Shown piece by piece: positions 1 through 64,000 of a stretch of 64,000 bases of DNA. The stretch is from Saprospiraceae bacterium (lineage in GTDB: Bacteria > Bacteroidota > Bacteroidia > Chitinophagales > Saprospiraceae): the NCBI GenBank assembly GCA_020627825.1, contig JAHDGD010000002.1:1-64000 (forward strand). Direction: 5' to 3'. A model generated the notes under the pieces. It was given only the letters and a program-made list of their open reading frames with translations, was not told where the DNA came from and ran no database searches. A program made the position numbers and the translations under genes. How positions within the stretch are numbered: the first letter of the stretch is position 1; each line of letters starts with the position of its first letter.

Positions 1-764
1 ACTCTGTAACTGTAACCGATAGTAATGGATGTACTGCTACGGAGAATTTTTATGTGGACGAAAACATCACGAATGTAGAATTAATTATAGCTCCACTAGA
101 TTCTGATATTGCTTTATTATGTGGAAGTGATCCTTTGACATTATATGTTTGGTGCCCAGGTTGTAACATCGATACAACAAATTCAGAATGGATTTTTCCA
201 GATGGCTCAGTACAAGTTGGAGGTAGCATAGAAATTACAGAACCTGGATTTTATCAAGTAACTAACTTTAATGGTCAGTGTACTTATGAAGGCTTTTTGG
301 ATGTAGAATACGCGGATATACAAGTCGAAGCCGTAGAATACGCATGTGAGGATAGTTTGATATATGCATTTTATATTTTAAATCTGAATGGTATAAGCTA
401 TACTGTTGATTACACAATTGATAATGTAACATTAATTGAGAATTTTCCATCCAATTTTACTGGCTCTTTTGAATGGGGATTGACCAATTCTTGTAATGTA
501 ACTCTTGAATATGATTTACCTTATGCTACTGGTGTGGAGATAGAATCTCTGACTGAACCAACTTGTGAAACATGTTCAGATGGCATCATCGTGCTTAATC
601 TTGATAATGTTGAATGTGACTGTGAATATGGGGATTTTCAAATAGTAAGTCAAGATAATATTTATCAAGAAATTGATCAGACTGAATTAACATATGGGGC
701 TTATTATATTTTAGGCTATGATACCAATGGATGTCTTATTTATGCAGAACCATTTGAATTATAA
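1..764 (+). CDS. C-terminal part of a large SprB-repeat-like surface protein (5' end outside window)
   Basis: The reading frame is open from the first bases of the window; the codons before position 54 read SVTVTDSNGCTATENFYV, so any start near 54 is artificial and the gene is cut by the window edge. The TDSNGCTATE motif is the hallmark of SprB-type repeats found in gliding adhesins and other T9SS cargo of Bacteroidota. The remaining ~250 residues are acidic, rich in Cys, Asn, Gly and beta-branched residues, as in Ig-like or PKD-like extracellular modules, and include a further CETCSDGIIVL stretch. I see no clear type A or type B (CHU_C) sorting domain at the end, so the export route is not proven. 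An ECF sigma factor gene follows after 34 bp. Function: likely a secreted adhesin-like protein (inference). Confidence 0.75.
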   Translation, partial: SVTVTDSNGCTATENFYVDENITNVELIIAPLDSDIALLCGSDPLTLYVWCPGCNIDTTNSEWIFPDGSVQVGGSIEITEPGFYQVTNFNGQCTYEGFLDVEYADIQVEAVEYACEDSLIYAFYILNLNGISYTVDYTIDNVTLIENFPSNFTGSFEWGLTNSCNVTLEYDLPYATGVEIESLTEPTCETCSDGIIVLNLDNVECDCEYGDFQIVSQDNIYQEIDQTELTYGAYYILGYDTNGCLIYAEPFEL

Positions 765-798
765 TTTTAACTTTAACTGAAATTACTCTACAAGCAAT

Positions 799-1353
799 TT
801 GAAAAACATTGATGAAATAATAAAACGTTGTCTTAAAGGGGATCGAAAATCACAGACACAATTAGTGGCTCATTTTGGACCAAAGTTATTACCTCTTTGT
901 AAGAGATATACCAAAGATGCCCATTTAGCACAAGATGCTTTGCAAGATACTTTTATCAATGTCTTTAGGTACTTAGCAAATTTTAAAGGAAAAGGTGTTT
1001 TTGATGCATGGATTAGAAGAATTGCAGTTAATTGTTCATTGAATGTTATTAAAAAAAGTACTTTCCATTATCATTCTATTAGTGATAATGGAGAGTACAT
1101 TTTACCGTCAGTCGATGCTGAAATTTATGAAAGCTTAGACTATGAAGACTTGTTGGAGATTCTACAAGAATTGCCTCCTATTTATTATATGGTTTTTAAT
1201 ATGTATGTCATCGAAGGATTTGATCACAAAGAGATTGGCGAGATGTTAAACATAGGTGAAAGTACATCGAGATCAAACCTTTCAAGAGCAAGAAAGAAAC
1301 TAGTGGACATTCTTAAAAAAAAACCACATTTCAGTAAAAACTTAGCTGTTTAA
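799..1353 (+). CDS. RNA polymerase ECF-type sigma-70 factor
   Basis: 184 aa. The N-terminal half (about residues 8-75) matches sigma region 2, with LVAHFGPKLLPLCKRY and the helix around DALQDTFINVFRYL. The C-terminal half (about 125-175) matches region 4: the HTH reads HKEIGEMLNIGESTSRSNL followed by SRARKKL. This is the usual Bacteroidota ECF layout. The start is a TTG; no better ATG lies upstream, and the residues right after it (KNIDEIIKRCLKGD) are family-typical. The gene is followed after 10 bp by a membrane/barrel protein with a short cytoplasmic N-terminus, so the two probably form a sigma/anti-sigma-like pair in one operon. The regulated targets are unknown; the neighbouring surface protein is a possible one. 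Confidence 0.9.
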   Translation: MKNIDEIIKRCLKGDRKSQTQLVAHFGPKLLPLCKRYTKDAHLAQDALQDTFINVFRYLANFKGKGVFDAWIRRIAVNCSLNVIKKSTFHYHSISDNGEYILPSVDAEIYESLDYEDLLEILQELPPIYYMVFNMYVIEGFDHKEIGEMLNIGESTSRSNLSRARKKLVDILKKKPHFSKNLAV

Positions 1354-1363
1354 CGATTTAATT

Positions 1364-2779
1364 ATGAGTTATAAAAATTTTGAGCGTTATATAAAAGATA
1401 CTTTCACAAGTAAAGAAGAAGCTATAGATGTAGATGGAATAATGGCTGCAGTCGATGCTAGTCGAAATTCAACATCTAGAAAGCCTTTTTTTGTCTTAGG
1501 TTTGGTTTTTATTTTCGCATGTTCAATGTCTATCTATTATTTAAACAATGAACCTGCTACTTCAATAAATTTAGTTGAATCAGACAGTGATATTTCAGAT
1601 AATATAATACACAACTCTACTATATCACATCAAAAAGAAAGTGCTATTGATGTAATTGAAAATGAAGTAGAACATCTTTCTGTTCATAATAAAGCTGTCG
1701 AAACACCTTCTTCAAATTTTCAGTCTAAACTAAATTTTAACGCAATAGTAGAATCAAAATCATCAAATGATAATGCTTTAAAAATAAACGATCTTACTGA
1801 AATTTCTGAAACTAAACCTTCAGCTTTTCAACATGATTATCAGTATCCAACACGCATTATACATGACAATTTTGACGAAACTGATATTTTAAATACTAAA
1901 GAAACTATTAATAATGTTACTTTTGCAAAAGATCAGGTGATAGCTTATAAAAGCTTAAATACCAAGTCTATAAAGCATACGTTGAATAGCCTAATTAATA
2001 CACCAGAGACACAAAATATATTGAGTTTACCAAATAGTGTGGAATGTCCAAACTTTGGTAGTAATCCTTGGATGTTTGAAGTTGGCACAATTTTGGGAGT
2101 TTCTGATCCCATAAAGCGATTTTCAATAAATCCACAAGAATTAAATCCGGCATTAACGTCTCGTGCTGATAATGAAAAGTCATTGGAAGGCCTTGATCTC
2201 GAATTCTTTTTAAGTGCTAAACGCATGAGATGGCCGGTTTTTGTAAAATCAGGAATTGCATATTCACGTTGGACAGAACGGATGAATTTAAATAGAGATT
2301 TTACTGAAATAGATACAGTTCAAGGTATCGTTTCTGCAACCGTTTCCCAAACAGGTGATACACTTACATATATTTACGGAGACATCTACATAGAAAAAGA
2401 CATACAAATTCGAAGAAGGGTGCATTATTATATCAATAGATTAAATATACCACTATCTGTCGTGTATGAACATGAATTCGGTCAAAATGCGATTCAAGCT
2501 GAACTGGGAGCAAGTTTTAATATTCGTACTTTTTCTGCAGGTTCTATATATTCTTCAGAAGATACATTCACAAATGTTAATCTAGGAAATTTCTTTAATA
2601 GCCTTACTGGTGTAAGCTATTTCAGTAAATTGCATTATAGAAGATATTTTAATGAACATGTATTTTTAGGTGGAATAGCTCATTTTCATTATCTTCCAGC
2701 TGAATTCTCTAGTCAAACATCATTCTCGCAGAAGTATCTTAATTATGGCGTAAGTATTTATTCTGGGTATAGGTTTTAA
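1364..2779 (+). CDS. Inner-membrane-anchored protein with C-terminal outer-membrane beta-barrel; putative anti-sigma partner
   Basis: 471 aa. Residues 1-40 are cytoplasmic-looking (MSYKNFERYIKDTF...), residues 41-60 (PFFVLGLVFIFACSMSIYYL) form one membrane helix, then comes a ~170-residue low-complexity Ser/Asn/Glu-rich linker. From about residue 225 the sequence alternates polar and hydrophobic residues in strand-like fashion and ends with an aromatic residue (YSGYRF), the usual outer-membrane barrel signature. One chain would therefore cross the whole envelope. It sits 10 bp after an ECF sigma gene, which suggests that the N-terminus holds the sigma factor. Proteins of this general layout next to ECF sigma genes are known in Bacteroidota, but I can name no characterised homologue. 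The role is an inference. Confidence 0.6.
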   Translation: MSYKNFERYIKDTFTSKEEAIDVDGIMAAVDASRNSTSRKPFFVLGLVFIFACSMSIYYLNNEPATSINLVESDSDISDNIIHNSTISHQKESAIDVIENEVEHLSVHNKAVETPSSNFQSKLNFNAIVESKSSNDNALKINDLTEISETKPSAFQHDYQYPTRIIHDNFDETDILNTKETINNVTFAKDQVIAYKSLNTKSIKHTLNSLINTPETQNILSLPNSVECPNFGSNPWMFEVGTILGVSDPIKRFSINPQELNPALTSRADNEKSLEGLDLEFFLSAKRMRWPVFVKSGIAYSRWTERMNLNRDFTEIDTVQGIVSATVSQTGDTLTYIYGDIYIEKDIQIRRRVHYYINRLNIPLSVVYEHEFGQNAIQAELGASFNIRTFSAGSIYSSEDTFTNVNLGNFFNSLTGVSYFSKLHYRRYFNEHVFLGGIAHFHYLPAEFSSQTSFSQKYLNYGVSIYSGYRF

Positions 2780-2790
2780 ACTATTTTTTA

Positions 2791-3453
2791 TTGAACATTG
2801 ATGTTATAATAGATCATTTCAACGAGTATCGTAATGAAAAGTATGCCACTAAAATGGCTGCTTATATGAAATATAACGTTCAATTTTTAGGTATTAAAGC
2901 ACCTATACGAAAAGAGATTCAGAAAGAGTACTTAAAAGAATGTAAAAAACTTAGTTTTCAAGACTGTAAAGAGTTTGCATTTCGATTATATGATTTACCT
3001 TACAGAGAATTCCATTATTTCTCTTTGGAGATTCTAGATAAACACAAAAGAGATCTTACTTCTGAATTTGCTCCATTAGCAGAATCGTTATGCTTGAAAA
3101 ATACTTGGTGGGATACTATCGATTATATTGCAACACACATATATAATCCTGTATTGATGAATATGGATGTAGAATCTAGGAAGACATATGTTCAATACCT
3201 TGCATCTCATCAAAATATGTGGCTCAATAGAATAGGCATTATTTTTCAGCTACCGCTTAAAGACAAAACGAATACTTCTTTATTGGAACTAGCCATTTTG
3301 CCACATATTGATTCTAAAGAATTCTTTCATAAAAAAGCAATTGGATGGGCATTAAGACAATATAGTAAATACAATCCCGAATATGTTCGTGATTTTATTG
3401 ATCACACTAAACTGCAAGCCCTTTCAATAAGAGAAGCTTCTAAATATTTGTAA
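2791..3453 (+). CDS. DNA alkylation repair protein, AlkD-like HEAT-repeat family
   Basis: 220 aa. The sequence matches the AlkD/DNA alkylation repair family (HEAT-like repeat DNA glycosylases that remove alkylated bases such as 3- or 7-methylpurines). Recognisable blocks are MAAYMKYNVQFLGIKAPIR near the N-terminus, KNTWWDTIDYIATHI in the middle, and FFHKKAIGWALRQYSKYNP near the C-terminus, which carries the family Trp and Arg residues. Length is normal (210-240 aa). The start is TTG, 11 bp after the preceding stop, so it may be co-transcribed with the sigma/barrel pair, although no functional link is evident. Its 3' end overlaps the convergent WbqC gene by 14 bp. Confidence 0.88.
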   Translation: MNIDVIIDHFNEYRNEKYATKMAAYMKYNVQFLGIKAPIRKEIQKEYLKECKKLSFQDCKEFAFRLYDLPYREFHYFSLEILDKHKRDLTSEFAPLAESLCLKNTWWDTIDYIATHIYNPVLMNMDVESRKTYVQYLASHQNMWLNRIGIIFQLPLKDKTNTSLLELAILPHIDSKEFFHKKAIGWALRQYSKYNPEYVRDFIDHTKLQALSIREASKYL

Positions 3454-4039
3454 CAACCCTATTGATATATGAACGTGTTTCAGGTCCCTTGCAAAAAAGT
3501 AGATCTAGAATACTGAGGTCGCTTTCAAACGCTAGCTTTTCACTAAAGACCTGAATATATTTTGGATAATCCAATGCCCTTGACTTGGGTAAGATTTTGT
3601 GTCTGAAATCCATAACGCATTCTTGTTTATATACTTCTGTTTCTAAAATGGGAATATGTAAAAGATTACCGAACCAATCTATGATATGAAAATTTAAATC
3701 ATACAAGCAGGTGTATTTAGATAAAAGTATCTGTTCAATTTCATCGAAATAATACTCAAAATAAGGAGCAGAACGGTAGGCACTTTCTATACTTGTTAAA
3801 TGCTTTTTAATCCAGTTATCTTCATAACTTATTATGACATCTGAGATTTTGGTTTGATTGTTTTTACCTTTTTTTAATGGAACACTTAAGGTTAAAGCAC
3901 CATTTGAAGAAAGAATTACACATTTATTTCTATAACTTCTTTTCTGATAATTTTCATTTTTTTCCAACTTTACACACCCATGTTTTTGGGCGAAAGCCCA
4001 AAATTGAATAGATGGAAAATATTGACTTTCTACAACCAT
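3440..4039 (-). CDS. WbqC-like family protein
   Basis: 199 aa, close to family length. WbqC-like proteins sit in surface polysaccharide gene clusters; the biochemical role is not settled. Family blocks visible here are the start VVESQYFPSIQFWAFAQKHG, the LTLSVPLKKGKN motif, the DNWIKKHLTSIESAYRSAPYF motif and the C-terminal FEHKHGF-like region replaced by FESDLSILDLLF. Codons for WAFAQK contain a copy of the dispersed palindrome (3984-4003). A TACATTTG -7 box lies only 4 bp upstream of the ATG, so the mRNA may be leaderless. Divergent from a GT2 glycosyltransferase, which fits a role in surface glycan synthesis (inference). Confidence 0.85.
   Translation of the reverse strand: MVVESQYFPSIQFWAFAQKHGCVKLEKNENYQKRSYRNKCVILSSNGALTLSVPLKKGKNNQTKISDVIISYEDNWIKKHLTSIESAYRSAPYFEYYFDEIEQILLSKYTCLYDLNFHIIDWFGNLLHIPILETEVYKQECVMDFRHKILPKSRALDYPKYIQVFSEKLAFESDLSILDLLFCKGPETRSYINRVVTNI
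3984..4003. repeat. Dispersed palindrome, perfect copy (TTTTGGGC-GAAA-GCCCAAAA)
   Basis: Perfect 8-bp arms around a 4-base loop. It lies inside the N-terminal coding region of the WbqC gene, where the sense strand reads the loop as TTTC and encodes WAFAQ. Same core as the copies at 8436, 20059, 28334, 45786, 52786 and 57066. Confidence 0.85.
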
Positions 4040-4043
4040 AGAA

Positions 4044-4051
4044 CAAATGTA
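4044..4051 (-). promoter_or_regulatory. TAnnTTTG (-7) box of the WbqC gene
   Basis: The minus strand reads TACATTTG, a perfect match to the Bacteroidota -7 consensus, ending 4 bp before the ATG at 4039. No convincing TTG (-33) was seen at the usual distance, so confidence is moderate. Confidence 0.5.
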
Positions 4052-4083
4052 TTCTTTTAAAAATTGCTTTAGTTAATTGAGGA

Positions 4084-5238
4084 ATGGAAAAAGCACATGA
4101 TCATATTCATATTTGTATCCCTTCTTATAAAGAAAAAGATATTAGTCTAACATTAGAATCATTGCAAGCTTGTGAATCTAATGGGCTAAATATACGCGTT
4201 ACCGTTCTAGTAAACGAATCAGTAAATGCTGATTTCGCTACACAAGAGCTAAATCAGAAAACATTAAAAGACCTTGAGGAATTTAGATTAAAATACCCTT
4301 TATTCCCCTTACAATATTATTTTCTTTCACTTCCAGTGAAGTCAGCAGGCGTTGGCCATGCAAGGAAACTTTTAATGGATCGAGCAGCACTACAGTTTCG
4401 CAAACTAGATAAAAATGGATTAATAGTTGCTCTTGATGCAGATACCATTGTATCTCCAAATTATTTATCATCAATTTCTAATTACTTTTCTAAAAATAAT
4501 AAAGAAGCAGCTTCCATTTTTTATGAACATCCATTAGATTCATGTCGAATTATTGAGTATGAATTTCATTTGAGGTATTACAATTCAATGCAATATCATG
4601 CAGGTTTTCCTTTTGCTATTCATACAGTAGGAAGTGCAATGGCATGCACTTCAGAATCTTATTTAAAGAAAGGAGGGATGAACAAACGTAAAGCTGGTGA
4701 AGACTTTTATTTTATGCAGAAATTCATAAAGGATCAAGTCTGCGGAAATATTACAGAAACAACTATAGTTCCATCATCACGTTCATCTGATCGAGTTCCT
4801 TTTGGAACTGGACGTGCCATACTAAAATATGAAGATCAATCCTATAAGGCAACCACTTATAATCCTACTTCATTTTCAATATTGAAGGCGTTTAATGAAA
4901 ATATAGCTAAACATTATCCTGACTATAAGGTAAAACTTACGCCTAATGAAAAATTAAATGAATTCCTACTTTCTATACATTTTAATGATAAATTTATAGA
5001 GTGTCTTCAGCATACAAAAGAAAAATCAGCTTTTTTAAAACGCTTCTATCAGTTCTTTGATGCCTTTACATTAATGAAATGTCTACATTATTTAAGAGAA
5101 GAATACCCTGATGTGGAAATCAAAGATGCAGCAACATATTATACTAACCAATTTTATAAATCACCTTTTCATTCTATTAAAGAAGTGCTGGTTAAGTTAC
5201 GTGAGGAAGAGCGCTATAGATTAGAACACCTAATGTAA
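4084..5238 (+). CDS. Family 2 (GT-A fold) glycosyltransferase
   Basis: 384 aa. The N-terminus IHICIPSYKEKDISLTLESL is a typical GT2 nucleotide-sugar binding start, and GLIVALDADTIVSPNYL carries the DxD-type metal-binding motif (around residues 118-122). GMNKRKAGEDFYFMQKF holds the ED acceptor-side motif. No membrane helix is evident, so the enzyme is probably cytoplasmic or peripheral. The C-terminal ~120 residues (after FGTGRAI) are not recognised. Divergent from WbqC and convergent with MiaE (9-bp overlap). A role in surface polysaccharide or glycolipid synthesis is likely; donor and acceptor cannot be told. Confidence 0.85.
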   Translation: MEKAHDHIHICIPSYKEKDISLTLESLQACESNGLNIRVTVLVNESVNADFATQELNQKTLKDLEEFRLKYPLFPLQYYFLSLPVKSAGVGHARKLLMDRAALQFRKLDKNGLIVALDADTIVSPNYLSSISNYFSKNNKEAASIFYEHPLDSCRIIEYEFHLRYYNSMQYHAGFPFAIHTVGSAMACTSESYLKKGGMNKRKAGEDFYFMQKFIKDQVCGNITETTIVPSSRSSDRVPFGTGRAILKYEDQSYKATTYNPTSFSILKAFNENIAKHYPDYKVKLTPNEKLNEFLLSIHFNDKFIECLQHTKEKSAFLKRFYQFFDAFTLMKCLHYLREEYPDVEIKDAATYYTNQFYKSPFHSIKEVLVKLREEERYRLEHLM

Positions 5239-5814
5239 GGCGGCACGAATGTCAAGACCTTCAATTATCTCGCTTTCTACATCTACCCAATATCTCAATC
5301 TATCATATACCTTTTCCTCATCGAAATAATTCAATGCCATTTTTACAAATATATGTCCATGTTTTGCTTCACTTGCCCATAATAATTTGTAAAATCTTTT
5401 CAATTCTGGATCAGTTAGCGCTTCACTAACTAACCTGAATCTTTCAGCTCCTCTTGTTTCAACTACTGATGCTATCAAAAGCCGATCTAAGAACCGTTCT
5501 AAGATTCCACTATGGCATTTTTTAACTAAAGCTTGAACATAAGGATCTCCACCTATAGAATGGTTTAATGAAATACCTCTGCTTTCCATAATCTCATATA
5601 CTTGCTGGAAATGTTCAAGCTCTTCTATACCTGTTGCAATTAATTCTGGAAGAATTTCTTTTCTATCTGGGTACTTAGCTACCAAACTCATTGCCATAGA
5701 AGATGCTTTTCGCTCACAATCGGCATGATCTTGTAAAAAGGAATCAAAATCAGCCATAACTGCATCAACCCATTCTTGTTTACTGGGAGTCTTTATGTCA
5801 AGATTTAACTTCAT
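5230..5814 (-). CDS. miaE: tRNA-(ms[2]io[6]A)-hydroxylase MiaE
   Basis: 194 aa, standard length. A ferritin-like diiron enzyme that hydroxylates the isopentenyl side chain of 2-methylthio-N6-isopentenyladenosine at position 37 of tRNA. Ligand motifs are visible in two helical halves: Glu of DCERKASSMA, the ELEHFQQV motif, then ETRGAERF and SEAKHGHIFVKM, giving the paired E and ExxH sets. The start MKLNLDIKTPSKQEWVDAVM is family-like. A minus-strand TAATTTTG (-7) box is seen about 40 bp upstream of the ATG. It overlaps the convergent glycosyltransferase by 9 bp. Confidence 0.93.
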   Translation of the reverse strand: MKLNLDIKTPSKQEWVDAVMADFDSFLQDHADCERKASSMAMSLVAKYPDRKEILPELIATGIEELEHFQQVYEIMESRGISLNHSIGGDPYVQALVKKCHSGILERFLDRLLIASVVETRGAERFRLVSEALTDPELKRFYKLLWASEAKHGHIFVKMALNYFDEEKVYDRLRYWVDVESEIIEGLDIRAALH

Positions 5815-5978
5815 GCTTATATTATTTCAGCTTTAAAAGGTATTAAATATCCAAAATTATAAAGTTTCATTTGTTTGACAATTTTATATGGAAAAGAAAC
5901 TACGATATCACGAATCGAAATTTATAAGCGTGCCAAACAAAAAGTTTGAAAATCTTTTTAATAGAATACAAAAAATTA

Positions 5979-5986
5979 TACATTTG
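5979..5986 (+). promoter_or_regulatory. TAnnTTTG box upstream of the 44-aa microprotein gene
   Basis: TACATTTG, 35 bp before the ATG at 6022. A transcript starting just after it would include the 44-aa gene but would lack the start of a longer ORF (5888-6118) in another frame. The -33 element is not at the standard spacing. Confidence 0.4.
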
Positions 5987-6021
5987 AAATACTTAATAAT
6001 TAATATTAAATCAATTTCAAA

Positions 6022-6156
6022 ATGGCAAAATCTAGAAAAAGAGATCTCAAGAAGAAAAAGGATAAAGAAATGGAAGCTAAATTCTTTCGTTATGCAATCC
6101 TTGGGACTGTATTGTTGATTGTATTGTATTTAGTTATCTCGAATATTGGTAGTTAG
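6022..6156 (+). CDS. 44-aa single-pass membrane microprotein
   Basis: Not in the usual size range for gene callers. The ATG at 6022 opens MAKSRKRDLKKKKDKEMEAK, a strongly basic N-terminus, followed by FFRYAILGTVLLIVLYLVIS, one clear membrane helix, and ends NIGS. The positive-inside rule puts the N-terminus in the cytoplasm. Its stop overlaps the stop of the convergent Pif1-like gene. A -7 box lies 35 bp upstream. The charge/helix layout is much more protein-like than the overlapping 76-aa frame, which is why I choose this one. Function unknown. Confidence 0.6.
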   Translation: MAKSRKRDLKKKKDKEMEAKFFRYAILGTVLLIVLYLVISNIGS

Positions 6157-7463
6157 CGATTGTTCAGATGAAACTCGCTTATTCTAGGATCTACAAATAT
6201 GTCTCTAGGCGTTAATGGCTGCCGTAGTGCAACACCTTCTAGTGTTCGAATTCTACTTAAAGCAACATAAGCTTGTCCACTTTCAAAAGCCCCTTTTCCA
6301 AGGTCTATAATTGCTCGGTCAAATGTTTTTCCTTGACTTTTATGTATAGTTATTGCCCAGCTTAACTTTAGTGGGTATTGATTGAATGAACCGATAACAT
6401 CAGATTTTAACAAGGTAGTATTCATGGGGTCAGCTTTATATTTTATAATCTCCCATGTAAATCGCTCCACTTCTATGTTTTTGATCATACCTTGCTGATC
6501 TACGATTTGTACGGTTACTTTATCTATATCAAGCTCTTTTACAATACCCACTGTGCCATTAACAAAGTTTTTATCTGTGTCATTTTTTATAAACATAACT
6601 TGAGCACCAACCCTAAGTCTTAAATTTAATGCAGTAGGAAAAAGTCGCTCTGAAAAATCTCCTGTAACTCGAGCAAGATACTCGAATTCTTCTGTTTGGA
6701 CTTCTGATAATTTCTCTTTGTTTATCTTCTCTACTTGAGCATTGCGGGCACACATGGTAATGTAAAAGGAATCATCAAAAGTTTCATTGATGACTTGATT
6801 ATTCAATGCTTCTACGTCATCATAATCAATAGATTGCGTTCGAACATTATCTAATATTTGAATAAAACTCCTATCCGTTTGTCTGAAAACTTGCCTTAAC
6901 TCATGAATAATGAGCTCATAGTTTTCTTTGAAAACATGCGCTGAAAAGAAATAGGGTGTATTATAATGTGTTCTCAAGTATTCTCGCTCTTCTTGCGTTG
7001 CAATAACAGGAGGTAATTGAAATAGATCACCGAAACAAATTAGTTTTACGCCACCGAATGGCTCGTATAGATTTCCTCTATTAATTCTTAGAAAACGATC
7101 AATATTATCCATCATATCCGCTCTTACCATAGAAATTTCATCTATAACCAAGATGTCAATTTTAGCATACAACCTGAAGTTTCTTCTTCTAGTAATATCA
7201 CTAGGATGAAGCAGTTTAGGAGGGAAGCCAAAGAAGGAATGAATCGTTTGACCTTGGACATTCAATGCAGCAATACCTGTGGGAGCTAAAACAACTACAC
7301 GAGATCTGGTTGTTTTTCTAAATAATCTTAAAAGTGTAGATTTTCCTGTTCCTGCTCTTCCCGTTATATACAGTGGATCATTTGTTTCCTCCATGTCTTG
7401 AAGGATAAGCTTAAATTGGTTGCTTAGAACTAATGGTTGTTTACTTTTGGTGAGCTCTTTCAC
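6153..7463 (-). CDS. Pif1/RecD-like superfamily 1B DNA helicase
   Basis: 436 aa. Walker A is GRAGTGKSTLLRLF (about residues 38-51), followed by the APTGIAALNVQGQTIHSFF block, Walker B IDILVIDEISMVRADMMD, the motif FGDLFQLPPV, and near the C-terminus the motif AITIHKSQGKTFDRAIIDLG and GQAYVALSRI. This is the full set of Pif1-type 5'-3' helicase motifs. The family unwinds DNA, including G-quadruplex and R-loop structures. Length fits the short Bacteroidota Pif1-like proteins. The start codon overlaps the stop of the upstream nuclease gene by 4 bp, so the two are translationally coupled. Likely role: DNA repair or replication-fork maintenance. Confidence 0.92.
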   Translation of the reverse strand: MKELTKSKQPLVLSNQFKLILQDMEETNDPLYITGRAGTGKSTLLRLFRKTTRSRVVVLAPTGIAALNVQGQTIHSFFGFPPKLLHPSDITRRRNFRLYAKIDILVIDEISMVRADMMDNIDRFLRINRGNLYEPFGGVKLICFGDLFQLPPVIATQEEREYLRTHYNTPYFFSAHVFKENYELIIHELRQVFRQTDRSFIQILDNVRTQSIDYDDVEALNNQVINETFDDSFYITMCARNAQVEKINKEKLSEVQTEEFEYLARVTGDFSERLFPTALNLRLRVGAQVMFIKNDTDKNFVNGTVGIVKELDIDKVTVQIVDQQGMIKNIEVERFTWEIIKYKADPMNTTLLKSDVIGSFNQYPLKLSWAITIHKSQGKTFDRAIIDLGKGAFESGQAYVALSRIRTLEGVALRQPLTPRDIFVDPRISEFHLNNR

Positions 7464-8497
7464 TTTATTTCTTTCAAGAAATATCCGATCACAGGAAAAT
7501 GATCACTAAATCCATTTTTATATTCGCTACCTCCAAATGTCCTTAACGGATAATTTTTGTATTGTCCGGATTTTTGCAACATCTCTGGAGACTTGAATAT
7601 GATAGCTTTATGAAAAAATAAACCATCTTGATTTGTTAAAAGTAAGGATTGACTAACAATGATCTGGTCAAAAAGACTCCAGCTATCTCTGTAAGCGTTG
7701 GATCCTTCTCCTTTCTGATATTTCTTATACATCGGATTGAATAACCCATTAGTAGGAACCTTTTCAATTTTAGGTTTTGCATTGAGTGTTTTCTTTATAG
7801 ATGGAGATGTAGGGTCATCATTTAGATCACCCATAAGAATAACTTTGGCATTCGGGTTAACAGTGTATAAACTATCTATAATAGAAACATTTAATTCTGC
7901 TGCAGCTTGCCGTAAGGGAGCGGATCTTTTTTCTCCACCGCTACGTGAAGGCCAGTGATTTACTAAAATATACACCTCTTCATCTTTTAACATTCCGGAT
8001 ACAACTAAGACATCTCTTGTAAACTTTCTACGACCATCTTTCATGATGATGAGAGGGCGAGCTTCACTGTTAGTTACTGTAAAATAGGACGGATTATATA
8101 ATAATGCGACATCAATTCCTCTTTTATCTGGCGAATCATAATGTACAATTTTATAATTTCTTTCGGCAATTGATGGTTCTTTAACTAAATCTTCGAGTAC
8201 TCCTTTGTTCTCTATCTCCGAAACACCTAGTGCAACTACTCCATCTGCATTCATTTCTACTCCCATTTTAGAAATAACAGAAGACATTTTCGCTAATTTA
8301 GCTTGATAACGTTCTTCTGTCCAAGCTCTTTCACCTTCAGGGGTAAATTCTGTATCTCGAACATCTTCATCATCTTTTGTATCAAAGAGATTCTCAAGAT
8401 TGTAAAAACCAATAGGAAAAACCTCGTATTGTTTTTGGGCGAAAGCCCCAGAAAAATAAAATGCAAAAATAACAGTAAAAAGTAATCTTAAAAACAT
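7460..8497 (-). CDS. Secreted endonuclease/exonuclease/phosphatase family protein
   Basis: 345 aa. Residues 1-20 are a Sec signal peptide ending GAFAQ, so the protein is exported. The mature part has the EEP-fold motifs: FPIGFYNLENLFD at the start, the catalytic Glu in GVSEIENKG, HWPSRSGG, the metal-binding VILMGDLNDDP and the final GFSDHFPVIGYF (SDH motif). EEP enzymes cleave phosphodiester bonds in nucleic acids or related substrates. It is divergent from a TonB receptor/DUF5689 pair and coupled to a helicase gene downstream. With the receptor pair it suggests use of extracellular DNA or phosphate (inference). The signal-peptide codons GAFAQ contain a copy of the palindrome repeat. Confidence 0.88.
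   Translation of the reverse strand: MFLRLLFTVIFAFYFSGAFAQKQYEVFPIGFYNLENLFDTKDDEDVRDTEFTPEGERAWTEERYQAKLAKMSSVISKMGVEMNADGVVALGVSEIENKGVLEDLVKEPSIAERNYKIVHYDSPDKRGIDVALLYNPSYFTVTNSEARPLIIMKDGRRKFTRDVLVVSGMLKDEEVYILVNHWPSRSGGEKRSAPLRQAAAELNVSIIDSLYTVNPNAKVILMGDLNDDPTSPSIKKTLNAKPKIEKVPTNGLFNPMYKKYQKGEGSNAYRDSWSLFDQIIVSQSLLLTNQDGLFFHKAIIFKSPEMLQKSGQYKNYPLRTFGGSEYKNGFSDHFPVIGYFLKEIK
8436..8450. repeat. Dispersed palindrome, imperfect copy
   Basis: TGGGC-GAAA-GCCCCA; arms GGGC/GCCC with one mismatch further out. Lies in the signal-peptide codons (GAFAQ) of the EEP nuclease gene; the sense strand loop is TTTC. Confidence 0.6.
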
Positions 8498-8597
8498 GTA
8501 GCTGATTTAATATAGCACAAAGTAATAGTGTTTATTATAAAAATGTATATTTATAATTAATAGTTTCTTAATTATTTATTAATGTTCCAAAAATCGT

Positions 8598-8625
8598 TTG
8601 TTTTGAAATTTGAGTATTACATTTG
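8598..8625 (+). promoter_or_regulatory. Bacteroidota-type promoter of the TonB receptor operon
   Basis: TTG at 8598-8600, a 17-bp spacer, then TACATTTG at 8618-8625: a textbook match to TTG-N17-TAnnTTTG. Transcription should begin near 8630, downstream of the ATG at 8582 but upstream of the TTG at 8642, so it also fixes the receptor start. Confidence 0.75.
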
Positions 8626-8641
8626 TGGCAAAAATAAACTT

Positions 8642-11365
8642 TTGAAACATACAATTTTAACTACCTTATTTTTCTTTTTAATTTCTTGGGTCGGGGCCCA
8701 AAATTTTGAAATTCGCGTTGTGGATGCGAATTCGAGTGACCCAGTTGCAGCTGTCTATGTGGTTGCTAATGGCCAGGACTATTTTACCAACGATGCAGGA
8801 GTAGTTGTTCTCGATAACGTAAAAGAACCATTAAATCTTTCTGTTAGTAAAGCTGGATACAATAGTCAAACATTTGTTGTTAATGATTTAAAAGGGATGA
8901 ATTTTTATACAATTCGATTCGTGCCTGCAAGTGCATCCAATGTGATAATTTTAGATGAAAGCCAGTTACAAGAGGAAGAAACTAGTACTTCTGTCTCTTC
9001 TTTACTTGGTGCAAGTAGAGATCCATTCTTAGCATCAGCTGCCTTTAACTTTGGTGCAGTGAGGTTCAGGGTAAGAGGCTACGAAAATAATTTAAGTGAA
9101 ACAATGATCAATAACCTTCCTATGGCTACCTTACACAATGGTAGAGTACCTTTTAATTTCTGGGGCGGGTTAAACGACGTTTTTAGGAATAATACAACCA
9201 CGCTAGGATTGGATCATTCAGACTTTACTTATGGCAATTTAAATGGAGCTAATAACATTGATATTTCGGCTGGTTCACAAAGGAAGCAAACTAGACTTTC
9301 TTATGCGATTTCAAATAGGACATATCGAAATAGATTAATGGGAACATATTCCACAGGTGAGATGAAAAATGGATGGGCTTTTACAGTAAGTGGTTCAAGA
9401 AGATGGGCGAATGAAGGGTATATTCCAGGAACATTTTACGATGGATGGTCTTATTTTGCTGGAGCAGAAAAGAAATTCAATGACCGCCATAGTCTATCCG
9501 TTTCATTCTTTGGATCACCTATTCATCGCGGTTCAGGAAGTGGTTCCTTAGTTGAAATGTATGAATTAGCTAATTCTAATTATTACAATCCCAATTGGGG
9601 ATATATAGACGGAGAAAAAAAGAGCGCTAGAAATTGGAAAACACACGCGCCAGTTTTAAGTATTAATCATACTGCAAAATTTAGTGATCGGTTAAGCTTA
9701 AATCATTCATTTGGTATCATTTCAGGTCGTTCCGGTCAATCAAGAATAGATTGGTATAATGCTCCAGATCCTAGGCCTGATTATTATCGATATTTACCTA
9801 GTTTTTATGGCGAAAATACAGATGCTGTGAATGCAGTTGCTGATTATTTAGCTTCATCAGAAGAAGCTAGACAAATCGATTGGCAGCGACTTTTTGAGGT
9901 TAATAAAAATAATTTTGAAACGCTCACTGATGTGAATGGAAATGGGGAAGTAGTAGAAGGTCTTCGTTCATTGTATGCCATAAAAGAAGATAGACAAGAT
10001 CTTACAAGAACAATGTATAGTGGCTATATACAGTACGAATTAAGCCAAGTTTCTCAATTGAATGGTGGAATTACAGCACAATATGAACGGACACATTTTT
10101 TCCAGTCGTTGGACAATTTATTAGGAGGCGAATATTGGTATGATGTAAATCAGTTTGTTGAGCGATTTTTTCCAAACGATCCAGATAAAATTCAAGCAGA
10201 TCTAAACAACCCGAATAGGGTAGTACGAGAGGGAGATATATATGGATACAATTATACGTCGAATATTACAGATATTGATGTGTGGGGTGCTTATAACCTT
10301 ACATTAAGGAATATTGATTTTCATGTTGCAGCTCAGCTAAATTATAATGCATTATTCCGAAATGGTATATATAAAAATGGTGCATTCCCAGATAATTCTG
10401 AAGGTAAATCGGAAACAGTTAGTTTTCTCTCACCAGCATTAAAAACGGGTATTACATATAAAATTAATGGTAGAAACTATATTTATGGAAATGCTAGTTA
10501 TCAAGAATTCGCACCAAATTTTAGAAATACATTTATATCGCCAAGATTTAGAAATACTGTAGTTGAAGAAGCCACAACACAAAAAGCTTTATCAGGTGAA
10601 GCAGCATATGTACACAGGTCTCCGATTCTCAAATTAAAGGCATTGGGTTATTATACGAGATTTCGAGACATCACGGAAGTGAACAGCTTTTTTATCGACG
10701 GTACTTCGAATGCATTTGTGAATTTTATTTCAACAGGTGAGGGGAGAACACATGTTGGAACTGAGTTTTCAAGTGAATTGAAATTGTCTACAACGCTTTC
10801 TGTAAAAATGGCTGCAGGAGTAGGGCAAAATTATATTGATGTGCGTCCAGTTGTTGATATTGTACAAGATAACACAGGAGATATTTTGTTTGAAGATGAA
10901 ACGATCTATGTGAAAAATTTTAGACTTCAAGGAGCTCAGAGTGCATACACTCTTGGTTTGAATTATAATTCTCCTAAGTATTGGTATGTAAATGTCAACT
11001 TCAATTATTTCGATCATATTTACTTAGATTATAATCCTTTGAGAAGAACAGTTGGTGCAGTTGAAGGAATTGAACGTGGAAGTGACTTTTATTATGAAAT
11101 TTTAGCACAAGAAAGACTTGACCCTGGTTTTACGCTGGACTTTTTTGGAGGAGGATCAAAAAAAATAGGAGATCATTTCATTTATTTAAATGTTGGGGTT
11201 AATAACATACTAAATAATCAGAACCTGAGAACAGGAGGGTTTGAACAGACTAGACTAGCTACGGTTGATAATAGTAATGCAGTTGAAGATTTAGGAAGAT
11301 TCCCAAGTCGATACTTTTTTGCTTTTGGAAGAAATTATTTCATAAATCTGTCGTACAGATTTTAA
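8642..11365 (+). CDS. TonB-dependent outer-membrane receptor with carboxypeptidase-regulatory-like N-terminal domain
   Basis: 907 aa from the TTG at 8642 (a longer frame opens at an ATG at 8582). I prefer 8642 because the promoter at 8598-8625 would start the RNA after 8582, and because MKHTILTTLFFFLISWVGAQ is a clean signal peptide. Mature residues ~22-90 form the carboxypeptidase-D regulatory-like beta-sandwich (FEIRVVDANSSDPVAAVYV). A plug domain follows (FRVRGYENNLSETMINNLPM), then a ~22-strand barrel ending in ...FINLSYRF with the terminal Phe. The next gene, a DUF5689 lipoprotein, begins 24 bp later and is probably its surface partner. Substrate unknown; the divergent secreted nuclease suggests nucleic-acid fragments or phosphate (inference). 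Confidence 0.88.
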   Translation: MKHTILTTLFFFLISWVGAQNFEIRVVDANSSDPVAAVYVVANGQDYFTNDAGVVVLDNVKEPLNLSVSKAGYNSQTFVVNDLKGMNFYTIRFVPASASNVIILDESQLQEEETSTSVSSLLGASRDPFLASAAFNFGAVRFRVRGYENNLSETMINNLPMATLHNGRVPFNFWGGLNDVFRNNTTTLGLDHSDFTYGNLNGANNIDISAGSQRKQTRLSYAISNRTYRNRLMGTYSTGEMKNGWAFTVSGSRRWANEGYIPGTFYDGWSYFAGAEKKFNDRHSLSVSFFGSPIHRGSGSGSLVEMYELANSNYYNPNWGYIDGEKKSARNWKTHAPVLSINHTAKFSDRLSLNHSFGIISGRSGQSRIDWYNAPDPRPDYYRYLPSFYGENTDAVNAVADYLASSEEARQIDWQRLFEVNKNNFETLTDVNGNGEVVEGLRSLYAIKEDRQDLTRTMYSGYIQYELSQVSQLNGGITAQYERTHFFQSLDNLLGGEYWYDVNQFVERFFPNDPDKIQADLNNPNRVVREGDIYGYNYTSNITDIDVWGAYNLTLRNIDFHVAAQLNYNALFRNGIYKNGAFPDNSEGKSETVSFLSPALKTGITYKINGRNYIYGNASYQEFAPNFRNTFISPRFRNTVVEEATTQKALSGEAAYVHRSPILKLKALGYYTRFRDITEVNSFFIDGTSNAFVNFISTGEGRTHVGTEFSSELKLSTTLSVKMAAGVGQNYIDVRPVVDIVQDNTGDILFEDETIYVKNFRLQGAQSAYTLGLNYNSPKYWYVNVNFNYFDHIYLDYNPLRRTVGAVEGIERGSDFYYEILAQERLDPGFTLDFFGGGSKKIGDHFIYLNVGVNNILNNQNLRTGGFEQTRLATVDNSNAVEDLGRFPSRYFFAFGRNYFINLSYRF
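8686..8701. repeat. Dispersed palindrome, variant copy
   Basis: TTGGG-TCGGGG-CCCAA; 5-bp arms with a 6-base centre. Again within signal-peptide codons (SWVGAQ), here of the TonB receptor. Confidence 0.45.
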
Positions 11366-11389
11366 AATTGAATATAACAAATTAATATA

Positions 11390-13408
11390 ATGAAAACATA
11401 TTTTTATTCTTTATTGGTCATTTTAAGCTTTTCATTAGGCTTTATTTCATGTGTGGACAATGTAATTGATGAACCACCTGCAGCTGAAGTTCCAGTATTG
11501 GAAACGAATGCTACGATTAGCGATGTAGTTGATCTTTGGGTTTCGGGTCAAAACAGATTAATTGATACTGATTTAGTTTTTGATGCAATTGTAGTCGCTG
11601 ATGATGAATCAGGGAATTTTTATAAGAATATAATAGTAGAAGATGAAACTGGAGGAATTACGATTCGTATAGAAGCAAATAACATTTATTCCGTTATGCC
11701 AGTTGGAAGAAGGATTTATGTTAAAGCTCGAGGGCTTTATGTAGGGGACTATAATGGATTGATTCAAATGGGTTTTGGTGATGATAATGGTGATTTGTTG
11801 ACGATTCCTTTCTCATTAGTAGGAGATGAAGACGAGTCTGTTATCGTTCCTGCCGAACGTTTTCAGGATGTTACGCCAGCTACTGTAAGAATGACTGATT
11901 TAGGTTCGGAGCATCTGAGTACCTTAATAAAATTAGAAGATGTTCAATTTGTAGTAAACGAACTTGGATTACCTTATGCAGATGCTGATAATCAGCAGAC
12001 TTTAAATAGAAATCTTGAAGATTGCGATGGCAATTCAATTATAGTTCGAACAAGCGGGTTCTCATCTTTTGCAGGAGATGAAATTCCTTCTGGTAATGGT
12101 GATTTGCTTGCGGTATATACCGTATTTGGAACTACGCAACAGTTAGTTATTCGTGATCCTGCTGATTTAACTATGACAGGAGAAAGATGTGGGGAAGTAG
12201 TTGTTGATGTTCCGGATCCGAATGCTACTATAGGTGATGTTTTGGCCTTATACCAAGAAGGAAACGTTACAGCCATTTCATCTGATATGATTTTTGATGG
12301 TGTAGTTACGGCAAATGATATTAGTGGTAATTTTTTTAAGCAGATCATTATCGAAGATGAAAACGATGCGATTAATATTCAAATAGATGATTTTGATTTG
12401 TTCAATACGTTTTACTTAGGTAGAAGAGTTGTAGTAAAAGCTCAAGATTTAGCAATAGGTGATTTCAATGGTCTTCCACAGATCGGTATGAATGATGGAG
12501 ATAATGTTTCCAGAATTCCTTCTAATATTTATCCCACTAAAATTTTAGCTGCTGAGAATGAAGGCGAAAAGACACCACAAATTGTTTCGATATCTGATCT
12601 TCAGAATGGTGACTTTTATAACAAGTTAATACAATTGAATGATGTAGAATTTGTAAGTGGTGCACTGGGAAGTACATTCGCAGACGATGCTAATAATTCT
12701 GCGCTCAATCATGATGTAGCTAATTGTGATGAAGAGTCTGTTATTTTAAGATCCAGTGGTTTTGCTGATTTTGCTGGTGTTCAGTTACCAGAAGGTAATG
12801 GTACATTAATCGCAATTTTTTCTGTATATCAAGGAACAAAGCAATTGGTCGTAAGGAAGATTCAAGATGTTAGCTTTACCGGAGATAGATGTGATGGTGG
12901 AAATACAGGAGGTGTTCTTGAAAGTCTCAATGAAAACTTTGAATCTGTGGCATCAGATCAAGATGTAAGTTTGTCAGGATGGACAAACACTGCAGTGCAA
13001 GGTTTAAGAGTGTGGAGAGGTAAAGAATTTGGAGGAAATACATATGTTCAAGCTACTGCATTTCAAGATGATCAACCATCAATGGAAACTTGGTTAATTT
13101 CTCCTAAAGTGAAAATGAATGGTAATAATTCATTGAGTTTTAGATCAGCTCAAGCATTTTACAATCATGATGGTTTATCAGTGTATGTAAGTTCAGATTT
13201 TAATGGAGATCCAAGCTCAGCTACATGGACAGCATTATCGCCTACACTTGCGGGGAATTCACAGGCTAATTACGACTGGGTTGAATCAGGAGATCTTGAC
13301 TTAAGTTCTTATAATGGAGAAGAGATTGTAATTGGTTTTAAATATGAAGGTGAAGGTTCAGGAGGGACAACAAGTTATATTATTGATGATGTTGTAATTA
13401 CCAAATAG
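11390..13408 (+). CDS. DUF5689 (OB-fold-like) surface lipoprotein with choice-of-anchor J C-terminus
   Basis: 672 aa. The N-terminus MKTYFYSLLVILSFSLGFISC is a lipoprotein signal with lipobox FISC (Cys21). Two DUF5689 repeats follow, about residues 45-265 and 280-500; each has ...VADDESGNFYKNIIVEDE and ends ...GERC/GDRC. They are about 45% alike by eye, a tandem duplication. Residues ~510-672 (LNENFESVASDQDVSLSGW...) form a jelly-roll choice-of-anchor J/cleaved-adhesin domain. DUF5689 genes commonly neighbour TonB receptors and EEP nucleases in Bacteroidota, as here. Probable role: outer-surface binding partner of the receptor. The operon ends in a strong terminator. Confidence 0.85.
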   Translation: MKTYFYSLLVILSFSLGFISCVDNVIDEPPAAEVPVLETNATISDVVDLWVSGQNRLIDTDLVFDAIVVADDESGNFYKNIIVEDETGGITIRIEANNIYSVMPVGRRIYVKARGLYVGDYNGLIQMGFGDDNGDLLTIPFSLVGDEDESVIVPAERFQDVTPATVRMTDLGSEHLSTLIKLEDVQFVVNELGLPYADADNQQTLNRNLEDCDGNSIIVRTSGFSSFAGDEIPSGNGDLLAVYTVFGTTQQLVIRDPADLTMTGERCGEVVVDVPDPNATIGDVLALYQEGNVTAISSDMIFDGVVTANDISGNFFKQIIIEDENDAINIQIDDFDLFNTFYLGRRVVVKAQDLAIGDFNGLPQIGMNDGDNVSRIPSNIYPTKILAAENEGEKTPQIVSISDLQNGDFYNKLIQLNDVEFVSGALGSTFADDANNSALNHDVANCDEESVILRSSGFADFAGVQLPEGNGTLIAIFSVYQGTKQLVVRKIQDVSFTGDRCDGGNTGGVLESLNENFESVASDQDVSLSGWTNTAVQGLRVWRGKEFGGNTYVQATAFQDDQPSMETWLISPKVKMNGNNSLSFRSAQAFYNHDGLSVYVSSDFNGDPSSATWTALSPTLAGNSQANYDWVESGDLDLSSYNGEEIVIGFKYEGEGSGGTTSYIIDDVVITK

Positions 13409-13438
13409 CGATCGCATTAGAATTATAATAAATATTTG

Positions 13439-13476
13439 GCCTTAGTTGTAATATGAGTATACAACTAAGGCTTTTT
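13439..13476 (+). terminator. Rho-independent terminator of the receptor/DUF5689 operon
   Basis: Perfect 12-bp stem GCCTTAGTTGTA / TACAACTAAGGC (13439-13450 with 13460-13471), 9-base loop, followed by TTTTT. Confidence 0.93.
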
Positions 13477-13494
13477 AATTGAAAATAGCTGATA

Positions 13495-14202
13495 ATGCGA
13501 TTCAAGTGCAAACAGTTTGATGTGATTCAATCTGAAGATGTATTCAAAATTACGACAGATGCCACTTTACTGGGAGCTTTATCGTGGAATGACGAACAAA
13601 AGAAAACTAATTCATATAAAATTCTAGAGATAGGATCAGGCACAGGAATCGTTTCTTTAATGTTAGCTCAAAGATTTTCTTTGGCTCATATCACGGCGAT
13701 TGATACATCTTTTGATGCATTTAAACTTACTGAACTAAACTTTAGGAATTCTACATTTAGTGATAGATTAATTGCGTTGCAATCTAATCTGTTTGATCAT
13801 CAGGGAACGTATGATCGTATTATAATGAATCCTCCATACTTTCAAAATGATACGGTGTCGATTTCTCCTGTTCAAAAAAGGTCAAGGCATTTAGAAGAGA
13901 ATATAACATATAAAGATCTGTTGAATTCTTTGATAAAGAATTTCCAGTCAGAGACAACATTAGAATTCATACATCCTGAGAGATATTCCAGTGAGATTGA
14001 TCATTTTTGTAAATTAAATAATCTTTATGTTCAAAGGCGAATTGGAATAAGACACCATATTAAAATGAAAGTGAGAAACTGTATCTCAAGGCTAGGATTT
14101 AAAGAAATCGATACTACACACATGTTTTTTGAACTTAAACAATCAAATAATCAATACTCTCAAAATTATGTAGATCTGCTGAGACCTTTTATTAATGTTT
14201 AA
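13495..14202 (+). CDS. trmN: tRNA1(Val) (adenine(37)-N6)-methyltransferase, TrmN6/YfiC family
   Basis: 235 aa. The N-terminus FKCKQFDVIQSEDVFKITTDATLLGA is the TrmN6 signature. The Rossmann SAM-binding motif I is ILEIGSGTGIVSLMLAQR, motif II AIDTSFDAF, and the catalytic N6-adenine motif is IIMNPPYF (NPPY, about residue 111). It methylates A37 of tRNA-Val. A nearby KRSRHLEENITYKDLL block is also family-typical. Length normal. It lies just 19 bp after a terminator and is monocistronic. ATG at 13495 is the only sensible start. Confidence 0.9.
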   Translation: MRFKCKQFDVIQSEDVFKITTDATLLGALSWNDEQKKTNSYKILEIGSGTGIVSLMLAQRFSLAHITAIDTSFDAFKLTELNFRNSTFSDRLIALQSNLFDHQGTYDRIIMNPPYFQNDTVSISPVQKRSRHLEENITYKDLLNSLIKNFQSETTLEFIHPERYSSEIDHFCKLNNLYVQRRIGIRHHIKMKVRNCISRLGFKEIDTTHMFFELKQSNNQYSQNYVDLLRPFINV

Positions 14203-14507
14203 TGCTTCCGATATTTTGAAAATCTATAATACTTTCAAACGACAAAATGCATAATACCAGCTTTTTTACCAAGATTATGTAATAGGAAATCGTGATAAGT
14301 CTTTAAATGCCCAAGTATTAAGGAATTTTGTGAATGAATCATATTCACTAAAATGAGGGGTGAAAAAAAAGTTGGCGTAGCCTTTATTTCAAAGGAAGTT
14401 TAAGTAAAATTTGATTTTTTATTACAAAGAGCAAATTAATGGTAGGCGCAAAAAAAGAGAGGTTAAACTTTTAAATCTAACCTCTCTCTCAACACGCTTT
14501 AGTTTAA
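14203..14507. other. Noncoding stretch between trmN and the small HTH gene
   Basis: 305 bp, AT-rich. It ends with the minus-strand terminator at 14450-14486. I see no ORF of interest, tRNA, promoter with both elements, or palindrome in the remainder. It is convergent (both neighbours end here), so no promoter is expected. Confidence 0.6.
14450..14486 (-). terminator. Rho-independent terminator of the small HTH gene
   Basis: Minus strand: GAGAGGTTA / TAACCTCTC 9-bp stem (14457-14465 with 14478-14486), followed by seven T (plus-strand A run at 14450-14456). Confidence 0.9.
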
Positions 14508-14756
14508 TTAGGCATATTGTTGATCAATGATTTCTTTTGCAGCTTCCAAAATTTGGGTGTCTTGCAATGTCACAAATCCACCATCAGGCCCTGGCTGGAC
14601 ATGTGCATCAACGATCTGTCCATCACTAAATTTACGAGCACCAAAATAATTCCTTACCGTTTGTTCATCTATGTTTAGATCATGAGCAATTTTCTTAACG
14701 CTTCCTGTCGGTAAAGCATGTTTGATTCTTCGTAGACTTTTAAAAGTAATATTCAT
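14508..14756 (-). CDS. Small helix-turn-helix DNA-binding protein
   Basis: 82 aa. Residues ~18-40 (GSVKKIAHDLNIDEQTVRNYFGARKF) look like a homeodomain-like or resolvase-like HTH, with the pattern of a helix, turn and recognition helix. The second half (GPDGGFVTLQDTQILEAAKEIIDQ) may dimerise. I recognise this as a small conserved DNA-binding protein type of Bacteroidota but cannot assign a symbol or regulon. It stands alone and has its own terminator. Not part of any visible operon. It could be a nucleoid-associated or local regulator (inference). Confidence 0.7.
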   Translation of the reverse strand: MNITFKSLRRIKHALPTGSVKKIAHDLNIDEQTVRNYFGARKFSDGQIVDAHVQPGPDGGFVTLQDTQILEAAKEIIDQQYA

Positions 14757-14942
14757 TCTGCAGAGGTTTAAATATTTTAAAATGTGCGAGGAGTATGGAA
14801 AAGAGATGGTAGCCTCGCAATCAAAATAAAATTACAATAAAATCTCAATATGTCAAATATTAGTCTAGATAAAAATAAAAATACCTATAAAATATTTTGA
14901 ATGCAAAACAAATCTCAGAATCTCAGCAATTTAATACATATA

Positions 14943-16049
14943 CTACACTTCAGCTAAAGGAGTATACTCCATATCAAAAGCTTTTGCTACAGCTTCATAC
15001 ACAATTTTACCATTTACAATATTTAATCCTTTTAAAAGTCCCGTATCTTGATTGCAAGCTTCTTTCCAGCCTAATTTTGCTAATTTCCTAGCATATGGTA
15101 AAGTAGCATTAGTTAATGCTATTGTTGAAGTATATGGCACAGCTCCTGGCATATTCGCTACGCAATAATGTACAATATCGTCAATAATAAAAACAGGATC
15201 ATCGTGAGTTGTAGGTTTACAAGTTTCTATGCACCCTCCTTGATCAACAGCAACATCTACTAATACAGTACCTGGTCTCATCGTCTTCAACATATCACGA
15301 GTGATCAAACTAGGAGCTTTTGCTCCTGGGATCAAAACGGCTCCTATGATGAGATCATGGTTTTTTACTAGTCTTTTTATATTGTAATCATTACTGTAAA
15401 CAGTCGTGACATTTGCAGGCATTATATCTGCTAAATCTCTTAATCTGTTGAGGTTAATATCTAATATGGTCACATTGGCTCCTAGTCCTGCTGCCATTTT
15501 AGCTGCTTGGTACCCTACAATACCTCCTCCTAAAATGAGTACTTTTGCTGGTGGCACTCCAGGAACTCCTCCTAATAAAATACCCATTCCACCCATTGGC
15601 TTTTCTAGATATTTTGCTCCTTCTTGAATGGACATTCTTCCAGCGACTTCACTCATAGGAATTAACAACGGCAATGTTCTGTTAACCTCTACTGTTTCAT
15701 ACGCTAAACAAATTGATTTACTTTTCACCATAGCCTCTGTAAGAGGCCTATGAGATGCAAAATGAAAATATGTAAACACCAATTGATCTTCTTTTATAAG
15801 ATTATATTCTTTTTCAATTGGCTCTTTTACCTTTATTATCATCTCTGCTATTGCATACACATCTTCTATAGTATCAAGCATTTTGGCTCCAGCCTCTTCG
15901 TATGAACTGTCTGAAAAACCACTGCCAATCCCAGCAGTCTTCTGCACATAGACTGTATTGCCATCCTGAATTAATTCATGAACTCCAGCCGGCGTACAAG
16001 CAACTCTATTTTCTGATTGTTTTATTTCTTTAGGAACACCTATTATCAT
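14943..16049 (-). CDS. ald: Alanine dehydrogenase
   Basis: 368 aa, standard length. NAD-dependent interconversion of L-alanine and pyruvate plus ammonia. The start MIIGVPKEIKQSENRVACTPAGV is the family signature (substrate-binding Arg at residue 15 in ENRVACTP). The Lys of IIKVKEPIEKEY and the catalytic His of FTYFHFASH are present. The nucleotide-binding loop is LILGGGIVGYQAAKMAAGLGA with the Asp of ILDINLNRL, and the second catalytic Asp lies in VDVAVDQGGCIET. A weak promoter-like pair (TTG, 18 bp, TAAATTCG) is readable on the minus strand about 50 bp upstream of the ATG. About 165 bp upstream stands an orphan terminator hairpin that could be an attenuator. Confidence 0.95.
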   Translation of the reverse strand: MIIGVPKEIKQSENRVACTPAGVHELIQDGNTVYVQKTAGIGSGFSDSSYEEAGAKMLDTIEDVYAIAEMIIKVKEPIEKEYNLIKEDQLVFTYFHFASHRPLTEAMVKSKSICLAYETVEVNRTLPLLIPMSEVAGRMSIQEGAKYLEKPMGGMGILLGGVPGVPPAKVLILGGGIVGYQAAKMAAGLGANVTILDINLNRLRDLADIMPANVTTVYSNDYNIKRLVKNHDLIIGAVLIPGAKAPSLITRDMLKTMRPGTVLVDVAVDQGGCIETCKPTTHDDPVFIIDDIVHYCVANMPGAVPYTSTIALTNATLPYARKLAKLGWKEACNQDTGLLKGLNIVNGKIVYEAVAKAFDMEYTPLAEV

Positions 16050-16211
16050 TTTGATTTTGATTTTGATAAGAAAAAAAAGACGAATTAAGTGATTTTATTG
16101 AGCTGCGAATTTATGAAAACATACAATTTTTCAACTTATTTTAGGCTTAAATATTTTAAATAAGTATGACAATTTTACTGTATAAAGTCGTCCGTTTAAA
16201 ATGGTGTAAAT

Positions 16212-16272
16212 AAAAAAGCCCGTGAAAGACGAAAAACACGGGCATTACTCAGTTTGATAACCAAATCTCATA
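16212..16272 (-). ncRNA. Candidate small RNA or ald attenuator ending in an orphan terminator
   Basis: On the minus strand a 7-bp GC-rich stem (CACGGGC pairs; GCCCGTG at 16218-16224 with CACGGGC at 16237-16243 on plus) is followed by six T. No gene on the minus strand lies upstream of it for ~900 bp. A sigma-54-like promoter element ends about 12 bp before the presumed 5' end. The product would be ~60 nt with ~30 nt of single-stranded 5' sequence. It may be a free sRNA, or the leader of ald, whose ATG lies 163 nt further on. Confidence 0.45.
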
Positions 16273-16282
16273 TTAAAACAAT

Positions 16283-16299
16283 TTCAAAAATCGTGCCAA
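16283..16299 (-). promoter_or_regulatory. Sigma-54-like promoter element
   Basis: Minus strand TTGGCACG-ATTT-TTGAA, compared with the consensus TTGGCACG-N4-TTGCW: one mismatch, at the -12 C. The GG-to-G(A) spacing is the required 10 bp. Confidence 0.45.
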
Positions 16300-16447
16300 T
16301 ATGATGATTTTTTGTAATGTGTAAATCAAAAGACATTCATAGTTTACTTTATTTACCTTATTAAAAACACCTAGATTCTAATAGTTCCTAGAACTTTTAT
16401 ATTATAAGATCATTAACATAAGCTGTTTAATAAACTATATTAGTGGA

Positions 16448-17137
16448 ATGAAAATACTGTTCGAAGATAACCACATAATTGCTGTCTATAAACCAATTGG
16501 CATTCTTTCGCAAGGGGATGATACAGGTGATTCTTCTATGATTGATTTAGTTAAGGCTTATATTAAAAACAAATACAATAAACCTGGAGCAGTTTTTCTT
16601 GGGTCCATTCATAGATTGGATAGAGTAACTAGCGGTGTTATGATCTTTGCTAAAACAAGCAAAGCTTTAACTCGAATGAACAAAGCTATTAAAGAAAGGA
16701 AAGTTCAAAAAACATATATTGCTATTCTTGATAATCGTCCTGATAATCCTTCTGGAACGCTAACGCATTATCTAAGAAAAAATCAAAAAGCAAATTATGT
16801 TATCGTTTCAAGAAAACAAAAGCCAGAATTTAAAAAGGCTATTTTACATTACGAATTATTAGCTAATATACAAAAGACATGTTTAGTTAAAGTATCACTT
16901 GAAACTGGTCGACCTCATCAAATTAGAGCACAATTTAGTTTTCTTGAAGCTCCTATATGTGGTGATACGAAGTATAACGGAAGCTTGCAAGACTCTTATA
17001 AAAAAGGAATCTTTTTACATGCTTATTCCCTTGAATTTATTCATCCAGTCAAAAAAGAGAAAATACGAATAACTTGTGCACCAGATTATATCTCTAAATG
17101 GAAAAACTATAAAGACTTTATCAAAGACCTAAGTTGA
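16448..17137 (+). CDS. RluA-family RNA pseudouridine synthase
   Basis: 229 aa. The N-terminus MKILFEDNHIIAVYKPIGILSQGD has the family's strand and KP motif. The catalytic Asp lies in SIHRLDRVTSGVMIFAKTSKAL (HRLD), and GRPHQIRAQF is the conserved RxHQIR motif. There is no S4 domain, so it is a short, single-domain RluA-type enzyme acting on rRNA or tRNA uridines; the site cannot be told from sequence. A TATATTAG box ends 4 bp before the ATG. Convergent with tyrS. Confidence 0.9.
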   Translation: MKILFEDNHIIAVYKPIGILSQGDDTGDSSMIDLVKAYIKNKYNKPGAVFLGSIHRLDRVTSGVMIFAKTSKALTRMNKAIKERKVQKTYIAILDNRPDNPSGTLTHYLRKNQKANYVIVSRKQKPEFKKAILHYELLANIQKTCLVKVSLETGRPHQIRAQFSFLEAPICGDTKYNGSLQDSYKKGIFLHAYSLEFIHPVKKEKIRITCAPDYISKWKNYKDFIKDLS

Positions 17138-17146
17138 TCCAATTAC

Positions 17147-18409
17147 TTAATGCTTTTTTAAGCAATACTTATTCTTTTTTCCATTTTCTACAATCAAGTA
17201 CATTTCATGAATAAATTCATCTTGTCCAACACTGTGTTGTGGATCTGATACTTTTGATTTGTTGACTGAAATTGCATTGGCTTTTACAGCCCGACGGTAT
17301 TCACTCTTAGAATTAAATATACCACATTGCTCTACTAGAATGTCCTCTAATAAAAGACTTTCATTTGATTCAATCTTAAAACTTGGAATTTCTTGTTGAA
17401 CAGCTTCCAAGCTTTCTTTATTCATAGAAAGCAATTCTTCTTTGGTCGCTTTTTTATTAAATAAAAGGTTGCTAACTTTTGATACATTTTCATAGTCTTC
17501 TTTTGAGTGAACTCTTATAGTTAATTCTTCAGCAAGAATTCTTTTAAGTTGATTTGGGTTATCCCCAAATTCTGCTTCTAATTCCTCTATTTCCTCTTTT
17601 GATTTGAATGAAAAATATCTATAATATTTAGGTAAATCAGCATCGCTAGCATTTACCCAAAATTGGTAGAACTTATATGGAGATGTCAAATGTCTATCCA
17701 ACCATATATTACCATCTTCTGATTTTCCGAATTTACTACCATCTGCTTTAGTTAAAAGTGGGGTAGTAACAGCATACGCTTTACGATCTGTATTTCTTCT
17801 GATAAACTCTGTCCCACTCGTAATGTTCCCCCATTGATCACTTCCACCCATTTGGATTTCACAATTGTATTCATTTAGTAAACAAAGGTAATCGTATGCT
17901 TGTAAAAGCTGATAACTGAATTCTGTGTATGAAATTCCTGATTGAAGTCGTTTTTTTACACTCTCCTTAGAAAGCATGTAGTTTACTGTCAAGTTTTTAC
18001 CAACGTCTCTCAAAAAAGTCAATACATTCATATCTTTATAGAAATCATAGTTGTTAACTATAATTGCTGCATTGGGTCCCTCAAAATCTAAAAATTTTTT
18101 AGCTTGTTCTTTTTGAAATTCAAGGTTTGAATCTAACTCTTCATATGATTTCAACTGTCGCTCTTTATCTTTTCCACTTGGATCTCCAACTCTTCCAGTA
18201 GCACCTCCCATCAAGACAATAGGTTTATTCCCACATCTTTGGAAAATGGACAATAACATTAATTGTACATAGTTTCCTATCGTCATAGAAGGAGCTGTAG
18301 GGTCAAAGCCTATATAACCCACAATTCCACCGTTCGCTAGTTTTTCTTCTACACCAGGCGTCATGTCATGTAGCATTCCTCGCCATTTCAACTCATCTAT
18401 AAAATTCAT
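17147..18409 (-). CDS. tyrS: Tyrosine--tRNA ligase
   Basis: 420 aa, normal length. Class I aminoacyl-tRNA synthetase that charges tRNA-Tyr. The N-terminal catalytic domain has IGFDPTAPSMTIGNYVQL, GGATGRVGDPSGKD, the tyrosine-binding SYQLLQAYDYL, and the adenosine/KMSKS-region GSKFGKSEDGNIWLD. A C-terminal S4 RNA-binding domain is visible (about 350-420: LEDILVEQCGIFNSKSEYRRA). The HIGH signature reads TIGN: the last His to Asn is common, but the first His to Thr is unusual. A minus-strand TACTTTTG box (18430-18437) lies ~20 bp upstream of the ATG. Codons for DNPNQL contain a palindrome like the dispersed family. Confidence 0.95.
   Translation of the reverse strand: MNFIDELKWRGMLHDMTPGVEEKLANGGIVGYIGFDPTAPSMTIGNYVQLMLLSIFQRCGNKPIVLMGGATGRVGDPSGKDKERQLKSYEELDSNLEFQKEQAKKFLDFEGPNAAIIVNNYDFYKDMNVLTFLRDVGKNLTVNYMLSKESVKKRLQSGISYTEFSYQLLQAYDYLCLLNEYNCEIQMGGSDQWGNITSGTEFIRRNTDRKAYAVTTPLLTKADGSKFGKSEDGNIWLDRHLTSPYKFYQFWVNASDADLPKYYRYFSFKSKEEIEELEAEFGDNPNQLKRILAEELTIRVHSKEDYENVSKVSNLLFNKKATKEELLSMNKESLEAVQQEIPSFKIESNESLLLEDILVEQCGIFNSKSEYRRAVKANAISVNKSKVSDPQHSVGQDEFIHEMYLIVENGKKNKYCLKKH
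17552..17570. repeat. Palindrome resembling the dispersed family
   Basis: ATTTGGG-TTATC-CCCAAAT inside tyrS; 7-bp arms, 5-base centre, but without the GGGC/GCCC core. May be chance. Confidence 0.3.
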
Positions 18410-18508
18410 TGACTTCTTTGTTTAAGACGCAAAAGTATTATTTATCTCTTACTTATCCGCCAGTTTTCTTATTTCTTCTATACTTTTACAAGTCTATTGA
18501 GTACCGAT

Positions 18509-19810
18509 ATGAATATTGCAGCATTTATTGCCAAAAGAATTACCTTTCCTAAAAAAAGAAGTTTTACGAAACTGATTATAAACATAGGCGTAACAGCGGT
18601 TGCTCTTTCAGTTACTGTTATGATTGTTTCCACTAGTTTATTCAATGGGTTTAAAAATGAAATTTCTCAGAAAGTTTTTAACTTTTGGGGACATATACAT
18701 ATAAGTGACGCGAATACTAAAAGGACTTTCGAACCGATTCCTATTATACACGATTCAGAATTGATTGATCGGATTGCACGTCTTGAAGCTCAAGAATTCA
18801 AAATCCCCAAAACATCTTATTTCAAGGGATCTTCCAATGTCTATAAAACAGAACAAACTAGAGGTGGAGTAAAATCAATAAGCCCGTTTATTGTACTTCC
18901 CTGTATCATCAATACGAAAGATGAATTCGAGGGCATTTATTTAAGAGGACTAAATAACGATTATGCTTATGATCGTATCGATGAATTTTTGAATGAAGGA
19001 AGGTGGATGAATTGCACCGACACTTCTTATCATGAAGAGATTGTTGTTTCTGATCATATTGCTAAAAAACTTCAGCTTCAATTGGAAAATAACATCATTA
19101 TAAATTTTATTTTCGAAGGCAAACAAAAAAAGAAGAGAGTAAAGATTGTTGGAATTTACAAAACGGGAATTGAAGAATATGATAAGCAATTCGCCTTTGT
19201 TGATATTCGTTTAACACAAGAGCTAATCGGATGGAGCAAAAATCAATATGCAGGCTATGAAGTTATTTTAGATAACAAGGAAGACATGGCTATTATGAAT
19301 GAATATATTTATGTAGAGCAATTGCCTTCGAGATTGTATAGTGAAACAATCAGAGAAAAGTTTGATAATATTTTCGGCTGGCTCAATCTACAGGATGTCA
19401 ATGAAAAAGTGATTTTTTTATTGATGATTATTGTAGCCATTATCACAATGATCACAACTTATCTAATCTTAATTCTAGAAAGAACAAGAACTATTGGAAT
19501 CCTTAAGAGTTTAGGTGCGACGAATAATACAGTAGTGAAAGTCTTTTTGTATTGTGCGTTTTATATTATTTCAAGAGGAATGCTAATTGGGAATATATTG
19601 GGTTTTGGACTTTGTTTAATTCAGAAATTTACTCATATAATTAAACTTGACGAAACCAATTATCTTGTAGATTCTGCCCCTATATTATTTAATTTCCAAA
19701 CCATCTTACTTATTAATTTAGGCGTGTTACTATTAACATTAGTTTTCTTATTAGTTCCTTCTATTCTCATTTCCCATATAAAACCAGTCAAGATTTTACG
19801 ATTCAAATGA
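18509..19810 (+). CDS. ABC transporter permease, FtsX/LolC-type
   Basis: 433 aa from the ATG at 18509; a TTG four codons earlier (18497) is the alternative, but MNIAAFIAKRITFPKKRSFT is the usual start of this family. Membrane helices are at about 25-47, 303-330 (VIFLLMIIVAIITMITTYLIL), 350-375 and 395-425, with a large periplasmic domain of ~250 residues between the first two. The ERTRTIGILKSLGATN motif is the FtsX-family coupling signature. FtsX/LolC-type permeases move lipoproteins or transmit ATPase motion to periplasmic partners. No ATPase gene is adjacent. The next gene overlaps by 4 bp (ATGA). Confidence 0.85.
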   Translation: MNIAAFIAKRITFPKKRSFTKLIINIGVTAVALSVTVMIVSTSLFNGFKNEISQKVFNFWGHIHISDANTKRTFEPIPIIHDSELIDRIARLEAQEFKIPKTSYFKGSSNVYKTEQTRGGVKSISPFIVLPCIINTKDEFEGIYLRGLNNDYAYDRIDEFLNEGRWMNCTDTSYHEEIVVSDHIAKKLQLQLENNIIINFIFEGKQKKKRVKIVGIYKTGIEEYDKQFAFVDIRLTQELIGWSKNQYAGYEVILDNKEDMAIMNEYIYVEQLPSRLYSETIREKFDNIFGWLNLQDVNEKVIFLLMIIVAIITMITTYLILILERTRTIGILKSLGATNNTVVKVFLYCAFYIISRGMLIGNILGFGLCLIQKFTHIIKLDETNYLVDSAPILFNFQTILLINLGVLLLTLVFLLVPSILISHIKPVKILRFK

Positions 19811-20505
19811 TAAAAATGAATCCTTTAGAGAAGTTGAAGTACAGCAGAGACATCTTATTATTTGGATTGAAATCTCTTCCTATTCGTGTCAAAAGATTGA
19901 TAACGCATTTGGTGTTTATAAATGAAAAAATAGGCTTGGGATTTAAAAGAAGAACCTATATCATTGAATGGCTTTTATCTTCAATTTTATTATTACTGGA
20001 TATTGTATTGATTCCAGAACTATTATCGATAGTATTTATTTGGGTCAATAAAGTAAGGGGGCTTTCGCCCAAAGAAAAAGAAATTAAAACCATATTGTTC
20101 AACAAATCCTTGGAAATCCCCATAATTCTTAATGATAACGCTCGTATTACTACGAATAAAGGAAAATATGCATTTGTTGGCTATTACATTGTGAATAGTT
20201 GTGGTATGAGCGAACGAACTTTTGCTCATGAATTGGTTCATTTTTATCAGTTTTCAAAATTTGGGAGTGCTTATATTATCCGATCATTATTAGCTCAGCG
20301 ATCAATAAATGGATACAATTATGGTGGAGTTGAAAACTTGAAGCAAATGATGGAACTTAATGCTCCTGCTAAGCATTTAAATTACGAACAGCAAGGTGAA
20401 GTTTTAGCTGATTATTATACATTGATTAAATCAGTAACACGGCTTAATTGTACCGCGTATGAAAATAATGTCTCCTATTATAGGTATATACTAGATCAAT
20501 GGTAA
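19807..20505 (+). CDS. Membrane-associated HExxH metalloprotease-like protein
   Basis: 232 aa, start codon overlapping the FtsX stop (ATGA), so coupled to it. An internal ATG at 19816 is possible. A hydrophobic segment at about 57-77 (IIEWLLSSILLLLDIVLIPELL) would anchor it. The motif FAHELVHFYQF (about residue 140) is HExxH, and EQQGEVLADYY about 57 residues later could supply a third Glu ligand, as in gluzincin-type zinc peptidases. I cannot assign a named family. The codons for RGLSPKE carry a copy of the dispersed palindrome. Possible role: processing of, or quality control for, the partner permease's cargo (inference). Confidence 0.55.
   Translation: MIKMNPLEKLKYSRDILLFGLKSLPIRVKRLITHLVFINEKIGLGFKRRTYIIEWLLSSILLLLDIVLIPELLSIVFIWVNKVRGLSPKEKEIKTILFNKSLEIPIILNDNARITTNKGKYAFVGYYIVNSCGMSERTFAHELVHFYQFSKFGSAYIIRSLLAQRSINGYNYGGVENLKQMMELNAPAKHLNYEQQGEVLADYYTLIKSVTRLNCTAYENNVSYYRYILDQW
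20059..20070. repeat. Dispersed palindrome, core-only copy
   Basis: GGGC-TTTC-GCCC followed by AAAG. Sense codons read GLSPK, the same peptide as produced when the intergenic copies are translated. Confidence 0.55.
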
Positions 20506-20528
20506 AAAAGAAGTGTCCAGTTGGTCAG

Positions 20529-20555
20529 TTGTTTTAAGAGAGAAATGTATTTTTG
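20529..20555 (+). promoter_or_regulatory. Promoter of the YfiT-like gene
   Basis: TTG (20529-20531), 16-bp spacer, TATTTTTG (20548-20555). It lies inside the 5' part of the longest ORF and supports the start at 20573. Confidence 0.5.
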
Positions 20556-20572
20556 CCCACAAATTAGCCGAT

Positions 20573-21106
20573 ATGTTAGATTTAGAAAAGTTGAAATATC
20601 CTATAGGTCATGTTCATACACCTTCTTCGATGAATGACATAGACATTACTCAAGCAACAACAGTTATTCAAAAATTACCGGATGAGCTAATGGATATAAC
20701 TTTGGGGTTAAACCCCAAAGACCTTGAACATACATATAGACCTGGAGGATGGAATATAAAACAAGTCATCCATCACCTTGCAGATTCCCATATGCATGCA
20801 TTTAGTCGATTTAAATATGTTGTTACAGAAGGAGATCAAGTAGAAGTAAAAGCATATAAAGAAGCATTATGGGCTGGAACGCCAGAAATTGATGATTCCA
20901 TTGATGATTCTTTGTTGATTTTACGAGGCGTGCATAATAGATGGAGTAAGTTGATTCATTCCTTGGATCCTCAAATCTTAAATAAAGGATATTATCATTC
21001 CGAAATGAAAAGAAATGTTCCTTTGTTTGAAGCTGTTGCACAATATGAATGGCATTGCAAACATCATCTTGCTCACATACACTTAGCACTAAAAAACATG
21101 GAATAA
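20573..21106 (+). CDS. YfiT-type DinB-superfamily protein (putative metal-dependent hydrolase / bacillithiol transferase)
   Basis: 177 aa from the ATG at 20573. The ORF is open back to a GTG at 20513, but the family starts with a short leader before LKYPIGHVHTP, and a promoter sits at 20529-20555, so 20573 is preferred. The four-helix DinB fold is indicated by RPGGWNIKQVIHHLADSHM, where the HLADSH motif gives the first metal-binding His, and by QYEWHCKHHLAHI, which gives the other two. YfiT-like proteins are thiol-dependent transferases or hydrolases; the thiol used here is not known. The codons for LGLNPKD form a perfect 21-bp palindrome (20700-20720). Confidence 0.8.
   Translation: MLDLEKLKYPIGHVHTPSSMNDIDITQATTVIQKLPDELMDITLGLNPKDLEHTYRPGGWNIKQVIHHLADSHMHAFSRFKYVVTEGDQVEVKAYKEALWAGTPEIDDSIDDSLLILRGVHNRWSKLIHSLDPQILNKGYYHSEMKRNVPLFEAVAQYEWHCKHHLAHIHLALKNME
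20700..20720. repeat. Perfect 21-bp palindrome in the YfiT-like gene
   Basis: 10-bp arms CTTTGGGGTT / AACCCCAAAG with one central base. Related in shape (TTTGGGG...CCCCAAA) to the dispersed family; the sense peptide is GLNPK. Confidence 0.55.
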
Positions 21107-21174
21107 TTATTGTTCCATATAAGGTGTAGCTAAGGCATATGAATGAATTTAATTGACCAACAAAATATTTTATC

Positions 21175-22122
21175 ATGATACGATATTATAATGTTGAAAA
21201 TAGAAAACTAATCGAAGTAGATTCGATTGAACAAGCATGTTGGTTAAATATATCAAGTCCTTTTGATAAAAACGAATTGATTAAGCTTAGTGATAATCAA
21301 GAAATTCCCTTAGATTACCTAACCGATTCATTGGATATTGATGAACGCTCAAGATATGAAAGAGAGGATGAAGTTCGATTAATTGTACTTAATACACCCT
21401 TACTAAATACGGATGAAGAAGGCTATAAGCCGATTTATATAACTGCCCCCATAGGGATTATTTTAACACCAGACCATATTATAACGATTAGTCTCTTAGA
21501 CAATCCAATTATAAATTCATTTCTTGAAAGTAGAATTAAGAATTTCAATCCGCAAGATGACAAGTTATTCGTATTACAGCTGTTTGAACAAAATGTTTAT
21601 GCATACTTAGATTGCTTGAAAAAATTGAATTTAAGAAGAGATTTGATTGAACAAGAACTCTATAATAGCAGTAGAAATTCGCAATTAAGACAATTGCATA
21701 GAATCGAGAAGTCTCTTGTTTATTTTGTGACGGCATTAAGTAGTAATGAACTTCTAAAACTCAAAATCAAAAGGTCGGATTTTTTAAAAATAAAAGACTT
21801 AGAAGAGCATTCTGATTTATTTGAAGACATTATAATTGATAATTCACAAGCATTGGAGATGGCAAATGTGCATACTAATATTTTGAGCAGTACCACAGAA
21901 GTGTTTGCGTCAGTTGTTAGTAATAATCTGAATGAATTTATTCAAAGACTAACCTTGGTAACTATTATTTTGATGGTTCCTACGTTGGTCGCATCTTTTT
22001 ATGGCATGAATGTCAAGTTACCATTTATGAAGAATGAAAATGCTTTCTTTTTTATCGTTTTACTTTCCATTATATTGATTGTTTTCCTTATGTGGTTTTT
22101 CAGAAGAAAAAAGATATTATAA
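21175..22122 (+). CDS. corA: CorA-family divalent cation (Mg2+/Co2+) transporter
   Basis: 315 aa. The large N-terminal cytoplasmic domain (1-250) ends in two membrane helices at about 255-277 (LTLVTIILMVPTLVASFYGMNV) and 288-308. The selectivity signature YGMN lies between them (about residue 275), in the form ASFYGMNVKLPFM, and the protein ends with the basic RRKK tail. Forms a pentameric inner-membrane channel. The length is normal. It lies directly before the DnaA-box region and is probably monocistronic. Confidence 0.93.
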   Translation: MIRYYNVENRKLIEVDSIEQACWLNISSPFDKNELIKLSDNQEIPLDYLTDSLDIDERSRYEREDEVRLIVLNTPLLNTDEEGYKPIYITAPIGIILTPDHIITISLLDNPIINSFLESRIKNFNPQDDKLFVLQLFEQNVYAYLDCLKKLNLRRDLIEQELYNSSRNSQLRQLHRIEKSLVYFVTALSSNELLKLKIKRSDFLKIKDLEEHSDLFEDIIIDNSQALEMANVHTNILSSTTEVFASVVSNNLNEFIQRLTLVTIILMVPTLVASFYGMNVKLPFMKNENAFFFIVLLSIILIVFLMWFFRRKKIL

Positions 22123-22192
22123 GGGAATTTAATTCCAAATATGTAAAAATCGCTGCTTGTAAAAAAGAGTGTGAAATTTTACATATTATAAC

Positions 22193-22276
22193 TTTTCCAC
22201 ATATTTTATAAATATTTATTTTTATAATAATGTGTATAATAACCAGTTATGCATTTTATCCACATATTGTGGATAA
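22193..22276. other. Cluster of four DnaA boxes: candidate replication origin or DnaA-controlled nrd region
   Basis: Within 84 bp lie TTTTCCACA (22193-22201), TGTGTATAA (22231-22239, inverted TTATACACA), TTATCCACA (22256-22264) and TGTGGATAA (22268-22276, inverted). All fit TTWTNCACA; the last two are perfect consensus boxes facing each other 3 bp apart. The DNA between the first and second is nearly pure A+T, like a duplex-unwinding element. It lies in the 427-bp gap (22123-22549) before nrdB; the rest of the gap holds the leader hairpins below. In E. coli DnaA boxes control nrdAB, so either reading is possible. No dnaA, dnaN, rpmH or mnmG is nearby. Confidence 0.55.
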
Positions 22277-22374
22277 CTATAATGTGTTTTTACGTGAAAA
22301 AAGTACTTTATTTGTAGTGCGGAATAGGTAAAAACACTTAAGCTAAAGATTCACAAGAGTTTTTCAATTCTATT

Positions 22375-22490
22375 ACTTTCTAATTAAAGAGAAAGTTTAA
22401 AATCTACCGAACAGTATAGGTCATACTCTTCGGTTATTTTATCGCCAATTAAACTTATTACGATTTTTTATATATAACATGAATCGTAAT
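22375..22490 (+). promoter_or_regulatory. Hairpin-rich 5' leader of nrdB-nrdA
   Basis: Three hairpins in a row: ACTTTCT/AGAAAGT (22375-22396); ACCGAA + AGTAT / ATACT + TTCGGT with a C-C mismatch (22406-22434); and ATTACGATT/AATCGTAAT (22457-22490). None has a proper T-run, so they are not plain terminators. They sit 60-175 nt before the nrdB ATG and may form a regulatory leader. No cobalamin-riboswitch signature was seen. Confidence 0.4.
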
Positions 22491-22549
22491 ATGACATTCT
22501 TCTAAAACGAAACAGAGCAAATTATAACTATAAAATTTTAAAGGAAAAA

Positions 22550-23533
22550 ATGAGCAAAGACATTGTAAAAGAACCATTACTTGAAGACAATCCAAATAGA
22601 TTTGTTTTATTCCCCATTGAACATGATGATATTTGGAATTTTTATAAAAAATCTGAAGCTTCTTTTTGGACAGCTGAAGAAATAGATTTACATCAAGATT
22701 TATCTGATTGGGATAAAAAGTTGAATGACAATGAACGACATTTTATAAAGCACGTTTTAGCTTTTTTCGCTGCCAGTGATGGTATTGTAAATGAGAACTT
22801 AGCAGAGAACATGGTAAATGAAGTTCAATACACTGAAGCCAAGTTCTTTTATGGTTTCCAGATCATGATGGAAAACATCCATTCTGAAACATATTCCTTA
22901 TTGATAGATACCTATATTAAAGATGTAACAGAGAAAAATTATCTATTCAATGCAATAGAGAATATGGACTGTGTTAAAAAGAAAGCAGATTGGGCATTAA
23001 GATGGATTGATAATGGATCTTTCATAGAACGTTTAATTGCTTTTGCCGCTGTAGAAGGTATCTTTTTCAGTGGTTCATTTTGTTCTATTTTCTGGTTGAA
23101 GAAAAGAGGACTAATGCCAGGCTTAGCCTTCAGTAATGAATTAATCTCAAGAGATGAAGGTATGCATTGTGATTTTGCTTGTTTGCTGTATAATAGTCAT
23201 ATTGTTAATAAACTAGAAAAAGGCGTAATAACAAAGATTATAACTGACGCTGTTGAAATAGAAAAAGAATTTGTAAGCGACGCATTACCGGTAAGTTTAA
23301 TCGGTATGAATGCTGATTTAATGTGCCAATATATAGAGTTTGTAGCAGATCGTTTACTTGTGCAACTAGGAGAACCTAAAGCCTTTAACGCCGATAATCC
23401 ATTTGATTGGATGGATCTTATTTCTATACAAGGAAAGACAAACTTTTTTGAAAAAAGAGTAGGGGATTATCGTAAGTCTGGCGTTGGAGTTGATAAAGAT
23501 AAACAAGTCTTTACAATGGATGCAGACTTTTAA
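22550..23533 (+). CDS. nrdB: Ribonucleoside-diphosphate reductase small (R2) subunit, class Ia
   Basis: 327 aa. Supplies the tyrosyl radical for reduction of ribonucleotides to deoxyribonucleotides. Diiron ligands are visible: Asp46 ([11 protein letters not shown]), Glu108 and His111 in ENIHSETY, then the second set near [13 protein letters not shown] and [11 protein letters not shown]. The radical Tyr is Tyr115 of ENIHSETY, so it is a standard class Ia, eukaryote-like type. The C-terminal tail TMDADF is the peptide that docks on the large subunit. nrdA follows after 66 bp. Upstream are a DnaA-box cluster and a hairpin-rich leader, consistent with replication-linked control (inference). Confidence 0.96.
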
Positions 23534-23599
23534 CCAAGGATGACGATAACAATTTTAGAAGAAAACGACTGTAATAAATAAACTCTACAACACTCATTT

Positions 23600-26017
23600 A
23601 TGCAAGTAATTAAAAGAAATGGTAAGCGTGAAGACGTATCATTTGATAAAATAACAGCTAGAATCAAGAAAATGTGCTATGGTCTTGATCAACTCTATAT
23701 AGATCCTATAGAAATAGCGAAAAAAGTTATACAAGGATTATATGATGGAGTAACAACATCAGAACTTGATAATTTAGCTGCTGAAACAGCAGCTACTATG
23801 GCGACAAACCACCCTGAGTATGCACTTTTAGCTGCTAGAATTGCAGTATCAAATTTACATAAAAACACAAACAAGTCTTTCGGAGAAACAATGGAAGCAT
23901 TGTACAATTATGTAGATCCAAAAACTGGTGATCAAGCTGGTTTAATTAGCCAATCTGCAATAGAAGTTATAAGGAAGCACAAGGATAAAATTGATAGTTC
24001 AATCATTTATGATCGAGATTTCACGTTTGACTTTTTTGGGTTCAAAACACTTGAGCGGTCTTATTTATTAAGAATGGATGGGAAAGTGGTTGAAAGGCCT
24101 CAGCATCTATTAATGCGTGCATCTATAGGTATCCATGGTGAAGATATTGATGCTGCTATTGAAACGTATAATATGATGAGTGAAAAATGGTTCATCCATG
24201 CCACTCCTACTTTATTCAATGCAGCTACACCGAAACCACAACTTAGTTCATGTTTTCTTCTTTCGATGACGGATGATAGTATAAGCGGAATCTTTGAGAC
24301 GCTTAGTAGATGTGCTAAAATCTCTCAATCAGCTGGTGGAATAGGGTTAAGTATTCATAACATACGAGCTACTGGTTCATATATTAAAGGAACAGGAGGA
24401 ACATCCAATGGAATTGTTCCTATGCTCAGAGTATTTAATGATACTGCGAGATATGTTGACCAGGGTGGTGGTAAGAGAAAAGGTGCCTTCGCAGTATATC
24501 TAGAACCGTGGCACGCTGATGTGTATGAATTTCTTGATTTGAGAAAAAACCATGGTAAAGAAGAAATGAGAGCAAGAGATTTATTTTACGCTTTATGGAT
24601 TCCTGATCTTTTCATGGAACGTGTTCAAGCTGGTGGAGAATGGTCTTTATTTGATCCGAATGAAGCACCTGACTTATTTGACTTGTATGGTAAAGAGTTT
24701 GAAGATAAATACCACGAGTATGAAACGCAAGGGAAAGCTCGTAAAACTGTAAAAGCACAAGAATTATGGTTTGCTATTCTAGAAGCACAAATCGAAACAG
24801 GGACTCCTTATATTTTATACAAAGATGCAGCGAATGAAAAATCTAACCAAAAGAACTTAGGTACTATTAGATCTAGTAATTTATGTACTGAAATAATGGA
24901 ATATACATCTCCAGACGAAGTTGCTGTGTGTAATCTTGCAAGTCTTTCGTTACCGAAATTTGTTAAGAATGGTGCATTTGATTTCCAAAAACTTTATGAA
25001 GTAACTCGTATAGTGACAAGAAATCTAAATAAAGTTATCGATATAAATTACTATCCTGTTCCTGAAGCAGAAAATTCTAATATGAGGCATAGACCCATAG
25101 GTATAGGTGTTCAAGGATTAGCGGATGCTTTTATGTTAATGAGATTTGCTTTTGATTCGGAAGAAGCAAAACAATTAAATAAAGACATATTTGAAACCAT
25201 TTATTTTGGTGCAGTTACTGAATCTGCCGCATTAGCAGAAACTGAAGGCGCTTATCAAACATTTAAAGGCTCACCTGCTAGTAAAGGGATTTTACAATTT
25301 GATATGTGGGGAGTTGAGCCAACAGATAGATGGGATTGGAAAAGTCTTAAAACAAAAGTGAAAAAGAGTGGTATTAGAAATTCGTTATTACTTGCACCAA
25401 TGCCAACAGCATCCACATCGCAAATATTAGGAAACAATGAATGTTTTGAACCGTATACAAGCAACATATATTCTAGAAGAACACTTTCTGGTGAATATAT
25501 AGTGGTTAATAAACACTTATTAAAAGATCTTATCAATTTAGGTTTATGGAATGATGATATGAGACAAGCCCTTATGGCTGCAAATGGAAGTGTTCAAAAT
25601 TTGCCTATTCCTGAAGAATTAAAAGCATTATATAAAACAGTTTGGGAGCTTAGTATGAAAACTGTTATTGATCAAGCTGCTGACAGAGGTGCTTACATAT
25701 GTCAATCACAATCTTTAAACCTTTTTGTTGAAAATCCGGACTTTGGAAAACTATCCTCCATGCATTTTTATGCATGGAAAAAAGGATTAAAAACAGGGAT
25801 GTATTACTTGAGATCTAAGGCCGCTGTAGATCCTATTAAGTTCACATTGAAATCCGAACATCAAACGAAGTTTAGCGATTCGTCAGAAAAAGTTTCTACC
25901 ATTCCGAATCCACCTTCTGGAAATGAAAAAGCAGTACCTCAAAAAATGTCTGCAATTGAAGTGCAAGAAGGACAATCTTGTACTATGGAAGAAGGATGTA
26001 TTATGTGTAGTGGGTAA
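23600..26017 (+). CDS. nrdA: Ribonucleoside-diphosphate reductase large (R1) subunit, class Ia
   Basis: 805 aa. Residues 1-90 form an ATP-cone allosteric domain ([18 protein letters not shown]). The catalytic ten-strand barrel has the active cysteines in [20 protein letters not shown] (Asn, Cys and Glu of the radical site) and [12 protein letters not shown], and the substrate-binding [21 protein letters not shown]. The pair of Tyr residues for radical transfer lies in the same block. The tail [12 protein letters not shown] holds the redox cysteines that accept electrons from thioredoxin or glutaredoxin. The length is normal. Follows nrdB (reverse of the E. coli order) and ends in a terminator. 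Confidence 0.97.
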
Positions 26018-26047
26018 TTAAAATAAATCTTTAGCTCAAATCCATAT

Positions 26048-26081
26048 GGTAAGTATCAATTCTGATACTTGCCATTTTTTT
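26048..26081 (+). terminator. Rho-independent terminator of nrdB-nrdA
   Basis: 11-bp stem GGTAAGTATCA / TGATACTTGCC with one G-U pair, 4-base loop ATTC, then A and seven T. Its tail overlaps the 3' end of the convergent sirtuin gene. Confidence 0.9.
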
Positions 26082-26766
26082 ATTGAAGTAACTTTTTCAC
26101 TAATTCAGGAACACACTTCGTTGCTGTCCCCGCAATAACATTTATATTGCGTTGTTGTAATTCGAAATTTATAGTTGGCTTCGCATCTATATAGTATATT
26201 TCTGAATTATCTGGAGCATATGTAGTCAACCCTGCAGCAGGATAGACTTGCATACTCGACCCAATAATAACAATAATATCTGCTAAGGATACATGAGTTG
26301 CTGCGTCTTGAATTTTTGGGACAGATTCACCAAACCATACAATATGAGGTCTTAACTGACCGCCAAATGGACATTTATGTCCTATATGCAGATCTCCCTC
26401 CAGATATTCAATATGATCTGGATTTATTTGACTTCTTATTTTTTTAAGTTCTCCATGTAAATGAATGATGTGTGATGAACCTGCTCTTTCATGCAAATCA
26501 TCAACATTTTGTGTAATTACCTGTACGTTGTATTTAGATTCTAGTTCTACTAAACTTGTATGTGCAGCATTTGGTTCAACTAATTTTAATTGAGCTCTTC
26601 TCTTATTGTAAAAATCAAGTACTAGTTTCGGATTTCTTTTCCAACCTTGTGGACTTGCGACCTCCATTATATCATGCCCCTCCCATAAACCATTGGCATC
26701 TCTAAAAGTTTTTATCCCACTTTCAGCACTAATTCCTGCTCCTGTTAATATAGCTATACGTTTCAT
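26080..26766 (-). CDS. cobB: Sir2-family NAD-dependent protein deacylase (class III, desuccinylase-type)
   Basis: 228 aa. NAD-binding motifs are GAGISAESGIKTFRDANGLWEG, TQNVDDLHERAG and HLHGEL with the catalytic His, plus GSSMQVYPAAGL. The FYNKRRAQ block carries the YxxR pair (Tyr and Arg) that marks SIRT5/CobB-like enzymes preferring succinyl or malonyl lysine. The zinc-ribbon is degenerate: only one Cys (GHKCPFGGQL) remains where four are usual, a pattern I believe is common in Bacteroidota homologues. Convergent with nrdA; its 3' end is overlapped by the nrdA terminator. Confidence 0.92.
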   Translation of the reverse strand: MKRIAILTGAGISAESGIKTFRDANGLWEGHDIMEVASPQGWKRNPKLVLDFYNKRRAQLKLVEPNAAHTSLVELESKYNVQVITQNVDDLHERAGSSHIIHLHGELKKIRSQINPDHIEYLEGDLHIGHKCPFGGQLRPHIVWFGESVPKIQDAATHVSLADIIVIIGSSMQVYPAAGLTTYAPDNSEIYYIDAKPTINFELQQRNINVIAGTATKCVPELVKKLLQ

Positions 26767-27186
26767 TTCTTAAAGACGAAATAGACTGACAATAATGATC
26801 TTTTCTTTATTAAAATTTATAAACCGAGATAAAATTTAACATTGTTTATTATATAACATATAATAGATTGAAAGTCATTTTAGTAGAGTCAAGGTAAAAA
26901 AAAATAAAGTTAACATTATGAAATTCTATAATATATAAGATAAAGATATAAAATGTAAGAAACTAGGCATTGCTTGACAGTGACTAAAGTTTACTTTTTT
27001 TTTATGTCGAAGCAGCGCTTTTATATAAAAATAATTTTTGTATATTAAAAAAATAAATGTGTTAAAAGCTAGTCTTTGTAATGCTCAAGTACTATATTTG
27101 TTAGGTAAACTGAGAACGAATTGCTTTTTATAAATTCATAAAAATCAAAATTTTATCTGCAAATGTAATTTTTTGATTCGAATGAT
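26767..27186. other. Long AT-rich region upstream of the T9SS operon
   Basis: 420 bp between divergent cobB and porP-like genes, plus 57 bp more to the chosen porP start. It holds a TATATTTG (-7) box at 27093-27100, though the nearest TTG is only 14 bp upstream (27076-27078), shorter than normal. A run of ten T lies near 26996. No ORF, tRNA or strong hairpin was seen. Its length suggests regulator binding to control the secretion operon (inference). Confidence 0.5.
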
Positions 27187-27243
27187 GTGTGCGTTAAACT
27201 GTTACATATAAAAGCAATATTTAATGTATTAAACCAACCTGCT

Positions 27244-28272
27244 TTGAGAAAGAATTTTTACGCAGCATTGGTTATGATGTCTTTCATTTTCTTAAGTCAA
27301 CATAACCTAAAAGGTCAGGATATTCATTATTCGCAGTTCTACAATAGTCCACTGAACATTAATCCAGCGTTGACAGGTGTCTTCAATGGGGATGTACGGG
27401 TTGTTGGTAGTATGCGAGATCAATGGAGACAAATTCCTGTTCCATACACAACATTTAGTGCGAATTACGATCAAAAGTATTATACGAAAAATCGAGATAA
27501 GGGATTTTTTGGCTTTGGTGCAATCTTTAATTATGATCGTTCTGGTGATCCCAATTATAACATCATGAATCTAAATTTAACTGGTTCATATTCTTATCTC
27601 ATTAATTCCAATAATGTTTTAACAGGTGGTCTATTATTAGGATTTGCTAGCGAAGGATTTGACGGCGACCAATTGACGTGGGATAATTATTGGACGGGGA
27701 CAGTTATAGATGAAACATTAGGCTCTGGAGAAAATTTTGATGGACAAAGAGTAAATTACTTAGAGTCGGGCATAGGTATAAATTATCGTTATCAAAAATC
27801 ATCAAGAACCTACTTGAATTTAGGTGTTGGTGCTTGGCATTTAATTCCACCAAATTTAACTTTCCTAGCAAACCAATCAAGACTCAGTTTACCAGTCAGA
27901 TATGCGGTTAATTTTGAAACACTTTTCAAAACAACAGAAAAAATAGATATTCAGTTACACGGTATCTATGCAAGACAGCAAAGATATCAGGAACTTTTGG
28001 CTGGTGGATTGTTGCGTTTTCACATCAATCAAAATCCAGGCAAGAAATATGCAGTTGATTTGGGTCTGTCATACAGATTCGCTGGTGACTTAATCCCTAT
28101 TGCAGCATTACACTATAACCAATGGTATATTGGAGCATCTTATGACTTCAATTTAACTGGTTTTCATACTCAACATGACATTAATAGATTGGGAGGACCT
28201 GAGGTTCATGTGAGGTACATTATTACTAATGTAAAGCCTCTTAATGAAAAGAAAGCTTGTCCAATTTATTAA
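27244..28272 (+). CDS. PorP/SprF-family type IX secretion/gliding outer-membrane protein
   Basis: 342 aa from the TTG at 27244. The ORF is open to a GTG at 27187, but the 27244 start gives a signal peptide (basic LRKN, hydrophobic core, cleavage before QDIHYSQ). The mature N-terminus QDIHYSQFYNSPLNINPALTGVFNGDVR is the hallmark of PorP/SprF, which form barrels that receive and anchor T9SS type B cargo. Strand-like GVGAWH, GIYARQQ and YRFAGDLIPIAALHYN segments follow. The neighbours are a PorE-like protein and a CHU_C cargo protein, the classical SprF-type arrangement. Confidence 0.9.
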   Translation: MRKNFYAALVMMSFIFLSQHNLKGQDIHYSQFYNSPLNINPALTGVFNGDVRVVGSMRDQWRQIPVPYTTFSANYDQKYYTKNRDKGFFGFGAIFNYDRSGDPNYNIMNLNLTGSYSYLINSNNVLTGGLLLGFASEGFDGDQLTWDNYWTGTVIDETLGSGENFDGQRVNYLESGIGINYRYQKSSRTYLNLGVGAWHLIPPNLTFLANQSRLSLPVRYAVNFETLFKTTEKIDIQLHGIYARQQRYQELLAGGLLRFHINQNPGKKYAVDLGLSYRFAGDLIPIAALHYNQWYIGASYDFNLTGFHTQHDINRLGGPEVHVRYIITNVKPLNEKKACPIY

Positions 28273-28290
28273 AAAGAGAACCGACTAATT

Positions 28291-30708
28291 ATGAGAAAAA
28301 TCCATATAATATTTTTATTTCTTATTACTTCGGTTGGGGCTTTCGCCCAAACGCAAAAGGCTTATATTGCTGCTGCGGAAGAAGCATTTGAAAATAAAAG
28401 TTTTTATGCAGCTCTTGTCTATTATCAAGAAGCAGTAGCCTTCGATACATCAGATGTAAGTTTACGCTATAAGCTTGCTGAATCAGCTAGACAATTTATG
28501 TCATATGAGCTAGCTGAAGAATCATACCGATTTGTAAAAGACAGAGATACTGAGAATACATATCCATTAACTACATTTTATCTTGCAGAAATGATGCAGA
28601 AGCAAGGTAAATATGAAGATGCAAAAGATGAATATGATCTTTACTTATCTGAAAATAGTGGAGATGATGAATTTTTTACTTACAAAGCAGATAAAGAAAG
28701 AGCAGCCTCCGAATGGGCGTTGAATGAAATCGAGAATCCAGATGAAACAATTTCTGTAAATAATTTGGGTTCTAATATCAACACTGGTTATAGTGATTTT
28801 GGACCTGCCATTAAGGATTCAGAACTCTTTTATTCTTCAATGAGGTTTGATGATCCACTTAAAAAAGGCAACAAAATTTCAAAAATTTTGAAAGCTGAAA
28901 TTCCTGAAAATATGGAAGATAATTTCGGTTCGTCAATGATTCTTGGAGAAGATGTAAATAAATCAAATTCAAACACAGCGAACGGAGCTTTCAATAAAGA
29001 TAAATCAAAGTTTTTTTATACAATATGTGATCGGTTAAATGATGCAGAAATAAGATGTGACTTATATTGTAAAATGATTAATGAAGATGGTTCATTTGGT
29101 GAAGGTAAAAAATTACCTGACTTTATTAATAATGAAGCCTATACTTCAACCCATCCGACTGTAGGTTATAATTCGGACTTAGATAAAGAAATATTATATT
29201 TTGTTTCTGATAGAGAAGGAGGGAAAGGTAATTTGGATATTTGGTATTCCATAATTGATAACAAAGACAATTTCACTTCTCCTCAAAATTTAGGTTCTGT
29301 AAATACCAAGGAAGATGAAATTACTCCATTTTTTCACATAAAGTCTTCCACTCTATACTTCTCAAGTAATGGGTATCGTTCTTTTGGAGGTTATGATGTA
29401 TATAGTTCAAGTTTTAATAATGGTACTTACAGTGAAGTAAATCATTTAAACAATCCATTGAACAGCTCTTATCATGATATATATTTTATACTTCAAGATG
29501 ACGAAGAATATGGTTATTTCTCATCTAATAGAGATGGGGCATTGTACATAGATGAATTGCAAGAAGCGTGTTGTTTTGATATCTATAAAGTTAAATTTGA
29601 AGAATTAGAACTTGACTTGAATGCATTGACTTATGATAAATTTTCCCAAGCTGATTTAAATGGAGCTACAGTAAGGTTGATAAATGAGAAGACGGGAGAA
29701 TTAGTGGGTGAAATAACTAATTTAGATGACATTGATCACAAATTTAAATTAGATAGATGCACTGATTATTTAATAATAGGAGAGAAAGCAGGTTATATAT
29801 CTGATACCATCCGATATAGTACGTGTGGATTAAAAAAATCACAAGAGATTATTAAAAAATTATACCTCGAGCCAGACCTTCTCGAGCTTGATGTATTTAC
29901 TTTTGATGATGCTACTAAAGAAGCACTTAATGGTTCTACCGTTATTCTGACAGATTTAACAGATAGCTCTATTGAGCCTATTGTAATTACTAATTTTGAT
30001 GGAAACGATTTTAATTATAAAATTACAAGAGGAAATAAATATAAAATAGATGTTTCTAAACCAGGGTATTATCCTGCATCTGTAGAAGTAATAACAGAAA
30101 ATGTAGCAGGAACAAAAATTACTAAAAACATTTATTTAAGATCAGATTATGTAGCAAAACTAGGGAACTATCTCCCTGTTAATTTGTATTTCCATAATGA
30201 TAGACCAAATCCTAGGACTACTAGTAAAGCAACCAGCTTGACATATACACAAACATATAATAGTTATATTAAACGTCAATCTGAGTATGCTCGTAGAGCA
30301 CCTGATGCTGCAAGTATTAATAATTTCTTTGAGGTTGATGTTGCAGGTGGTTATATTAAATTTAATAATTTCCTTAGAGAAATTCAACCAGTATTAGCAA
30401 CTGGAGAATCTATTGAGATTATTATTAAGGGACATGCAAGTCCATTGTCACAAACTAATTACAACTTATATCTTGGGCAGAGAAGAATTTCTTCAGTTAT
30501 TAATGATATAAGAGCTTTTGGAGGGGGTGTTTTAATACCTTACATAGAATCAGGTCAATTAAAAATTACTGATATCTCTTATGGGGAGAATCTTTCTCCT
30601 GTTGGTGTATCAGACAGCTATTCTGACAAAAGAAGGTCTATATACAGTACTGAGGCATCAAGAGAAAGAAGGGTGGAAATTATTGATGTAACCCGACAAC
30701 AGAATTAA
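28291..30708 (+). CDS. PorE-like OmpA-family protein with TPR and PD40-type repeats
   Basis: 805 aa. A signal peptide ends ...VGAFAQ. Residues ~22-120 are TPR-like helices (AYIAAAEEAFENKSFYAALVYY). Residues ~150-430 hold beta-propeller WD40/PD40-like repeats (LYFSSNGYRSFGGYDVYSS, ILYFVSDREGGKGNLDIWYS). Two carboxypeptidase-regulatory-like modules lie at ~440-600. The C-terminus (~690-800) is an OmpA peptidoglycan-binding domain, with IIIKGHASPLSQTNYNLYL and GQRR. The same domain order as P. gingivalis PorE, which links T9SS components to peptidoglycan. Starts 18 bp after porP-like. The signal-peptide codons contain a copy of the palindrome. Confidence 0.88.
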   Translation: MRKIHIIFLFLITSVGAFAQTQKAYIAAAEEAFENKSFYAALVYYQEAVAFDTSDVSLRYKLAESARQFMSYELAEESYRFVKDRDTENTYPLTTFYLAEMMQKQGKYEDAKDEYDLYLSENSGDDEFFTYKADKERAASEWALNEIENPDETISVNNLGSNINTGYSDFGPAIKDSELFYSSMRFDDPLKKGNKISKILKAEIPENMEDNFGSSMILGEDVNKSNSNTANGAFNKDKSKFFYTICDRLNDAEIRCDLYCKMINEDGSFGEGKKLPDFINNEAYTSTHPTVGYNSDLDKEILYFVSDREGGKGNLDIWYSIIDNKDNFTSPQNLGSVNTKEDEITPFFHIKSSTLYFSSNGYRSFGGYDVYSSSFNNGTYSEVNHLNNPLNSSYHDIYFILQDDEEYGYFSSNRDGALYIDELQEACCFDIYKVKFEELELDLNALTYDKFSQADLNGATVRLINEKTGELVGEITNLDDIDHKFKLDRCTDYLIIGEKAGYISDTIRYSTCGLKKSQEIIKKLYLEPDLLELDVFTFDDATKEALNGSTVILTDLTDSSIEPIVITNFDGNDFNYKITRGNKYKIDVSKPGYYPASVEVITENVAGTKITKNIYLRSDYVAKLGNYLPVNLYFHNDRPNPRTTSKATSLTYTQTYNSYIKRQSEYARRAPDAASINNFFEVDVAGGYIKFNNFLREIQPVLATGESIEIIIKGHASPLSQTNYNLYLGQRRISSVINDIRAFGGGVLIPYIESGQLKITDISYGENLSPVGVSDSYSDKRRSIYSTEASRERRVEIIDVTRQQN
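28334..28350. repeat. Dispersed palindrome, near-perfect copy
   Basis: TTGGGGC-TTTC-GCCCAA in the signal-peptide codons (GAFAQ) of the PorE-like gene; one extra G in the left arm. Confidence 0.6.
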
Positions 30709-30710
30709 GC

Positions 30711-33700
30711 ATGAGCACGAAAATAAATATTAACAAAAACATTCTTAATATGGGTTGGTCAAGACTAGTCTTTATATTAGGTCTTTTCATAATTTCACTA
30801 CCTCAAGCTTACGCAACGCACATTGTAGGTGGAGATCTTACTTATGAATGTCTAGGTAACGGAGATTATGAAGTTACTTTAACTGTCAGAAGAGATTGTG
30901 AAAATGGTGTAGAACCTTTTGATACTATTGCTTATGTAGGAATATATGATGGTTTTGGAAATCTATTACCATTTTTTGGAACTGGAGGAACGATACAAAT
31001 GACAAATCCTACTATAACTACAATTGACACAGATTTAGACTCAGGCTGTGGTTTTATAGGAGATCCAGTATGCGTAACTGAAGCTGTTTATAAAGGTATT
31101 GTTAACTTACCTGTAAGAAACACGGGGTATTATTTCGTATATCAAAGATGCTGTAGGAATGTAACTCTTGATAATATTATCGATCCATTAGAAGTAGGAT
31201 CAACTTATAGTATACGATTACTTGAAAATACGATGGAAGAATGTAATTCAGCTCCTGTCTTTAATGATTGGCCAGATGTTTACATTTGTACTGACATGAC
31301 ATTAACTTTTGATATGTCAGCCACAGATCCTGAAGGTGATTCATTAGTATATAGTTTATGTCCTCCCCAAGATGGAGCTTCATTTGATAATCCATATCCT
31401 GCACCTCCATCGGGACCTCCGTTTGATCTAGTTGAATATAAGCCACCCTTTACTTTTGACAATCCTTTTCCTGCTGATGTTCCTTTATCAATAGATCCAC
31501 AAACTGGTTTATTGACTTCTGTTCCTAACACAGTTGGACAATGGTTAGTTGGAGTATGTGTGCAGGAATATAGAAATGGCGAATTAGTAACAACAGTTAT
31601 TAGAGACTTTGAATATAATACTAGAATTTGTACAGCTGGACCTATGGCTTCTTTTGAAGTACCTAATCCATTTTGTGATGGTTTAGAAGTTGAAGTTGAA
31701 AATACTTCTACTAATGCAGATTCATATAATTGGACGGTTTCTCCAGCTGATAATGTTGTTTTCAATGCATCAGATGAAAACCCAACATTTGTTTTTCCTC
31801 AAGATGGATTATATACGATAACACTTGAAGCTATTAGAGATTTAGATGGGTGCTCAAATACGGCAACAGAAATTTTGGGTGTTTACAATTCGGAATTGAT
31901 TGCTTCTTTTGATGCAGCGATTGAAAGTTGTCAGAATGATTCTACAGTATTAGTGTTGACAAGTACAAGTTCCGATCCTACTTATGATATTATTTCCAAT
32001 GAATGGACCATATCAGGTGGAGGTTTTAATACAACTGTTGAGGGGCAATCTGTAACAGTTATTGTACCAACTATTGATGATCTATCTGTTACGTTGATAA
32101 CAACTAGTGAAAATGGATGTACGTCAGAAGTTACAGAGATAGTAGATGCCGATCCACTAGACTTTGAACTGGTAGCAAATCCTATGATGGTTTGTCAAGG
32201 AGATACAATCGAAATTATTATTGATCCCAATTGTGACCTTACGTATTCTATAACTCCATTGGATTACGTTATACTTGATGATCCAGATGATCCATGTGTC
32301 ATATCAATTGCACCACTTGAAAATATAACTTACATGGTCACAGCTTCAGATGGTTCTTGTACAATTACAAAAGAACTTACAGCTGATGTGATTGAAAAAG
32401 CAGATCTGAGTATATCAGGTGACAGTTTATTTTGTGATGGAATTGCTAATTTAACAGTAGATGGAGGATTAGAAGGGAATCAATTTCTATGGTCTACCGA
32501 TCCAAATTTCAATACGATAATTGGGGACATGACAGAAAATCTTGAATATGAGATGGTAGATGATATCGAAGTGATCTATGTTGAAGTAAAAGAAGGCACA
32601 GGTTGTAGTAATGTTGCAAGTTATGAAATTATAAACGGAAGCCTAGATCTTACATATCCTTCATCGTTTACTGCGTGTACAGATTCTAATGAAGAAATAG
32701 AAATTGTAAACAACAATCCTAATCAAGATGTTTCATATGAGTTTGAAGATAATGATATAATTACTGCAGTAACTGATTCATCTGTAATAATTGTTGTGAC
32801 AGATCCTGAATTTACCACACAGATCATATTCACTGCAACAAATCAATATGGATGCTCCATAATGGATACGATTGATATCGATGCTGAGCAAAAGCCAGAT
32901 ATTTCTTTCACAAGTGAAATTACTTGTGGCTCATTTGAAGTATGTTTTACAAATACAACAACACCTGATAATCAAACCTATATGTGGGATTTTGGAGACG
33001 AAAGTACGGATGAGGATGTTTCCAATGAAGCTAATCCTTGTTATACATATCCAGGTCCTGGATCCTATGAAGTAACATTAACGATTGATGAAGGGCCTTG
33101 TATGGGAGAGGGAATTACACAAACAGTAGAAGTTGGTGAAATACCAGAAATTGAAATCGAATCAGAGGATATTGAAATTTGTTTTGGTGAAACGGTAGAA
33201 ATTTCAGCAACTACTAATGGAGATGCTGATCAAGTAGTATGGACTTCAGGCGATGGTGAAGTTTTACAAGAAGGTGGATTAACTATATCCATAACAGGAG
33301 ATGAAACATTTGACTTGATTGTCACATTAACAGACGAATTTGGATGTGAGGATTCTGATATGATTACAATTGAAGTATATCAGTTTGATCTTACTATTGA
33401 TGGACCTGAAATAGCATGCGTTGATGAAGAGGTAATGCTAACACTAACAAATAATTCAGAAGGTGACAACTTCTCATATGACTGGGAGCCAACTGATTGT
33501 ATACTATCAGGTGAAGGAACTACTGAAGTTATTGTAAGCGCAGAAACTACTAAAGAAATTTCAGTTATAGTTACAAATTTAGATAATGGTTGCATTGATA
33601 CATCAACATTTGTATTAAACATTTCAGAAATTAATAAAACCATTGTACCTGATGATCCGAATCCTTTTCAATGTCAAGAAATCATCTTAACTGTGGAACC

Positions 33701-34139
33701 AGAAGATGATATGTGTGAATACGAGTGGGCTTCAGGTGAAACAACAGTTTCAATCAGTGATACAATAGTTGAGACTACAACCTATACAGTTACTATTACT
33801 GATGAAAATGGTTGTACATTGGAGCAATCACTAACTATAGAGCCGCAATTACCTCAGTGTGATGAAACGGATGTTTATTTACCAAATGCATTTAGCCCAA
33901 ATGGAGACGGAGTAAATGATGCATTTCAAGTAAGATCAAATTTTGTTAAATCTATGGATTTACGAGTTTATGATAGATGGGGTGAAGAGGTTTTTGTTTC
34001 AACAGATATTAATAATGGATGGGATGGCACTTTCAAAGGAGCTAACTTGTCGCCAAATGTATATGCTTTCTGCTTAATTGCTACTTGTTCAAATGGAGCT
34101 GAATACAAGAAAGTAGGAAATGTAACATTGATACGATAA
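30711..34139 (+). CDS. Giant adhesin-like T9SS type B cargo protein with CHU_C domain
   Basis: 1142 aa, starting 2 bp after the PorE-like stop. A hydrophobic signal segment at about 14-36 ends near QAYATHIVGGDLTYECLG, the classic start of gliding-associated adhesins. The body is a series of Ig-like/PKD modules, e.g. the PKD domain ~730-810 with NQTYMWDFGDESTDEDVS and YTYPGPGSYEVTLTI. The C-terminal ~85 residues (DVYLPNAFSPNGDGVNDAF ... YDRWGEEVF) are the CHU_C (type B) sorting signal recognised by the T9SS; PorP/SprF homologues assist such cargo, so the upstream porP-like gene is the likely partner. Secreted and surface-attached. Very acidic. Confidence 0.92.
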   Translation: MSTKININKNILNMGWSRLVFILGLFIISLPQAYATHIVGGDLTYECLGNGDYEVTLTVRRDCENGVEPFDTIAYVGIYDGFGNLLPFFGTGGTIQMTNPTITTIDTDLDSGCGFIGDPVCVTEAVYKGIVNLPVRNTGYYFVYQRCCRNVTLDNIIDPLEVGSTYSIRLLENTMEECNSAPVFNDWPDVYICTDMTLTFDMSATDPEGDSLVYSLCPPQDGASFDNPYPAPPSGPPFDLVEYKPPFTFDNPFPADVPLSIDPQTGLLTSVPNTVGQWLVGVCVQEYRNGELVTTVIRDFEYNTRICTAGPMASFEVPNPFCDGLEVEVENTSTNADSYNWTVSPADNVVFNASDENPTFVFPQDGLYTITLEAIRDLDGCSNTATEILGVYNSELIASFDAAIESCQNDSTVLVLTSTSSDPTYDIISNEWTISGGGFNTTVEGQSVTVIVPTIDDLSVTLITTSENGCTSEVTEIVDADPLDFELVANPMMVCQGDTIEIIIDPNCDLTYSITPLDYVILDDPDDPCVISIAPLENITYMVTASDGSCTITKELTADVIEKADLSISGDSLFCDGIANLTVDGGLEGNQFLWSTDPNFNTIIGDMTENLEYEMVDDIEVIYVEVKEGTGCSNVASYEIINGSLDLTYPSSFTACTDSNEEIEIVNNNPNQDVSYEFEDNDIITAVTDSSVIIVVTDPEFTTQIIFTATNQYGCSIMDTIDIDAEQKPDISFTSEITCGSFEVCFTNTTTPDNQTYMWDFGDESTDEDVSNEANPCYTYPGPGSYEVTLTIDEGPCMGEGITQTVEVGEIPEIEIESEDIEICFGETVEISATTNGDADQVVWTSGDGEVLQEGGLTISITGDETFDLIVTLTDEFGCEDSDMITIEVYQFDLTIDGPEIACVDEEVMLTLTNNSEGDNFSYDWEPTDCILSGEGTTEVIVSAETTKEISVIVTNLDNGCIDTSTFVLNISEINKTIVPDDPNPFQCQEIILTVEPEDDMCEYEWASGETTVSISDTIVETTTYTVTITDENGCTLEQSLTIEPQLPQCDETDVYLPNAFSPNGDGVNDAFQVRSNFVKSMDLRVYDRWGEEVFVSTDINNGWDGTFKGANLSPNVYAFCLIATCSNGAEYKKVGNVTLIR

Positions 34140-34163
34140 TAAGATAAATTAAGTATTTGCTAC

Positions 34164-34198
34164 AAAGGTGATTCGATTTCGATTGAGTCACCTTTTTT
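34164..34198 (+). terminator. Rho-independent terminator of the T9SS operon
   Basis: 8-bp stem AAAGGTGA / TCACCTTT (34164-34171 with 34188-34195), the inner part further pairable, followed by a six-T run (34193-34198). Confidence 0.85.
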
Positions 34199-34327
34199 AT
34201 TTGTAATAATTAGGGTCTTAATTTTCAACTACCATATATAAAACACTTAAAATAAGTTTACATCATATAATTTGACTATGAATGATAATACCTATATCTT
34301 TCAAGTTATTAGCATATTTCCAATTAC

Positions 34328-35191
34328 ATGAGGCAATTAAAAATTACCAATAAGATAACAAATAGAGAAAGCTTAGCTCTCAATAAATATCTAAATGAAA
34401 TTGCGAACATACCAATGCTAACAGCCCAAGAGGAAATTGAGTTAGCAATACGTATTAAAAAAGGAGATGAGAAAGCACTTGAAGAATTAACTACAGCGAA
34501 TTTACGTTTTGTAGTTTCTGTAGCTAAAAACTATCAGAATCAAGGCTTATCACTAAGTGATCTTATAAACGAAGGCAATGTAGGATTAATGAAAGCGGCT
34601 AGAAGGTTCGATGAAACAAGAGGTTTTAAGTTTATTTCGTATGCAGTATGGTGGATAAGGCAATCTATTTTGCAAGCAATTGTGGAGTATTCAAGAATGG
34701 TACGACTTCCTCTGAATAAAGTAAGTAACTATAATAAAGTGAATGAGGCTTATACCAGTTTTATTCAAGAATGCGAGAGAGAGCCTACTCATCAAGAATT
34801 ATCAGAATTACTTAATTTACCTGAAAATGAAATTACTTCTATTTTAGGTAATACAAGTAGACATGTCTCAGTTGATGCACCACTAGGTGGTGATGATGGA
34901 AATTCTACTTTGTTAGATTTATTTCAAGAAATTGAAGGAAATGCACCTGATGAAAATTTAATGAAAAAAAGTCTTGTACAAGAAGTTAAATTTGGCCTAG
35001 AGAGACTCAGTCCTCGAGAGATTGAAATATTGAGCGATTATTATGGGTTAAAAGGAAAACAGCCTCAAACCTTAGAAGAGATTGGTAATAGACATGGTTT
35101 AACTAGAGAAAGAGTAAGACAAATAAGAGATAGATCGTTAAGACGATTGAAAAAATCATATAATCATCAATCTCTTCGATCTTATCTTTAG
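34328..35191 (+). CDS. rpoD: Primary RNA polymerase sigma-70 factor RpoD/SigA
   Basis: 287 aa, the short form typical of Bacteroidota, which lacks the long region 1.1. MRQLKITNKITNRESLALNKYL is the family start. Region 1.2/2 has EEIELAIRIKKGDEKALEEL, then ANLRFVVSVAKNYQNQGLSLSDL and FDETRGFKFISYAVWWIRQSILQ (core-binding and -7 recognition). Region 4 has EEIGNRHGLTRERVRQIRDRSLRRLKKS. This is the sigma that reads the TTG/TAnnTTTG promoters seen in the window. A weak upstream pair (TTG, ~20 bp, TATCTTTC) may be its promoter. Confidence 0.96.
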   Translation: MRQLKITNKITNRESLALNKYLNEIANIPMLTAQEEIELAIRIKKGDEKALEELTTANLRFVVSVAKNYQNQGLSLSDLINEGNVGLMKAARRFDETRGFKFISYAVWWIRQSILQAIVEYSRMVRLPLNKVSNYNKVNEAYTSFIQECEREPTHQELSELLNLPENEITSILGNTSRHVSVDAPLGGDDGNSTLLDLFQEIEGNAPDENLMKKSLVQEVKFGLERLSPREIEILSDYYGLKGKQPQTLEEIGNRHGLTRERVRQIRDRSLRRLKKSYNHQSLRSYL

Positions 35192-35239
35192 TCTATTTAA
35201 TTTAGTCTAAGCTTTTCTCTTTTTTAACTATTATAGTTA

Positions 35240-35247
35240 TATTTTTG
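35240..35247 (+). promoter_or_regulatory. TAnnTTTG box directly before the 35252 gene
   Basis: TATTTTTG ends 4 bp before the ATG at 35252; a transcript starting at the usual distance would begin at or next to the A of ATG. Confidence 0.45.
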
Positions 35248-35251
35248 ACAC

Positions 35252-35872
35252 ATGCTTTCCATATTTGATTTTTTATTTTCTGGCAAATCGAGATTGAAAA
35301 AAGAATTAGCCCAAGCTCGAAAGGAATTAGAGCCACTTACTAGCAACCTTGTTGATTGGGAGGGAGAAGAACTAGAGTTAATGTCTCTCATTCAAGATAA
35401 AAGAAAAGCAAAATCTGCTTTTTCAAGTACAGTTGAAGGAATAATTAGCTCAATATACCATGAACATATGGTTGCATATATATGGAAAAAGATTCCTTCC
35501 ATAAGTGATTTATCAATTATTGTTGCCGAATCAGCAAAACATAATTTTGAATTTATTATTAAAAATGATCTTTGTTCTTTTTATGTAAATAATCAATATT
35601 TAGGCGATTTAAAAAATGATAATAAGCTTCACTTAACAAGAAAAACTATTCTAGCCGATATTAAAATTACAAATGCAGAATGGTGGCCAATTCGTATCCA
35701 AAATGAATTTGTAGGTAGTTTGATCAATATTGAAAAAGCTAGAAGAGTAAATCCGAGAGCTTTTCAATTACAAAGAAATATATCGCCAGAACAAGAAATG
35801 ATTATTCTGAGCCTTGCTGTTTATAAAATTATAGAAGCTACTAAGGATATGAAAAAAATACCTTTTGAATAG
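35252..35872 (+). CDS. Uncharacterised protein, 206 aa
   Basis: I do not recognise this family. The N-terminal ~60 residues (SRLKKELAQARKELEPL, then LVDWEGEELELMSLIQDKR) are helical and charged, and the middle (~65-150) looks alpha/beta with no signal peptide or membrane helix, so it is probably cytoplasmic. Motifs worth noting are NAEWWPIRIQNEFVGSL and FQLQRNISPEQEMIILSLAVYKIIE. It lies between rpoD and a convergent two-component pair, apparently on its own; a -7 box 4 bp before its ATG suggests an independent, perhaps leaderless transcript. Confidence 0.6.
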   Translation: MLSIFDFLFSGKSRLKKELAQARKELEPLTSNLVDWEGEELELMSLIQDKRKAKSAFSSTVEGIISSIYHEHMVAYIWKKIPSISDLSIIVAESAKHNFEFIIKNDLCSFYVNNQYLGDLKNDNKLHLTRKTILADIKITNAEWWPIRIQNEFVGSLINIEKARRVNPRAFQLQRNISPEQEMIILSLAVYKIIEATKDMKKIPFE

Positions 35873-35950
35873 AAGAGAGGATACTCTTTTATTCTCTTTT
35901 CCTAAATAATAGATTACTTCGAACAATTCAAGAATATCCTCTATTTATAT

Positions 35951-36670
35951 CTACAATCTATTCTCGTTTACAACTTTAAGCAACTCATCTTTGTAATTTT
36001 TACCGATAGGAAGATGTTTTGATTTTCCATTCTCTATTAACTCAACCATATTCCCCATAAGGGCTTTAATCTTACTTGTAGATACAATATAAGATCGATG
36101 GATTCTCTTAAATTTAGAAGCTGGTAACTTTGACTCTAAGCTTTTCATTGTTTGCAGTGTAATAACACGTCCTTCTTTCAATCTAATTATTACATAGTCT
36201 TTTAATCCTTCAATGTATAATATATCATCATGGTTAACTTTTATCAGCTTTTTATCTGCTTTAACAAAGAAAAAATCTTCTCCAGTTGACTCTCCCTGCA
36301 CACTTCCTTTTCTACGAGCAATCTCTTTTTCTGCTTTGTTAACAGCCTGCATGAAGCGATCCATGGGAATCGGTTTTAATAGATAATCTGTTGCTGATAA
36401 TTCGAAACCTTCAACAGCATAATCTGAATAAGCTGTAGTAAAGATGATTACAGGTGGGTTCTGTAACGATTTAACAAAGTCTATACCCGTTATTTGTGGC
36501 ATCTGTATGTCTAAAAATATAAGATCTATAGTCTCTGTTTTTAATATTTCATTTGCTTCTATTGCATTTGAACATTTGCATACTAAATGTACATTCGGTA
36601 AATTTTCTATGTAAGATTCCAAAATGTCTTGTGCTAAAGGTTCGTCATCAACTATTATTGCATGTATCAT
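35951..36670 (-). CDS. LytR/AlgR-family response regulator (receiver + LytTR DNA-binding domain)
   Basis: 239 aa. The receiver domain (1-120) has the acidic pair in IIVDDEPLAQD, the phosphorylated Asp in LIFLDIQMPQITG (~residue 54), the Thr in IIFTTAYSDYA and the Lys in DYLLKPIPM. Residues ~135-235 form a LytTR domain (FFFVKADKKLIKVNHDDILYIEG, FKRIHRSYIVSTSKI), which binds DNA through a beta-fold. The start overlaps the partner kinase stop by 4 bp, so they are coupled. The regulon is not visible here. Confidence 0.94.
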   Translation of the reverse strand: MIHAIIVDDEPLAQDILESYIENLPNVHLVCKCSNAIEANEILKTETIDLIFLDIQMPQITGIDFVKSLQNPPVIIFTTAYSDYAVEGFELSATDYLLKPIPMDRFMQAVNKAEKEIARRKGSVQGESTGEDFFFVKADKKLIKVNHDDILYIEGLKDYVIIRLKEGRVITLQTMKSLESKLPASKFKRIHRSYIVSTSKIKALMGNMVELIENGKSKHLPIGKNYKDELLKVVNENRL

Positions 36671-37743
36671 ATGTCAATTTTTATATTTAATTGTATTGTG
36701 TAGCTATTTAAATCTTCAGTAATATGAAGTTCGTGTTTCTCTGGGTATAAAATTTGTAAACGTCTTTCTACATTGGCCAAACCTATTCCTCCACTTTTTT
36801 TCTTAGGGAATTCTATAGGTTTATAATCGCCTTTAGAATTGGTAATATCCAACTTTAAATCATCTTCTTTAACAAATAATTGAATATGTATAAAACCATC
36901 TATTAAACGCTTGTTTATACCATGTTTGAATGCATTCTCAATAAATGGAGTAAGCAAAAGAGGAGCTATTCGTTGCGCTTGGATTTCCCCTTCTATATCT
37001 AACTTTATCTCAAAGTCTTTATTCAATCGCAATTTTTCAAGTTCGATGTAATTCCTTAGGTAGTTAATCTCTTGACTAAGTAATACTTGCCTTTCATTGC
37101 ATTCGTACAACATGTAACGCATGATTTCACTTAGTTTCAGTACTGTTTGAGGTGCAGCGTCACTCTTCTTAAGTGTTAATGCGTATAAATTATTTAATGT
37201 ATTAAAAAGAAAATGTGGATTGATTTGGGATCTTAAAAAATTCAATTCTGTTTGAGTTGTTTTATATTCTAGCTCTTTTTTCTCTACATCAGATTTTTGC
37301 CAATCCGTTAGAATTTGAAAAATAGTGGAGGAAAATGCTACAAATAAACAGGATAAGAATATAAACCCTTGGTTCTCCACAAAACGCATTTGAATTTGGG
37401 GCAAACCCTGAAAAAGAATATACAGAGCAAATGTTTTTACAGGACTGATAATGACCACACTAAAGACTAAGAAAAATGTATACGTTAAATATTTTTTCTT
37501 GTGAAAATATTCCGGAATTAAGAAAAGTAAATTAAAATATACCACAAGTGCGAAAAATGCTACATTGACAAGTTCTTTAACTAAAGTGATTTTTAATTCG
37601 TATCGGTTTCGTTCAGTAATAATTAAAACAACAAGCACGACCAGCCAAAAGAATAAATGATACCATATATTCTTATTTTCAGAATTTACAAAGCGATTTT
37701 GTAAATCCCCCCACATTTTAGAAAATACATTATTTTTCATCAC
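36667..37743 (-). CDS. LytS/YpdA-type sensor histidine kinase
   Basis: 358 aa. Four membrane helices at about 25-42 (LFFWLVVLVVLII), 52-72, 82-103 and 118-142 form a small sensor domain without a large periplasmic loop. The His_kinase domain has INPHFLFNTLN (~residue 200, phosphorylated His in NPHF) and a GHKL ATPase with FIENAFKHGIN (N box) and KKSGGIGLANVERRL (G box). Signals through the overlapping LytTR regulator. A TATGATTG box 7 bp before the ATG resembles the -7 element. Confidence 0.92.
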   Translation of the reverse strand: MMKNNVFSKMWGDLQNRFVNSENKNIWYHLFFWLVVLVVLIITERNRYELKITLVKELVNVAFFALVVYFNLLFLIPEYFHKKKYLTYTFFLVFSVVIISPVKTFALYILFQGLPQIQMRFVENQGFIFLSCLFVAFSSTIFQILTDWQKSDVEKKELEYKTTQTELNFLRSQINPHFLFNTLNNLYALTLKKSDAAPQTVLKLSEIMRYMLYECNERQVLLSQEINYLRNYIELEKLRLNKDFEIKLDIEGEIQAQRIAPLLLTPFIENAFKHGINKRLIDGFIHIQLFVKEDDLKLDITNSKGDYKPIEFPKKKSGGIGLANVERRLQILYPEKHELHITEDLNSYTIQLNIKIDI

Positions 37744-37915
37744 CTTACAATCATAACTATATCTTGCACATTATTATCTTTTATATTGAAGCTTTTCGCT
37801 AAAAGTATCAAAAAGCTCGATCAAATTCTAAAAATTGCATATTACAAAATGACTTTATTAAACTAATTTCTTAGAATCACGTTCATTAGCACGTAAGAAC
37901 AATATAAAATACTAC

Positions 37916-38515
37916 ATGAGCTATACCAAAATAGAACAATACAATGAAGAGATAACCGAAAAACTCAAGAAGAATTATAAAAACATTCTAGAGTTAGTGG
38001 GAGAGGATCCTGCAAGAGAAGGATTGATAAAGACTCCAGAACGTGCTGCCAAAGCTATTCAATTTCTTACTCAAGGTTACCATCAGGACGCCCGTAAAGT
38101 AATAGAAGGAGCGTTATTTCACGAAGAATATAATGAAATGGTAATTGTTAAAGACATTGAATTATATTCGCAATGTGAACATCATATGTTGCCATTTTTT
38201 GGAAAAGCCCACATCGCATATATTCCAAATAAAACCATCGTTGGTCTTAGTAAATTACCAAGAGTAGTCGATATATTTGCGCGAAGATTACAAGTTCAGG
38301 AGAGATTAACTCAAGAAATCTTGGAATGTATTGATAGTGCTTTAAAACCTCAAGGTGTTGCAGTAGTTATAGAAGCTCGTCATATGTGTATGATGATGCG
38401 AGGAGTTCAGAAGCAAAATTCTGTAACTACTAGTTCAGCTTTCACTGGTCAATTCAGAGAAGCTGAAACACGTGCTGAATTTATGAAACTTATACATTCT
38501 TCGAAGTGCATTTAA
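37916..38515 (+). CDS. folE: GTP cyclohydrolase I
   Basis: 199 aa. Converts GTP to 7,8-dihydroneopterin triphosphate, the first step to tetrahydrofolate. Signature blocks: [18 protein letters not shown], the zinc/active-site [20 protein letters not shown] (Cys and two His), the Cys of [14 protein letters not shown], and [17 protein letters not shown] at the C-terminus. The length is normal. Followed after 33 bp by fabD, perhaps as a loosely co-transcribed pair. No strong promoter with both elements was seen upstream. Confidence 0.96.
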
Positions 38516-38548
38516 TCTCTGCTAACGATTACGAAAGCAAAAAATAAA

Positions 38549-39427
38549 ATGAAAGCATACGTTTTTCCTGGTCAAGGTGCTCAATTCGTTGGAATGGGCA
38601 AAGATATGTACGATTCTAGTACAATTGCTAAAGAGTTATTTGAAGAAGCTAACGCAATTCTAGGTTTTGACATAACCGAAATTATGTTTAATGGTACAGC
38701 AGATGAATTGAAAAAGACGTCAGTTACACAACCAGCTGTCTTTTTACATAGCGTTATAAAATCAAAAATCAGTGACTCTTTTCAACCTGATGTCGTTGCG
38801 GGGCATTCACTTGGTGAGTTTTCAGCTTTGGTTGCTGCTGGGGCTATGACCTTTCAAGACGGTCTATCTCTTGTTCAAAAGAGAGCGCTTGCGATGCAAG
38901 AAGCATGTAATGAATCCGAAAGCACAATGGCGGCAATTCTTGGTTTGGATAACGAAGTTGTTGAACAGGCTTGCGCCCAAATAGAAGAAACAGTGATTCC
39001 TGCTAATTATAATTGTCCTGGACAGCTTGTAATAAGTGGTTCCGTAAAAGGTATAGAGCAAGCGGTTACTTTACTTACTGAATTAGGTGCAAGAAGGGCA
39101 ATAATTTTGCCCGTTAATGGTGCATTCCATTCTCCTTTTATGGCTTCTGCTAAAAATTCCTTAAGTGAAGCCATTAATGAAGCAAATTTTACAACTCCTA
39201 GGTGTCCCATATATCAGAATGTTGACGCTACAGCTTATTCAAACCCAAAAAGTATAAAAGAGAATCTGATTGAACAATTAATTGCTCCAGTAAAATGGAC
39301 ACAAATTATGGAAAATATGATTTCTGATGGAGTAACTGAGTTTGTTGAGGTAGGTGGAAACGGTAAGACTCTTTCTTCTTTTGTAAAGAAAATTGATCGA
39401 TCTTTTCCTACGTCTCCTTTACAATAA
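38549..39427 (+). CDS. fabD: Malonyl-CoA:ACP transacylase
   Basis: 292 aa. Moves malonyl from CoA to acyl carrier protein for fatty-acid elongation. The oxyanion-side PGQGAQFVGMGKDMYD motif and the nucleophile motif AGHSLGEFSALVAAG (Ser ~92) are intact; the catalytic His lies in VNGAFHSPFMASA, and Arg/Gln motifs are in QKRALAMQEAC. The C-terminus VEVGGNGKTLSSFVKK is typical. Length normal. Other FAS genes are absent nearby, apart from accC 13 kb away. Confidence 0.95.
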   Translation: MKAYVFPGQGAQFVGMGKDMYDSSTIAKELFEEANAILGFDITEIMFNGTADELKKTSVTQPAVFLHSVIKSKISDSFQPDVVAGHSLGEFSALVAAGAMTFQDGLSLVQKRALAMQEACNESESTMAAILGLDNEVVEQACAQIEETVIPANYNCPGQLVISGSVKGIEQAVTLLTELGARRAIILPVNGAFHSPFMASAKNSLSEAINEANFTTPRCPIYQNVDATAYSNPKSIKENLIEQLIAPVKWTQIMENMISDGVTEFVEVGGNGKTLSSFVKKIDRSFPTSPLQ

Positions 39428-39453
39428 AAAAGTTAGCTAAAGCATATTTACTA

Positions 39454-39485
39454 TTGATTTTCCTATAGCTTTTAATGTATCTTTA
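39454..39485 (+). promoter_or_regulatory. Possible promoter of the YqgE gene
   Basis: TTG (39454-39456), 21-bp spacer, TATCTTTA (39478-39485; last base off consensus), then 5 bp to the ATG at 39491. Confidence 0.35.
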
Positions 39486-39490
39486 CGTCT

Positions 39491-40045
39491 ATGGAAGAAA
39501 ATTCTGTTGGCCAAATATTGATTTCAGAACCTTTTATGGAAGACCCCAATTTCAAGCAATCGGTCGTCCTCATATGTGATTATGAACCTGATCATGGCAC
39601 AGTAGGCTTTATTTTAAATAAGCCTCTTGATGTGAAAGTAGGTGATTTGCTCCAAGACTTTCCTGAATTTGATGAAGACATCTATATGGGAGGTCCAGTA
39701 GGCCATGATACCATACACTATGTTCACAGTCGTGGTGATGTTATTGATGATGCTGTTTTTATAAGAGATGGATTATGGTGGGGAGGTAATTTTGAAAAAT
39801 TGAAATTTTTGATTGAAAATAAAGTAATTACTGGCTCTGATATTAAATTTTTTGTAGGGTATTCTGGTTGGTCACTTGGACAGTTGGATAATGAACTGGA
39901 AATGGGTTCTTGGGTTGTTGATACAATGGACAATAATTATTTAATTAATATTCCTTCAGATAAATTGTGGAAATCATCTATGGCAAATATTTCTGACCAT
40001 CTGGCTATCATTGCAGATATTCCTGATCATCTTAATCTGAATTGA
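39491..40045 (+). CDS. YqgE/AlgH family protein
   Basis: 184 aa. Recognised from GQILISEPFMEDPNFKQSVVLIC at the N-terminus, HGTVGFILNKPLD, the GGPVGHDTIHYVH block and FFVGYSGWSLGQLDNELEMGSW, all conserved in the family. The biochemical function is unsettled (AlgH was first linked to alginate regulation). Predicted cytoplasmic. The ABC-F gene begins on its stop codon (TGATG), so the two are translationally coupled. Confidence 0.9.
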   Translation: MEENSVGQILISEPFMEDPNFKQSVVLICDYEPDHGTVGFILNKPLDVKVGDLLQDFPEFDEDIYMGGPVGHDTIHYVHSRGDVIDDAVFIRDGLWWGGNFEKLKFLIENKVITGSDIKFFVGYSGWSLGQLDNELEMGSWVVDTMDNNYLINIPSDKLWKSSMANISDHLAIIADIPDHLNLN

Positions 40046-41958
40046 TGATTCAGCTAAGCAATATTTTCATAAAATACGGAGATAGAGTTCTTTATAACAA
40101 TATCAGCTTAAGAGTTGAGAAAGGAGAGAAAATTGGACTTGTAGGAAGAAACGGTACAGGGAAATCTACCTTACTTAAAATAATAGCAGGTACTCAACGC
40201 CCTGATAATGGTCTTGTTGAATTAAACAAAGGTATTGGCTTAGCTTTTTTAACTCAGGATTTACCCGATTATGCATCTATTACCTTGTATGAACTTGCGA
40301 AATCGGCATTCGATAAATTAAATGCAATAGAGGACGAAATAAATGCAATAAATGAACGATTGGAGAAGGGTGAAATAGGAGATGGAGAGGAAGATTTAAA
40401 AGTATTTGATCGTTTAGCAGAATTGAATACCTCTTTTGAGATGTTAGGTGGAAATAACCTAGAAGCTTCAATACAATCTGTATTAACTGGTCTTGGCTTC
40501 CGCCAAAAGGAATTTCATAATGCAATGCATACGTTTTCTGGAGGGTGGATTATGCGGGCTGAGTTAGCAAGATTATTATTGAGTAGTCCAGATATTTTGT
40601 TACTCGATGAGCCAACAAATCACTTGGATATAGAATCTATTCTTTGGCTTGAGAATTATTTAGCTAAATCACATATGACAATTATCGTGATTTCACACGA
40701 TAAAACGTTTTTATCAAATGTAACTGGAAAAACAGCAGAAATAGAATTCAGTAAACTTGAGGTCTACAAAGCGCCTTATAATAAGTATTTAAAAATTAAA
40801 GAAGAACGTAGAGAAATTCAATTATCGGCGTATAAAAATCAACAAAAACAGATTGCAGAAAAAGAAAGAACGATAACTAGATTCATGGCAAAAGCTACAA
40901 AAACAAAAATGGCACAATCCATGAAAAAGCAATTGGACAAACTGGAAAGAATAGAAGCAGTTGACGAAGAAGCTGCGACGATGAAGATCCATTTTCCGCA
41001 CAGCCAGCGTTCAGGAAGGATCGTTTTAAAAGGCGATCATATAAGCAAATCTTATGGGGAAAAAAATGTTTTAGATGATATATCTATTGAGATAGAAAAA
41101 GGAGAGAAAGTTGCGTTTGTTGGTCAAAACGGACAAGGAAAGACGACGCTTGTCAAGATATTAATTGAGAAAATTAAAGCGGAAAAAGGTCAAGTTCAAC
41201 TTGGTCATAATGTTGATGTAAGTTATTATGCACAGAATCAAGCAGATAATCTAGATAATTCAAAAACACTTCTGGAAACCATGGAAGCTGTTTCACCGCC
41301 AGATATGAGAACTAGATTACGTACTATTTTAGGTAGTTTTCTATTTAGTGGGGAGGATGTAGATAAAAAAGTTTCTGTACTTTCAGGTGGAGAACGAGCT
41401 AGATTAGCTATGGCCATGATGATCCTTTATCCAGGTAATCTATTGGTATTGGATGAACCGACAAATCATTTAGACATCCAATCAAAAGAGATATTAAAGA
41501 ATGCAGTGCAGTCTTATGAAGGAACTGTATTAATTGTATCTCACGACCGTGATTTCCTAGCTGATTTATGTCATATTGTCTACGAATTTAGAGATAAAAA
41601 GATTAAAAAGTACTTAGGAGATATCAATTATTTTTTAGATAAACGGGCTGCAGATGATATGCGTGAAATTGAGATGGCAACGAAACAAAATTCTTCAAAA
41701 ACAATTACAAATTCTAAGCCATCTGTAAATCGAGAACTCCTAAAAAAGAAAAGAAGGGAAATGCAATATGTGGAACGCGATATTGCTAAGTTGGAAGATG
41801 AAAAAGAGCAATTCGAAGAGAAAATGACGGACCCTGCTTTCTTTACCAACTCAACAAGTCAAGAAGATTTAGCAAAATATAATTCGTTAAAACAGGAGTT
41901 AGAATCTAAAATGGAAGAGTGGGAGGTTTTAGCTGAATGGCTTGACACCTATGATTAA
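40045..41958 (+). CDS. ABC-F family ATPase (ribosome-associated, Uup/Ettf-like)
   Basis: 637 aa from the ATG at 40045 (a TTG just before, at 40042, is the only alternative). Two ABC domains: Walker A GRNGTGKSTLL (~residue 36) and GQNGQGKTTLV (~residue 370); signature motifs TFSGGWIMRAELARLLL and VLSGGERARLAMAMM; Walker B LLLDEPTNHLDIES and LVLDEPTNHLDIQS. A charged linker of ~80 residues (KYLKIKEERREIQLSAYKNQ) separates them, and a C-terminal coiled coil (~560-637, KKRREMQYVERDIAKLEDEK) is like Uup. No membrane domain: ABC-F proteins act on ribosomes. Overlaps the convergent RluA gene by 4 bp. Confidence 0.94.
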   Translation: MIQLSNIFIKYGDRVLYNNISLRVEKGEKIGLVGRNGTGKSTLLKIIAGTQRPDNGLVELNKGIGLAFLTQDLPDYASITLYELAKSAFDKLNAIEDEINAINERLEKGEIGDGEEDLKVFDRLAELNTSFEMLGGNNLEASIQSVLTGLGFRQKEFHNAMHTFSGGWIMRAELARLLLSSPDILLLDEPTNHLDIESILWLENYLAKSHMTIIVISHDKTFLSNVTGKTAEIEFSKLEVYKAPYNKYLKIKEERREIQLSAYKNQQKQIAEKERTITRFMAKATKTKMAQSMKKQLDKLERIEAVDEEAATMKIHFPHSQRSGRIVLKGDHISKSYGEKNVLDDISIEIEKGEKVAFVGQNGQGKTTLVKILIEKIKAEKGQVQLGHNVDVSYYAQNQADNLDNSKTLLETMEAVSPPDMRTRLRTILGSFLFSGEDVDKKVSVLSGGERARLAMAMMILYPGNLLVLDEPTNHLDIQSKEILKNAVQSYEGTVLIVSHDRDFLADLCHIVYEFRDKKIKKYLGDINYFLDKRAADDMREIEMATKQNSSKTITNSKPSVNRELLKKKRREMQYVERDIAKLEDEKEQFEEKMTDPAFFTNSTSQEDLAKYNSLKQELESKMEEWEVLAEWLDTYD

Positions 41959-42680
41959 GCTCCGTATTTTTTAAGAATGTTCCAACATGCTCTCATGTCT
42001 TTAGGCCAATCTGCAGTGAAAGTCAAGAACTCATTAGTATGAGGATGTTCAAAAGAAATAGCATAAGCATGTAAAGCTTGCCTACTTATTATAGGCCTAT
42101 GTTCTTTCAACTTATTTTCCGAGAAATTCTTTTTTAAATCTTTTAGATAATAAAAAGGTCTATTGTTGTACACTTCATCTCCTAAGATGGGCAGTTTTTC
42201 ATGGGCCAAATGAACACGAACTTGATGTGTTCTTCCTGTTTCTATTTGAATTTCCAATTTATGAAAATTTTTTACGGATTCAATTCCTTTATACCTACTT
42301 AAAGAATTTTTCCCTTTTGGGTCAATGCGTACTTTAGGTGATCTTGAATCAATAAAAATAGGTGCATCTACAACATGACTTCCATCTTTTAATGTCCCAG
42401 CTGAAATACATTGATAAGACTTTTGAACTTTATTTAGTTTAAAAGCTTCATTTAAACTGCTGTGGGTTGCCGAATCTAGCGCGAAAACAACAATCCCGCT
42501 AGTGAAGCGATCTATTCTATGATTGACGAAAATTTCTTGTTTATATCTTTGTTTTAAAATATCTCGTAGCGCTGCACATTTTAAGTTCCTTCCAGGTATT
42601 ACGGGAACACCTGGTTGTTTATTAACAACAAGGAGATGATCGTCTTTGAATATTTCAGAATAATACTTAGAAGCTGCCAT
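41955..42680 (-). CDS. RluA-family RNA pseudouridine synthase
   Basis: 241 aa. DHLLVVNKQPGVPVIPGRNL is the N-terminal KP-type block, and the catalytic Asp is in VNHRIDRFTSGIVVFALDSA. The later motif GRTHQVRVHLAHEKLPILGDEVY is the conserved RxHQxR/GD pair. No S4 domain is seen, as with the other RluA-type gene at 16448. Target uridines unknown. Its start overlaps the end of the upstream RibF-GT2 gene by 14 bp, so it is co-transcribed with it. Confidence 0.9.
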   Translation of the reverse strand: MAASKYYSEIFKDDHLLVVNKQPGVPVIPGRNLKCAALRDILKQRYKQEIFVNHRIDRFTSGIVVFALDSATHSSLNEAFKLNKVQKSYQCISAGTLKDGSHVVDAPIFIDSRSPKVRIDPKGKNSLSRYKGIESVKNFHKLEIQIETGRTHQVRVHLAHEKLPILGDEVYNNRPFYYLKDLKKNFSENKLKEHRPIISRQALHAYAISFEHPHTNEFLTFTADWPKDMRACWNILKKYGA

Positions 42681-44667
42681 TATTCGAAATATCTGAAAAT
42701 TGTTTTTTCCCCTTTACAAAATACTGAAAAACAATACTTTTATTAAAAATTCCAATTTTATTATATGAATCTCTTTTATATTTCTGAATCAGTTTTTTAG
42801 TAGATCTCCTTTTATCAAGTAAGCTGAAAAACCGTGGAATTATGTACCAATGTGCTCTTATTATAGCATACATATTTTTCGGCTTCCTTTGTGTAAGAAT
42901 CTGAATACCCGCTATTCCATCTAAAATAAGTCTCCATATAAATTTTACAAACCAAAATATACTTTCATCATTCTTAATTAGTGTAATTAGATTGTTGCGA
43001 AAATTTAGATACGTTTTATTTGGACTTTCATAAGCTAAAGTTCCTCCACCAAGATGATAAACAAGTGATTTTGGTTGAACCATAACTTTATAACCAGCTC
43101 TTTTAATTCTCCAGCAAAAATCTATTTCTTCTTGATGTGCAAAATAAGATGCATCGAATCCTTCCAAATTGTCAAATACATCTTTTCTTACAACCATAGC
43201 TGCTCCACTTGCCCAAAAAACTTCTCTTGCATCATCATATTGCCCCTTATCTTCCTCAACAGTAGAAAATACTCTACCTCTGCAGAATGGATAAGATAGA
43301 TAATCCATGTATCCACCAGAGGCACCTGCATATTCAAAACAGTCCGGATCGTTTATAGAGCGGATTTTGGGCGATACAGCCCCTATAGACTCATCATTTT
43401 CCATCATTTCTATAATAGGGTCCAACCAATTTTGGGTACATCGAATATCTGAATTAATGAGTGCTATATATTTCGTGTTAATTTGTTCCAATCCTTTATT
43501 GTAACCACCCGCATATCCATAATTTTTAGTGAATTCAAGCAGTCGATACTCAGGATGCCATTCTTTAATAAATGCAACAGACTCATCGGTACTGGCATTG
43601 TCTATTAATACAAAATCAACTTTTTCTTGTGAGGAATGAAGTGTTGAAGGTAAATAAGATTCCAGTATTTCTTCCCCATTATAATTTAAGATAACTATAG
43701 AACAATTAGCTTTATCTTCTTGATTGAATGCTTTAAATTTTTGAAGGATACCTCGAGCAGATATTTCATCTCTCCTTAATTGTAATTTAAGCGCTTCTAA
43801 GCCATCAAATTTCTCATCATCTCGGATAAAATCAATGAGTTCAAGTCTTAAATATTCTCCATATATATTCTCATTGAAGTTAAAAATATTGACCTCAATG
43901 CTCGTATTAGCATCTTCATGTAAAGTCGGTTTACGACCAATGTACAGCATCCCTTCATGATGATTTTGACCATGATGAACTTTGACAGCATAAATTCCTG
44001 AAGGTGGAATTAGTTTATGTGTATCATCTACTAAGATATTAGCTGTTTTGAAGCCTATTTTAGTTCCAACTTGCTCACCATATACTACTTTTCCAGATAT
44101 CATATATGGATAATTCAGATAGCTATTCGCTACAGCTATCTCATTATTTACAAGAGCTTTACGAATTTTAGTTGAGCTGATTGTAATATCAGCTATCTCT
44201 TGCTCTTCAATTTCAATGGTTTTGAAATCGTGTAGTTCTTCATAGGATTTCAATAGATGAATATCACCTTGACGGTTCATCCCAAATTTATGGTCATATC
44301 CTATAACAATATAAGCGGGATTGAATGTTTTTAATAGAAAAGTCTCTACATATTCTCTTGGATTTTGCTGCGAAAATTCAATTGAGAACGGTACTATCAC
44401 AACATGATCTACTCCATGTTTTTTGAATAAAGCCAGCTTTTCATCAAGTGAATTCAGTAATTGTAGCGATTTATCATGAGGGTAAATAACTTGTCTTGGA
44501 TGAGGATAAAATGTAATGATTACACTTTCACTTTTAATTTCTGCAGCAAGTTCATTAATTCGTTTGATCAATTTTTGATGGCCTTTATGTACACCATCAA
44601 ATGAACCTATCGTAATGACGGAACGCTTAAAAGAAGGTAACTGATCTAGATTTTTATGAACTTTCAT
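42667..44667 (-). CDS. ribF: Fusion of bifunctional riboflavin kinase/FAD synthetase (RibF) and family 2 glycosyltransferase
   Basis: 666 aa in one frame. Residues 1-312 are a full RibF: the adenylyltransferase motifs ITIGSFDGVHKGHQKLI and ISSTKIRKAL, then the flavokinase domain with GTKIGFKTANILV, where the usual PTAN reads KTAN. From residue ~320 (CSIVILNYNGEEILESYL) a complete rhamnosyltransferase-like GT2 domain follows, with IDNASTDESV, YGYAGGYNKGL, LINSDIRCTQNWL (DxD-type) and ASYFAHQEEIDFCWRIKRAGYKV, ending in a possible membrane-associated helix (FVKFIWRLILDGIAGIQIL). No ATG, GTG or TTG lies near the junction. Normal RibF is ~310 aa, so the extra 350 are a second enzyme. Overlaps RluA by 14 bp. 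Confidence 0.9.
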   Translation of the reverse strand: MKVHKNLDQLPSFKRSVITIGSFDGVHKGHQKLIKRINELAAEIKSESVIITFYPHPRQVIYPHDKSLQLLNSLDEKLALFKKHGVDHVVIVPFSIEFSQQNPREYVETFLLKTFNPAYIVIGYDHKFGMNRQGDIHLLKSYEELHDFKTIEIEEQEIADITISSTKIRKALVNNEIAVANSYLNYPYMISGKVVYGEQVGTKIGFKTANILVDDTHKLIPPSGIYAVKVHHGQNHHEGMLYIGRKPTLHEDANTSIEVNIFNFNENIYGEYLRLELIDFIRDDEKFDGLEALKLQLRRDEISARGILQKFKAFNQEDKANCSIVILNYNGEEILESYLPSTLHSSQEKVDFVLIDNASTDESVAFIKEWHPEYRLLEFTKNYGYAGGYNKGLEQINTKYIALINSDIRCTQNWLDPIIEMMENDESIGAVSPKIRSINDPDCFEYAGASGGYMDYLSYPFCRGRVFSTVEEDKGQYDDAREVFWASGAAMVVRKDVFDNLEGFDASYFAHQEEIDFCWRIKRAGYKVMVQPKSLVYHLGGGTLAYESPNKTYLNFRNNLITLIKNDESIFWFVKFIWRLILDGIAGIQILTQRKPKNMYAIIRAHWYIIPRFFSLLDKRRSTKKLIQKYKRDSYNKIGIFNKSIVFQYFVKGKKQFSDISNNGSF

Positions 44668-44729
44668 TCCTTGATAAACTTGCCGTAAATGTAGTCATAT
44701 TATAGCTTTACAGATATTTGTTTGCTATA

Positions 44730-45761
44730 TTATTTTATTTCATAATATTGGTCATGTTGTCGATCATAATGAAAAGCTTCATCATTATGCTGATCAAGAA
44801 TAACTTGTAATTCATCTATAGGATCAAACATGCCTTCATGTGTTAACTGGAAAGTTCCCCAGTGAATGGCAAAACTTTTTTTCGATGCAAGATCTTGGTG
44901 TGCTTTATAGGCATCTTCTGGTGCCATATGAACATGTTGCATGAAAAATCGAGGTTCATAAGCACCTATAGGAATCAATGCCAAGTCAATTGTAGGGAAA
45001 TCCTTTTTAATCTGCTTAAAATGATCATCATAACCTGTATCTCCCGCAAAATAAATTGTTTTTGAAGAAGTTGTAAACATCCAACTTCCCCATAGTGTTT
45101 TTCGGGGAGATAAAAATCGATTACTCCAGTGCTTGGCAGGTAAAAAATGAATGGACATTCCATTTTGTTCTGTTTTGTCCCCCCAGTCCATCTCCACAAC
45201 GTTTTTTATCTTAAATTTTTCAAGATAAGCTTTCATTCCTAGCCCAACATAAATCATAGGCGTATCTCTTTCATTTAGCTTTTTTAAAGTTGGTACATCA
45301 AGATGATCATAATGATCATGAGAAATTACAATAAGATCAATCTTTGGTAAATCTTCAAAGGGAATGGCAGCTGGCCTATTCCTTTTGGGGCCAGACCATG
45401 AAAATGGACTAGCTCTTTTTCCATAGACTGGATCTGTGAGAATATTTAAACCTGCATGTTGCACCAAAACCGTTGCATGATTGATTTGTTTGTAATAAAT
45501 ACTAGAATGATTATATGCCTTGTAATCAAAAGGTTTAATATGGTTTTTGATAACATCCCATTTCGATCGCTTATTTTTCAATTGGTATTGCATTAGCGCT
45601 CTGAAATCTCCCATTTCGTTTCCACTAGGATTCGAAAACTTCTTTCCATCCCAACGTTCTGTAATAGGACCTTTGTACGTGGGTACATGAAGTACTTTAC
45701 AACCATAAAAAGTAAGGCCTATTGTAACAATCAATAGGAGAAAAAGGAGATAATGAATCAT
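44730..45761 (-). CDS. MBL-fold metallo-hydrolase, NAPE-PLD/UlaG-like, lipoprotein-like N-terminus
   Basis: 343 aa from the ATG at 45761. A longer frame opens at a TTG at 45803 that lies within a palindrome (MGSSPK...), which is rejected. MIHYLLFLLLIVTIGLTFYGCKVLHVPTYKG has a hydrophobic core and a lipobox-like FYGC, so it is probably exported and lipid-anchored. Metal motif VISHDHYDHLD (HxHxDH), then FLPAKHWS, FAGDTGYDDHF and the distal His in HVHMAPEDAY and AIHWGTF. It resembles N-acyl-PE phospholipase D-type and UlaG-type lactonase families. Role unknown. The gene after the ferredoxin. Confidence 0.85.
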   Translation of the reverse strand: MIHYLLFLLLIVTIGLTFYGCKVLHVPTYKGPITERWDGKKFSNPSGNEMGDFRALMQYQLKNKRSKWDVIKNHIKPFDYKAYNHSSIYYKQINHATVLVQHAGLNILTDPVYGKRASPFSWSGPKRNRPAAIPFEDLPKIDLIVISHDHYDHLDVPTLKKLNERDTPMIYVGLGMKAYLEKFKIKNVVEMDWGDKTEQNGMSIHFLPAKHWSNRFLSPRKTLWGSWMFTTSSKTIYFAGDTGYDDHFKQIKKDFPTIDLALIPIGAYEPRFFMQHVHMAPEDAYKAHQDLASKKSFAIHWGTFQLTHEGMFDPIDELQVILDQHNDEAFHYDRQHDQYYEIK

Positions 45762-45785
45762 GAGGATAAATAAGAGTAAAATGAA

Positions 45786-45805
45786 TTTTGGGCTCGAGCC
45801 CAAAA
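45786..45805. repeat. Dispersed palindrome, perfect 20-bp copy
   Basis: TTTTGGGCTCGAGCCCAAAA: full self-complementarity. Sits between the ferredoxin stop and the MBL gene's ATG on the minus strand. Confidence 0.9.
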
Positions 45806-45809
45806 AGAA

Positions 45810-46157
45810 TTACGCATGTAATCGTGATTGTCTATCAAGTAAAACTTCTTCTGTTTCAACTCGCTCTGGATCAGGTAAGCAACAATCTACAGGACAAACG
45901 GCAGCACATTGAGGTTCTTCATGAAACCCTTTACATTCTGTACATTTATCAGCAACTATAAAATAATAGTCCTCGTAAATAGGAGCATTTTCCCCTTCAG
46001 CATCTACCACTGTACCATCCACTAATGTATATGCACCTGCAACTGTTGTACCCTCACTCATTTTCCAGTTTACGCCACCTTCGTAGATCGCATTATTCGG
46101 ACACTCTGGTTCACAAGCTCCACAATTGATACAATCATCTGTTATGTAAATTGCCAT
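45810..46157 (-). CDS. Ferredoxin with two 4Fe-4S clusters
   Basis: 115 aa. The N-terminal half has CINCGACEPECP (Cys at 9, 12, 15 and 19). The second cluster uses CTECKGFHEEPQCAAVCPVD, with a longer-than-normal insertion between Cys residues, as in the Chromatium/Azotobacter-type (Alvin-like) 2[4Fe-4S] ferredoxins; the cluster-connecting insertion (WKMSEGTTVAGAYTLVDG) is typical of Bacteroidota versions. Cytoplasmic electron carrier. TACTTTTG box on the minus strand at 46174-46181. Next gene downstream is the MBL hydrolase, separated by a palindrome. Confidence 0.93.
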   Translation of the reverse strand: MAIYITDDCINCGACEPECPNNAIYEGGVNWKMSEGTTVAGAYTLVDGTVVDAEGENAPIYEDYYFIVADKCTECKGFHEEPQCAAVCPVDCCLPDPERVETEEVLLDRQSRLHA

Positions 46158-46217
46158 TATTTTAAATTTTCTACAAAAGTAATACCTGATTAAATTAAAT
46201 GGTTCATTTATAAAGGA

Positions 46218-47006
46218 TTATTTATCATAAATTCTTCCTATTTTATGGATTGTTGTTGAGTTAGCTTGTTGAGTCCCCATCATTAAGACGTCTTGGATAT
46301 TAACATGTTTTGGTTGCATAGCAATAAAAACTATTGTTTTCGCAACATCCTTGCTGGTTAATGGATTAAAATCATTATATATTTTAGCCTTTTTCTTATC
46401 TCCATCAAATCGGTTCAAAGCAAATTCAGTTTCTTCTACATGTGCTGGGCTCACTTGAGATACTTTTATTCCATATGTATGTAAATCAAGACGCATTCCC
46501 TTAGTCAAAGCATCAACTGCATGTTTGGTAGCGCAATAAACTGCGCCATTTGGATATACTTCATGTCCTGCCGTAGAACATACGTTAATTATGTGTCCTT
46601 TTTTTCGTTTAACAAAAGCTTTAGAAACAAATTTACTTAGATATAAAAGTCCCTTTACATTTGTGTCTATCATAGTTTCCCAATGTTCAAATGAACCATC
46701 ATGAATAGGGGAGAGTCCTTTTGCACCTCCAGCATTATTAACTAATATTGAAATTTTTGACTTCACGTCATCTGAAATAGATTTCCAAGCATCTTGCACT
46801 GCTTTTTTATCCCTTATATCGAATTGCATTGATATAATATCAACACCATATTTGAGTGATAATTTCTTTTCTATTTCAATCAATCTTTCTTGTCTTCGAC
46901 CAGTAATTAACAAATCAAAACCAAGTTTAGCAAATTCCTTTGCGCAAGCTCTACCAATGCCGGAGGTTGCTCCTGTAATAAAAGCAATTTTAGAATGTTT
47001 TTTCAT
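46218..47006 (-). CDS. Short-chain dehydrogenase/reductase (YdfG-like)
   Basis: 262 aa. Rossmann nucleotide motif TGATSGIGRACAKEFA (TGxxxGIG), NNAG in ILVNNAGGAKGL, and active site Ser (NVCSTAGHEV) with YxxxK (YCATKHAVDAL). The residue after the second strand is Arg in TGRRQERL, favouring NADP(H). It resembles the serine/3-hydroxy acid dehydrogenase YdfG group. The start overlaps the stop of the upstream TlpA-like lipoprotein by one base. Substrate unknown. Confidence 0.9.
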   Translation of the reverse strand: MKKHSKIAFITGATSGIGRACAKEFAKLGFDLLITGRRQERLIEIEKKLSLKYGVDIISMQFDIRDKKAVQDAWKSISDDVKSKISILVNNAGGAKGLSPIHDGSFEHWETMIDTNVKGLLYLSKFVSKAFVKRKKGHIINVCSTAGHEVYPNGAVYCATKHAVDALTKGMRLDLHTYGIKVSQVSPAHVEETEFALNRFDGDKKKAKIYNDFNPLTSKDVAKTIVFIAMQPKHVNIQDVLMMGTQQANSTTIHKIGRIYDK

Positions 47007-48307
47007 TACGACTCGAAGGCTTTATTAAGTTCATTATAAAATTCTTTTTCAAAATCTTTATATTTTGAAGTCGCAGGTCCATTAAATCCAGTATGAATAT
47101 AAAGCACCTCATTGTCTTTATTAATGATCATTAGAGTGGGGAAAGAGATGACTTTATTTAGAAAAGGAAAAGTTTCACTTGCCAGGCTTTTACTTAAAGT
47201 ACCACCATATACTATAGGGAAATTTAGCTCCATTTTGTTAGCATATTTTTCTAACGTAGAGAGCGCCTTAGTTTTATCTTTAGGACGTTCAAAACCAACT
47301 GCCATTATTTCCAATTTATCATTATACGAATCTTTTACACGTTTAAGAAACTTCATTTCATCTTTACAGTTCGGACACCAAGTCCCCATGATGGATACTA
47401 TTTTTACTTTTTCTTTAAAAATGGGATCATTAATGGAAAGTTGTTTCCCATCAATTCCTGTAAAATCAAAATCAATACTTGGGTTTTCTTCTGTAAGATA
47501 AGTGAGTTCGCTTGGATTTGTTAATTGGAAAGCGCTATTTCTTTTAGCTGACCAAGCTGCTTTATAATGCTTGCCACTTCTAAACGTTCCTATGATGCTA
47601 TCCTTTGTAATCATTTTACTTGTAAAAAGGAAAGCATGTGTTCCATCAAACACGCTAAGGTAAGCTTTATTATCTTGTACCGTCCCTTCTAGATATCTAT
47701 AATCACCTGTTTCAGTCATAAATGTTCCTGTCAGGTGGTTATTCTCTTGGATGAATTCACCTATTGCTTTATATTCATCTTCTGTTCCTTCTTCAAAAGT
47801 AACTTCCCACCTTCCTCCCATATCCAAAGCAGGTTCTTTCTTGAGGGGCGTAAAACGATAATCTTTTCCAAATTTTGCAGTAAAAGGAATAAAATAATTG
47901 TTTTTGTCAGGTATTTCGAACCTACCGGTCATCCCATTACTTTCGTATTTTGCTGAAATATGAGAACCATATTCAGGAAAACTTACTTTAAAAGTATCTT
48001 TTGTTGTTCTCGAATCTCTACCGAATTCTACTTCCTTAACTTCTATGCGTTCTTCACCATTTAAAAAATAGAAGATCATATTATTGGACGCATCATATTC
48101 TATTTCAAAATTAAAAGGGAGTCTTGTATCATCTAGAACTTCATTGCCTAATTGAACTTCTTCATCGCCTTCATTTGGCATAAAATTTTTACTTTCCAAA
48201 ATTAATTCACCTCGCCATTTTCCTGGGGGTAACTTGTCATATGTATTTGTAATTTCTACACATGAGTTAAATGTGAAGAGTACGAATAAACAATAAATAT
48301 ATCTCAT
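47006..48307 (-). CDS. TlpA-like thioredoxin-fold lipoprotein
   Basis: 433 aa. The N-terminus MRYIYCLFVLFTFNSC has a lipobox (FNSC, Cys16), so it is lipid-anchored in the envelope. The region 25-280 is beta-rich, possibly a lipocalin-like or DUF4369-like domain (GKWRGELIL, MGGRWEVTFEEG), and 285-433 is a TlpA/AhpC-TSA thioredoxin domain with the active site GTWCPNCKDEM (CPNC) and the cis-Pro region SFPTLMIINKD. Likely role: periplasmic thiol reduction or cytochrome/redox maturation. Coupled with the SDR gene downstream. Confidence 0.87.
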   Translation of the reverse strand: MRYIYCLFVLFTFNSCVEITNTYDKLPPGKWRGELILESKNFMPNEGDEEVQLGNEVLDDTRLPFNFEIEYDASNNMIFYFLNGEERIEVKEVEFGRDSRTTKDTFKVSFPEYGSHISAKYESNGMTGRFEIPDKNNYFIPFTAKFGKDYRFTPLKKEPALDMGGRWEVTFEEGTEDEYKAIGEFIQENNHLTGTFMTETGDYRYLEGTVQDNKAYLSVFDGTHAFLFTSKMITKDSIIGTFRSGKHYKAAWSAKRNSAFQLTNPSELTYLTEENPSIDFDFTGIDGKQLSINDPIFKEKVKIVSIMGTWCPNCKDEMKFLKRVKDSYNDKLEIMAVGFERPKDKTKALSTLEKYANKMELNFPIVYGGTLSKSLASETFPFLNKVISFPTLMIINKDNEVLYIHTGFNGPATSKYKDFEKEFYNELNKAFES

Positions 48308-48313
48308 ATCCTT

Positions 48314-48838
48314 TTATTTAGAAGAACCTTTGAAATGGTCTTCTTTGTATTTAAAAAGTACATTGAAAGTGGTTAGTGAACCATATATTCTAGAAATATA
48401 TTGCTGAAGGTTAACTTTTTCTTCATCAGATAATTTACTAGAGTTAATTCGTTGTTCCATCACTCTCAATCTGTCCCTTGTCATAACAATTTTATGAAAG
48501 AATGTTTCAATTGGAATTTCTTTTGGCTTAAGATCATCATCTGCAGGTTTCAGTATCATTGTGCCGTTTTCCCACTTTGCTCCTAGTTCAATAATTTCAT
48601 TAGAAGCCCCCCAAAATCTTAGTATTTTTGCCAAACTTTTTTCAGCTTGAGAAAAGCTTTGTTCAGGTTCATAATCTATTTTCTCAATGATCTCGAACCC
48701 CTCATAATCTCTGCCTAAATTTTTGATCCCATATTGCATAAAGCATAATTTATATGCTGCTACATTTACTTCTATGATGACTCCTTCTCCGAAAGCTGGG
48801 TGTTTTATTCGACTACCAATTCCTAGGGTATTATCCAT
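48314..48838 (-). CDS. Uncharacterised conserved protein with SH3/Tudor-like N-terminus
   Basis: 174 aa. The N-terminus LGIGSRIKHPAFGEGVIIEV matches the small beta-barrel seen in CarD- or UvrD-C-terminal-like proteins (GxxVxHxxFGxGxV), which bind nucleic acid or RNA polymerase. The rest is mainly helical with a coiled-coil-like segment (~120-150). No signal peptide. It sits just 6 bp before the TlpA-like gene in the same orientation. Function unknown; a transcription- or repair-related role is only an inference from the barrel. Confidence 0.65.
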   Translation of the reverse strand: MDNTLGIGSRIKHPAFGEGVIIEVNVAAYKLCFMQYGIKNLGRDYEGFEIIEKIDYEPEQSFSQAEKSLAKILRFWGASNEIIELGAKWENGTMILKPADDDLKPKEIPIETFFHKIVMTRDRLRVMEQRINSSKLSDEEKVNLQQYISRIYGSLTTFNVLFKYKEDHFKGSSK

Positions 48839-48911
48839 TTTATATTCTTTAAGTTTACGTAAAAGTACGCAAGCTTAAGAATTTATCCTTAGACCATACA
48901 TGTTTTAATCC

Positions 48912-51425
48912 TTATTGTTTTTGAAAAATTTGTGCTGTAGTCTTTCCGTTAATAATAGTCTGAAGAATATAGCTGCCAGTAGTGTAATGGTCTATATTTA
49001 GTTGGGAAGTTCCATTAGTTTCAGGAATTTCTTGAATGAGTTGTCCATCCATTGATAAAATCTGTGCATTGCTTGTTCCCTGCGCCCATTCAATTGTCAG
49101 TAAAGATGAAACAGGGTTAGGAAATAACTTTGTTTGCTGGATCGTATGTAATTCTTCTTCTTCATTGGAAACAAAGAAATCAATTTGGAAATCGTAAATA
49201 CCTCTTCCGTACGTTCCAAATCTCACAGTTTGATCGTTGTTAACTAATTCTACACTCCAATATGTAACGTCTGGAGCTGATTCTCCTAGCATACTGTACC
49301 ATTTATTCTGAGATAATATACAAACAAAAGGGCCACTTGTTGTAGCCGCAAAAAGCAATGACTCTTCATCATTCATCGCCATTCCAAGAATTACCGTTGA
49401 AGGTAGTCCATCTGAATAATTTTCAAATGTTACTCCACCATCAATTGATTTCATACATGGAACACCATTAAAGCCATTTCCTCCTGTGTAAACAATTTCT
49501 TTATTCGTTTTTGAGGCAACTATAGCTTGGCCATACAAATAATGACCTCCTGGAACATCATCGGATTTTGTAAATGTCTCACCAAAATCATTACTAGTGA
49601 AGAAAACACCATTATCTGTAGCTGCATAAATCGTTTGTTCAAATTCATCAGCAACTGTAATCGCTGATACCACACCTCCTGATGCTGCTCTGAAGTCAAA
49701 ATCTAATTGTGAAGCATTAATTTGATTGTCCACTGCTTCTAATCTAACTATGTAAGAACCCGAACCTCCATTTATATTTCCACCTGCAGCATAAATATGA
49801 TCTGAAAATTCATGTGGCGGTGCAGCAAGTGGTGGAATCCACACACTCTCATTGGTTGACTCTATTGTATAACTAGCTGTGATTCCTTGATCATTTGGCT
49901 GAGGCCAAAAACTGATCCAGCCACCAGGATAAACTGTCCACAATTTCCCGTTTGTAGTGAACTGAATATGACCGTAATCTCCAGATATTGGTTGTGCTAA
50001 AATAAGGGCTTCATCTTCAATATCCGCTCCTCTTTGAAAACCTTGATCTTGAGAACCAGCATAAATATATTCTTCTGATCCTGGACTTGTTCTTACACTA
50101 TAATATTGAGATACATTAAGCCCTATTAATGAAAAATTAGTAGGTTGCTGATCATAGGTAAACATTTTGCTAATTCCGCCATGATTACTAATCAACATAA
50201 AATACTCATCAGTATCTTGATCGACATAATCGCTAAACCACATCATATCAGCATGCAATTTATTCACTACATCACCATAATATTCAGCCCAACCATTAAT
50301 CATTTCCCAATTTTGTCCTCCATCAAAAGATCGATAACATTCTATATCACCATACATCAGGAAATCTGGATTTTGACTGCTTACAAAAATTCCCACTCCC
50401 CATGGATTTGACGGTAATGTTCCTTGGTCAGTCCATGTTACCCCTTCATCAATTGATCTAAAAACAGACACCCCATTTTGATTGGTTAACGCATATAGAT
50501 ATGGGGTTCCATCCTCATCAACTGATGCAACAAATCTTGCAGATCTGCCTTGTAAATCCAAAGGAGAGAAACTTTGAATAAGATCGACTGCTGTTTTATC
50601 ACTATTCATTTTATAAACTCTACATATTGTTCCTAAAGATTCCAGAATATACATTTCATCTGTTTTTCTGATATGAGCTAGCGAAATCAAATTCATATCA
50701 TTTGTAATAAAGGAATGAATTTTAGTGTATGTAGCTCCTAAATCATTAGATACATAAAGGTTTGAATTGGTGTCTCCAGGTTCATTGGCTATTACAAAAA
50801 TTCGTTGTGTACCATCTACTGCCATAACTTCATCTTTGAAGCTAACAAAAAATGGAATATTGGAAGGAATCCATGTTTGTCCATCATCATCGCTATAATG
50901 TGGTATGCGATTAATATTTGCCGCTATTCTTCTATTGCCATCTATATAACCTACTTCCAAAAAACGGACATTAAATCGAGCTCTTTCATTCACTACCTCC
51001 CATGTAAATCCATCTAAGCCTCCTTTCCATATGTGCCCACCTGCACTAACAAGAAATAGTTCATCTGTTGTATCATCATAAGCCGTTTTAAATACACTTC
51101 CTGCTTGATTGATACTACCTTTTTCTATCCATTCGCCGGTGATCAATCCATCAGCAATAGATTCTATTGGTGTTCTTGTAGAAATATTTGTGTTTCGTTT
51201 TTTAAATCGATCATAGGCATTTTCACGCATAATCTCTTCCGCCGTTTTATCCCCTTCTGTTCTGAATAATTTTTCTTTCCATGCTTTCTTAGAAGCAGAA
51301 AAAACCGGATTTTCCATGTCTTCTTTTACGATGGTGTTTTCATCGGTGGGAGCAGGCATTAATGTCGATTGTTCTTTGCAAGAAACTAAAGTAAGAACGA
51401 ATATAAAAGGTAGTAAATATTTCAT
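48912..51425 (-). CDS. Sortilin/BNR-like repeat protein with lipobox and T9SS type A C-terminal domain
   Basis: 837 aa. MKYLLPFIFVLTLVSC gives a lipoprotein signal (LVSC, Cys16). The body (~90-750) is a beta-propeller of sortilin/Asp-box repeats, seen as repeated ...DDGQTWIPSNIP, ..SIDEGVTWTDQG, ..SFDGGQNWEMIN and ..SNDFGETFTKSD. The C-terminal ~80 residues (TKLFPNPVSSLLTIEW ... YILQTIINGKTTAQIFQKQ) form a type A (Por) T9SS sorting domain. Cargo of T9SS with a type II signal peptide is unusual but known in a few cases. Probably a surface binding or sugar-hydrolase-like protein; Asp boxes alone do not show enzyme activity. Confidence 0.88.
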   Translation of the reverse strand: MKYLLPFIFVLTLVSCKEQSTLMPAPTDENTIVKEDMENPVFSASKKAWKEKLFRTEGDKTAEEIMRENAYDRFKKRNTNISTRTPIESIADGLITGEWIEKGSINQAGSVFKTAYDDTTDELFLVSAGGHIWKGGLDGFTWEVVNERARFNVRFLEVGYIDGNRRIAANINRIPHYSDDDGQTWIPSNIPFFVSFKDEVMAVDGTQRIFVIANEPGDTNSNLYVSNDLGATYTKIHSFITNDMNLISLAHIRKTDEMYILESLGTICRVYKMNSDKTAVDLIQSFSPLDLQGRSARFVASVDEDGTPYLYALTNQNGVSVFRSIDEGVTWTDQGTLPSNPWGVGIFVSSQNPDFLMYGDIECYRSFDGGQNWEMINGWAEYYGDVVNKLHADMMWFSDYVDQDTDEYFMLISNHGGISKMFTYDQQPTNFSLIGLNVSQYYSVRTSPGSEEYIYAGSQDQGFQRGADIEDEALILAQPISGDYGHIQFTTNGKLWTVYPGGWISFWPQPNDQGITASYTIESTNESVWIPPLAAPPHEFSDHIYAAGGNINGGSGSYIVRLEAVDNQINASQLDFDFRAASGGVVSAITVADEFEQTIYAATDNGVFFTSNDFGETFTKSDDVPGGHYLYGQAIVASKTNKEIVYTGGNGFNGVPCMKSIDGGVTFENYSDGLPSTVILGMAMNDEESLLFAATTSGPFVCILSQNKWYSMLGESAPDVTYWSVELVNNDQTVRFGTYGRGIYDFQIDFFVSNEEEELHTIQQTKLFPNPVSSLLTIEWAQGTSNAQILSMDGQLIQEIPETNGTSQLNIDHYTTGSYILQTIINGKTTAQIFQKQ

Positions 51426-51461
51426 TTTCAGTTGTTTGCCTAAAGGTATGAAAACCTCAAA

Positions 51462-52781
51462 TTAATTTTTATAGTGATCCTTCAAGTTTTTGGGATTTGG
51501 TTCACCAAGTTGACCTGTTGACTTGGCGACGACCATCGAAACTGTTGCATCTCCTGTTACGTTAACCATAGTTCGACACATATCGAGTGGACGATCTACA
51601 GCCAATATCATAACAATTCCCTTTTCAAGTAATTCAGATGGAAAATTTATGGATTCTAACACGATAATCAACATAATAACTCCAGCTCCTGGAACAGCTG
51701 CTGAGCCTATAGATGCTAAAAGTGCGGTTAAAAGAATTGTTAAGATCATGCCCATTGTTAACTCCACATTCAATGCCTGGCATATGAAAACTGCTGCAAC
51801 AGCTTGATATAAGGACGTTCCATCCATATTAATTGTTGCACCCACAGGAAGTACAAAACTACTGACCTCTTCATCTACTCCTAGGTGTTCTTCCACTCGT
51901 TCCATAGTTACGGGTAATGTTGCTGCGCTTGAACTGGTACTAAATGCTACAAGTTGCGCAGGAGAGATACCTTTTAAAAAATCCATTGGTGATCTTCCTG
52001 TATAAAAGAACACGACAATTAAATAGAAAACAATCATTAATGCCAATCCTACTACTACTGTCAATCCATAAACTATTAAACTGAAAATTAGATCAGGTCT
52101 ACTGGTCTCTGCTACTAATTTAGCCATTAAGGCAAATACACCTACAGGTGCGATAAGCATAATAAGATCTACCATTTTCATGATGATGTCATTCAATGCA
52201 TCAAATATATTCTTCAAGGGTTTTGCTTTCTCCTTGTCAATTAGTATCATACATATTCCAAGTAAAATCACAAAAAATATAACTTGGAGCATCAAACCAT
52301 TCTCGGACATGGAATGAAATATATTTTCAGGTACAATATCTACTAATGGTTGAAGAGGGCCAGCCTCACCTTGAGCTTTTGCATTTTGTATCTTTCCTTC
52401 AGCAGTCTCACTATTTTCAGCAACCAATTCAGATAATGTTTCTTCACTAATATAACTACCAGGATTTACTATATTTACTAGAGCAAGCCCTATTGATATT
52501 GCAACTATTGTTGTTAATACATACAAAATAATAGTACGTATCCCCATTCTAGAAAACTTACTGATATCTTCTAAGTCACTAATTCCTTTTACTAATGACG
52601 CAATAATTAATGGAATTGCAATCATTTTTAAAAGACCTATAAAAATAGTTCCAAATGGCCCTATCCAATCTTTTACAAATTGAACATATCCCATATTGGT
52701 TAAGGTATAACCCACAAGAAACCCCAGAACCATTCCTATTAAAATCTTCCAATGTAAAGCTATTTTTTTCATTTTTTTCAT
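51462..52781 (-). CDS. Dicarboxylate/amino acid:cation symporter (DAACS family)
   Basis: 439 aa from the ATG at 52781 (another ATG at 52772 is equally possible; a frame from a TTG at 52805 lies in a palindrome and is rejected). About eight membrane helices plus two re-entrant hairpins, e.g. WKILIGMVLGFLVGY and ILYVLTTIVAISIGLALV. Hallmark motifs: STSSSAATLPVTMERVEEHLG (Ser-rich HP1) and GATINMDGTSLYQAVAAVF, and the conserved Asp/Arg region DRPLDMCRTMVNVTGDAT. Resembles GltP/DctA-type glutamate or C4-dicarboxylate carriers; the substrate is not certain. The palindrome at 52786-52809 lies in its leader. Confidence 0.92.
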   Translation of the reverse strand: MKKMKKIALHWKILIGMVLGFLVGYTLTNMGYVQFVKDWIGPFGTIFIGLLKMIAIPLIIASLVKGISDLEDISKFSRMGIRTIILYVLTTIVAISIGLALVNIVNPGSYISEETLSELVAENSETAEGKIQNAKAQGEAGPLQPLVDIVPENIFHSMSENGLMLQVIFFVILLGICMILIDKEKAKPLKNIFDALNDIIMKMVDLIMLIAPVGVFALMAKLVAETSRPDLIFSLIVYGLTVVVGLALMIVFYLIVVFFYTGRSPMDFLKGISPAQLVAFSTSSSAATLPVTMERVEEHLGVDEEVSSFVLPVGATINMDGTSLYQAVAAVFICQALNVELTMGMILTILLTALLASIGSAAVPGAGVIMLIIVLESINFPSELLEKGIVMILAVDRPLDMCRTMVNVTGDATVSMVVAKSTGQLGEPNPKNLKDHYKN

Positions 52782-52785
52782 TTTA

Positions 52786-52809
52786 TTTTTTGGGCTCAAG
52801 CCCAAAAAA
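52786..52809. repeat. Dispersed palindrome, longest copy
   Basis: Six T, GGGC, TCAA, GCCC, six A: arms of 10-11 bp. Lies between accC and the dctA-like gene; in either direction the stem is followed by a T-run, so it could also act as a two-way terminator. Confidence 0.85.
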
Positions 52810-52838
52810 GATCAAAGGTATAATCGATCACCTACCAT

Positions 52839-54278
52839 TTATTGATTAATCACAATTTGGCTAGATTTCTCATTTTTAAGATATTTCAATAACTCCGCAG
52901 CAGCTGGAAAGACATGGTTTTCTTCATTTTTTAAGGCTTCAGAATTGAAATAAGCTTTAACAAAATTGGTTGTAAAATCACCACTAATAAAGGCTGGATG
53001 GTTTAAAACAAAAGTGCCGAATTCCAACGTCGTTTTTATCCCTTCTATCTGATAATCTGCGATTGCTTTTTTAAGTCCTTCAATAGCTGCTAACCGATCT
53101 TTCCCATAAAAAACCAATTTAGCAATCATAGGATCATAATATATAGGAATTTCATCTCCTTCTTCATAACCATCGTCTAATCGAACACCAGGTCCTTCTG
53201 GTCTTTTGTATACATTCAATGTTCCTATATCTGGTAAAAAATTATTCATAGGATCCTCTGCATATACTCTTAGTTCAATGGCATGTCCATTCATAGCAAT
53301 CTCTTCTTGCTTAAAACTAAGTTTTTGATTTTCAGCAACTTTTATTTGCTCTTTAACCAGATCAATTCCAGTAATCATTTCTGTTACCGGATGTTCAACT
53401 TGCAGTCGCGTATTCATTTCTAAAAAATAAAATTCATGCTTGTCATTTATTAAAAATTCTACAGTACCTGCACCACTGTAATTACAAGCTTTGGCTACAC
53501 GAACTGCAGCAGCGCCCATTTCTGCCCTTAAGTCAGAAGAAAGAACAGCACTAGGAGCTTCCTCTACTACTTTCTGATGTCTACGTTGAATACTACATTC
53601 TCTTTCTTGTAAGTGCACACAATTTCCATGATTATCAGCAAGTACTTGGATTTCGATGTGTCTTGGTTTTGTTACAAATTTTTCTATAAACACCGATCCA
53701 TCTCCAAAAGCTGATACAGCTTCACTAATTGCCATTTGCATTTGCGACTCTATATCTTCTTCATTTTCAACAAGTCGCATACCTTTACCTCCACCACCAG
53801 CTGAAGCTTTTATAAGAATAGGAAACCCAATATCTTTTGCAATTTTCACAGCAGTTGCTACATCTTTTATAGCTTCATCTGTTCCAGGAACCATAGGAAT
53901 ATCATGTGCCTTTACTGCTTCTTTTGCTGCTAATTTCGATCCCATAACAGTAATGGCTTCTACAGGTGGCCCAATAAATGTGATATTTGCTTCACTTACG
54001 GCCTTTGCAAATTGAGCATTTTCACTAAGAAACCCATATCCAGGATGAATCATATCCACTTTATGCTTCTTACATATGTCAATAATTTTAGGAATATCTA
54101 AATATGATTCTTTAGCTGGTGAAGGTCCTAGATGATAAGCTTCATTTGCCATTCTCACATGTTTTGCTTGTTTGTCAAAGTCTGAATATACAGCAACTGC
54201 TATATAGCCCATTTCCTTGATCGTCCTGATAATCCTACAAGCTATTTCTCCTCGATTTGCAACTAAAATTTTCTTCAT
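52839..54278 (-). CDS. accC: Acetyl-CoA carboxylase, biotin carboxylase subunit
   Basis: 479 aa. KKILVANRGEIACRIIRTI is the start. The ATP-grasp core shows KASAGGGGKGMRLV, ECSIQRRHQKVVEEAPS, EFYFLEMNTRLQVEHPVTEM, and the biotin carboxylase C-terminal domain ELRVYAEDP. Carboxylates biotin on the carrier protein AccB with ATP and bicarbonate, for malonyl-CoA synthesis. accB is not adjacent. The slightly longer C-terminus than E. coli AccC (449 aa) ends with a tail after GDFTTNFV. It starts on the base after the stop of a coiled-coil protein gene. It could also serve a propionyl-CoA carboxylase. Confidence 0.92.
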   Translation of the reverse strand: MKKILVANRGEIACRIIRTIKEMGYIAVAVYSDFDKQAKHVRMANEAYHLGPSPAKESYLDIPKIIDICKKHKVDMIHPGYGFLSENAQFAKAVSEANITFIGPPVEAITVMGSKLAAKEAVKAHDIPMVPGTDEAIKDVATAVKIAKDIGFPILIKASAGGGGKGMRLVENEEDIESQMQMAISEAVSAFGDGSVFIEKFVTKPRHIEIQVLADNHGNCVHLQERECSIQRRHQKVVEEAPSAVLSSDLRAEMGAAAVRVAKACNYSGAGTVEFLINDKHEFYFLEMNTRLQVEHPVTEMITGIDLVKEQIKVAENQKLSFKQEEIAMNGHAIELRVYAEDPMNNFLPDIGTLNVYKRPEGPGVRLDDGYEEGDEIPIYYDPMIAKLVFYGKDRLAAIEGLKKAIADYQIEGIKTTLEFGTFVLNHPAFISGDFTTNFVKAYFNSEALKNEENHVFPAAAELLKYLKNEKSSQIVINQ

Positions 54279-55211
54279 CTATCTAAGTAATAATTGGTCT
54301 TTGGTTTCACTAAGAAGGCTGATTTCTTCTTCTATTTTTCCTAATTTATTTTCTAAGTCTCGAATTAAACGTGTCACTTTATCTTTAGTTAATTCAACAT
54401 TTCCTAACGCATTTTTGATCTTTTGCTGTATAACCCAGTCGCTTATCAGATTATCAAAGAATATATCCATGAAGGAATTAAAATTTCCTATATTGATTTC
54501 AAATTCTTGGTTACGAACACCAACATCGTATAATTCTTGTTGAAATTTATTTAATTGTCGTTGTGCAAAATGAGCCGCTTTCTGAGCATTATCGATGGCT
54601 CCTTTTTTATAGTAAGACGACTGTCTAGAAGAAGACCCCATGTCCCATGATCCCCAGTCTTTTGCTTTTTTCAAATAACTCACCAGTTTTTTAAGATCGT
54701 CTATACTAGCTTGTCCTGCATCAATAGCTTCATTAACTTCTTTGCGATACCGTATAAATTCATCAATCTTGTAAACAATCTTCATCAATTCTTTCCCTTG
54801 TTGAGAATTGGAGAGTAGTAACTCTTTTTCACGTTTCTTTTTAAGAGACTCCAGTTTATTCTCGTACATTTTAATATCGACAATTTTCTTTTTCAGTAAG
54901 TCTCTTTCGTATTCCAAAACTTCAACTTGTTTCTTGAAATCATTGTACTTAAGAGATGCTTGCAGATATTCTTGTCTTTCTTTTTCAATTTGCTTTTCTT
55001 TCGATCCTAGCACTTTGGCAAAAAGTGATTTCATAGAAAGACCTTCAATTTCTTTTACGTCATTATATTCTTTTTCTAATATATCATGGAGCTCGTCTAG
55101 TTTTTTATATGCATTATTCAACTCGTTTTTAGTTGAATTAAAATGTTTTTCAACCTTTTCAAGCCCAATCAATATTTCGAGTGTCTCTTTTATTTGTTTT
55201 TGTGTATCCAA
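54279..55211 (-). CDS. Uncharacterised coiled-coil protein
   Basis: 310 aa; start TTG at 55211. Long heptad-like runs at about 1-145 (e.g. VEVLEYERDLLKKKIVDIK, ELNNAYKKLDELHDILEKEY) and 215-310. The mid-portion contains the motif LKKAKDWGSWDMGSSSRQSS. No signal peptide or membrane helix, so cytoplasmic. The stop is immediately followed by the accC start, so the two share an operon. The divergent neighbour (55312) is an amphipathic-repeat protein. I recognise no named family; possibly a structural or scaffold protein. Confidence 0.6.
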   Translation of the reverse strand: MDTQKQIKETLEILIGLEKVEKHFNSTKNELNNAYKKLDELHDILEKEYNDVKEIEGLSMKSLFAKVLGSKEKQIEKERQEYLQASLKYNDFKKQVEVLEYERDLLKKKIVDIKMYENKLESLKKKREKELLLSNSQQGKELMKIVYKIDEFIRYRKEVNEAIDAGQASIDDLKKLVSYLKKAKDWGSWDMGSSSRQSSYYKKGAIDNAQKAAHFAQRQLNKFQQELYDVGVRNQEFEINIGNFNSFMDIFFDNLISDWVIQQKIKNALGNVELTKDKVTRLIRDLENKLGKIEEEISLLSETKDQLLLR

Positions 55212-55311
55212 ATTGATGTATTCGTTTCAAAACCGAAAATTAATGAAATATTTACACAGAAATTGCAGTAAAATGAATGAATCGTATTAATTTTCTACCA
55301 AAATATAAAAT

Positions 55312-56340
55312 ATGGGATTTTTAGGAGAAATTAGAAAACTATTATTTGGAGTAAAATCTGTTTCAAAGTCTGGAGCAGAGAAGGTAGCAGAAAAAAGTCA
55401 AGAGATAGGAGAAGATATACTTGAAAAAGGTGCGATTACACTTGATAAGGGCAAAGAAATTGCAGGAGATGTTGTTTCAAAAGCAGGTGAAACGCTTGGT
55501 TCAGTTACGGAGACTGTAGGTGATAAGCTATCCGATCTAAAAGATAAAGCTAAAGATATTTTAGATAGCGCGAGTCAAAGTGAAACAGCGAAGAAAGCTG
55601 GAGAATTTACTGAAAATGTAGGTGAAAAAGTTATAGAAGTAGGAGGTAAAGCTGCTGAAAAAGCAGCTGATCTATCTGAAAAAGTAGGAGAAAAAGTACT
55701 TGATGCCAAAGATAAGATTATGGAAAAAGCTGGTGAAATAGGAGAGAAGTTATCTGATAAGTATGATGAAACATATGAAAAAGCAAAAGCTCTTGAAGCT
55801 GAGGAAGCTCTGGAACCAAAAGGTGAGTTTGCAGATACAAAGCTAGATGCAGGTGGTTCCTTATTGGATGGATCTGACGATTTCTTTTCAAAAGCAGAGC
55901 GATATGCTGAAGGAAATTATTCTGATAAGAATACTGTAACAGTAGGAGATGCGGAAATTACATTACCTCCTGCAGATAAAGCCAAAGAAATGGGGAAAGT
56001 AGCTGGAATGGAAGATGGTGATGGCGATGGAAATGAACTTGTCGATGATGCAATTATAATAGAAGATGAACCTCTTGCTCTTGATGCTCCAGATGTTGAG
56101 AACGCAACTAGCAATTTAAAAGATACTGCGGATTCAGTTGTAGAACAAGCATCTGAAGCAGGCTCTGCACTTATTGATAAAACAGAAGATAGTCTATCAA
56201 AGGTTGTTGATAAAATCGAAGAGACTAAAGCAGAAGCTGCAGATCTAGCAAGTAAGGCAAATGATAAAATAAGTGAAGTTAGTTCTCAAAAACTTTCAGA
56301 AATGGAAGATATGATGGACGCGATGGGAGAAGAAGAATAA
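55312..56340 (+). CDS. LEA/YtxH-like amphipathic-repeat protein
   Basis: 342 aa, very rich in Ala, Glu, Lys, Asp and Gly. Residues ~15-160 consist of degenerate 11-residue amphipathic repeats such as AEKVAEKSQEIGEDILEKG, KAGEFTENVGEKVIEVG and KAAEKAADLSEKVGEKVLD. This pattern is like late-embryogenesis-abundant (LEA)/apolipoprotein proteins and YtxH-family stress proteins. A middle acidic part (~175-250, MEDGDGDGNELVDD) separates a second helical block (~250-335). No export signal. Possibly a desiccation- or stress-related or membrane-surface protein (inference). A near -7 box TAATTTTC lies upstream. Confidence 0.65.
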   Translation: MGFLGEIRKLLFGVKSVSKSGAEKVAEKSQEIGEDILEKGAITLDKGKEIAGDVVSKAGETLGSVTETVGDKLSDLKDKAKDILDSASQSETAKKAGEFTENVGEKVIEVGGKAAEKAADLSEKVGEKVLDAKDKIMEKAGEIGEKLSDKYDETYEKAKALEAEEALEPKGEFADTKLDAGGSLLDGSDDFFSKAERYAEGNYSDKNTVTVGDAEITLPPADKAKEMGKVAGMEDGDGDGNELVDDAIIIEDEPLALDAPDVENATSNLKDTADSVVEQASEAGSALIDKTEDSLSKVVDKIEETKAEAADLASKANDKISEVSSQKLSEMEDMMDAMGEEE

Positions 56341-56345
56341 TATAA

Positions 56346-56954
56346 ATGAGATATGTATTTTTCCTGTCAATTATCATGATATTACTTGTATCATGTGATT
56401 GCGGTATTGATGAAAGTGAATTACTTCTTACTTCATCCGAATTAAGTTTTTTTGATTCTTACATTGAAGGAGATACAATTATTTACTTAGGCGATATGGG
56501 ATCTTCAGACACCCTTATAGTAGACACTGTCACTCCGACGGTTGAGGAATTCGATATTAATTGTGGTTTTTTGAGTAGTGAACCAAGAAATGAGAAAAGT
56601 ATTTTTATACGACATCTTCCTAGAAACATTTATCCATTTACTCCATTAGAAACTTCGGAATCTGCCACTATAAAAAGCCCTCAGTGGTTATTTAGCTTCC
56701 AAGTGGTTGCAAATCCTCGCGATGTGAATATGGTTATTAATTTTAAAAACTTTTCATTTGCTAGCAATCAATTTGAAGACTACAGAACGGTAAAGGATAC
56801 TGTTTTTACTGACATTGAAGTGGATGAATTTTATAAATTACCTCATACAGAGAATGGACTTGATGAAATAGTAGAATGTGTTTACTGGATTCCAACAGAA
56901 GGTATGTTAGCCTATACTGCAACAACTGGAGAACATTTTAGTAGAATAGATTGA
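56346..56954 (+). CDS. Uncharacterised lipoprotein
   Basis: 202 aa, 5 bp after the LEA-like gene. MRYVFFLSIIMILLVSCDCGI is a lipoprotein signal with lipobox LVSC (Cys17). The mature part is beta-rich (FDINCGFLSSEPRNEKSIFI, LFSFQVVANPRDVNMVINFK) and resembles no family that I know. Probably an envelope protein. Same operon as the LEA-like gene; followed by a hairpin (56974-56995). Confidence 0.65.
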   Translation: MRYVFFLSIIMILLVSCDCGIDESELLLTSSELSFFDSYIEGDTIIYLGDMGSSDTLIVDTVTPTVEEFDINCGFLSSEPRNEKSIFIRHLPRNIYPFTPLETSESATIKSPQWLFSFQVVANPRDVNMVINFKNFSFASNQFEDYRTVKDTVFTDIEVDEFYKLPHTENGLDEIVECVYWIPTEGMLAYTATTGEHFSRID

Positions 56955-56973
56955 ATTTACACCACGTTGTATT

Positions 56974-56995
56974 GATCATGTTTTTGGACATGATC
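56974..56995 (+). terminator. Hairpin after the lipoprotein gene (possible terminator)
   Basis: 8-bp stem GATCATGT / ACATGATC with loop TTTTGG, but the T-run (CTTTTTC) follows only after 10 bp, so termination is uncertain. Confidence 0.35.
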
Positions 56996-57061
56996 TGTTA
57001 CTACTTTTTCATTTTTGTAAAACTTTTATGCATACAGAACATTAGAAGTATAGCAAGTATT

Positions 57062-57069
57062 TAGATTTG
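57062..57069 (+). promoter_or_regulatory. TAnnTTTG box of the mrp operon
   Basis: TAGATTTG overlaps the left arm of the palindrome at 57066-57083. Transcription would begin within the palindrome, so the TTG at 57067 cannot be the start codon. Confidence 0.45.
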
Positions 57070-57083
57070 GGCTCGAGCCCAAA
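57066..57083. repeat. Dispersed palindrome, perfect 18-bp copy
   Basis: TTTGGGCTCGAGCCCAAA in the mrp leader, 10 bp before the ATG at 57094. Confidence 0.9.
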
Positions 57084-57093
57084 AAACTATAAC

Positions 57094-58188
57094 ATGATAG
57101 ATAATAATAAAATAGTAGACGCTTTACGAAGCATAGTTGATCCTGGAACGGGGCTAGATATTATTTCAGCCAAGTTGGTGAGTGAGTTAAAGATAGATGG
57201 GCAGAAAATCAGTTTTGCCCTTAATAATACGAATTTGGATGATCAGTTAAAATCACAAATCAATTTTCATTGTATCTCTGCTATCCAAAAAATATATCCT
57301 TCAGCTGATGTGCATGTTCATATGCACAGTGATGCACAGTCAAAAAAAGATATTGCTTTACCTCAAGTTAAAAATATTATAGCTGTTGCTTCGGGTAAGG
57401 GTGGAGTAGGAAAGTCTACCATGTCTGTGAATCTTGCATTTGGGCTTAAAAAAAGAGGGTATAAGGTTGGCATATTAGATGCAGATTTATATGGGCCTTC
57501 CTTACCTACAATGCTGGGATTACAAGGAGCTAGACCTAAAGTAGAAATCATATATGGGAAAAATAAGATAAGACCAATAGAGCATGAGGGGGTATCTGTT
57601 ATCTCACTTGGTTTTATCATAGAACCAGAGCAGGCGGTAGTTCTAAGAGGACCCAGACTAGGTGGTATTATCAAACAATTCATAAATGATTGCTTATGGC
57701 CTGAGCTTGATTTTTTAGTAATTGATCTTCCTCCAGGAACTGGTGACATTCAATTAACAATGGTTCAGACAGTTCCCGTATCAGGAGCAATCATGGTGAC
57801 TACACCACAAGAGGTTGCGGTAGTTGATGCTATTAAAGCAATGAATATGTTTCGTTTACCCAATGTAAATGTGCCAATTTTAGGTGTTATTGAAAATATG
57901 AGTTGGTTTACGCCAGCAGAGTTACCGGAGCATAAATATTTTATTTTTGGTGAAGGTGGAGGAAAAAAGTTAACGAAAGATGCTCAAACTGTTATGTTGG
58001 GTCAAATGCCTTTAATAAAAGGTATTAGAGAAGGGGGCGACAATGGAACACCTGTTGTATTGGGGCAAGACGATACGAGTAAAATCGCCCAAAAATATTA
58101 CGATAAGATAATTGATAAATTTTTACAACAAGTCGTCATTAGAAATCAAACCTTAAAACCAACAGAAACAGTTAAAATAAATACGTAA
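57094..58188 (+). CDS. Mrp/ApbC-family iron-sulfur carrier ATPase
   Basis: 364 aa from the ATG at 57094; the frame can be read from a TTG at 57067, but this lies in the palindrome and -7 box. Residues 1-80 form a DUF59/FeS assembly domain (VDALRSIVDPGTGLDIISAK). The P-loop NTPase has the deviant Walker A GKGGVGKSTMSVNL (~residue 103), DADLYGPSLPTMLG, and FLVIDLPPGTGDIQLTMVQ. The CxxC present in many ApbC proteins (NMSxFxCxxC) is replaced by NMSWFTPAELPEHKY, so both Cys are absent. NifU and pyrF follow in the same operon. Role: Fe-S cluster delivery (inference given the missing Cys). Confidence 0.9.
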   Translation: MIDNNKIVDALRSIVDPGTGLDIISAKLVSELKIDGQKISFALNNTNLDDQLKSQINFHCISAIQKIYPSADVHVHMHSDAQSKKDIALPQVKNIIAVASGKGGVGKSTMSVNLAFGLKKRGYKVGILDADLYGPSLPTMLGLQGARPKVEIIYGKNKIRPIEHEGVSVISLGFIIEPEQAVVLRGPRLGGIIKQFINDCLWPELDFLVIDLPPGTGDIQLTMVQTVPVSGAIMVTTPQEVAVVDAIKAMNMFRLPNVNVPILGVIENMSWFTPAELPEHKYFIFGEGGGKKLTKDAQTVMLGQMPLIKGIREGGDNGTPVVLGQDDTSKIAQKYYDKIIDKFLQQVVIRNQTLKPTETVKINT

Positions 58189-58197
58189 TTTTGTGAT

Positions 58198-58446
58198 ATG
58201 GTACAATCAGATAAAGCCAAGTTACTCGAAACTATTGATAAAGCATTAGATAATATAAGGCCACACCTTGAAGTTGATGGTGGAGATGTGGAACTTGTTG
58301 ACGTTACGGAAGATTTAATTGTTCAAGTTAAATGGTTAGGAAATTGTCGGTCATGTAATATGTCTCAGTTTACCATGAAAGCTGGTATCGAACAAACAAT
58401 AAAATCAGTAGTTCCTGAAATTCAAAAAGTTGAAGCTGTAAATTAA
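58198..58446 (+). CDS. NifU C-terminal domain family protein (Fe-S scaffold)
   Basis: 82 aa. LDNIRPHLEVDGGDVELVDV and the Cys motif LGNCRSCNMSQFTMKAGIE (CxxC) identify the NfuA-like NifU-C domain, which holds a 4Fe-4S cluster for transfer. Single-domain size is standard in Bacteroidota. It follows mrp by 9 bp. TAATTTTG ends 4 bp before the ATG and overlaps the mrp stop; this could be chance or an internal promoter. Supports a Fe-S function for the operon. Confidence 0.93.
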   Translation: MVQSDKAKLLETIDKALDNIRPHLEVDGGDVELVDVTEDLIVQVKWLGNCRSCNMSQFTMKAGIEQTIKSVVPEIQKVEAVN

Positions 58447-59345
58447 TGAACAGAAGTACGTTATTTAAGAATATACTACAGAAAAATTCCTTTCTATGTA
58501 TAGGTTTAGACACCGATAAAGAAAAAATTCCTTCCTTTTTACTCGAATATGAAGATCCAATCTTTGAATTCAATAAGAGAATAATTGATGCTACAAAGGA
58601 CCTTTGTGTCGCTTATAAGCCCAATATTGCTTTCTACGAGGCTGAAGGAATGGAAGGCTATCTTTCCCTCCAAAAAACCATTGATTATATACCAGATGAT
58701 ATTCTAATCATAGCGGATGCTAAAAGAGGGGATATAGGAAATACAAGTGAACGATATGCAAAAGCCTTTTTTGAAAAATTAAAATGTGATGCTATTACAG
58801 TTGCGCCCTATATGGGAGTTGACAGTGTAACACCATTCTATAATTATCCCAATAAATGGATTATTATACTAGGACTTACAAGTAATATAGGAAGTAAGGA
58901 TTTCCAATTGATTCAAGATGAACACAAGCAAGAAGTATATAAAACTGTTTTGCAAAAAGCAAGCTTGTGGGGTACGCCTGATGATACGATGTTTGTAATA
59001 GGTGCAACACATCCAGAAAAGTTTAAAGAAATTCGAGAGTTATTGCCTAAACATTTTTTCTTAGTACCAGGTGTTGGTGCACAAGGAGGTACATTAAAAG
59101 AAATATCAAAATATGGGATGAACGATGAAATAGGACTTTTAGTGAATGTTTCTAGAGCTATCCTATATGCAGGCAATAATGAAGATTTTGATATTGAAGC
59201 TCGAGTAAAAGCTATGTCTTTACAAAAGGAAATGGAAGAATTAATGTATGCATCGATGATGGGAAGTGGAGATGATTTTATGGATATAGATATCGATGGA
59301 CTTGAACTCGACGGAGATGTAAATTTTGATATTGAATTGGATTAG
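58446..59345 (+). CDS. pyrF: Orotidine-5'-phosphate decarboxylase
   Basis: 299 aa. Makes UMP from OMP. Motifs: CIGLDTDKEKIP (start strand), VAYKPNIAFYEAEG, the catalytic IIADAKRGDIGNTSERYAKAFF (DAKRGD with Lys and Asp), and FFLVPGVGAQGGTLKE and LLVNVSRAILYAG. The long-form type 2 OMP decarboxylase. A ~30-residue acidic C-terminal tail (GDDFMDIDIDGLELDGDVNF) follows the catalytic domain and is not usual for the family. The ATG overlaps the last base of the nifU stop. Ends in a strong terminator. Confidence 0.95.
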   Translation: MNRSTLFKNILQKNSFLCIGLDTDKEKIPSFLLEYEDPIFEFNKRIIDATKDLCVAYKPNIAFYEAEGMEGYLSLQKTIDYIPDDILIIADAKRGDIGNTSERYAKAFFEKLKCDAITVAPYMGVDSVTPFYNYPNKWIIILGLTSNIGSKDFQLIQDEHKQEVYKTVLQKASLWGTPDDTMFVIGATHPEKFKEIRELLPKHFFLVPGVGAQGGTLKEISKYGMNDEIGLLVNVSRAILYAGNNEDFDIEARVKAMSLQKEMEELMYASMMGSGDDFMDIDIDGLELDGDVNFDIELD

Positions 59346-59365
59346 CAGTAAAGAATGAGAGAAAT

Positions 59366-59407
59366 AAATCTCCTTCATTGTATAAAAATGAAGGAGATTT
59401 TTATTTT
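59366..59407 (+). terminator. Rho-independent terminator of mrp-nifU-pyrF (possibly two-way)
   Basis: Perfect 13-bp stem AAATCTCCTTCAT / ATGAAGGAGATTT (59366-59378 with 59388-59400), 9-base loop, then TTATTTT. The A-rich 5' side could serve the convergent small membrane genes as well. Confidence 0.92.
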
Positions 59408-59497
59408 CTCGTCAATAATGAAGAAGGTATAATACCATAAACCTATCCCCCTTTGAAAAGTTTTTGATTAATTTCTTATCTATTATTCACGTTATTT

Positions 59498-59896
59498 TTA
59501 GTCAATAATTGGATTTTCTGGAGTAATCTTACGATTTCTTCTTTTATTGCTGGCATTTTTACCTTTGAAAAAAAGCAATAGATTTAAGAAAAGCATAATG
59601 CCCAGATATATAGAAAATCCACCTACTTTGTAGCTTAAAATTTCAATTAAATTTTGATACGAATTTTGATAAAGATCAATTTTCAAAATGAGTAATGCAA
59701 ATCCTAGATTTAGTAAATAAAATCCAGTTTCAAAAAGTCTGTTAGTGGATAAAGCAATTTCCTCTCTTCCTTTGAATATATCCATCATAAATATGGTACT
59801 ATTTTTGAATAAAGTTTTAGAAACATATAAAGTCAGAATAAAAGCAATCGGTAAATAGACAGCATAACCGATTAAAATTTTAGTCGTAATTTCCAT
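59498..59896 (-). CDS. Small membrane protein (paralogue of next gene)
   Basis: 132 aa with three predicted membrane helices (about 8-26 LIGYAVYLPIAFILTLYVS, 55-75 FYLLNLGFALLIL, 92-112 VGGFSIYLGIMLFLNLLLFF) and a basic tail (KNASNKRRNRK). Shares the block NRLFETGFYLLNLGFALL with the upstream gene (NRVLLLAYYLLNMGYCALT), so the pair arose by duplication. Same strand as the GbsR-like regulator gene, hence likely co-regulated. Function unknown. Confidence 0.65.
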   Translation of the reverse strand: MEITTKILIGYAVYLPIAFILTLYVSKTLFKNSTIFMMDIFKGREEIALSTNRLFETGFYLLNLGFALLILKIDLYQNSYQNLIEILSYKVGGFSIYLGIMLFLNLLLFFKGKNASNKRRNRKITPENPIID

Positions 59897-59906
59897 AAGA
59901 ATTTTA

Positions 59907-60251
59907 TTATTTAAGTTTAGAAATAAATAAGCTTAGCATAAATATGTTAATGTAATGTAAGAAGGCTATTATTAAAATTATACAGGAGGTTTTGAATGTA
60001 ATTATTTCAATCATTTTAATATAAGAGTCAACGTTCCCCCATGAGATTAGTGTTAAAGCACAATAGCCCATATTAAGCAGGTAATAAGCTAGTAGAAGAA
60101 CTCTATTGATTTGCCTGCCTAAGTGAGAATTTCTTTCGATTAGGTATTCTATAAAAACGTTTCCATTGACAAAGCATATCTTTCCTATTTTAAGAATGAT
60201 AAAACAAGTAATAAGCAGATATATACAGTATGATAAAATATTTAGATTCAT
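59907..60251 (-). CDS. Small membrane protein (paralogue of previous gene)
   Basis: 114 aa, three membrane helices (about 5-22, 50-68, 85-108). Contains NRVLLLAYYLLNMGYCALTLI, matching its neighbour. 10 bp separate it from the next gene; a 51-bp gap lies between it and the regulator upstream. No family is recognised. Confidence 0.65.
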   Translation of the reverse strand: MNLNILSYCIYLLITCFIILKIGKICFVNGNVFIEYLIERNSHLGRQINRVLLLAYYLLNMGYCALTLISWGNVDSYIKMIEIITFKTSCIILIIAFLHYINIFMLSLFISKLK

Positions 60252-60302
60252 TTGAATATATTGAAGTTTCAGAATTTATTGAAACATCTGGTTAAAAAAA
60301 AG

Positions 60303-60806
60303 CTATTTCAACATTTTTATAATGAGTTTACTAAACCAATTTTCATTATACACTGTAACTTTTTCTAGAACATTATCCGCCTTTGATAAATATTTGTGCA
60401 GTGTATTAGTTTGATTGATAAAATAGATTGCTTCTTCAGAATTGTTTTGGGTATTGGTTGAAACTTCTTTTAGTATCTTAACAGCAGGTTTAATTTCTCT
60501 TTTACTCCTTTCTTTTGCAATAGTAATAATCAATTCATCCATATCTTTCTCAGCTCTATAAAACTCTTTTCTTTCACCAGGAACAATTTCCTTATAAACG
60601 ATTCCCCAGTCTATTAGTCCTCTTAAATTCATGGATGCATTCCCTCTCGAAATAGTTAATTCTTTCATGATAGATTCCATGGATAGGGGGGTAGAAGAAA
60701 CAAATAATAAGGCATAAATTTGCCCCATAGTTTTATTTATTCCCCATTGAGTTCCCAATGTGCCCCATGTTTGAATAAATTTATGTTTTGATTCTTCTAA
60801 ATTCAT
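60303..60806 (-). CDS. GbsR/MarR-family transcriptional regulator
   Basis: 167 aa from the ATG at 60806; a TTG two codons upstream (60812) lies within the -7 box and is not a valid start. The N-terminus MNLEESKHKFIQTWGTLGTQWGINKTMGQIYALLF is the GbsR signature. The winged HTH has LSMESIMKELTISRGNASMNLRGLIDWG with the recognition helix, and RKEFYRAEKDM as the wing. The C-terminal helical region (~110-167) dimerises. GbsR-type proteins respond to choline or similar ligands in Bacillus; here the ligand is unknown. Probably controls itself and the two small membrane genes through the palindrome at 60824-60841. Confidence 0.85.
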   Translation of the reverse strand: MNLEESKHKFIQTWGTLGTQWGINKTMGQIYALLFVSSTPLSMESIMKELTISRGNASMNLRGLIDWGIVYKEIVPGERKEFYRAEKDMDELIITIAKERSKREIKPAVKILKEVSTNTQNNSEEAIYFINQTNTLHKYLSKADNVLEKVTVYNENWFSKLIIKMLK

Positions 60807-60809
60807 ACT

Positions 60810-60841
60810 CAAATATAGTAAACTTTTTGAACTTTCAAAAA
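60810..60841 (-). promoter_or_regulatory. Promoter of the GbsR gene with overlapping palindromic operator
   Basis: Minus strand: TTG (60838-60836), 18-bp spacer, TATATTTG (60817-60810), a perfect promoter. The palindrome TTTTTGAA-AG-TTCAAAAA (60824-60841) covers the -33 element and is a good operator candidate. The ATG lies 3 bp after the -7 box. Confidence 0.7.
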
Positions 60842-61061
60842 ATATTGAAACTTAGTGGTTTTTTCTGTCTGGTAATTAAAAAACAGAGATACATTTACAT
60901 TTAACTCATTTACTGAGTTATGTGCTTATAAAAATATGTGGTAAAGTGTTATTTATTACACTACCTTTTCTTTTTAGGATTAGATTTCTCTATATATACA
61001 GATATCTTATTTACATTTACTACTAATGACTAGTATCTTTTTTTTAACTGACTAATCCTAA

Positions 61062-61811
61062 ATGAGTTTAGAATCCGCAATTCAGCTTTTTCCAACTATA
61101 AGCCTTGATGAAATGAATCAGGTCAAGTTAATGAATAGAATTGAAACTAAATTTCTTATAGCAAAAAAAGAGTTACCAACTATTTTCAAGGAAATTTATA
61201 AAGACTATAGAATATTAGAAATTAATGGTAGCGTAGTTCCTGAGTATAAAACGATTTATTTCGATACACAAGATTTTTTCTTTTTTAATGAACATCATAG
61301 AAAAAGAAAAGATCGTTATAAAGTTCGATTTAGAAATTATATAAGTTCGCATTTGACCTTTTTAGAAATCAAAAGAAAGAAGAATGGAAGGGTTGATAAA
61401 AATAGGGTAGAAGTGGAAAATGAACAATACGAAATTCTAGAAAAACATCAAGATCAATTTAAAGACACAAAACTGGATAGCTTACATCTCGAAAAAAAGC
61501 TCTTGAATTCTTATAATCGAATAACATTAGTTTCAAAAACATCTATTGAAAGAGTTACATTCGATTTGAATGTAAGATTTAGTAACTGGCAAGTACAATC
61601 TGCACTTGATGAATTGGTCATAATTGAATTAAAACAAGAGAATTTGTCAAGAATTTCTGCCGTATATTTGGCCTTAAAAAAAGCAAATGTAAAGCCTTTT
61701 AGTATCAGTAAATATTGTATCGGAATATTGAAAACATACGGCTTAAGCAATATAAAATATAATCGTTTCAAGAAGAAACTACTAAAAATTCAAAAGATTA
61801 CAAGTATATGA
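61062..61811 (+). CDS. VTC-domain polyphosphate polymerase-like protein
   Basis: 249 aa. VTC/CYTH-type tunnel-fold: NRIETKFLIAKKELP at the start (ExExK-like Glu/Lys), KTIYFDTQDFFFFNEHHRKRKDRYKVRFRNY with several Arg/Lys lining the tunnel, FLEIKRKKNGRVDKNRV, and the C-terminal ELDELVIIELKQENLS. Family members make inorganic polyphosphate from ATP, or bind triphosphate. Coupled to the DUF4956 gene (4-bp overlap), which is the usual arrangement for these polyphosphate pairs. A TATCTTTT near -7 box lies about 28 bp upstream. Confidence 0.9.
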   Translation: MSLESAIQLFPTISLDEMNQVKLMNRIETKFLIAKKELPTIFKEIYKDYRILEINGSVVPEYKTIYFDTQDFFFFNEHHRKRKDRYKVRFRNYISSHLTFLEIKRKKNGRVDKNRVEVENEQYEILEKHQDQFKDTKLDSLHLEKKLLNSYNRITLVSKTSIERVTFDLNVRFSNWQVQSALDELVIIELKQENLSRISAVYLALKKANVKPFSISKYCIGILKTYGLSNIKYNRFKKKLLKIQKITSI

Positions 61812-62428
61812 ATATTAATTGGTTCGATGAAGATGTATATAAGTTACTCATGCGCTTGGTGATCAACTTGGTTTTTATATCTATCATTGTTAGCGGAATA
61901 TATTATAGGAAAACACAACGAAAAGATTATTTATTCACCTATTATTTAATGGGGTTTATAATCTTTTTTATCTGTTTTTCTCTTAAAAAGTTAGACATAG
62001 ATACCGGTATGGGTCTAGGGCTATTTGCGATTTTCAGTATCATTCGATTTCGAACGAATCAGATTGAAATCAAAGAAATGACCTATCTTTTTATTGTCAT
62101 AGGATTAAGTGTTATTAATTCGTTAGCATCCAATAAAATATCTATGACAGAGCTAGGAATTATAAATGTCTTTATCTTAGGGTTAACCTATATTATGGAA
62201 TATGTATGGTTATTGAAACATGAAACACGAAAATCAATCTTATTTGAAAACATCAACTTAATTGATATTAGTAAACAAGATGAACTTAAGCAAGAGATAG
62301 AAAAAAGAACTGGATTGAAAATAAATAGAGTAGAAGTTGGTAAAATCAATTTCTTAGATGATACAGCTCAAGTCCGCATTTACTATTACTCAGATGAACA
62401 AGATTATTCAGAGTTTGATCCAGGTTAA
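61808..62428 (+). CDS. DUF4956 family membrane protein
   Basis: 206 aa; start overlaps the previous stop (ATGA). Four membrane helices at about 16-34, 44-60, 72-92 and 105-135, then a cytoplasmic tail of ~70 residues with KQEIEKRTGLKINRVEVGKINFLDDTAQVRIYYY. DUF4956 proteins are repeatedly found beside VTC genes and may form the membrane part of a polyphosphate synthesis or export complex (inference). The length fits the family. Confidence 0.88.
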   Translation: MNINWFDEDVYKLLMRLVINLVFISIIVSGIYYRKTQRKDYLFTYYLMGFIIFFICFSLKKLDIDTGMGLGLFAIFSIIRFRTNQIEIKEMTYLFIVIGLSVINSLASNKISMTELGIINVFILGLTYIMEYVWLLKHETRKSILFENINLIDISKQDELKQEIEKRTGLKINRVEVGKINFLDDTAQVRIYYYSDEQDYSEFDPG

Positions 62429-62695
62429 TAGCGGAAAAAGTCCTTTATTATAAGTAATTAAAAGATTTAAACACTTCCTATAACAAGTATAAATAACAAA
62501 AGATACAATAGTACATTCTCAACTTTCATAATATTTCTATTAGTTATATATACTAAAGACACCATTAAATTGAAAAGTCCTATCTTTTGAAGCAGATTTT
62601 TAAAATTTTCTTAGATTTTTTTTAAATCTAGGCTTATTCCTTTCTATAACATTATTCTAATACTTCATTAAGCACATTATTTGAAGGATAGTATG

Positions 62696-63259
62696 TTAGA
62701 ACCACTTGTTCTTTAGATAATCTTGGCTGATATGACCGAACATGTTAACTAAGCCATCTTCCACTAGATGATCAACAGTACGTACTAAAATTTCATATTC
62801 AGTGAACTGTTGTCCTTTTCTGAGTTGTTCATTGTATTCATAATAAAAGGTAGGCAATCCAGCATATCTAAATTCCCATTTATCATCATTATTTAACTTT
62901 GCACTAATAACTTTTGCTTCACCATCAGGAGAATCTTTTAAAAGAGAATGAATAATCAATAAAACCTTATCTTTTGACACTGCGAAAAGCATTATGTCAG
63001 ATATAATAAAGTCCTCTTCTTTATAAAATCCCATACTGCTATAGTTTTCTATCCAGTAGTCGATTTCAGTCCTTAAAAGACTTTTCATATATTCAGCGTC
63101 GTTCTTATCAACAGTCTTGTCGACATATTCTTGAACTACGCTATTCATTGTATACGTATTCATTTTTTGATCATTTGTACTTGAGGCACACGAAAGTAAG
63201 CTAAAAAATATCAATAGATTGCATGAAAACAAATGAAATGTTAGAAAATTTAAGCCCAT
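62696..63259 (-). CDS. Uncharacterised lipoprotein
   Basis: 187 aa. MGLNFLTFHLFSCNLLIFFSLLSC has a lipobox (LLSC, Cys24). The mature part (QEYVDKTVDKNDAEYMKSLL, FIISDIMLFAVSKDKVLLIIHSLL, YAGLPTFYYEYNEQLRKGQQFTEYEILV) is alpha/beta without a known family. The start overlaps the end of the Trp-hendecad gene by 10 bp, so the two are translated together and may act together. An effector/immunity relation is possible but only a guess. Confidence 0.55.
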   Translation of the reverse strand: MGLNFLTFHLFSCNLLIFFSLLSCASSTNDQKMNTYTMNSVVQEYVDKTVDKNDAEYMKSLLRTEIDYWIENYSSMGFYKEEDFIISDIMLFAVSKDKVLLIIHSLLKDSPDGEAKVISAKLNNDDKWEFRYAGLPTFYYEYNEQLRKGQQFTEYEILVRTVDHLVEDGLVNMFGHISQDYLKNKWF

Positions 63260-64000
63260 GCATCTGTTTCTTTGATTATTCCAATCACTTTAGCTACTCT
63301 TTTACGCATAGCTTCAATCTTTCTTTGGATTTTCTTAATCAAAGATTTAAGTTTTCTTTGTACAGATTTCATTGTTTTCTCTACATACTTTTCCCCTTTA
63401 CTAATTTGGCTTTTTGCCCAAGATGAAATCTTTTCTACTTGACCATTTACCCAAGATTCTAGCGAATCTGATTTTTCAGTTATCCAATTTTCAAGATCTG
63501 AAGTCTTTGATTCAAGCCATAAATTCGCTTCATTAACTTTAGACTGAGCTGTATCCACAATCTCATTTTCTTTATTTCGAACTTTATCAACTTGTGTATC
63601 TTTTTTGCCTTTTACCCAATCTGATAACTTTCCAATTTCACCACTTAGAATACCTCCTGTCTTCTTGTTCAGCCAGTCTGATCCTTCTTTTATTTTGTCA
63701 TCAATAAAATCATCCCCTTTATCTACCTTATCATCTACCCATTCATCTGCTTCATTGATTTTTTCATCTACCCATTCTTTTCCATCCTCTCTTTTTTCAT
63801 CTAACCAGTCAGCACCTTGTCCTACTTTTTCTTTAAAAATACTGTTTGCACTTGATACATTTTGTCTTACCCATTCTTGGAGCTCTGAAATTTTATTTCT
63901 GATATCTTGAGGGAGACCCTCTACCTTATCAATGATTTTAGGAATATTGATAGAACGACCTTCATATCCTTCTTGAGAAACTTCTTGATGATTATAATTT
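63250..64000 (-). CDS. Trp-hendecad repeat protein (5' end outside window)
   Basis: The frame is open to the right edge, so the start near 63558 is artificial and at least 249 codons are present; the N-terminus is missing. After ...IINIPKIIDKVEGLPQDI the sequence has runs of 11-residue repeats beginning with Trp: WVRQNVSSANS, then IFKEKVGQGAD, WLDEKREDGKE, WVDEKINEADE, WVDDKVDKGDD, FIDDKIKEGSD, WLNKKTGG. A second run follows: WLESKTSDLEN, WITEKSDSLES, WVNGQVEKISS, WAKSQISKGEK, YVEKTMKSVQR. The C-terminal ~30 residues are strongly basic (LIKKIQRKIEAMRKRVAKVI). A long amphipathic or coiled-coil helix with a Trp ridge is expected. Followed by an overlapping lipoprotein gene. Function unknown. 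Confidence 0.8.
   Translation of the reverse strand, partial: NYNHQEVSQEGYEGRSINIPKIIDKVEGLPQDIRNKISELQEWVRQNVSSANSIFKEKVGQGADWLDEKREDGKEWVDEKINEADEWVDDKVDKGDDFIDDKIKEGSDWLNKKTGGILSGEIGKLSDWVKGKKDTQVDKVRNKENEIVDTAQSKVNEANLWLESKTSDLENWITEKSDSLESWVNGQVEKISSWAKSQISKGEKYVEKTMKSVQRKLKSLIKKIQRKIEAMRKRVAKVIGIIKETDAWA

Follow-up and report, generated by a model that had tools for sequence, protein, structure and literature searches.

The short iterated palindrome HIP1 of the Cyanobacteria has been without an explanation since the 1990s, in part because its sequence hardly varies. HIP1 is a self-complementary motif that occurs in many copies throughout a genome, has no known function and carries symmetric extensions that depend on the species, as in GGCGATCGCC and TGCGATCGCA (PMC4390886). 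The palindromes examined for the current report share these properties, but they also differ from HIP1, which is one fixed, GATC-centred sequence (GCGATCGC) that is tied to methyltransferases with GATC/CGATCG sites, whereas here the stem varies while its pairing and the loop stay, and no GATC centre occurs among the loops listed below. Nor is the host a cyanobacterium, as a gene of the analysed stretch with the type IX secretion sorting tail PF18962 indicates.

The uptake signals DUS (Neisseriaceae) and USS (Pasteurellaceae) are likewise over-represented in and between genes, originate in place by point changes, exist as dialects and have few copies with single mismatches. They are, however, duplex sequences that are fixed and non-palindromic, with one core per genome and with pilin receptors that are known or have been proposed, whereas the signal described here is a hairpin with a putative uptake role and three of its stem sequences coexist in a single genome (G188). 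The REP/REPIN elements resemble it in their short hairpin, conserved flanking tract and many dispersed copies, but they are inserted, mostly intergenic and dependent on a RAYT, whereas the present sites are uninserted, mostly genic and unaccompanied by a Y1 transposase. Template-switch hotspots at quasipalindromes share perfected inverted repeats and loop inversion at constant length, but are neither sequence-specific nor iterated across a genome.

Hairpin sites in the 64-kb window

A preliminary description of the window (the whole stretch of 64,000 nucleotides that was analysed) reported a dispersed palindrome family, TTTGGGC-N4-GCCCAAA, and all four of its perfect copies were found where that description had placed them. 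Among the degenerate copies that it named, those at 8436, 20059 and 28334 obey the motif as defined below, those at 20700 (stem GGGG/CCCC) and 17552 (stem GGG/CCC) are marginal, and the one at 8686, GGGTCGGGGCCC, falls outside the stem-loop rule; the sites at 38968 and 40495 had been overlooked. The sites and marginal variants are as follows.

3984..4003, minus strand: hairpin site, loop TTTC (minus strand), flanked by A4 on each strand; located in codons FWAFAQK of the WbqC-like gene 3440-4039(-)
8434..8448, minus strand: hairpin site, loop TTTC (minus strand); at the end of the signal peptide (GAFAQK) encoded by the Exo_endo_phos_3 gene 7460-8497(-)
20059..20073, plus strand: hairpin site GGGCTTTCGCCCAAA; codons RGLSPKE of gene 19807-20505(+), which has no Pfam match
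28337..28351, plus strand: hairpin site GGGCTTTCGCCCAAA; at the end of the signal peptide (GAFAQ) encoded by gene 28291-30708(+)
38968..38981, plus strand: hairpin site GGC-TTGC-GCC-CAAA; within the acyl transferase (FabD-like) gene 38549-39427(+)
40495..40508, plus strand: hairpin site GGC-TTCC-GCC-AAAA; within the ABC-F-type gene 40042-41958(+)
45786..45805, no single strand: perfect 20-bp palindrome TTTTGGGCTCGAGCCCAAAA, which therefore counts as a site on each strand; upstream of a metallo-beta-lactamase-fold gene (start ~45734, minus strand)
52786..52809, no single strand: palindrome TTTTTTGGGCTCAAGCCCAAAAAA, 2 central bases unpaired; upstream of the sodium:dicarboxylate symporter gene 51462-52781(-)
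57066..57083, no single strand: palindrome TTTGGGCTCGAGCCCAAA; upstream of an Mrp/NUBPL-type P-loop gene (start ~57094, plus strand)
20701..20719, no single strand: marginal variant TTTGGGGTTAAACCCCAAA, stem GGGG/CCCC
49894..49910, no single strand: marginal variant TTTGGC-TGAG-GCCAAAA
63405..63422, no single strand: marginal variant TTTGGC-TTTTT-GCCCAAG

Seven matches to GGGCNNNNGCCC (i.e. GGGCN4GCCC) lie in the window, where 0.05 would be expected, and the 15 matches to TTTGGGCN4GCCCAAA with up to three mismatches (1.68 expected) were reached by none of 100 shuffles. The density above chance that had been proposed from the window holds throughout the 4.46-Mb genome (G000), in which GGGCNNNNGCCC occurs 369 times and its reversed control twice; a chance-level frequency was thus not encountered. 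The longer form TTGGGCN4GCCCAA has 196 copies genome-wide, the N5-spaced form GGGCN5GCCC has 162 and GGCTTWCGCCCAAA has 225, each against 0 in the control. Spacers are restricted to lengths of 4 (150) or 5 (44), other lengths being represented 0-5 times each, and no conserved sequence was found at the sites outside ~20 bp.

A hairpin with covarying arms

The copies conform to one motif, composed of a stem of 3-4 GC base pairs with a C-G pair closing next to the loop, a loop of 4-5 nt, the matching stem and an A-rich 3' flank. The loop is T[T/G]NC or, in the genus of G000, also a self-complementary TNNA or TNNNA; in that genus the stem is GGC/GCC and the loop is TTNC or one of TCGA, TTAA and TTTAA. 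Related genera have the loop rule in common and the stems swapped, T[T/G]NC being kept in five genomes and looser in G031.

Next to the flank nAAA in G188, the stems GGC/GCC (78), CGC/GCG (29), GCC/GGC (22) and CCC/GGG (3) account for 132 paired and 0 unpaired G/C combinations, where independent arms would give 56. Next to the flank GAA in G032, 77 combinations are paired and 2 unpaired (38 expected for independent arms). The fourth stem pair is coupled as well (G-C 42 plus T-A 32 of 130, against ~40 if independent), GGC is hardly ever combined with GCG or GGC where the flank is present, and mirror-repeat controls are low. What is conserved is therefore the hairpin and not one sequence. Since both sides of the stem change together across copies and species, it is probably the folded shape that cells read.

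Placement and origin of the copies

Sites occur in every reading frame and in both orientations. In G188, at a density of ~1 per 2.7 kb, 134 of 156 sites lie within genes, their spacing is Poisson-like (CV 0.99), and contiguous segments carry 76 sites on the plus and 65 on the minus strand. The preliminary observation that TTTC lies in the sense strand stands for the four copies concerned in the window but does not extend to G188, where 67 sites have the same orientation as their gene and 58 the opposite one. Similarly, the three intergenic window copies do lie just 5' of genes, but in the part of the genome covered (base-by-base reading extended over parts of each genome), the 15 intergenic GGCTCGAGCC sites are distributed alike over tandem, divergent and convergent gene pairs. 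Because the placement of these intergenic sites does not favour gene starts, a leader or promoter element was rejected. The suggested link to leaders and signal peptides is incidental: GAFAQ is just one of the peptides that this DNA encodes (others are AFAQ, AYAQ, GLSPK, LGESP, LLAEA and FWAKA). An intrinsic terminator would combine an intergenic GC hairpin with a T run; the 3' flank here is A-rich and most sites of class N lie within genes.

Alignments with orthologues have gaps at 2 of 39 site pairs (5.1%), compared with 4.2% in random windows. Identity is 39% within the sites and 53% in their flanks, and the sites take precedence over otherwise conserved amino acids; retention of copies in orthologues by protein sequence alone was not encountered. 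Together, the occurrence in all frames and both orientations, the Poisson spacing and the alignments without an excess of indels indicate that copies arose in place, and not via insertion. None of the virus contigs carried multiple copies, and a viral carrier was rejected on that account.

Distribution among genera

The motif is restricted to genera of one Bacteroidota family, among which it is patchy (0 to ~690 copies) and takes the form of dialects, with stems and flanks that differ by genus; most sister genera are without it. DNA uptake is possible, since ComEC occurs in all 32 genomes tested and DprA in 31 of them, but both are equally present in motif-poor relatives and were rejected as a cause of the patchiness. 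A loss of SbcCD that would permit hairpins to build up was also rejected for want of a correlation, SbcD being missing from G000, G188 and G724 and present in the likewise motif-rich G003, G032 and G684.

Possible explanations for the signal

The enrichment, covariation, origin in place, family restriction and dialects demonstrated above point to a genome-wide signal set by secondary structure, and we consider a self-DNA watermark linked to natural transformation, analogous to DUS/USS, to be its most likely basis (probability roughly 0.4). According to this proposal, hairpins would arise by substitution in place, in any frame and on either strand, and a biased process would keep them at high density. 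They would be read while the DNA is single-stranded, as is suggested by the weight of stem pairing and the indifference to gene orientation; in natural transformation, DNA reaches the cytoplasm as one strand. If hairpin-bearing fragments were taken up, protected or recombined better, copies would accumulate and each lineage would drift to its own dialect. A point against the proposal is that, to our knowledge, uptake signals described so far are read by their sequence in duplex DNA and not as hairpins. Copies with a single stem mismatch are very rare in G188 (2 versus 46), which resembles the sharp drop at mismatched copies reported for uptake sequences (PMC1939737); the scarcity of intermediates could also reflect concerted, templated correction.

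Of the three readings offered in the preliminary description, the HIP1-like genome-wide motif fared best and is supported. The signal might act inside the cell in the manner of HIP1 or Chi, as a hairpin recognised by a protein that acts on single-stranded DNA at replication forks or recombination intermediates (in priming, restart, end processing or strand exchange) and kept dense by selection. The location-neutral, genome-wide placement is in keeping with such a role, and HIP1 too is a short iterated inverted repeat (PMC4390886). We nevertheless regard this explanation as unlikely: strand bias is absent from the G188 segments, unlike in Chi-type signals, the lack of the motif in most sister genera would be odd for a core function, and the variation of the stems means that the methyltransferase explanation of HIP1 cannot be transferred.

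It is rather doubtful that the hairpins are a functionless mutational footprint, left by replication template switching at short inverted repeats that would perfect stems and invert loops, with loop and flank marking the preferred substrate. In coding DNA, template switching makes repeat arms uniform and inverts the spacers between them (PMC8604942), and it can create and maintain hairpins (PMC8794818). The near absence of imperfect stems and the extended perfect palindromes of class TCGA/TTAA would fit, as would the WbqC-like gene, whose orthologue in G001 has the hairpin at the same codons with an equal stem and the loop in opposite orientation (TTTC in G000, GGCA in G001). Such a process would perfect any inverted repeat, however, whereas loop and flank are specific here and mirror-repeat controls are low. 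The overriding of conserved amino acids is a further point against it, and it leaves the restriction to some genera without a reason.

Hairpins that act in transcripts on mRNA fate, with a GNRA-like or UUUC loop, are improbable. The conserved pairing would be expected of them, and on the complementary strand the loops are GNAA with a closing C-G pair, an arrangement that is stable in RNA; but with both orientations common in genes, either loop would be in mRNA for only about half of the sites, the complementary loops GACA, GGCA and GTCA violate the GNRA rule, and the window has no Rfam match to a known RNA family. Still less probable is a palindrome that a transcription factor or nucleoid protein would bind as duplex, or a methylation or restriction site. 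Copies of class TCGA are indeed perfect, symmetrically flanked by A/T and mostly intergenic (15 of 20), but degenerate half-sites would mix, contrary to the scarcity of GGC with GCG or GGC in flanked copies, spacings of 4 and 5 coexist, and hundreds of genic sites have an asymmetric loop; different stems with the same loop across genera leave no fixed recognition sequence, and the earlier suggestion of a restriction-related site found no support. A REP/REPIN- or MITE-like mini-element inserted by a transposase and tolerated in frame, also suggested earlier, is hardly conceivable in spite of its REP-like anatomy of hairpin plus flank and its patchy distribution, being already contradicted by the lack of excess indels in orthologues, by conservation that ends at ~20 bp, by the lack of a multi-copy virus contig, and by the absence of REP/RAYT transposases from the five motif-rich genomes tested (PF01797, 0 matches in G000-G003 and G188), the Y1_Tnp family being present in motif-poor relatives.

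Should the signal be a watermark for uptake or recombination, such self-recognition would extend to Bacteroidota and to hairpins, and the hairpin would mark DNA-exchanging lineages in uncultured communities. It would then tentatively be the first genome-wide iterated DNA signal set by secondary structure, a single-strand hairpin kept by drive or selection across the genera of one family and read by a dedicated protein; a literature search that covered mostly papers outside subscription journals found no prior description of a structure-defined genome-wide signal of this kind. Among the related genera, stem, loop and flank vary naturally around a single rule in which base pairing counts, and these variants are ready-made test molecules. 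Reading of G625, a presumably Flavobacterium-like genome, revealed a few copies of GGCTTTCGCCAAAA, alongside a main dispersed palindrome that is a different one.

Abundance and classes of the hairpin motif

Perfect palindromes are present in the window at the positions given in the preliminary description, and their density is, as had been claimed, far above chance: GGGCN4GCCC occurs 7 times in the window vs 0.05 expected (Markov models of order 3 or 5 were used), and the 4.46-Mb source assembly (G000, 297 contigs) contains 369 copies vs 2 of the reversed pattern. For motif anatomy, ~635 kb of this assembly were read base by base, and about 65-500 kb of each other genome studied in this way. 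In G000, nearly every one of the most enriched 10- and 12-mers belongs to one hairpin motif with a GC stem and an A-rich 3' flank, in which spacers of 4 (n = 150) and 5 (n = 44) nt dominate and all other lengths number 0-5.

Two classes of site can be distinguished in G000. Class N reads GGC-TTNC-GCC-(C/A)AAA(A/G), where N is any of the four bases. Class T, whose loops are TCGA, TTAA, TTTAA and similar, has the form TTTTGGGC-loop-GCCCAAAA, a palindrome and hence readable as a site on both strands. By gene calls from a simple in-house hexamer method (used also for G188, from another genus, and for the orthologue examples), class N in the region read ignores gene boundaries, with 50 of 63 sites in genes, on both strands and in several frames (peptides AFAQ, AYAQ, GLSPK, LGESP, LLAEA, FWAKA). 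Class T is oftener intergenic (15 of 20 for loop TCGA), and a preference of its intergenic sites for gene 5' ends was looked for in that region and not found. The described association with signal-peptide codons and leaders is thus seen, but is explained by the frame and strand usage of class N and the intergenic tendency of class T. One window gene has a C-terminal type IX secretion sorting domain (PF18962), in line with a host that very probably belongs to the Bacteroidota. The leader palindromes at 45791-45803, 52793-52805 and 57067-57079 each contain an in-frame TTG upstream of a likely ATG (M-G-S/L-S-P-K...); mechanical gene callers therefore extend proteins through the palindrome, and the annotated starts may be wrong.

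Pairing is conserved, stem sequence is not

The conserved feature is the hairpin, whose stem differs in sequence among sites while its pairing stays. Sites in G188 selected by the 3' flank nAAA have stems GGC/GCC (78), CGC/GCG (29), GCC/GGC (22) and CCC/GGG (3), with no unpaired G/C combination among 132 sites, where independent arms would predict 56 paired; with flank GAA, G032 has GGC/GCC 43, GCC/GGC 32, CCC/GGG 2 and 2 unpaired. The GCC stem is favoured in G031. The fourth stem pair is coupled as well (G-C or T-A), the pair adjoining the loop is C-G and rarely reversed, and in five genomes the loop follows T[T/G]NC (GN[A/C]A on the other strand), G031 being looser. These stem, loop and flank rules are independent of the choice of regions, except that GGC stems served for choosing. 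Mixed arms, as expected if a protein bound the duplex symmetrically through degenerate half-sites, are missing. Since both gene orientations are common among G188 sites (67 and 58), the folding strand would be DNA rather than RNA, and DNA folding prediction returns the expected stem-loops.

Origin of the sites

The proposal of a mobile mini-element was not sustained: orthologue alignments through sites, small in number, have gaps in 2 of 39 pairs against a background of 4.2% (10 of 58 in a looser set), and no Y1 transposase (PF01797) was found in G000-G003, the genus members, or G188, although one to eight occur in each of seven other family members tested. REP/RAYT elements share the hairpin but possess a transposase and insert; with no such transposase in these five genomes and no insertion at the sites, a REP/RAYT origin was rejected. 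The sites instead arise in place. Residue identity in orthologue pairs is 39% at the site vs 53% in the flanks, so that the DNA motif overrides protein sequence. The window site at 3984-4003, inside a WbqC-like gene, has a counterpart in G001, where the orthologue carries a hairpin at the corresponding codons, again with stem GGGC/GCCC. In this single case the G001 loop is GGCA vs TTTC in the window and hence in opposite orientation; template switching is known to yield spacer inversion (PMC8604942). Copies with a single stem mismatch are almost absent (2 vs 46 perfect in G188; 0 vs 39 for the TCGA class of G000, both strands counted), and a sharp fall from perfect to single-mismatch copies has been reported for uptake sequences (PMC1939737). 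This scarcity fits drive; concerted correction would produce the same.

Distribution among genomes

The genomes compared are mostly drafts. Sites of the GGCTCGAGCC type are almost limited to the genus of G000: GGGCTCGAGCCC occurs 129 times in G000, and none of 198 further genomes from the order has more than one copy; TTGGGCN4GCCCAA occurs 196, 58, 2 and 10 times in G000-G003, respectively. Class N is more widespread, GGCTTWCGCCCAAA numbering 225, 144, 126 and 66 in G000-G003 and 167 in G188, and near zero in the order's other families. The stem-generalised pattern SSCTTTCGSSNAAA, with low controls, reaches 690 in G032, 661 in G188, 612 in G707 and 501 in G684; numerous genera of the family are rich in it and numerous others have 0-5, and counts vary even inside one genus (G249, 61 vs G707, 612). 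A phylum-wide survey gave only weak signals outside the family.

Possible function and comparison with known systems

The motif is a structure-defined, dispersed and strand-neutral signal, arising in place and occurring in dialects. We suggest that the hairpin would be read in single-stranded DNA and may be tied to transformation. G188 sites have a density of 1 per 2.7 kb (perhaps somewhat high, as regions of G188 and G001 were partly picked for holding matches), spacing as in a Poisson process (CV 0.99) and an even split between strands, all of which fit an uptake-type watermark better than an oriented Chi-type signal. Competence genes occur in motif-rich and motif-poor genomes alike and do not tell the two apart. 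SbcD (TIGR00619) was not found in motif-rich G000, G188 and G724 and was found in other motif-rich genomes; it therefore has no simple relation to the motif. HIP1, the cyanobacterial highly iterated palindrome (PMC4390886), and the DNA uptake sequences DUS/USS are distributed like the hairpin motif, but are fixed sequences. Searches of the open literature returned no prior account of the motif.

Other iterated repeats were also encountered. In G639, from another family, GGCTTTCGCCAAAA recurs every ~175-180 bp (C71:16031-16399), probably as a tandem repeat and not as the dispersed motif described here. GCAATTGC is in three-fold excess in G003, where both strands of 500 kb together contain 60 copies vs 20 expected, and is possibly another iterated palindrome. 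The main iterated inverted repeat of G625, from another family of the class, is a different dispersed palindrome, CCGAAGCTTCGG, often CCCGAAGCTTCGGG, of which 220 kb contain 16 copies (both strands counted) vs 0.05 expected.

Follow-up and report, generated by a model that had tools for sequence, protein, structure and literature searches.

A predicted operator of paired DnaA boxes upstream of the ribonucleotide reductase genes of Saprospiraceae

The DnaA-box cluster and its neighbouring genes

The 64,000-nucleotide stretch of DNA analysed here (the window) is part of contig C246 in a Saprospiraceae assembly of 297 contigs and 4.46 Mb. It carries a gene for a corA-type Mg transporter followed by nrdB and nrdA, which encode the two subunits of a class I ribonucleotide reductase (Table 1). 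The corA-nrdB gene order is common in Saprospiraceae. The best match of nrdB to the reductase beta models had an E value of 1e-52 and fell under their equivalog cut-offs. Strict DnaA boxes, defined as TTWTNCACA, are not enriched in the window as a whole (9 matches vs 10.5 expected), and the four at 22193-22276 form its sole cluster. Four boxes per 84 bp have a Poisson probability of ~1.5e-9, or ~1e-6 once all positions are allowed for. The cluster reported in the original prediction, made from the sequence of the window, is therefore present and far beyond chance. Two further features of that prediction were confirmed, namely the inverted boxes with a 3-bp gap (half-sites at 22256 on the plus strand and 22268 on the minus strand, each TTATCCACA on its own strand) and the A+T-rich DNA among the boxes. 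The predicted set of four was borne out in part. The boxes at 22193, 22256, and 22268 are kept in the other three genus members, whereas the box at 22231 is absent there and is probably incidental. The block AGTTATGCATTTTATCCACATATTGTGGATAACTATAATGTG has one variable position across all four genus members and is otherwise identical.

Table 1. Features at the nrdB locus, in window coordinates
Feature	Position	Strand	Basis or remark
corA-type Mg transporter gene	21175..22122	+	ORF; Pfam CorA 187 bits; 3' end adjoins the element
Distal DnaA box TTTTCCACA	22193..22201	+	63 bp upstream of the proximal pair
DnaA box TTATACACA	22231..22239	-	Strict match; in this genome alone of four genus members
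Proximal inverted pair TTATCCACA-TAT-TGTGGATAA	22256..22276		Conserved core of the predicted operator
Putative nrdB promoter -7 box (TTTATTTGTA)	22307..22316	+	30 bp past the pair; motif position-conserved in relatives
Putative nrdB 5' leader, ~230 nt, two hairpins	22321..22549	+	Predicted from the -7 box
nrdB, class I ribonucleotide reductase beta subunit	22550..23533	+	ORF; reductase beta models
nrdA, class I ribonucleotide reductase alpha subunit	23600..26017	+	TIGR02506, 725 bits, above cut-off

TAnnTTTG is a Bacteroidota -7 promoter box known from flavobacteria (PMC9723704), and the putative -7 box of nrdB fits it except for a T at the second base. The fold of the leader expected downstream had a z-score of -1.98. 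One of its hairpins, at 22406-22434, precedes U-rich RNA, and the other lies at 22456-22491; both recur in genus members and might be an attenuator. No known structured RNA was matched in Rfam within 20-26 kb.

Conservation and geometry of the operator among relatives

The inverted pair (TTATCCACA-N1-3-TGTGGATAA) was found upstream of nrdB in 52 of 53 Saprospiraceae regions obtained from genome searches and in 0 of 60 regions from other Bacteroidota; it arises in 0.06% of shuffles. A looser figure is 72 of the 78 nrdB upstream regions assigned to the family, a set that includes named contigs assigned partly by rank and title. Because the family sequences are all related, these counts do not represent independent observations. 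Almost all palindromes that match with 0-1 mismatch lie at reductase loci. By these comparisons, the nrdB boxes are predicted to be a conserved Saprospiraceae operator. The cultured species Lewinella cohaerens (L156) is among those whose nrdB carries it.

The predicted operator has a defined layout. The gap between half-sites is mostly 3 bp, and 2 or 1 bp in some relatives. In 47 of 71 relatives the proximal pair is preceded at 62-66 bp by a distal half-site, and in 21 relatives a complete second pair, with a gap of 1, starts 64-66 bp upstream. One half of the second pair is left in the genus of the window, at 63 bp; the distal box at 22193 is read here as that remaining half. A TAnnTTTG-like -7 box starts 29/30 bp after the pair in 45 of 72 cases and 40 bp after it in 18, and the two distances differ by one helical turn. 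The proximal pair is thereby centred ~40 or 50 bp upstream of the -7 box in helical phase, and the second box or pair, at ~64 bp, lies six helical turns further upstream. In 9 of the 21 relatives an IHF-type consensus occurs between the pairs (0.2 expected), a sign that the complex may be bent or looped. In the window the corresponding DNA is simply A+T-rich.

The operator was also compared with gene content. In one relative (G031) the order is corA, operator, and nrdJ (class II, TIGR02504 567 bits), nrdJ replacing nrdB; the operator is kept before nrdJ, so the enzyme class would have changed behind a retained operator. Control of corA by the boxes was rejected, since they lie at the 3' end of corA and persist in a genome that has lost it (G067), where the operator stays with nrdB. 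G029 has lost nrdBA and retains an intact operator next to corA (L110 3568-3652, G029:C120); a SpoIIE-type phosphatase gene follows, and a promoter box was recognized by eye 29 bp past the operator. At other loci, nrdJ is preceded by five strict boxes in G021 and two in G024, not arranged as pairs with gaps of 1-3 bp. No more than one box precedes the nrdJ genes besides those of G021, G024, and G031. Of the eight nrdJ genes examined, four lack a strict box, among them L131, with just 57 bp of upstream sequence. A second copy of the twin operator is present in one genome (L112 3398-3483, G004:C40), followed near the contig end by the apparent start of a transposase gene.

In Crocinitomicaceae and Bacteroidota related to them (L171, L185, L194, L198, L208, L212, and others), another conserved array was seen before nrdB, at a distance of ~300 to 150 bp. 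It consists of TGTGAATATCTTT and TGTTGATAA, then, ~49 bp on, TGTTAATAAC and TGTGAATTTCTTT. Across the complete non-Saprospiraceae set, the motif TTWTNAACA is over-represented (88 vs 16 expected). The array may be a direct-repeat relative of the Saprospiraceae element that also controls the reductase.

Candidate readers of the operator and the position of oriC

Beside an origin, the original prediction had allowed that the boxes regulate the reductase, as DnaA boxes do in E. coli. That alternative is well supported as far as a reductase operator is concerned, and reasonably supported as regards binding by DnaA. The boxes are conserved upstream of the operon and placed for action at the promoter, at a fixed 29/30 or 40 bp from the putative -7 box. 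In each of the 10 genomes checked, no protein other than DnaA has a DnaA-type DNA-binding domain. Also favouring DnaA are the exact match to its box, the variable half-site gap, the strict boxes without palindromic pairing at some nrdJ genes, the lack of NrdR, and the E. coli precedent. In our assessment the cluster is most likely a DnaA-bound operator of nrdBA. Regulation by NrdR was rejected: TIGR00244 has no match in the genome of the window (96% complete; matches in 9 of 14 control genomes), and no NrdR box was found at 2.1-27.2 kb, nrdB region included, with up to 3 mismatches to the consensus.

The half-sites obey the DnaA consensus fully in the window and partly in relatives, in several of which C at position 4 (19 of 144) and A at position 6 (57 of 144) depart from it while the palindrome is kept. 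Because some half-sites break the consensus, a dedicated dimeric reductase regulator, substituting for NrdR and reading a half-site merely similar to the DnaA box, is possible, and we judge it unlikely. The near-confinement of such palindromes (0-1 mismatch) to reductase loci fits such a protein, as does TTACNAACA, with 29 occurrences at nrdB and none in eight origin regions. C at position 5 is stricter at nrdB than at oriC (150/173 vs 47/75, p = 6e-5), which is also expected of high-affinity DnaA sites. A dedicated dimer is harder to reconcile with a gap varying by up to 2 bp or with the strict boxes in unpaired arrangement upstream of nrdJ in G021 and G024. The commoner variant, TTWTNAACA, is moreover enriched at oriC too (16 vs 3.6 expected).

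It is very improbable that the cluster is a datA-like reservoir that titrates DnaA and only secondarily adjoins nrdB. The high-affinity box sequence, the IHF-like site between pairs in some relatives, and the retention of the element in G029 after loss of nrdBA would suit a reservoir; but the element follows the reductase gene, and titration has no need of a fixed, helically phased promoter distance.

Least probable of all is the headline of the original prediction, a chromosomal origin at 22.2 kb: four boxes (one non-conserved) and A+T-rich DNA in an intergenic gap would fit oriC, but the flanking genes are co-directional, the sign change of GC skew expected there is absent from the contig (+0.039 left, +0.084 right), a larger cluster lies elsewhere in the genome, and the counterparts of that cluster, not the nrdB element, sit at the skew switch in relatives. 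A denser cluster and a skew minimum elsewhere had been named in advance as evidence against an origin; a larger cluster was found in the genome itself and the displaced skew switch in relatives, the genome's own assembly being fragmented.

The larger cluster, C59:8470-8916 (L043 971-1417), has six strict boxes, flanked by genes for a SRAP peptidase and a COX15/CtaA heme A synthase. Two exact TTATCCACA matches within 1 kb occur in this assembly only on C59 and in the window. A genus member, G003, has the identical SRAP/heme A synthase order and six boxes, on a contig whose skew is too noisy to place an origin alone. Two relatives have near-complete chromosomes. One, G153 (a contig of 7.3 Mb), has twelve boxes at 378.4-379.1 kb, flanked by the heme A synthase and SRAP genes. 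Skew, measured in relatives on sampled 20-kb stretches, changes sign there, negative values giving way to positive ones, and the reverse change falls near 4.1 Mb. The other, G088, is a single contig of 7.5 Mb, and its skew goes from -0.056 to +0.049 across a SRAP-linked cluster at 2.349 Mb. Its intact nrdB operator, at 297.5 kb and 2.05 Mb from the switch, shows no skew change. A box doublet at 7.07 Mb in G153 was rejected as an nrdB site, since it falls within an unrelated gene. The dnaA gene is far from the origin in G153 and G088 and on another contig in the genome of the window. COX15 was dropped as a family-wide origin marker because it was found in just 21 of 150 genomes, and SRAP was used instead. 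The SRAP marker is imperfect, with several weak hits lacking nearby boxes; these may be paralogues. Conserved in the genus and matching the skew-switch loci of relatives, C59:8470-8916 is the probable oriC of this genome. The analysis also suggests the place of oriC in Saprospiraceae, between the SRAP and heme A synthase genes and away from dnaA.

Proposed mechanism and comparison with known systems

We infer that DnaA would occupy the box pairs upstream of nrdB and that, in some relatives, an HU/IHF-type protein would bend the DNA between them. DnaA on the pairs would then act on RNA polymerase at the nrdB promoter, by activation, repression, or both, and deoxynucleotide supply would follow the level or nucleotide state of DnaA. 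Lying before reductase genes, the operator therefore probably ties the supply of building blocks to the replication machinery. A broader proposal, to which we give about even credence, is that Saprospiraceae, apparently without NrdR, couple reductase transcription to DnaA (or to another regulator that mimics its site) through a phased, probably looped twin operator that was kept when class I was exchanged for class II. The literature searched contained no account of how deoxynucleotide synthesis is controlled in NrdR-less Bacteroidota, nor of a role of DnaA there. A family-wide operator of precise geometry makes this question testable. If the proposal is true, its occurrence in a distant lineage with a different geometry would suggest that the link between initiator and reductase is a recurrent solution.

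The nrdB element shares its box sequence and A+T-rich intergenic setting with the Saprospiraceae oriC at the SRAP/heme A synthase locus. That oriC has 4-15 strict boxes and, in both chromosomes tested, coincides with the skew switch, whereas the nrdB element is located elsewhere and keeps its pairs in a fixed geometry. NrdR operators of other bacteria are paired palindromic sites upstream of reductase genes. The Saprospiraceae element resembles them in this respect; unlike NrdR systems, the genome of the window has no nrdR gene, and nrdB has no NrdR-box match nearby.

The closest comparison is with DnaA control of ribonucleotide reductase, established in E. coli, where DnaA binds and regulates nrdAB, and also put forward for B. 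subtilis and Caulobacter (PMC8203912). As at the E. coli nrdAB promoter, DnaA boxes lie upstream of a class I reductase operon, near the promoter and apart from oriC. Unlike there, the Saprospiraceae core consists of two inverted boxes separated by 1-3 bp, with a second pair or box ~64 bp upstream, the boxes are phased to a TAnnTTTG promoter and occur at nrdB and some nrdJ genes, and DnaA binding is putative. The element is thus likely to be a DnaA-controlled reductase promoter of novel geometry rather than a new category of control element.
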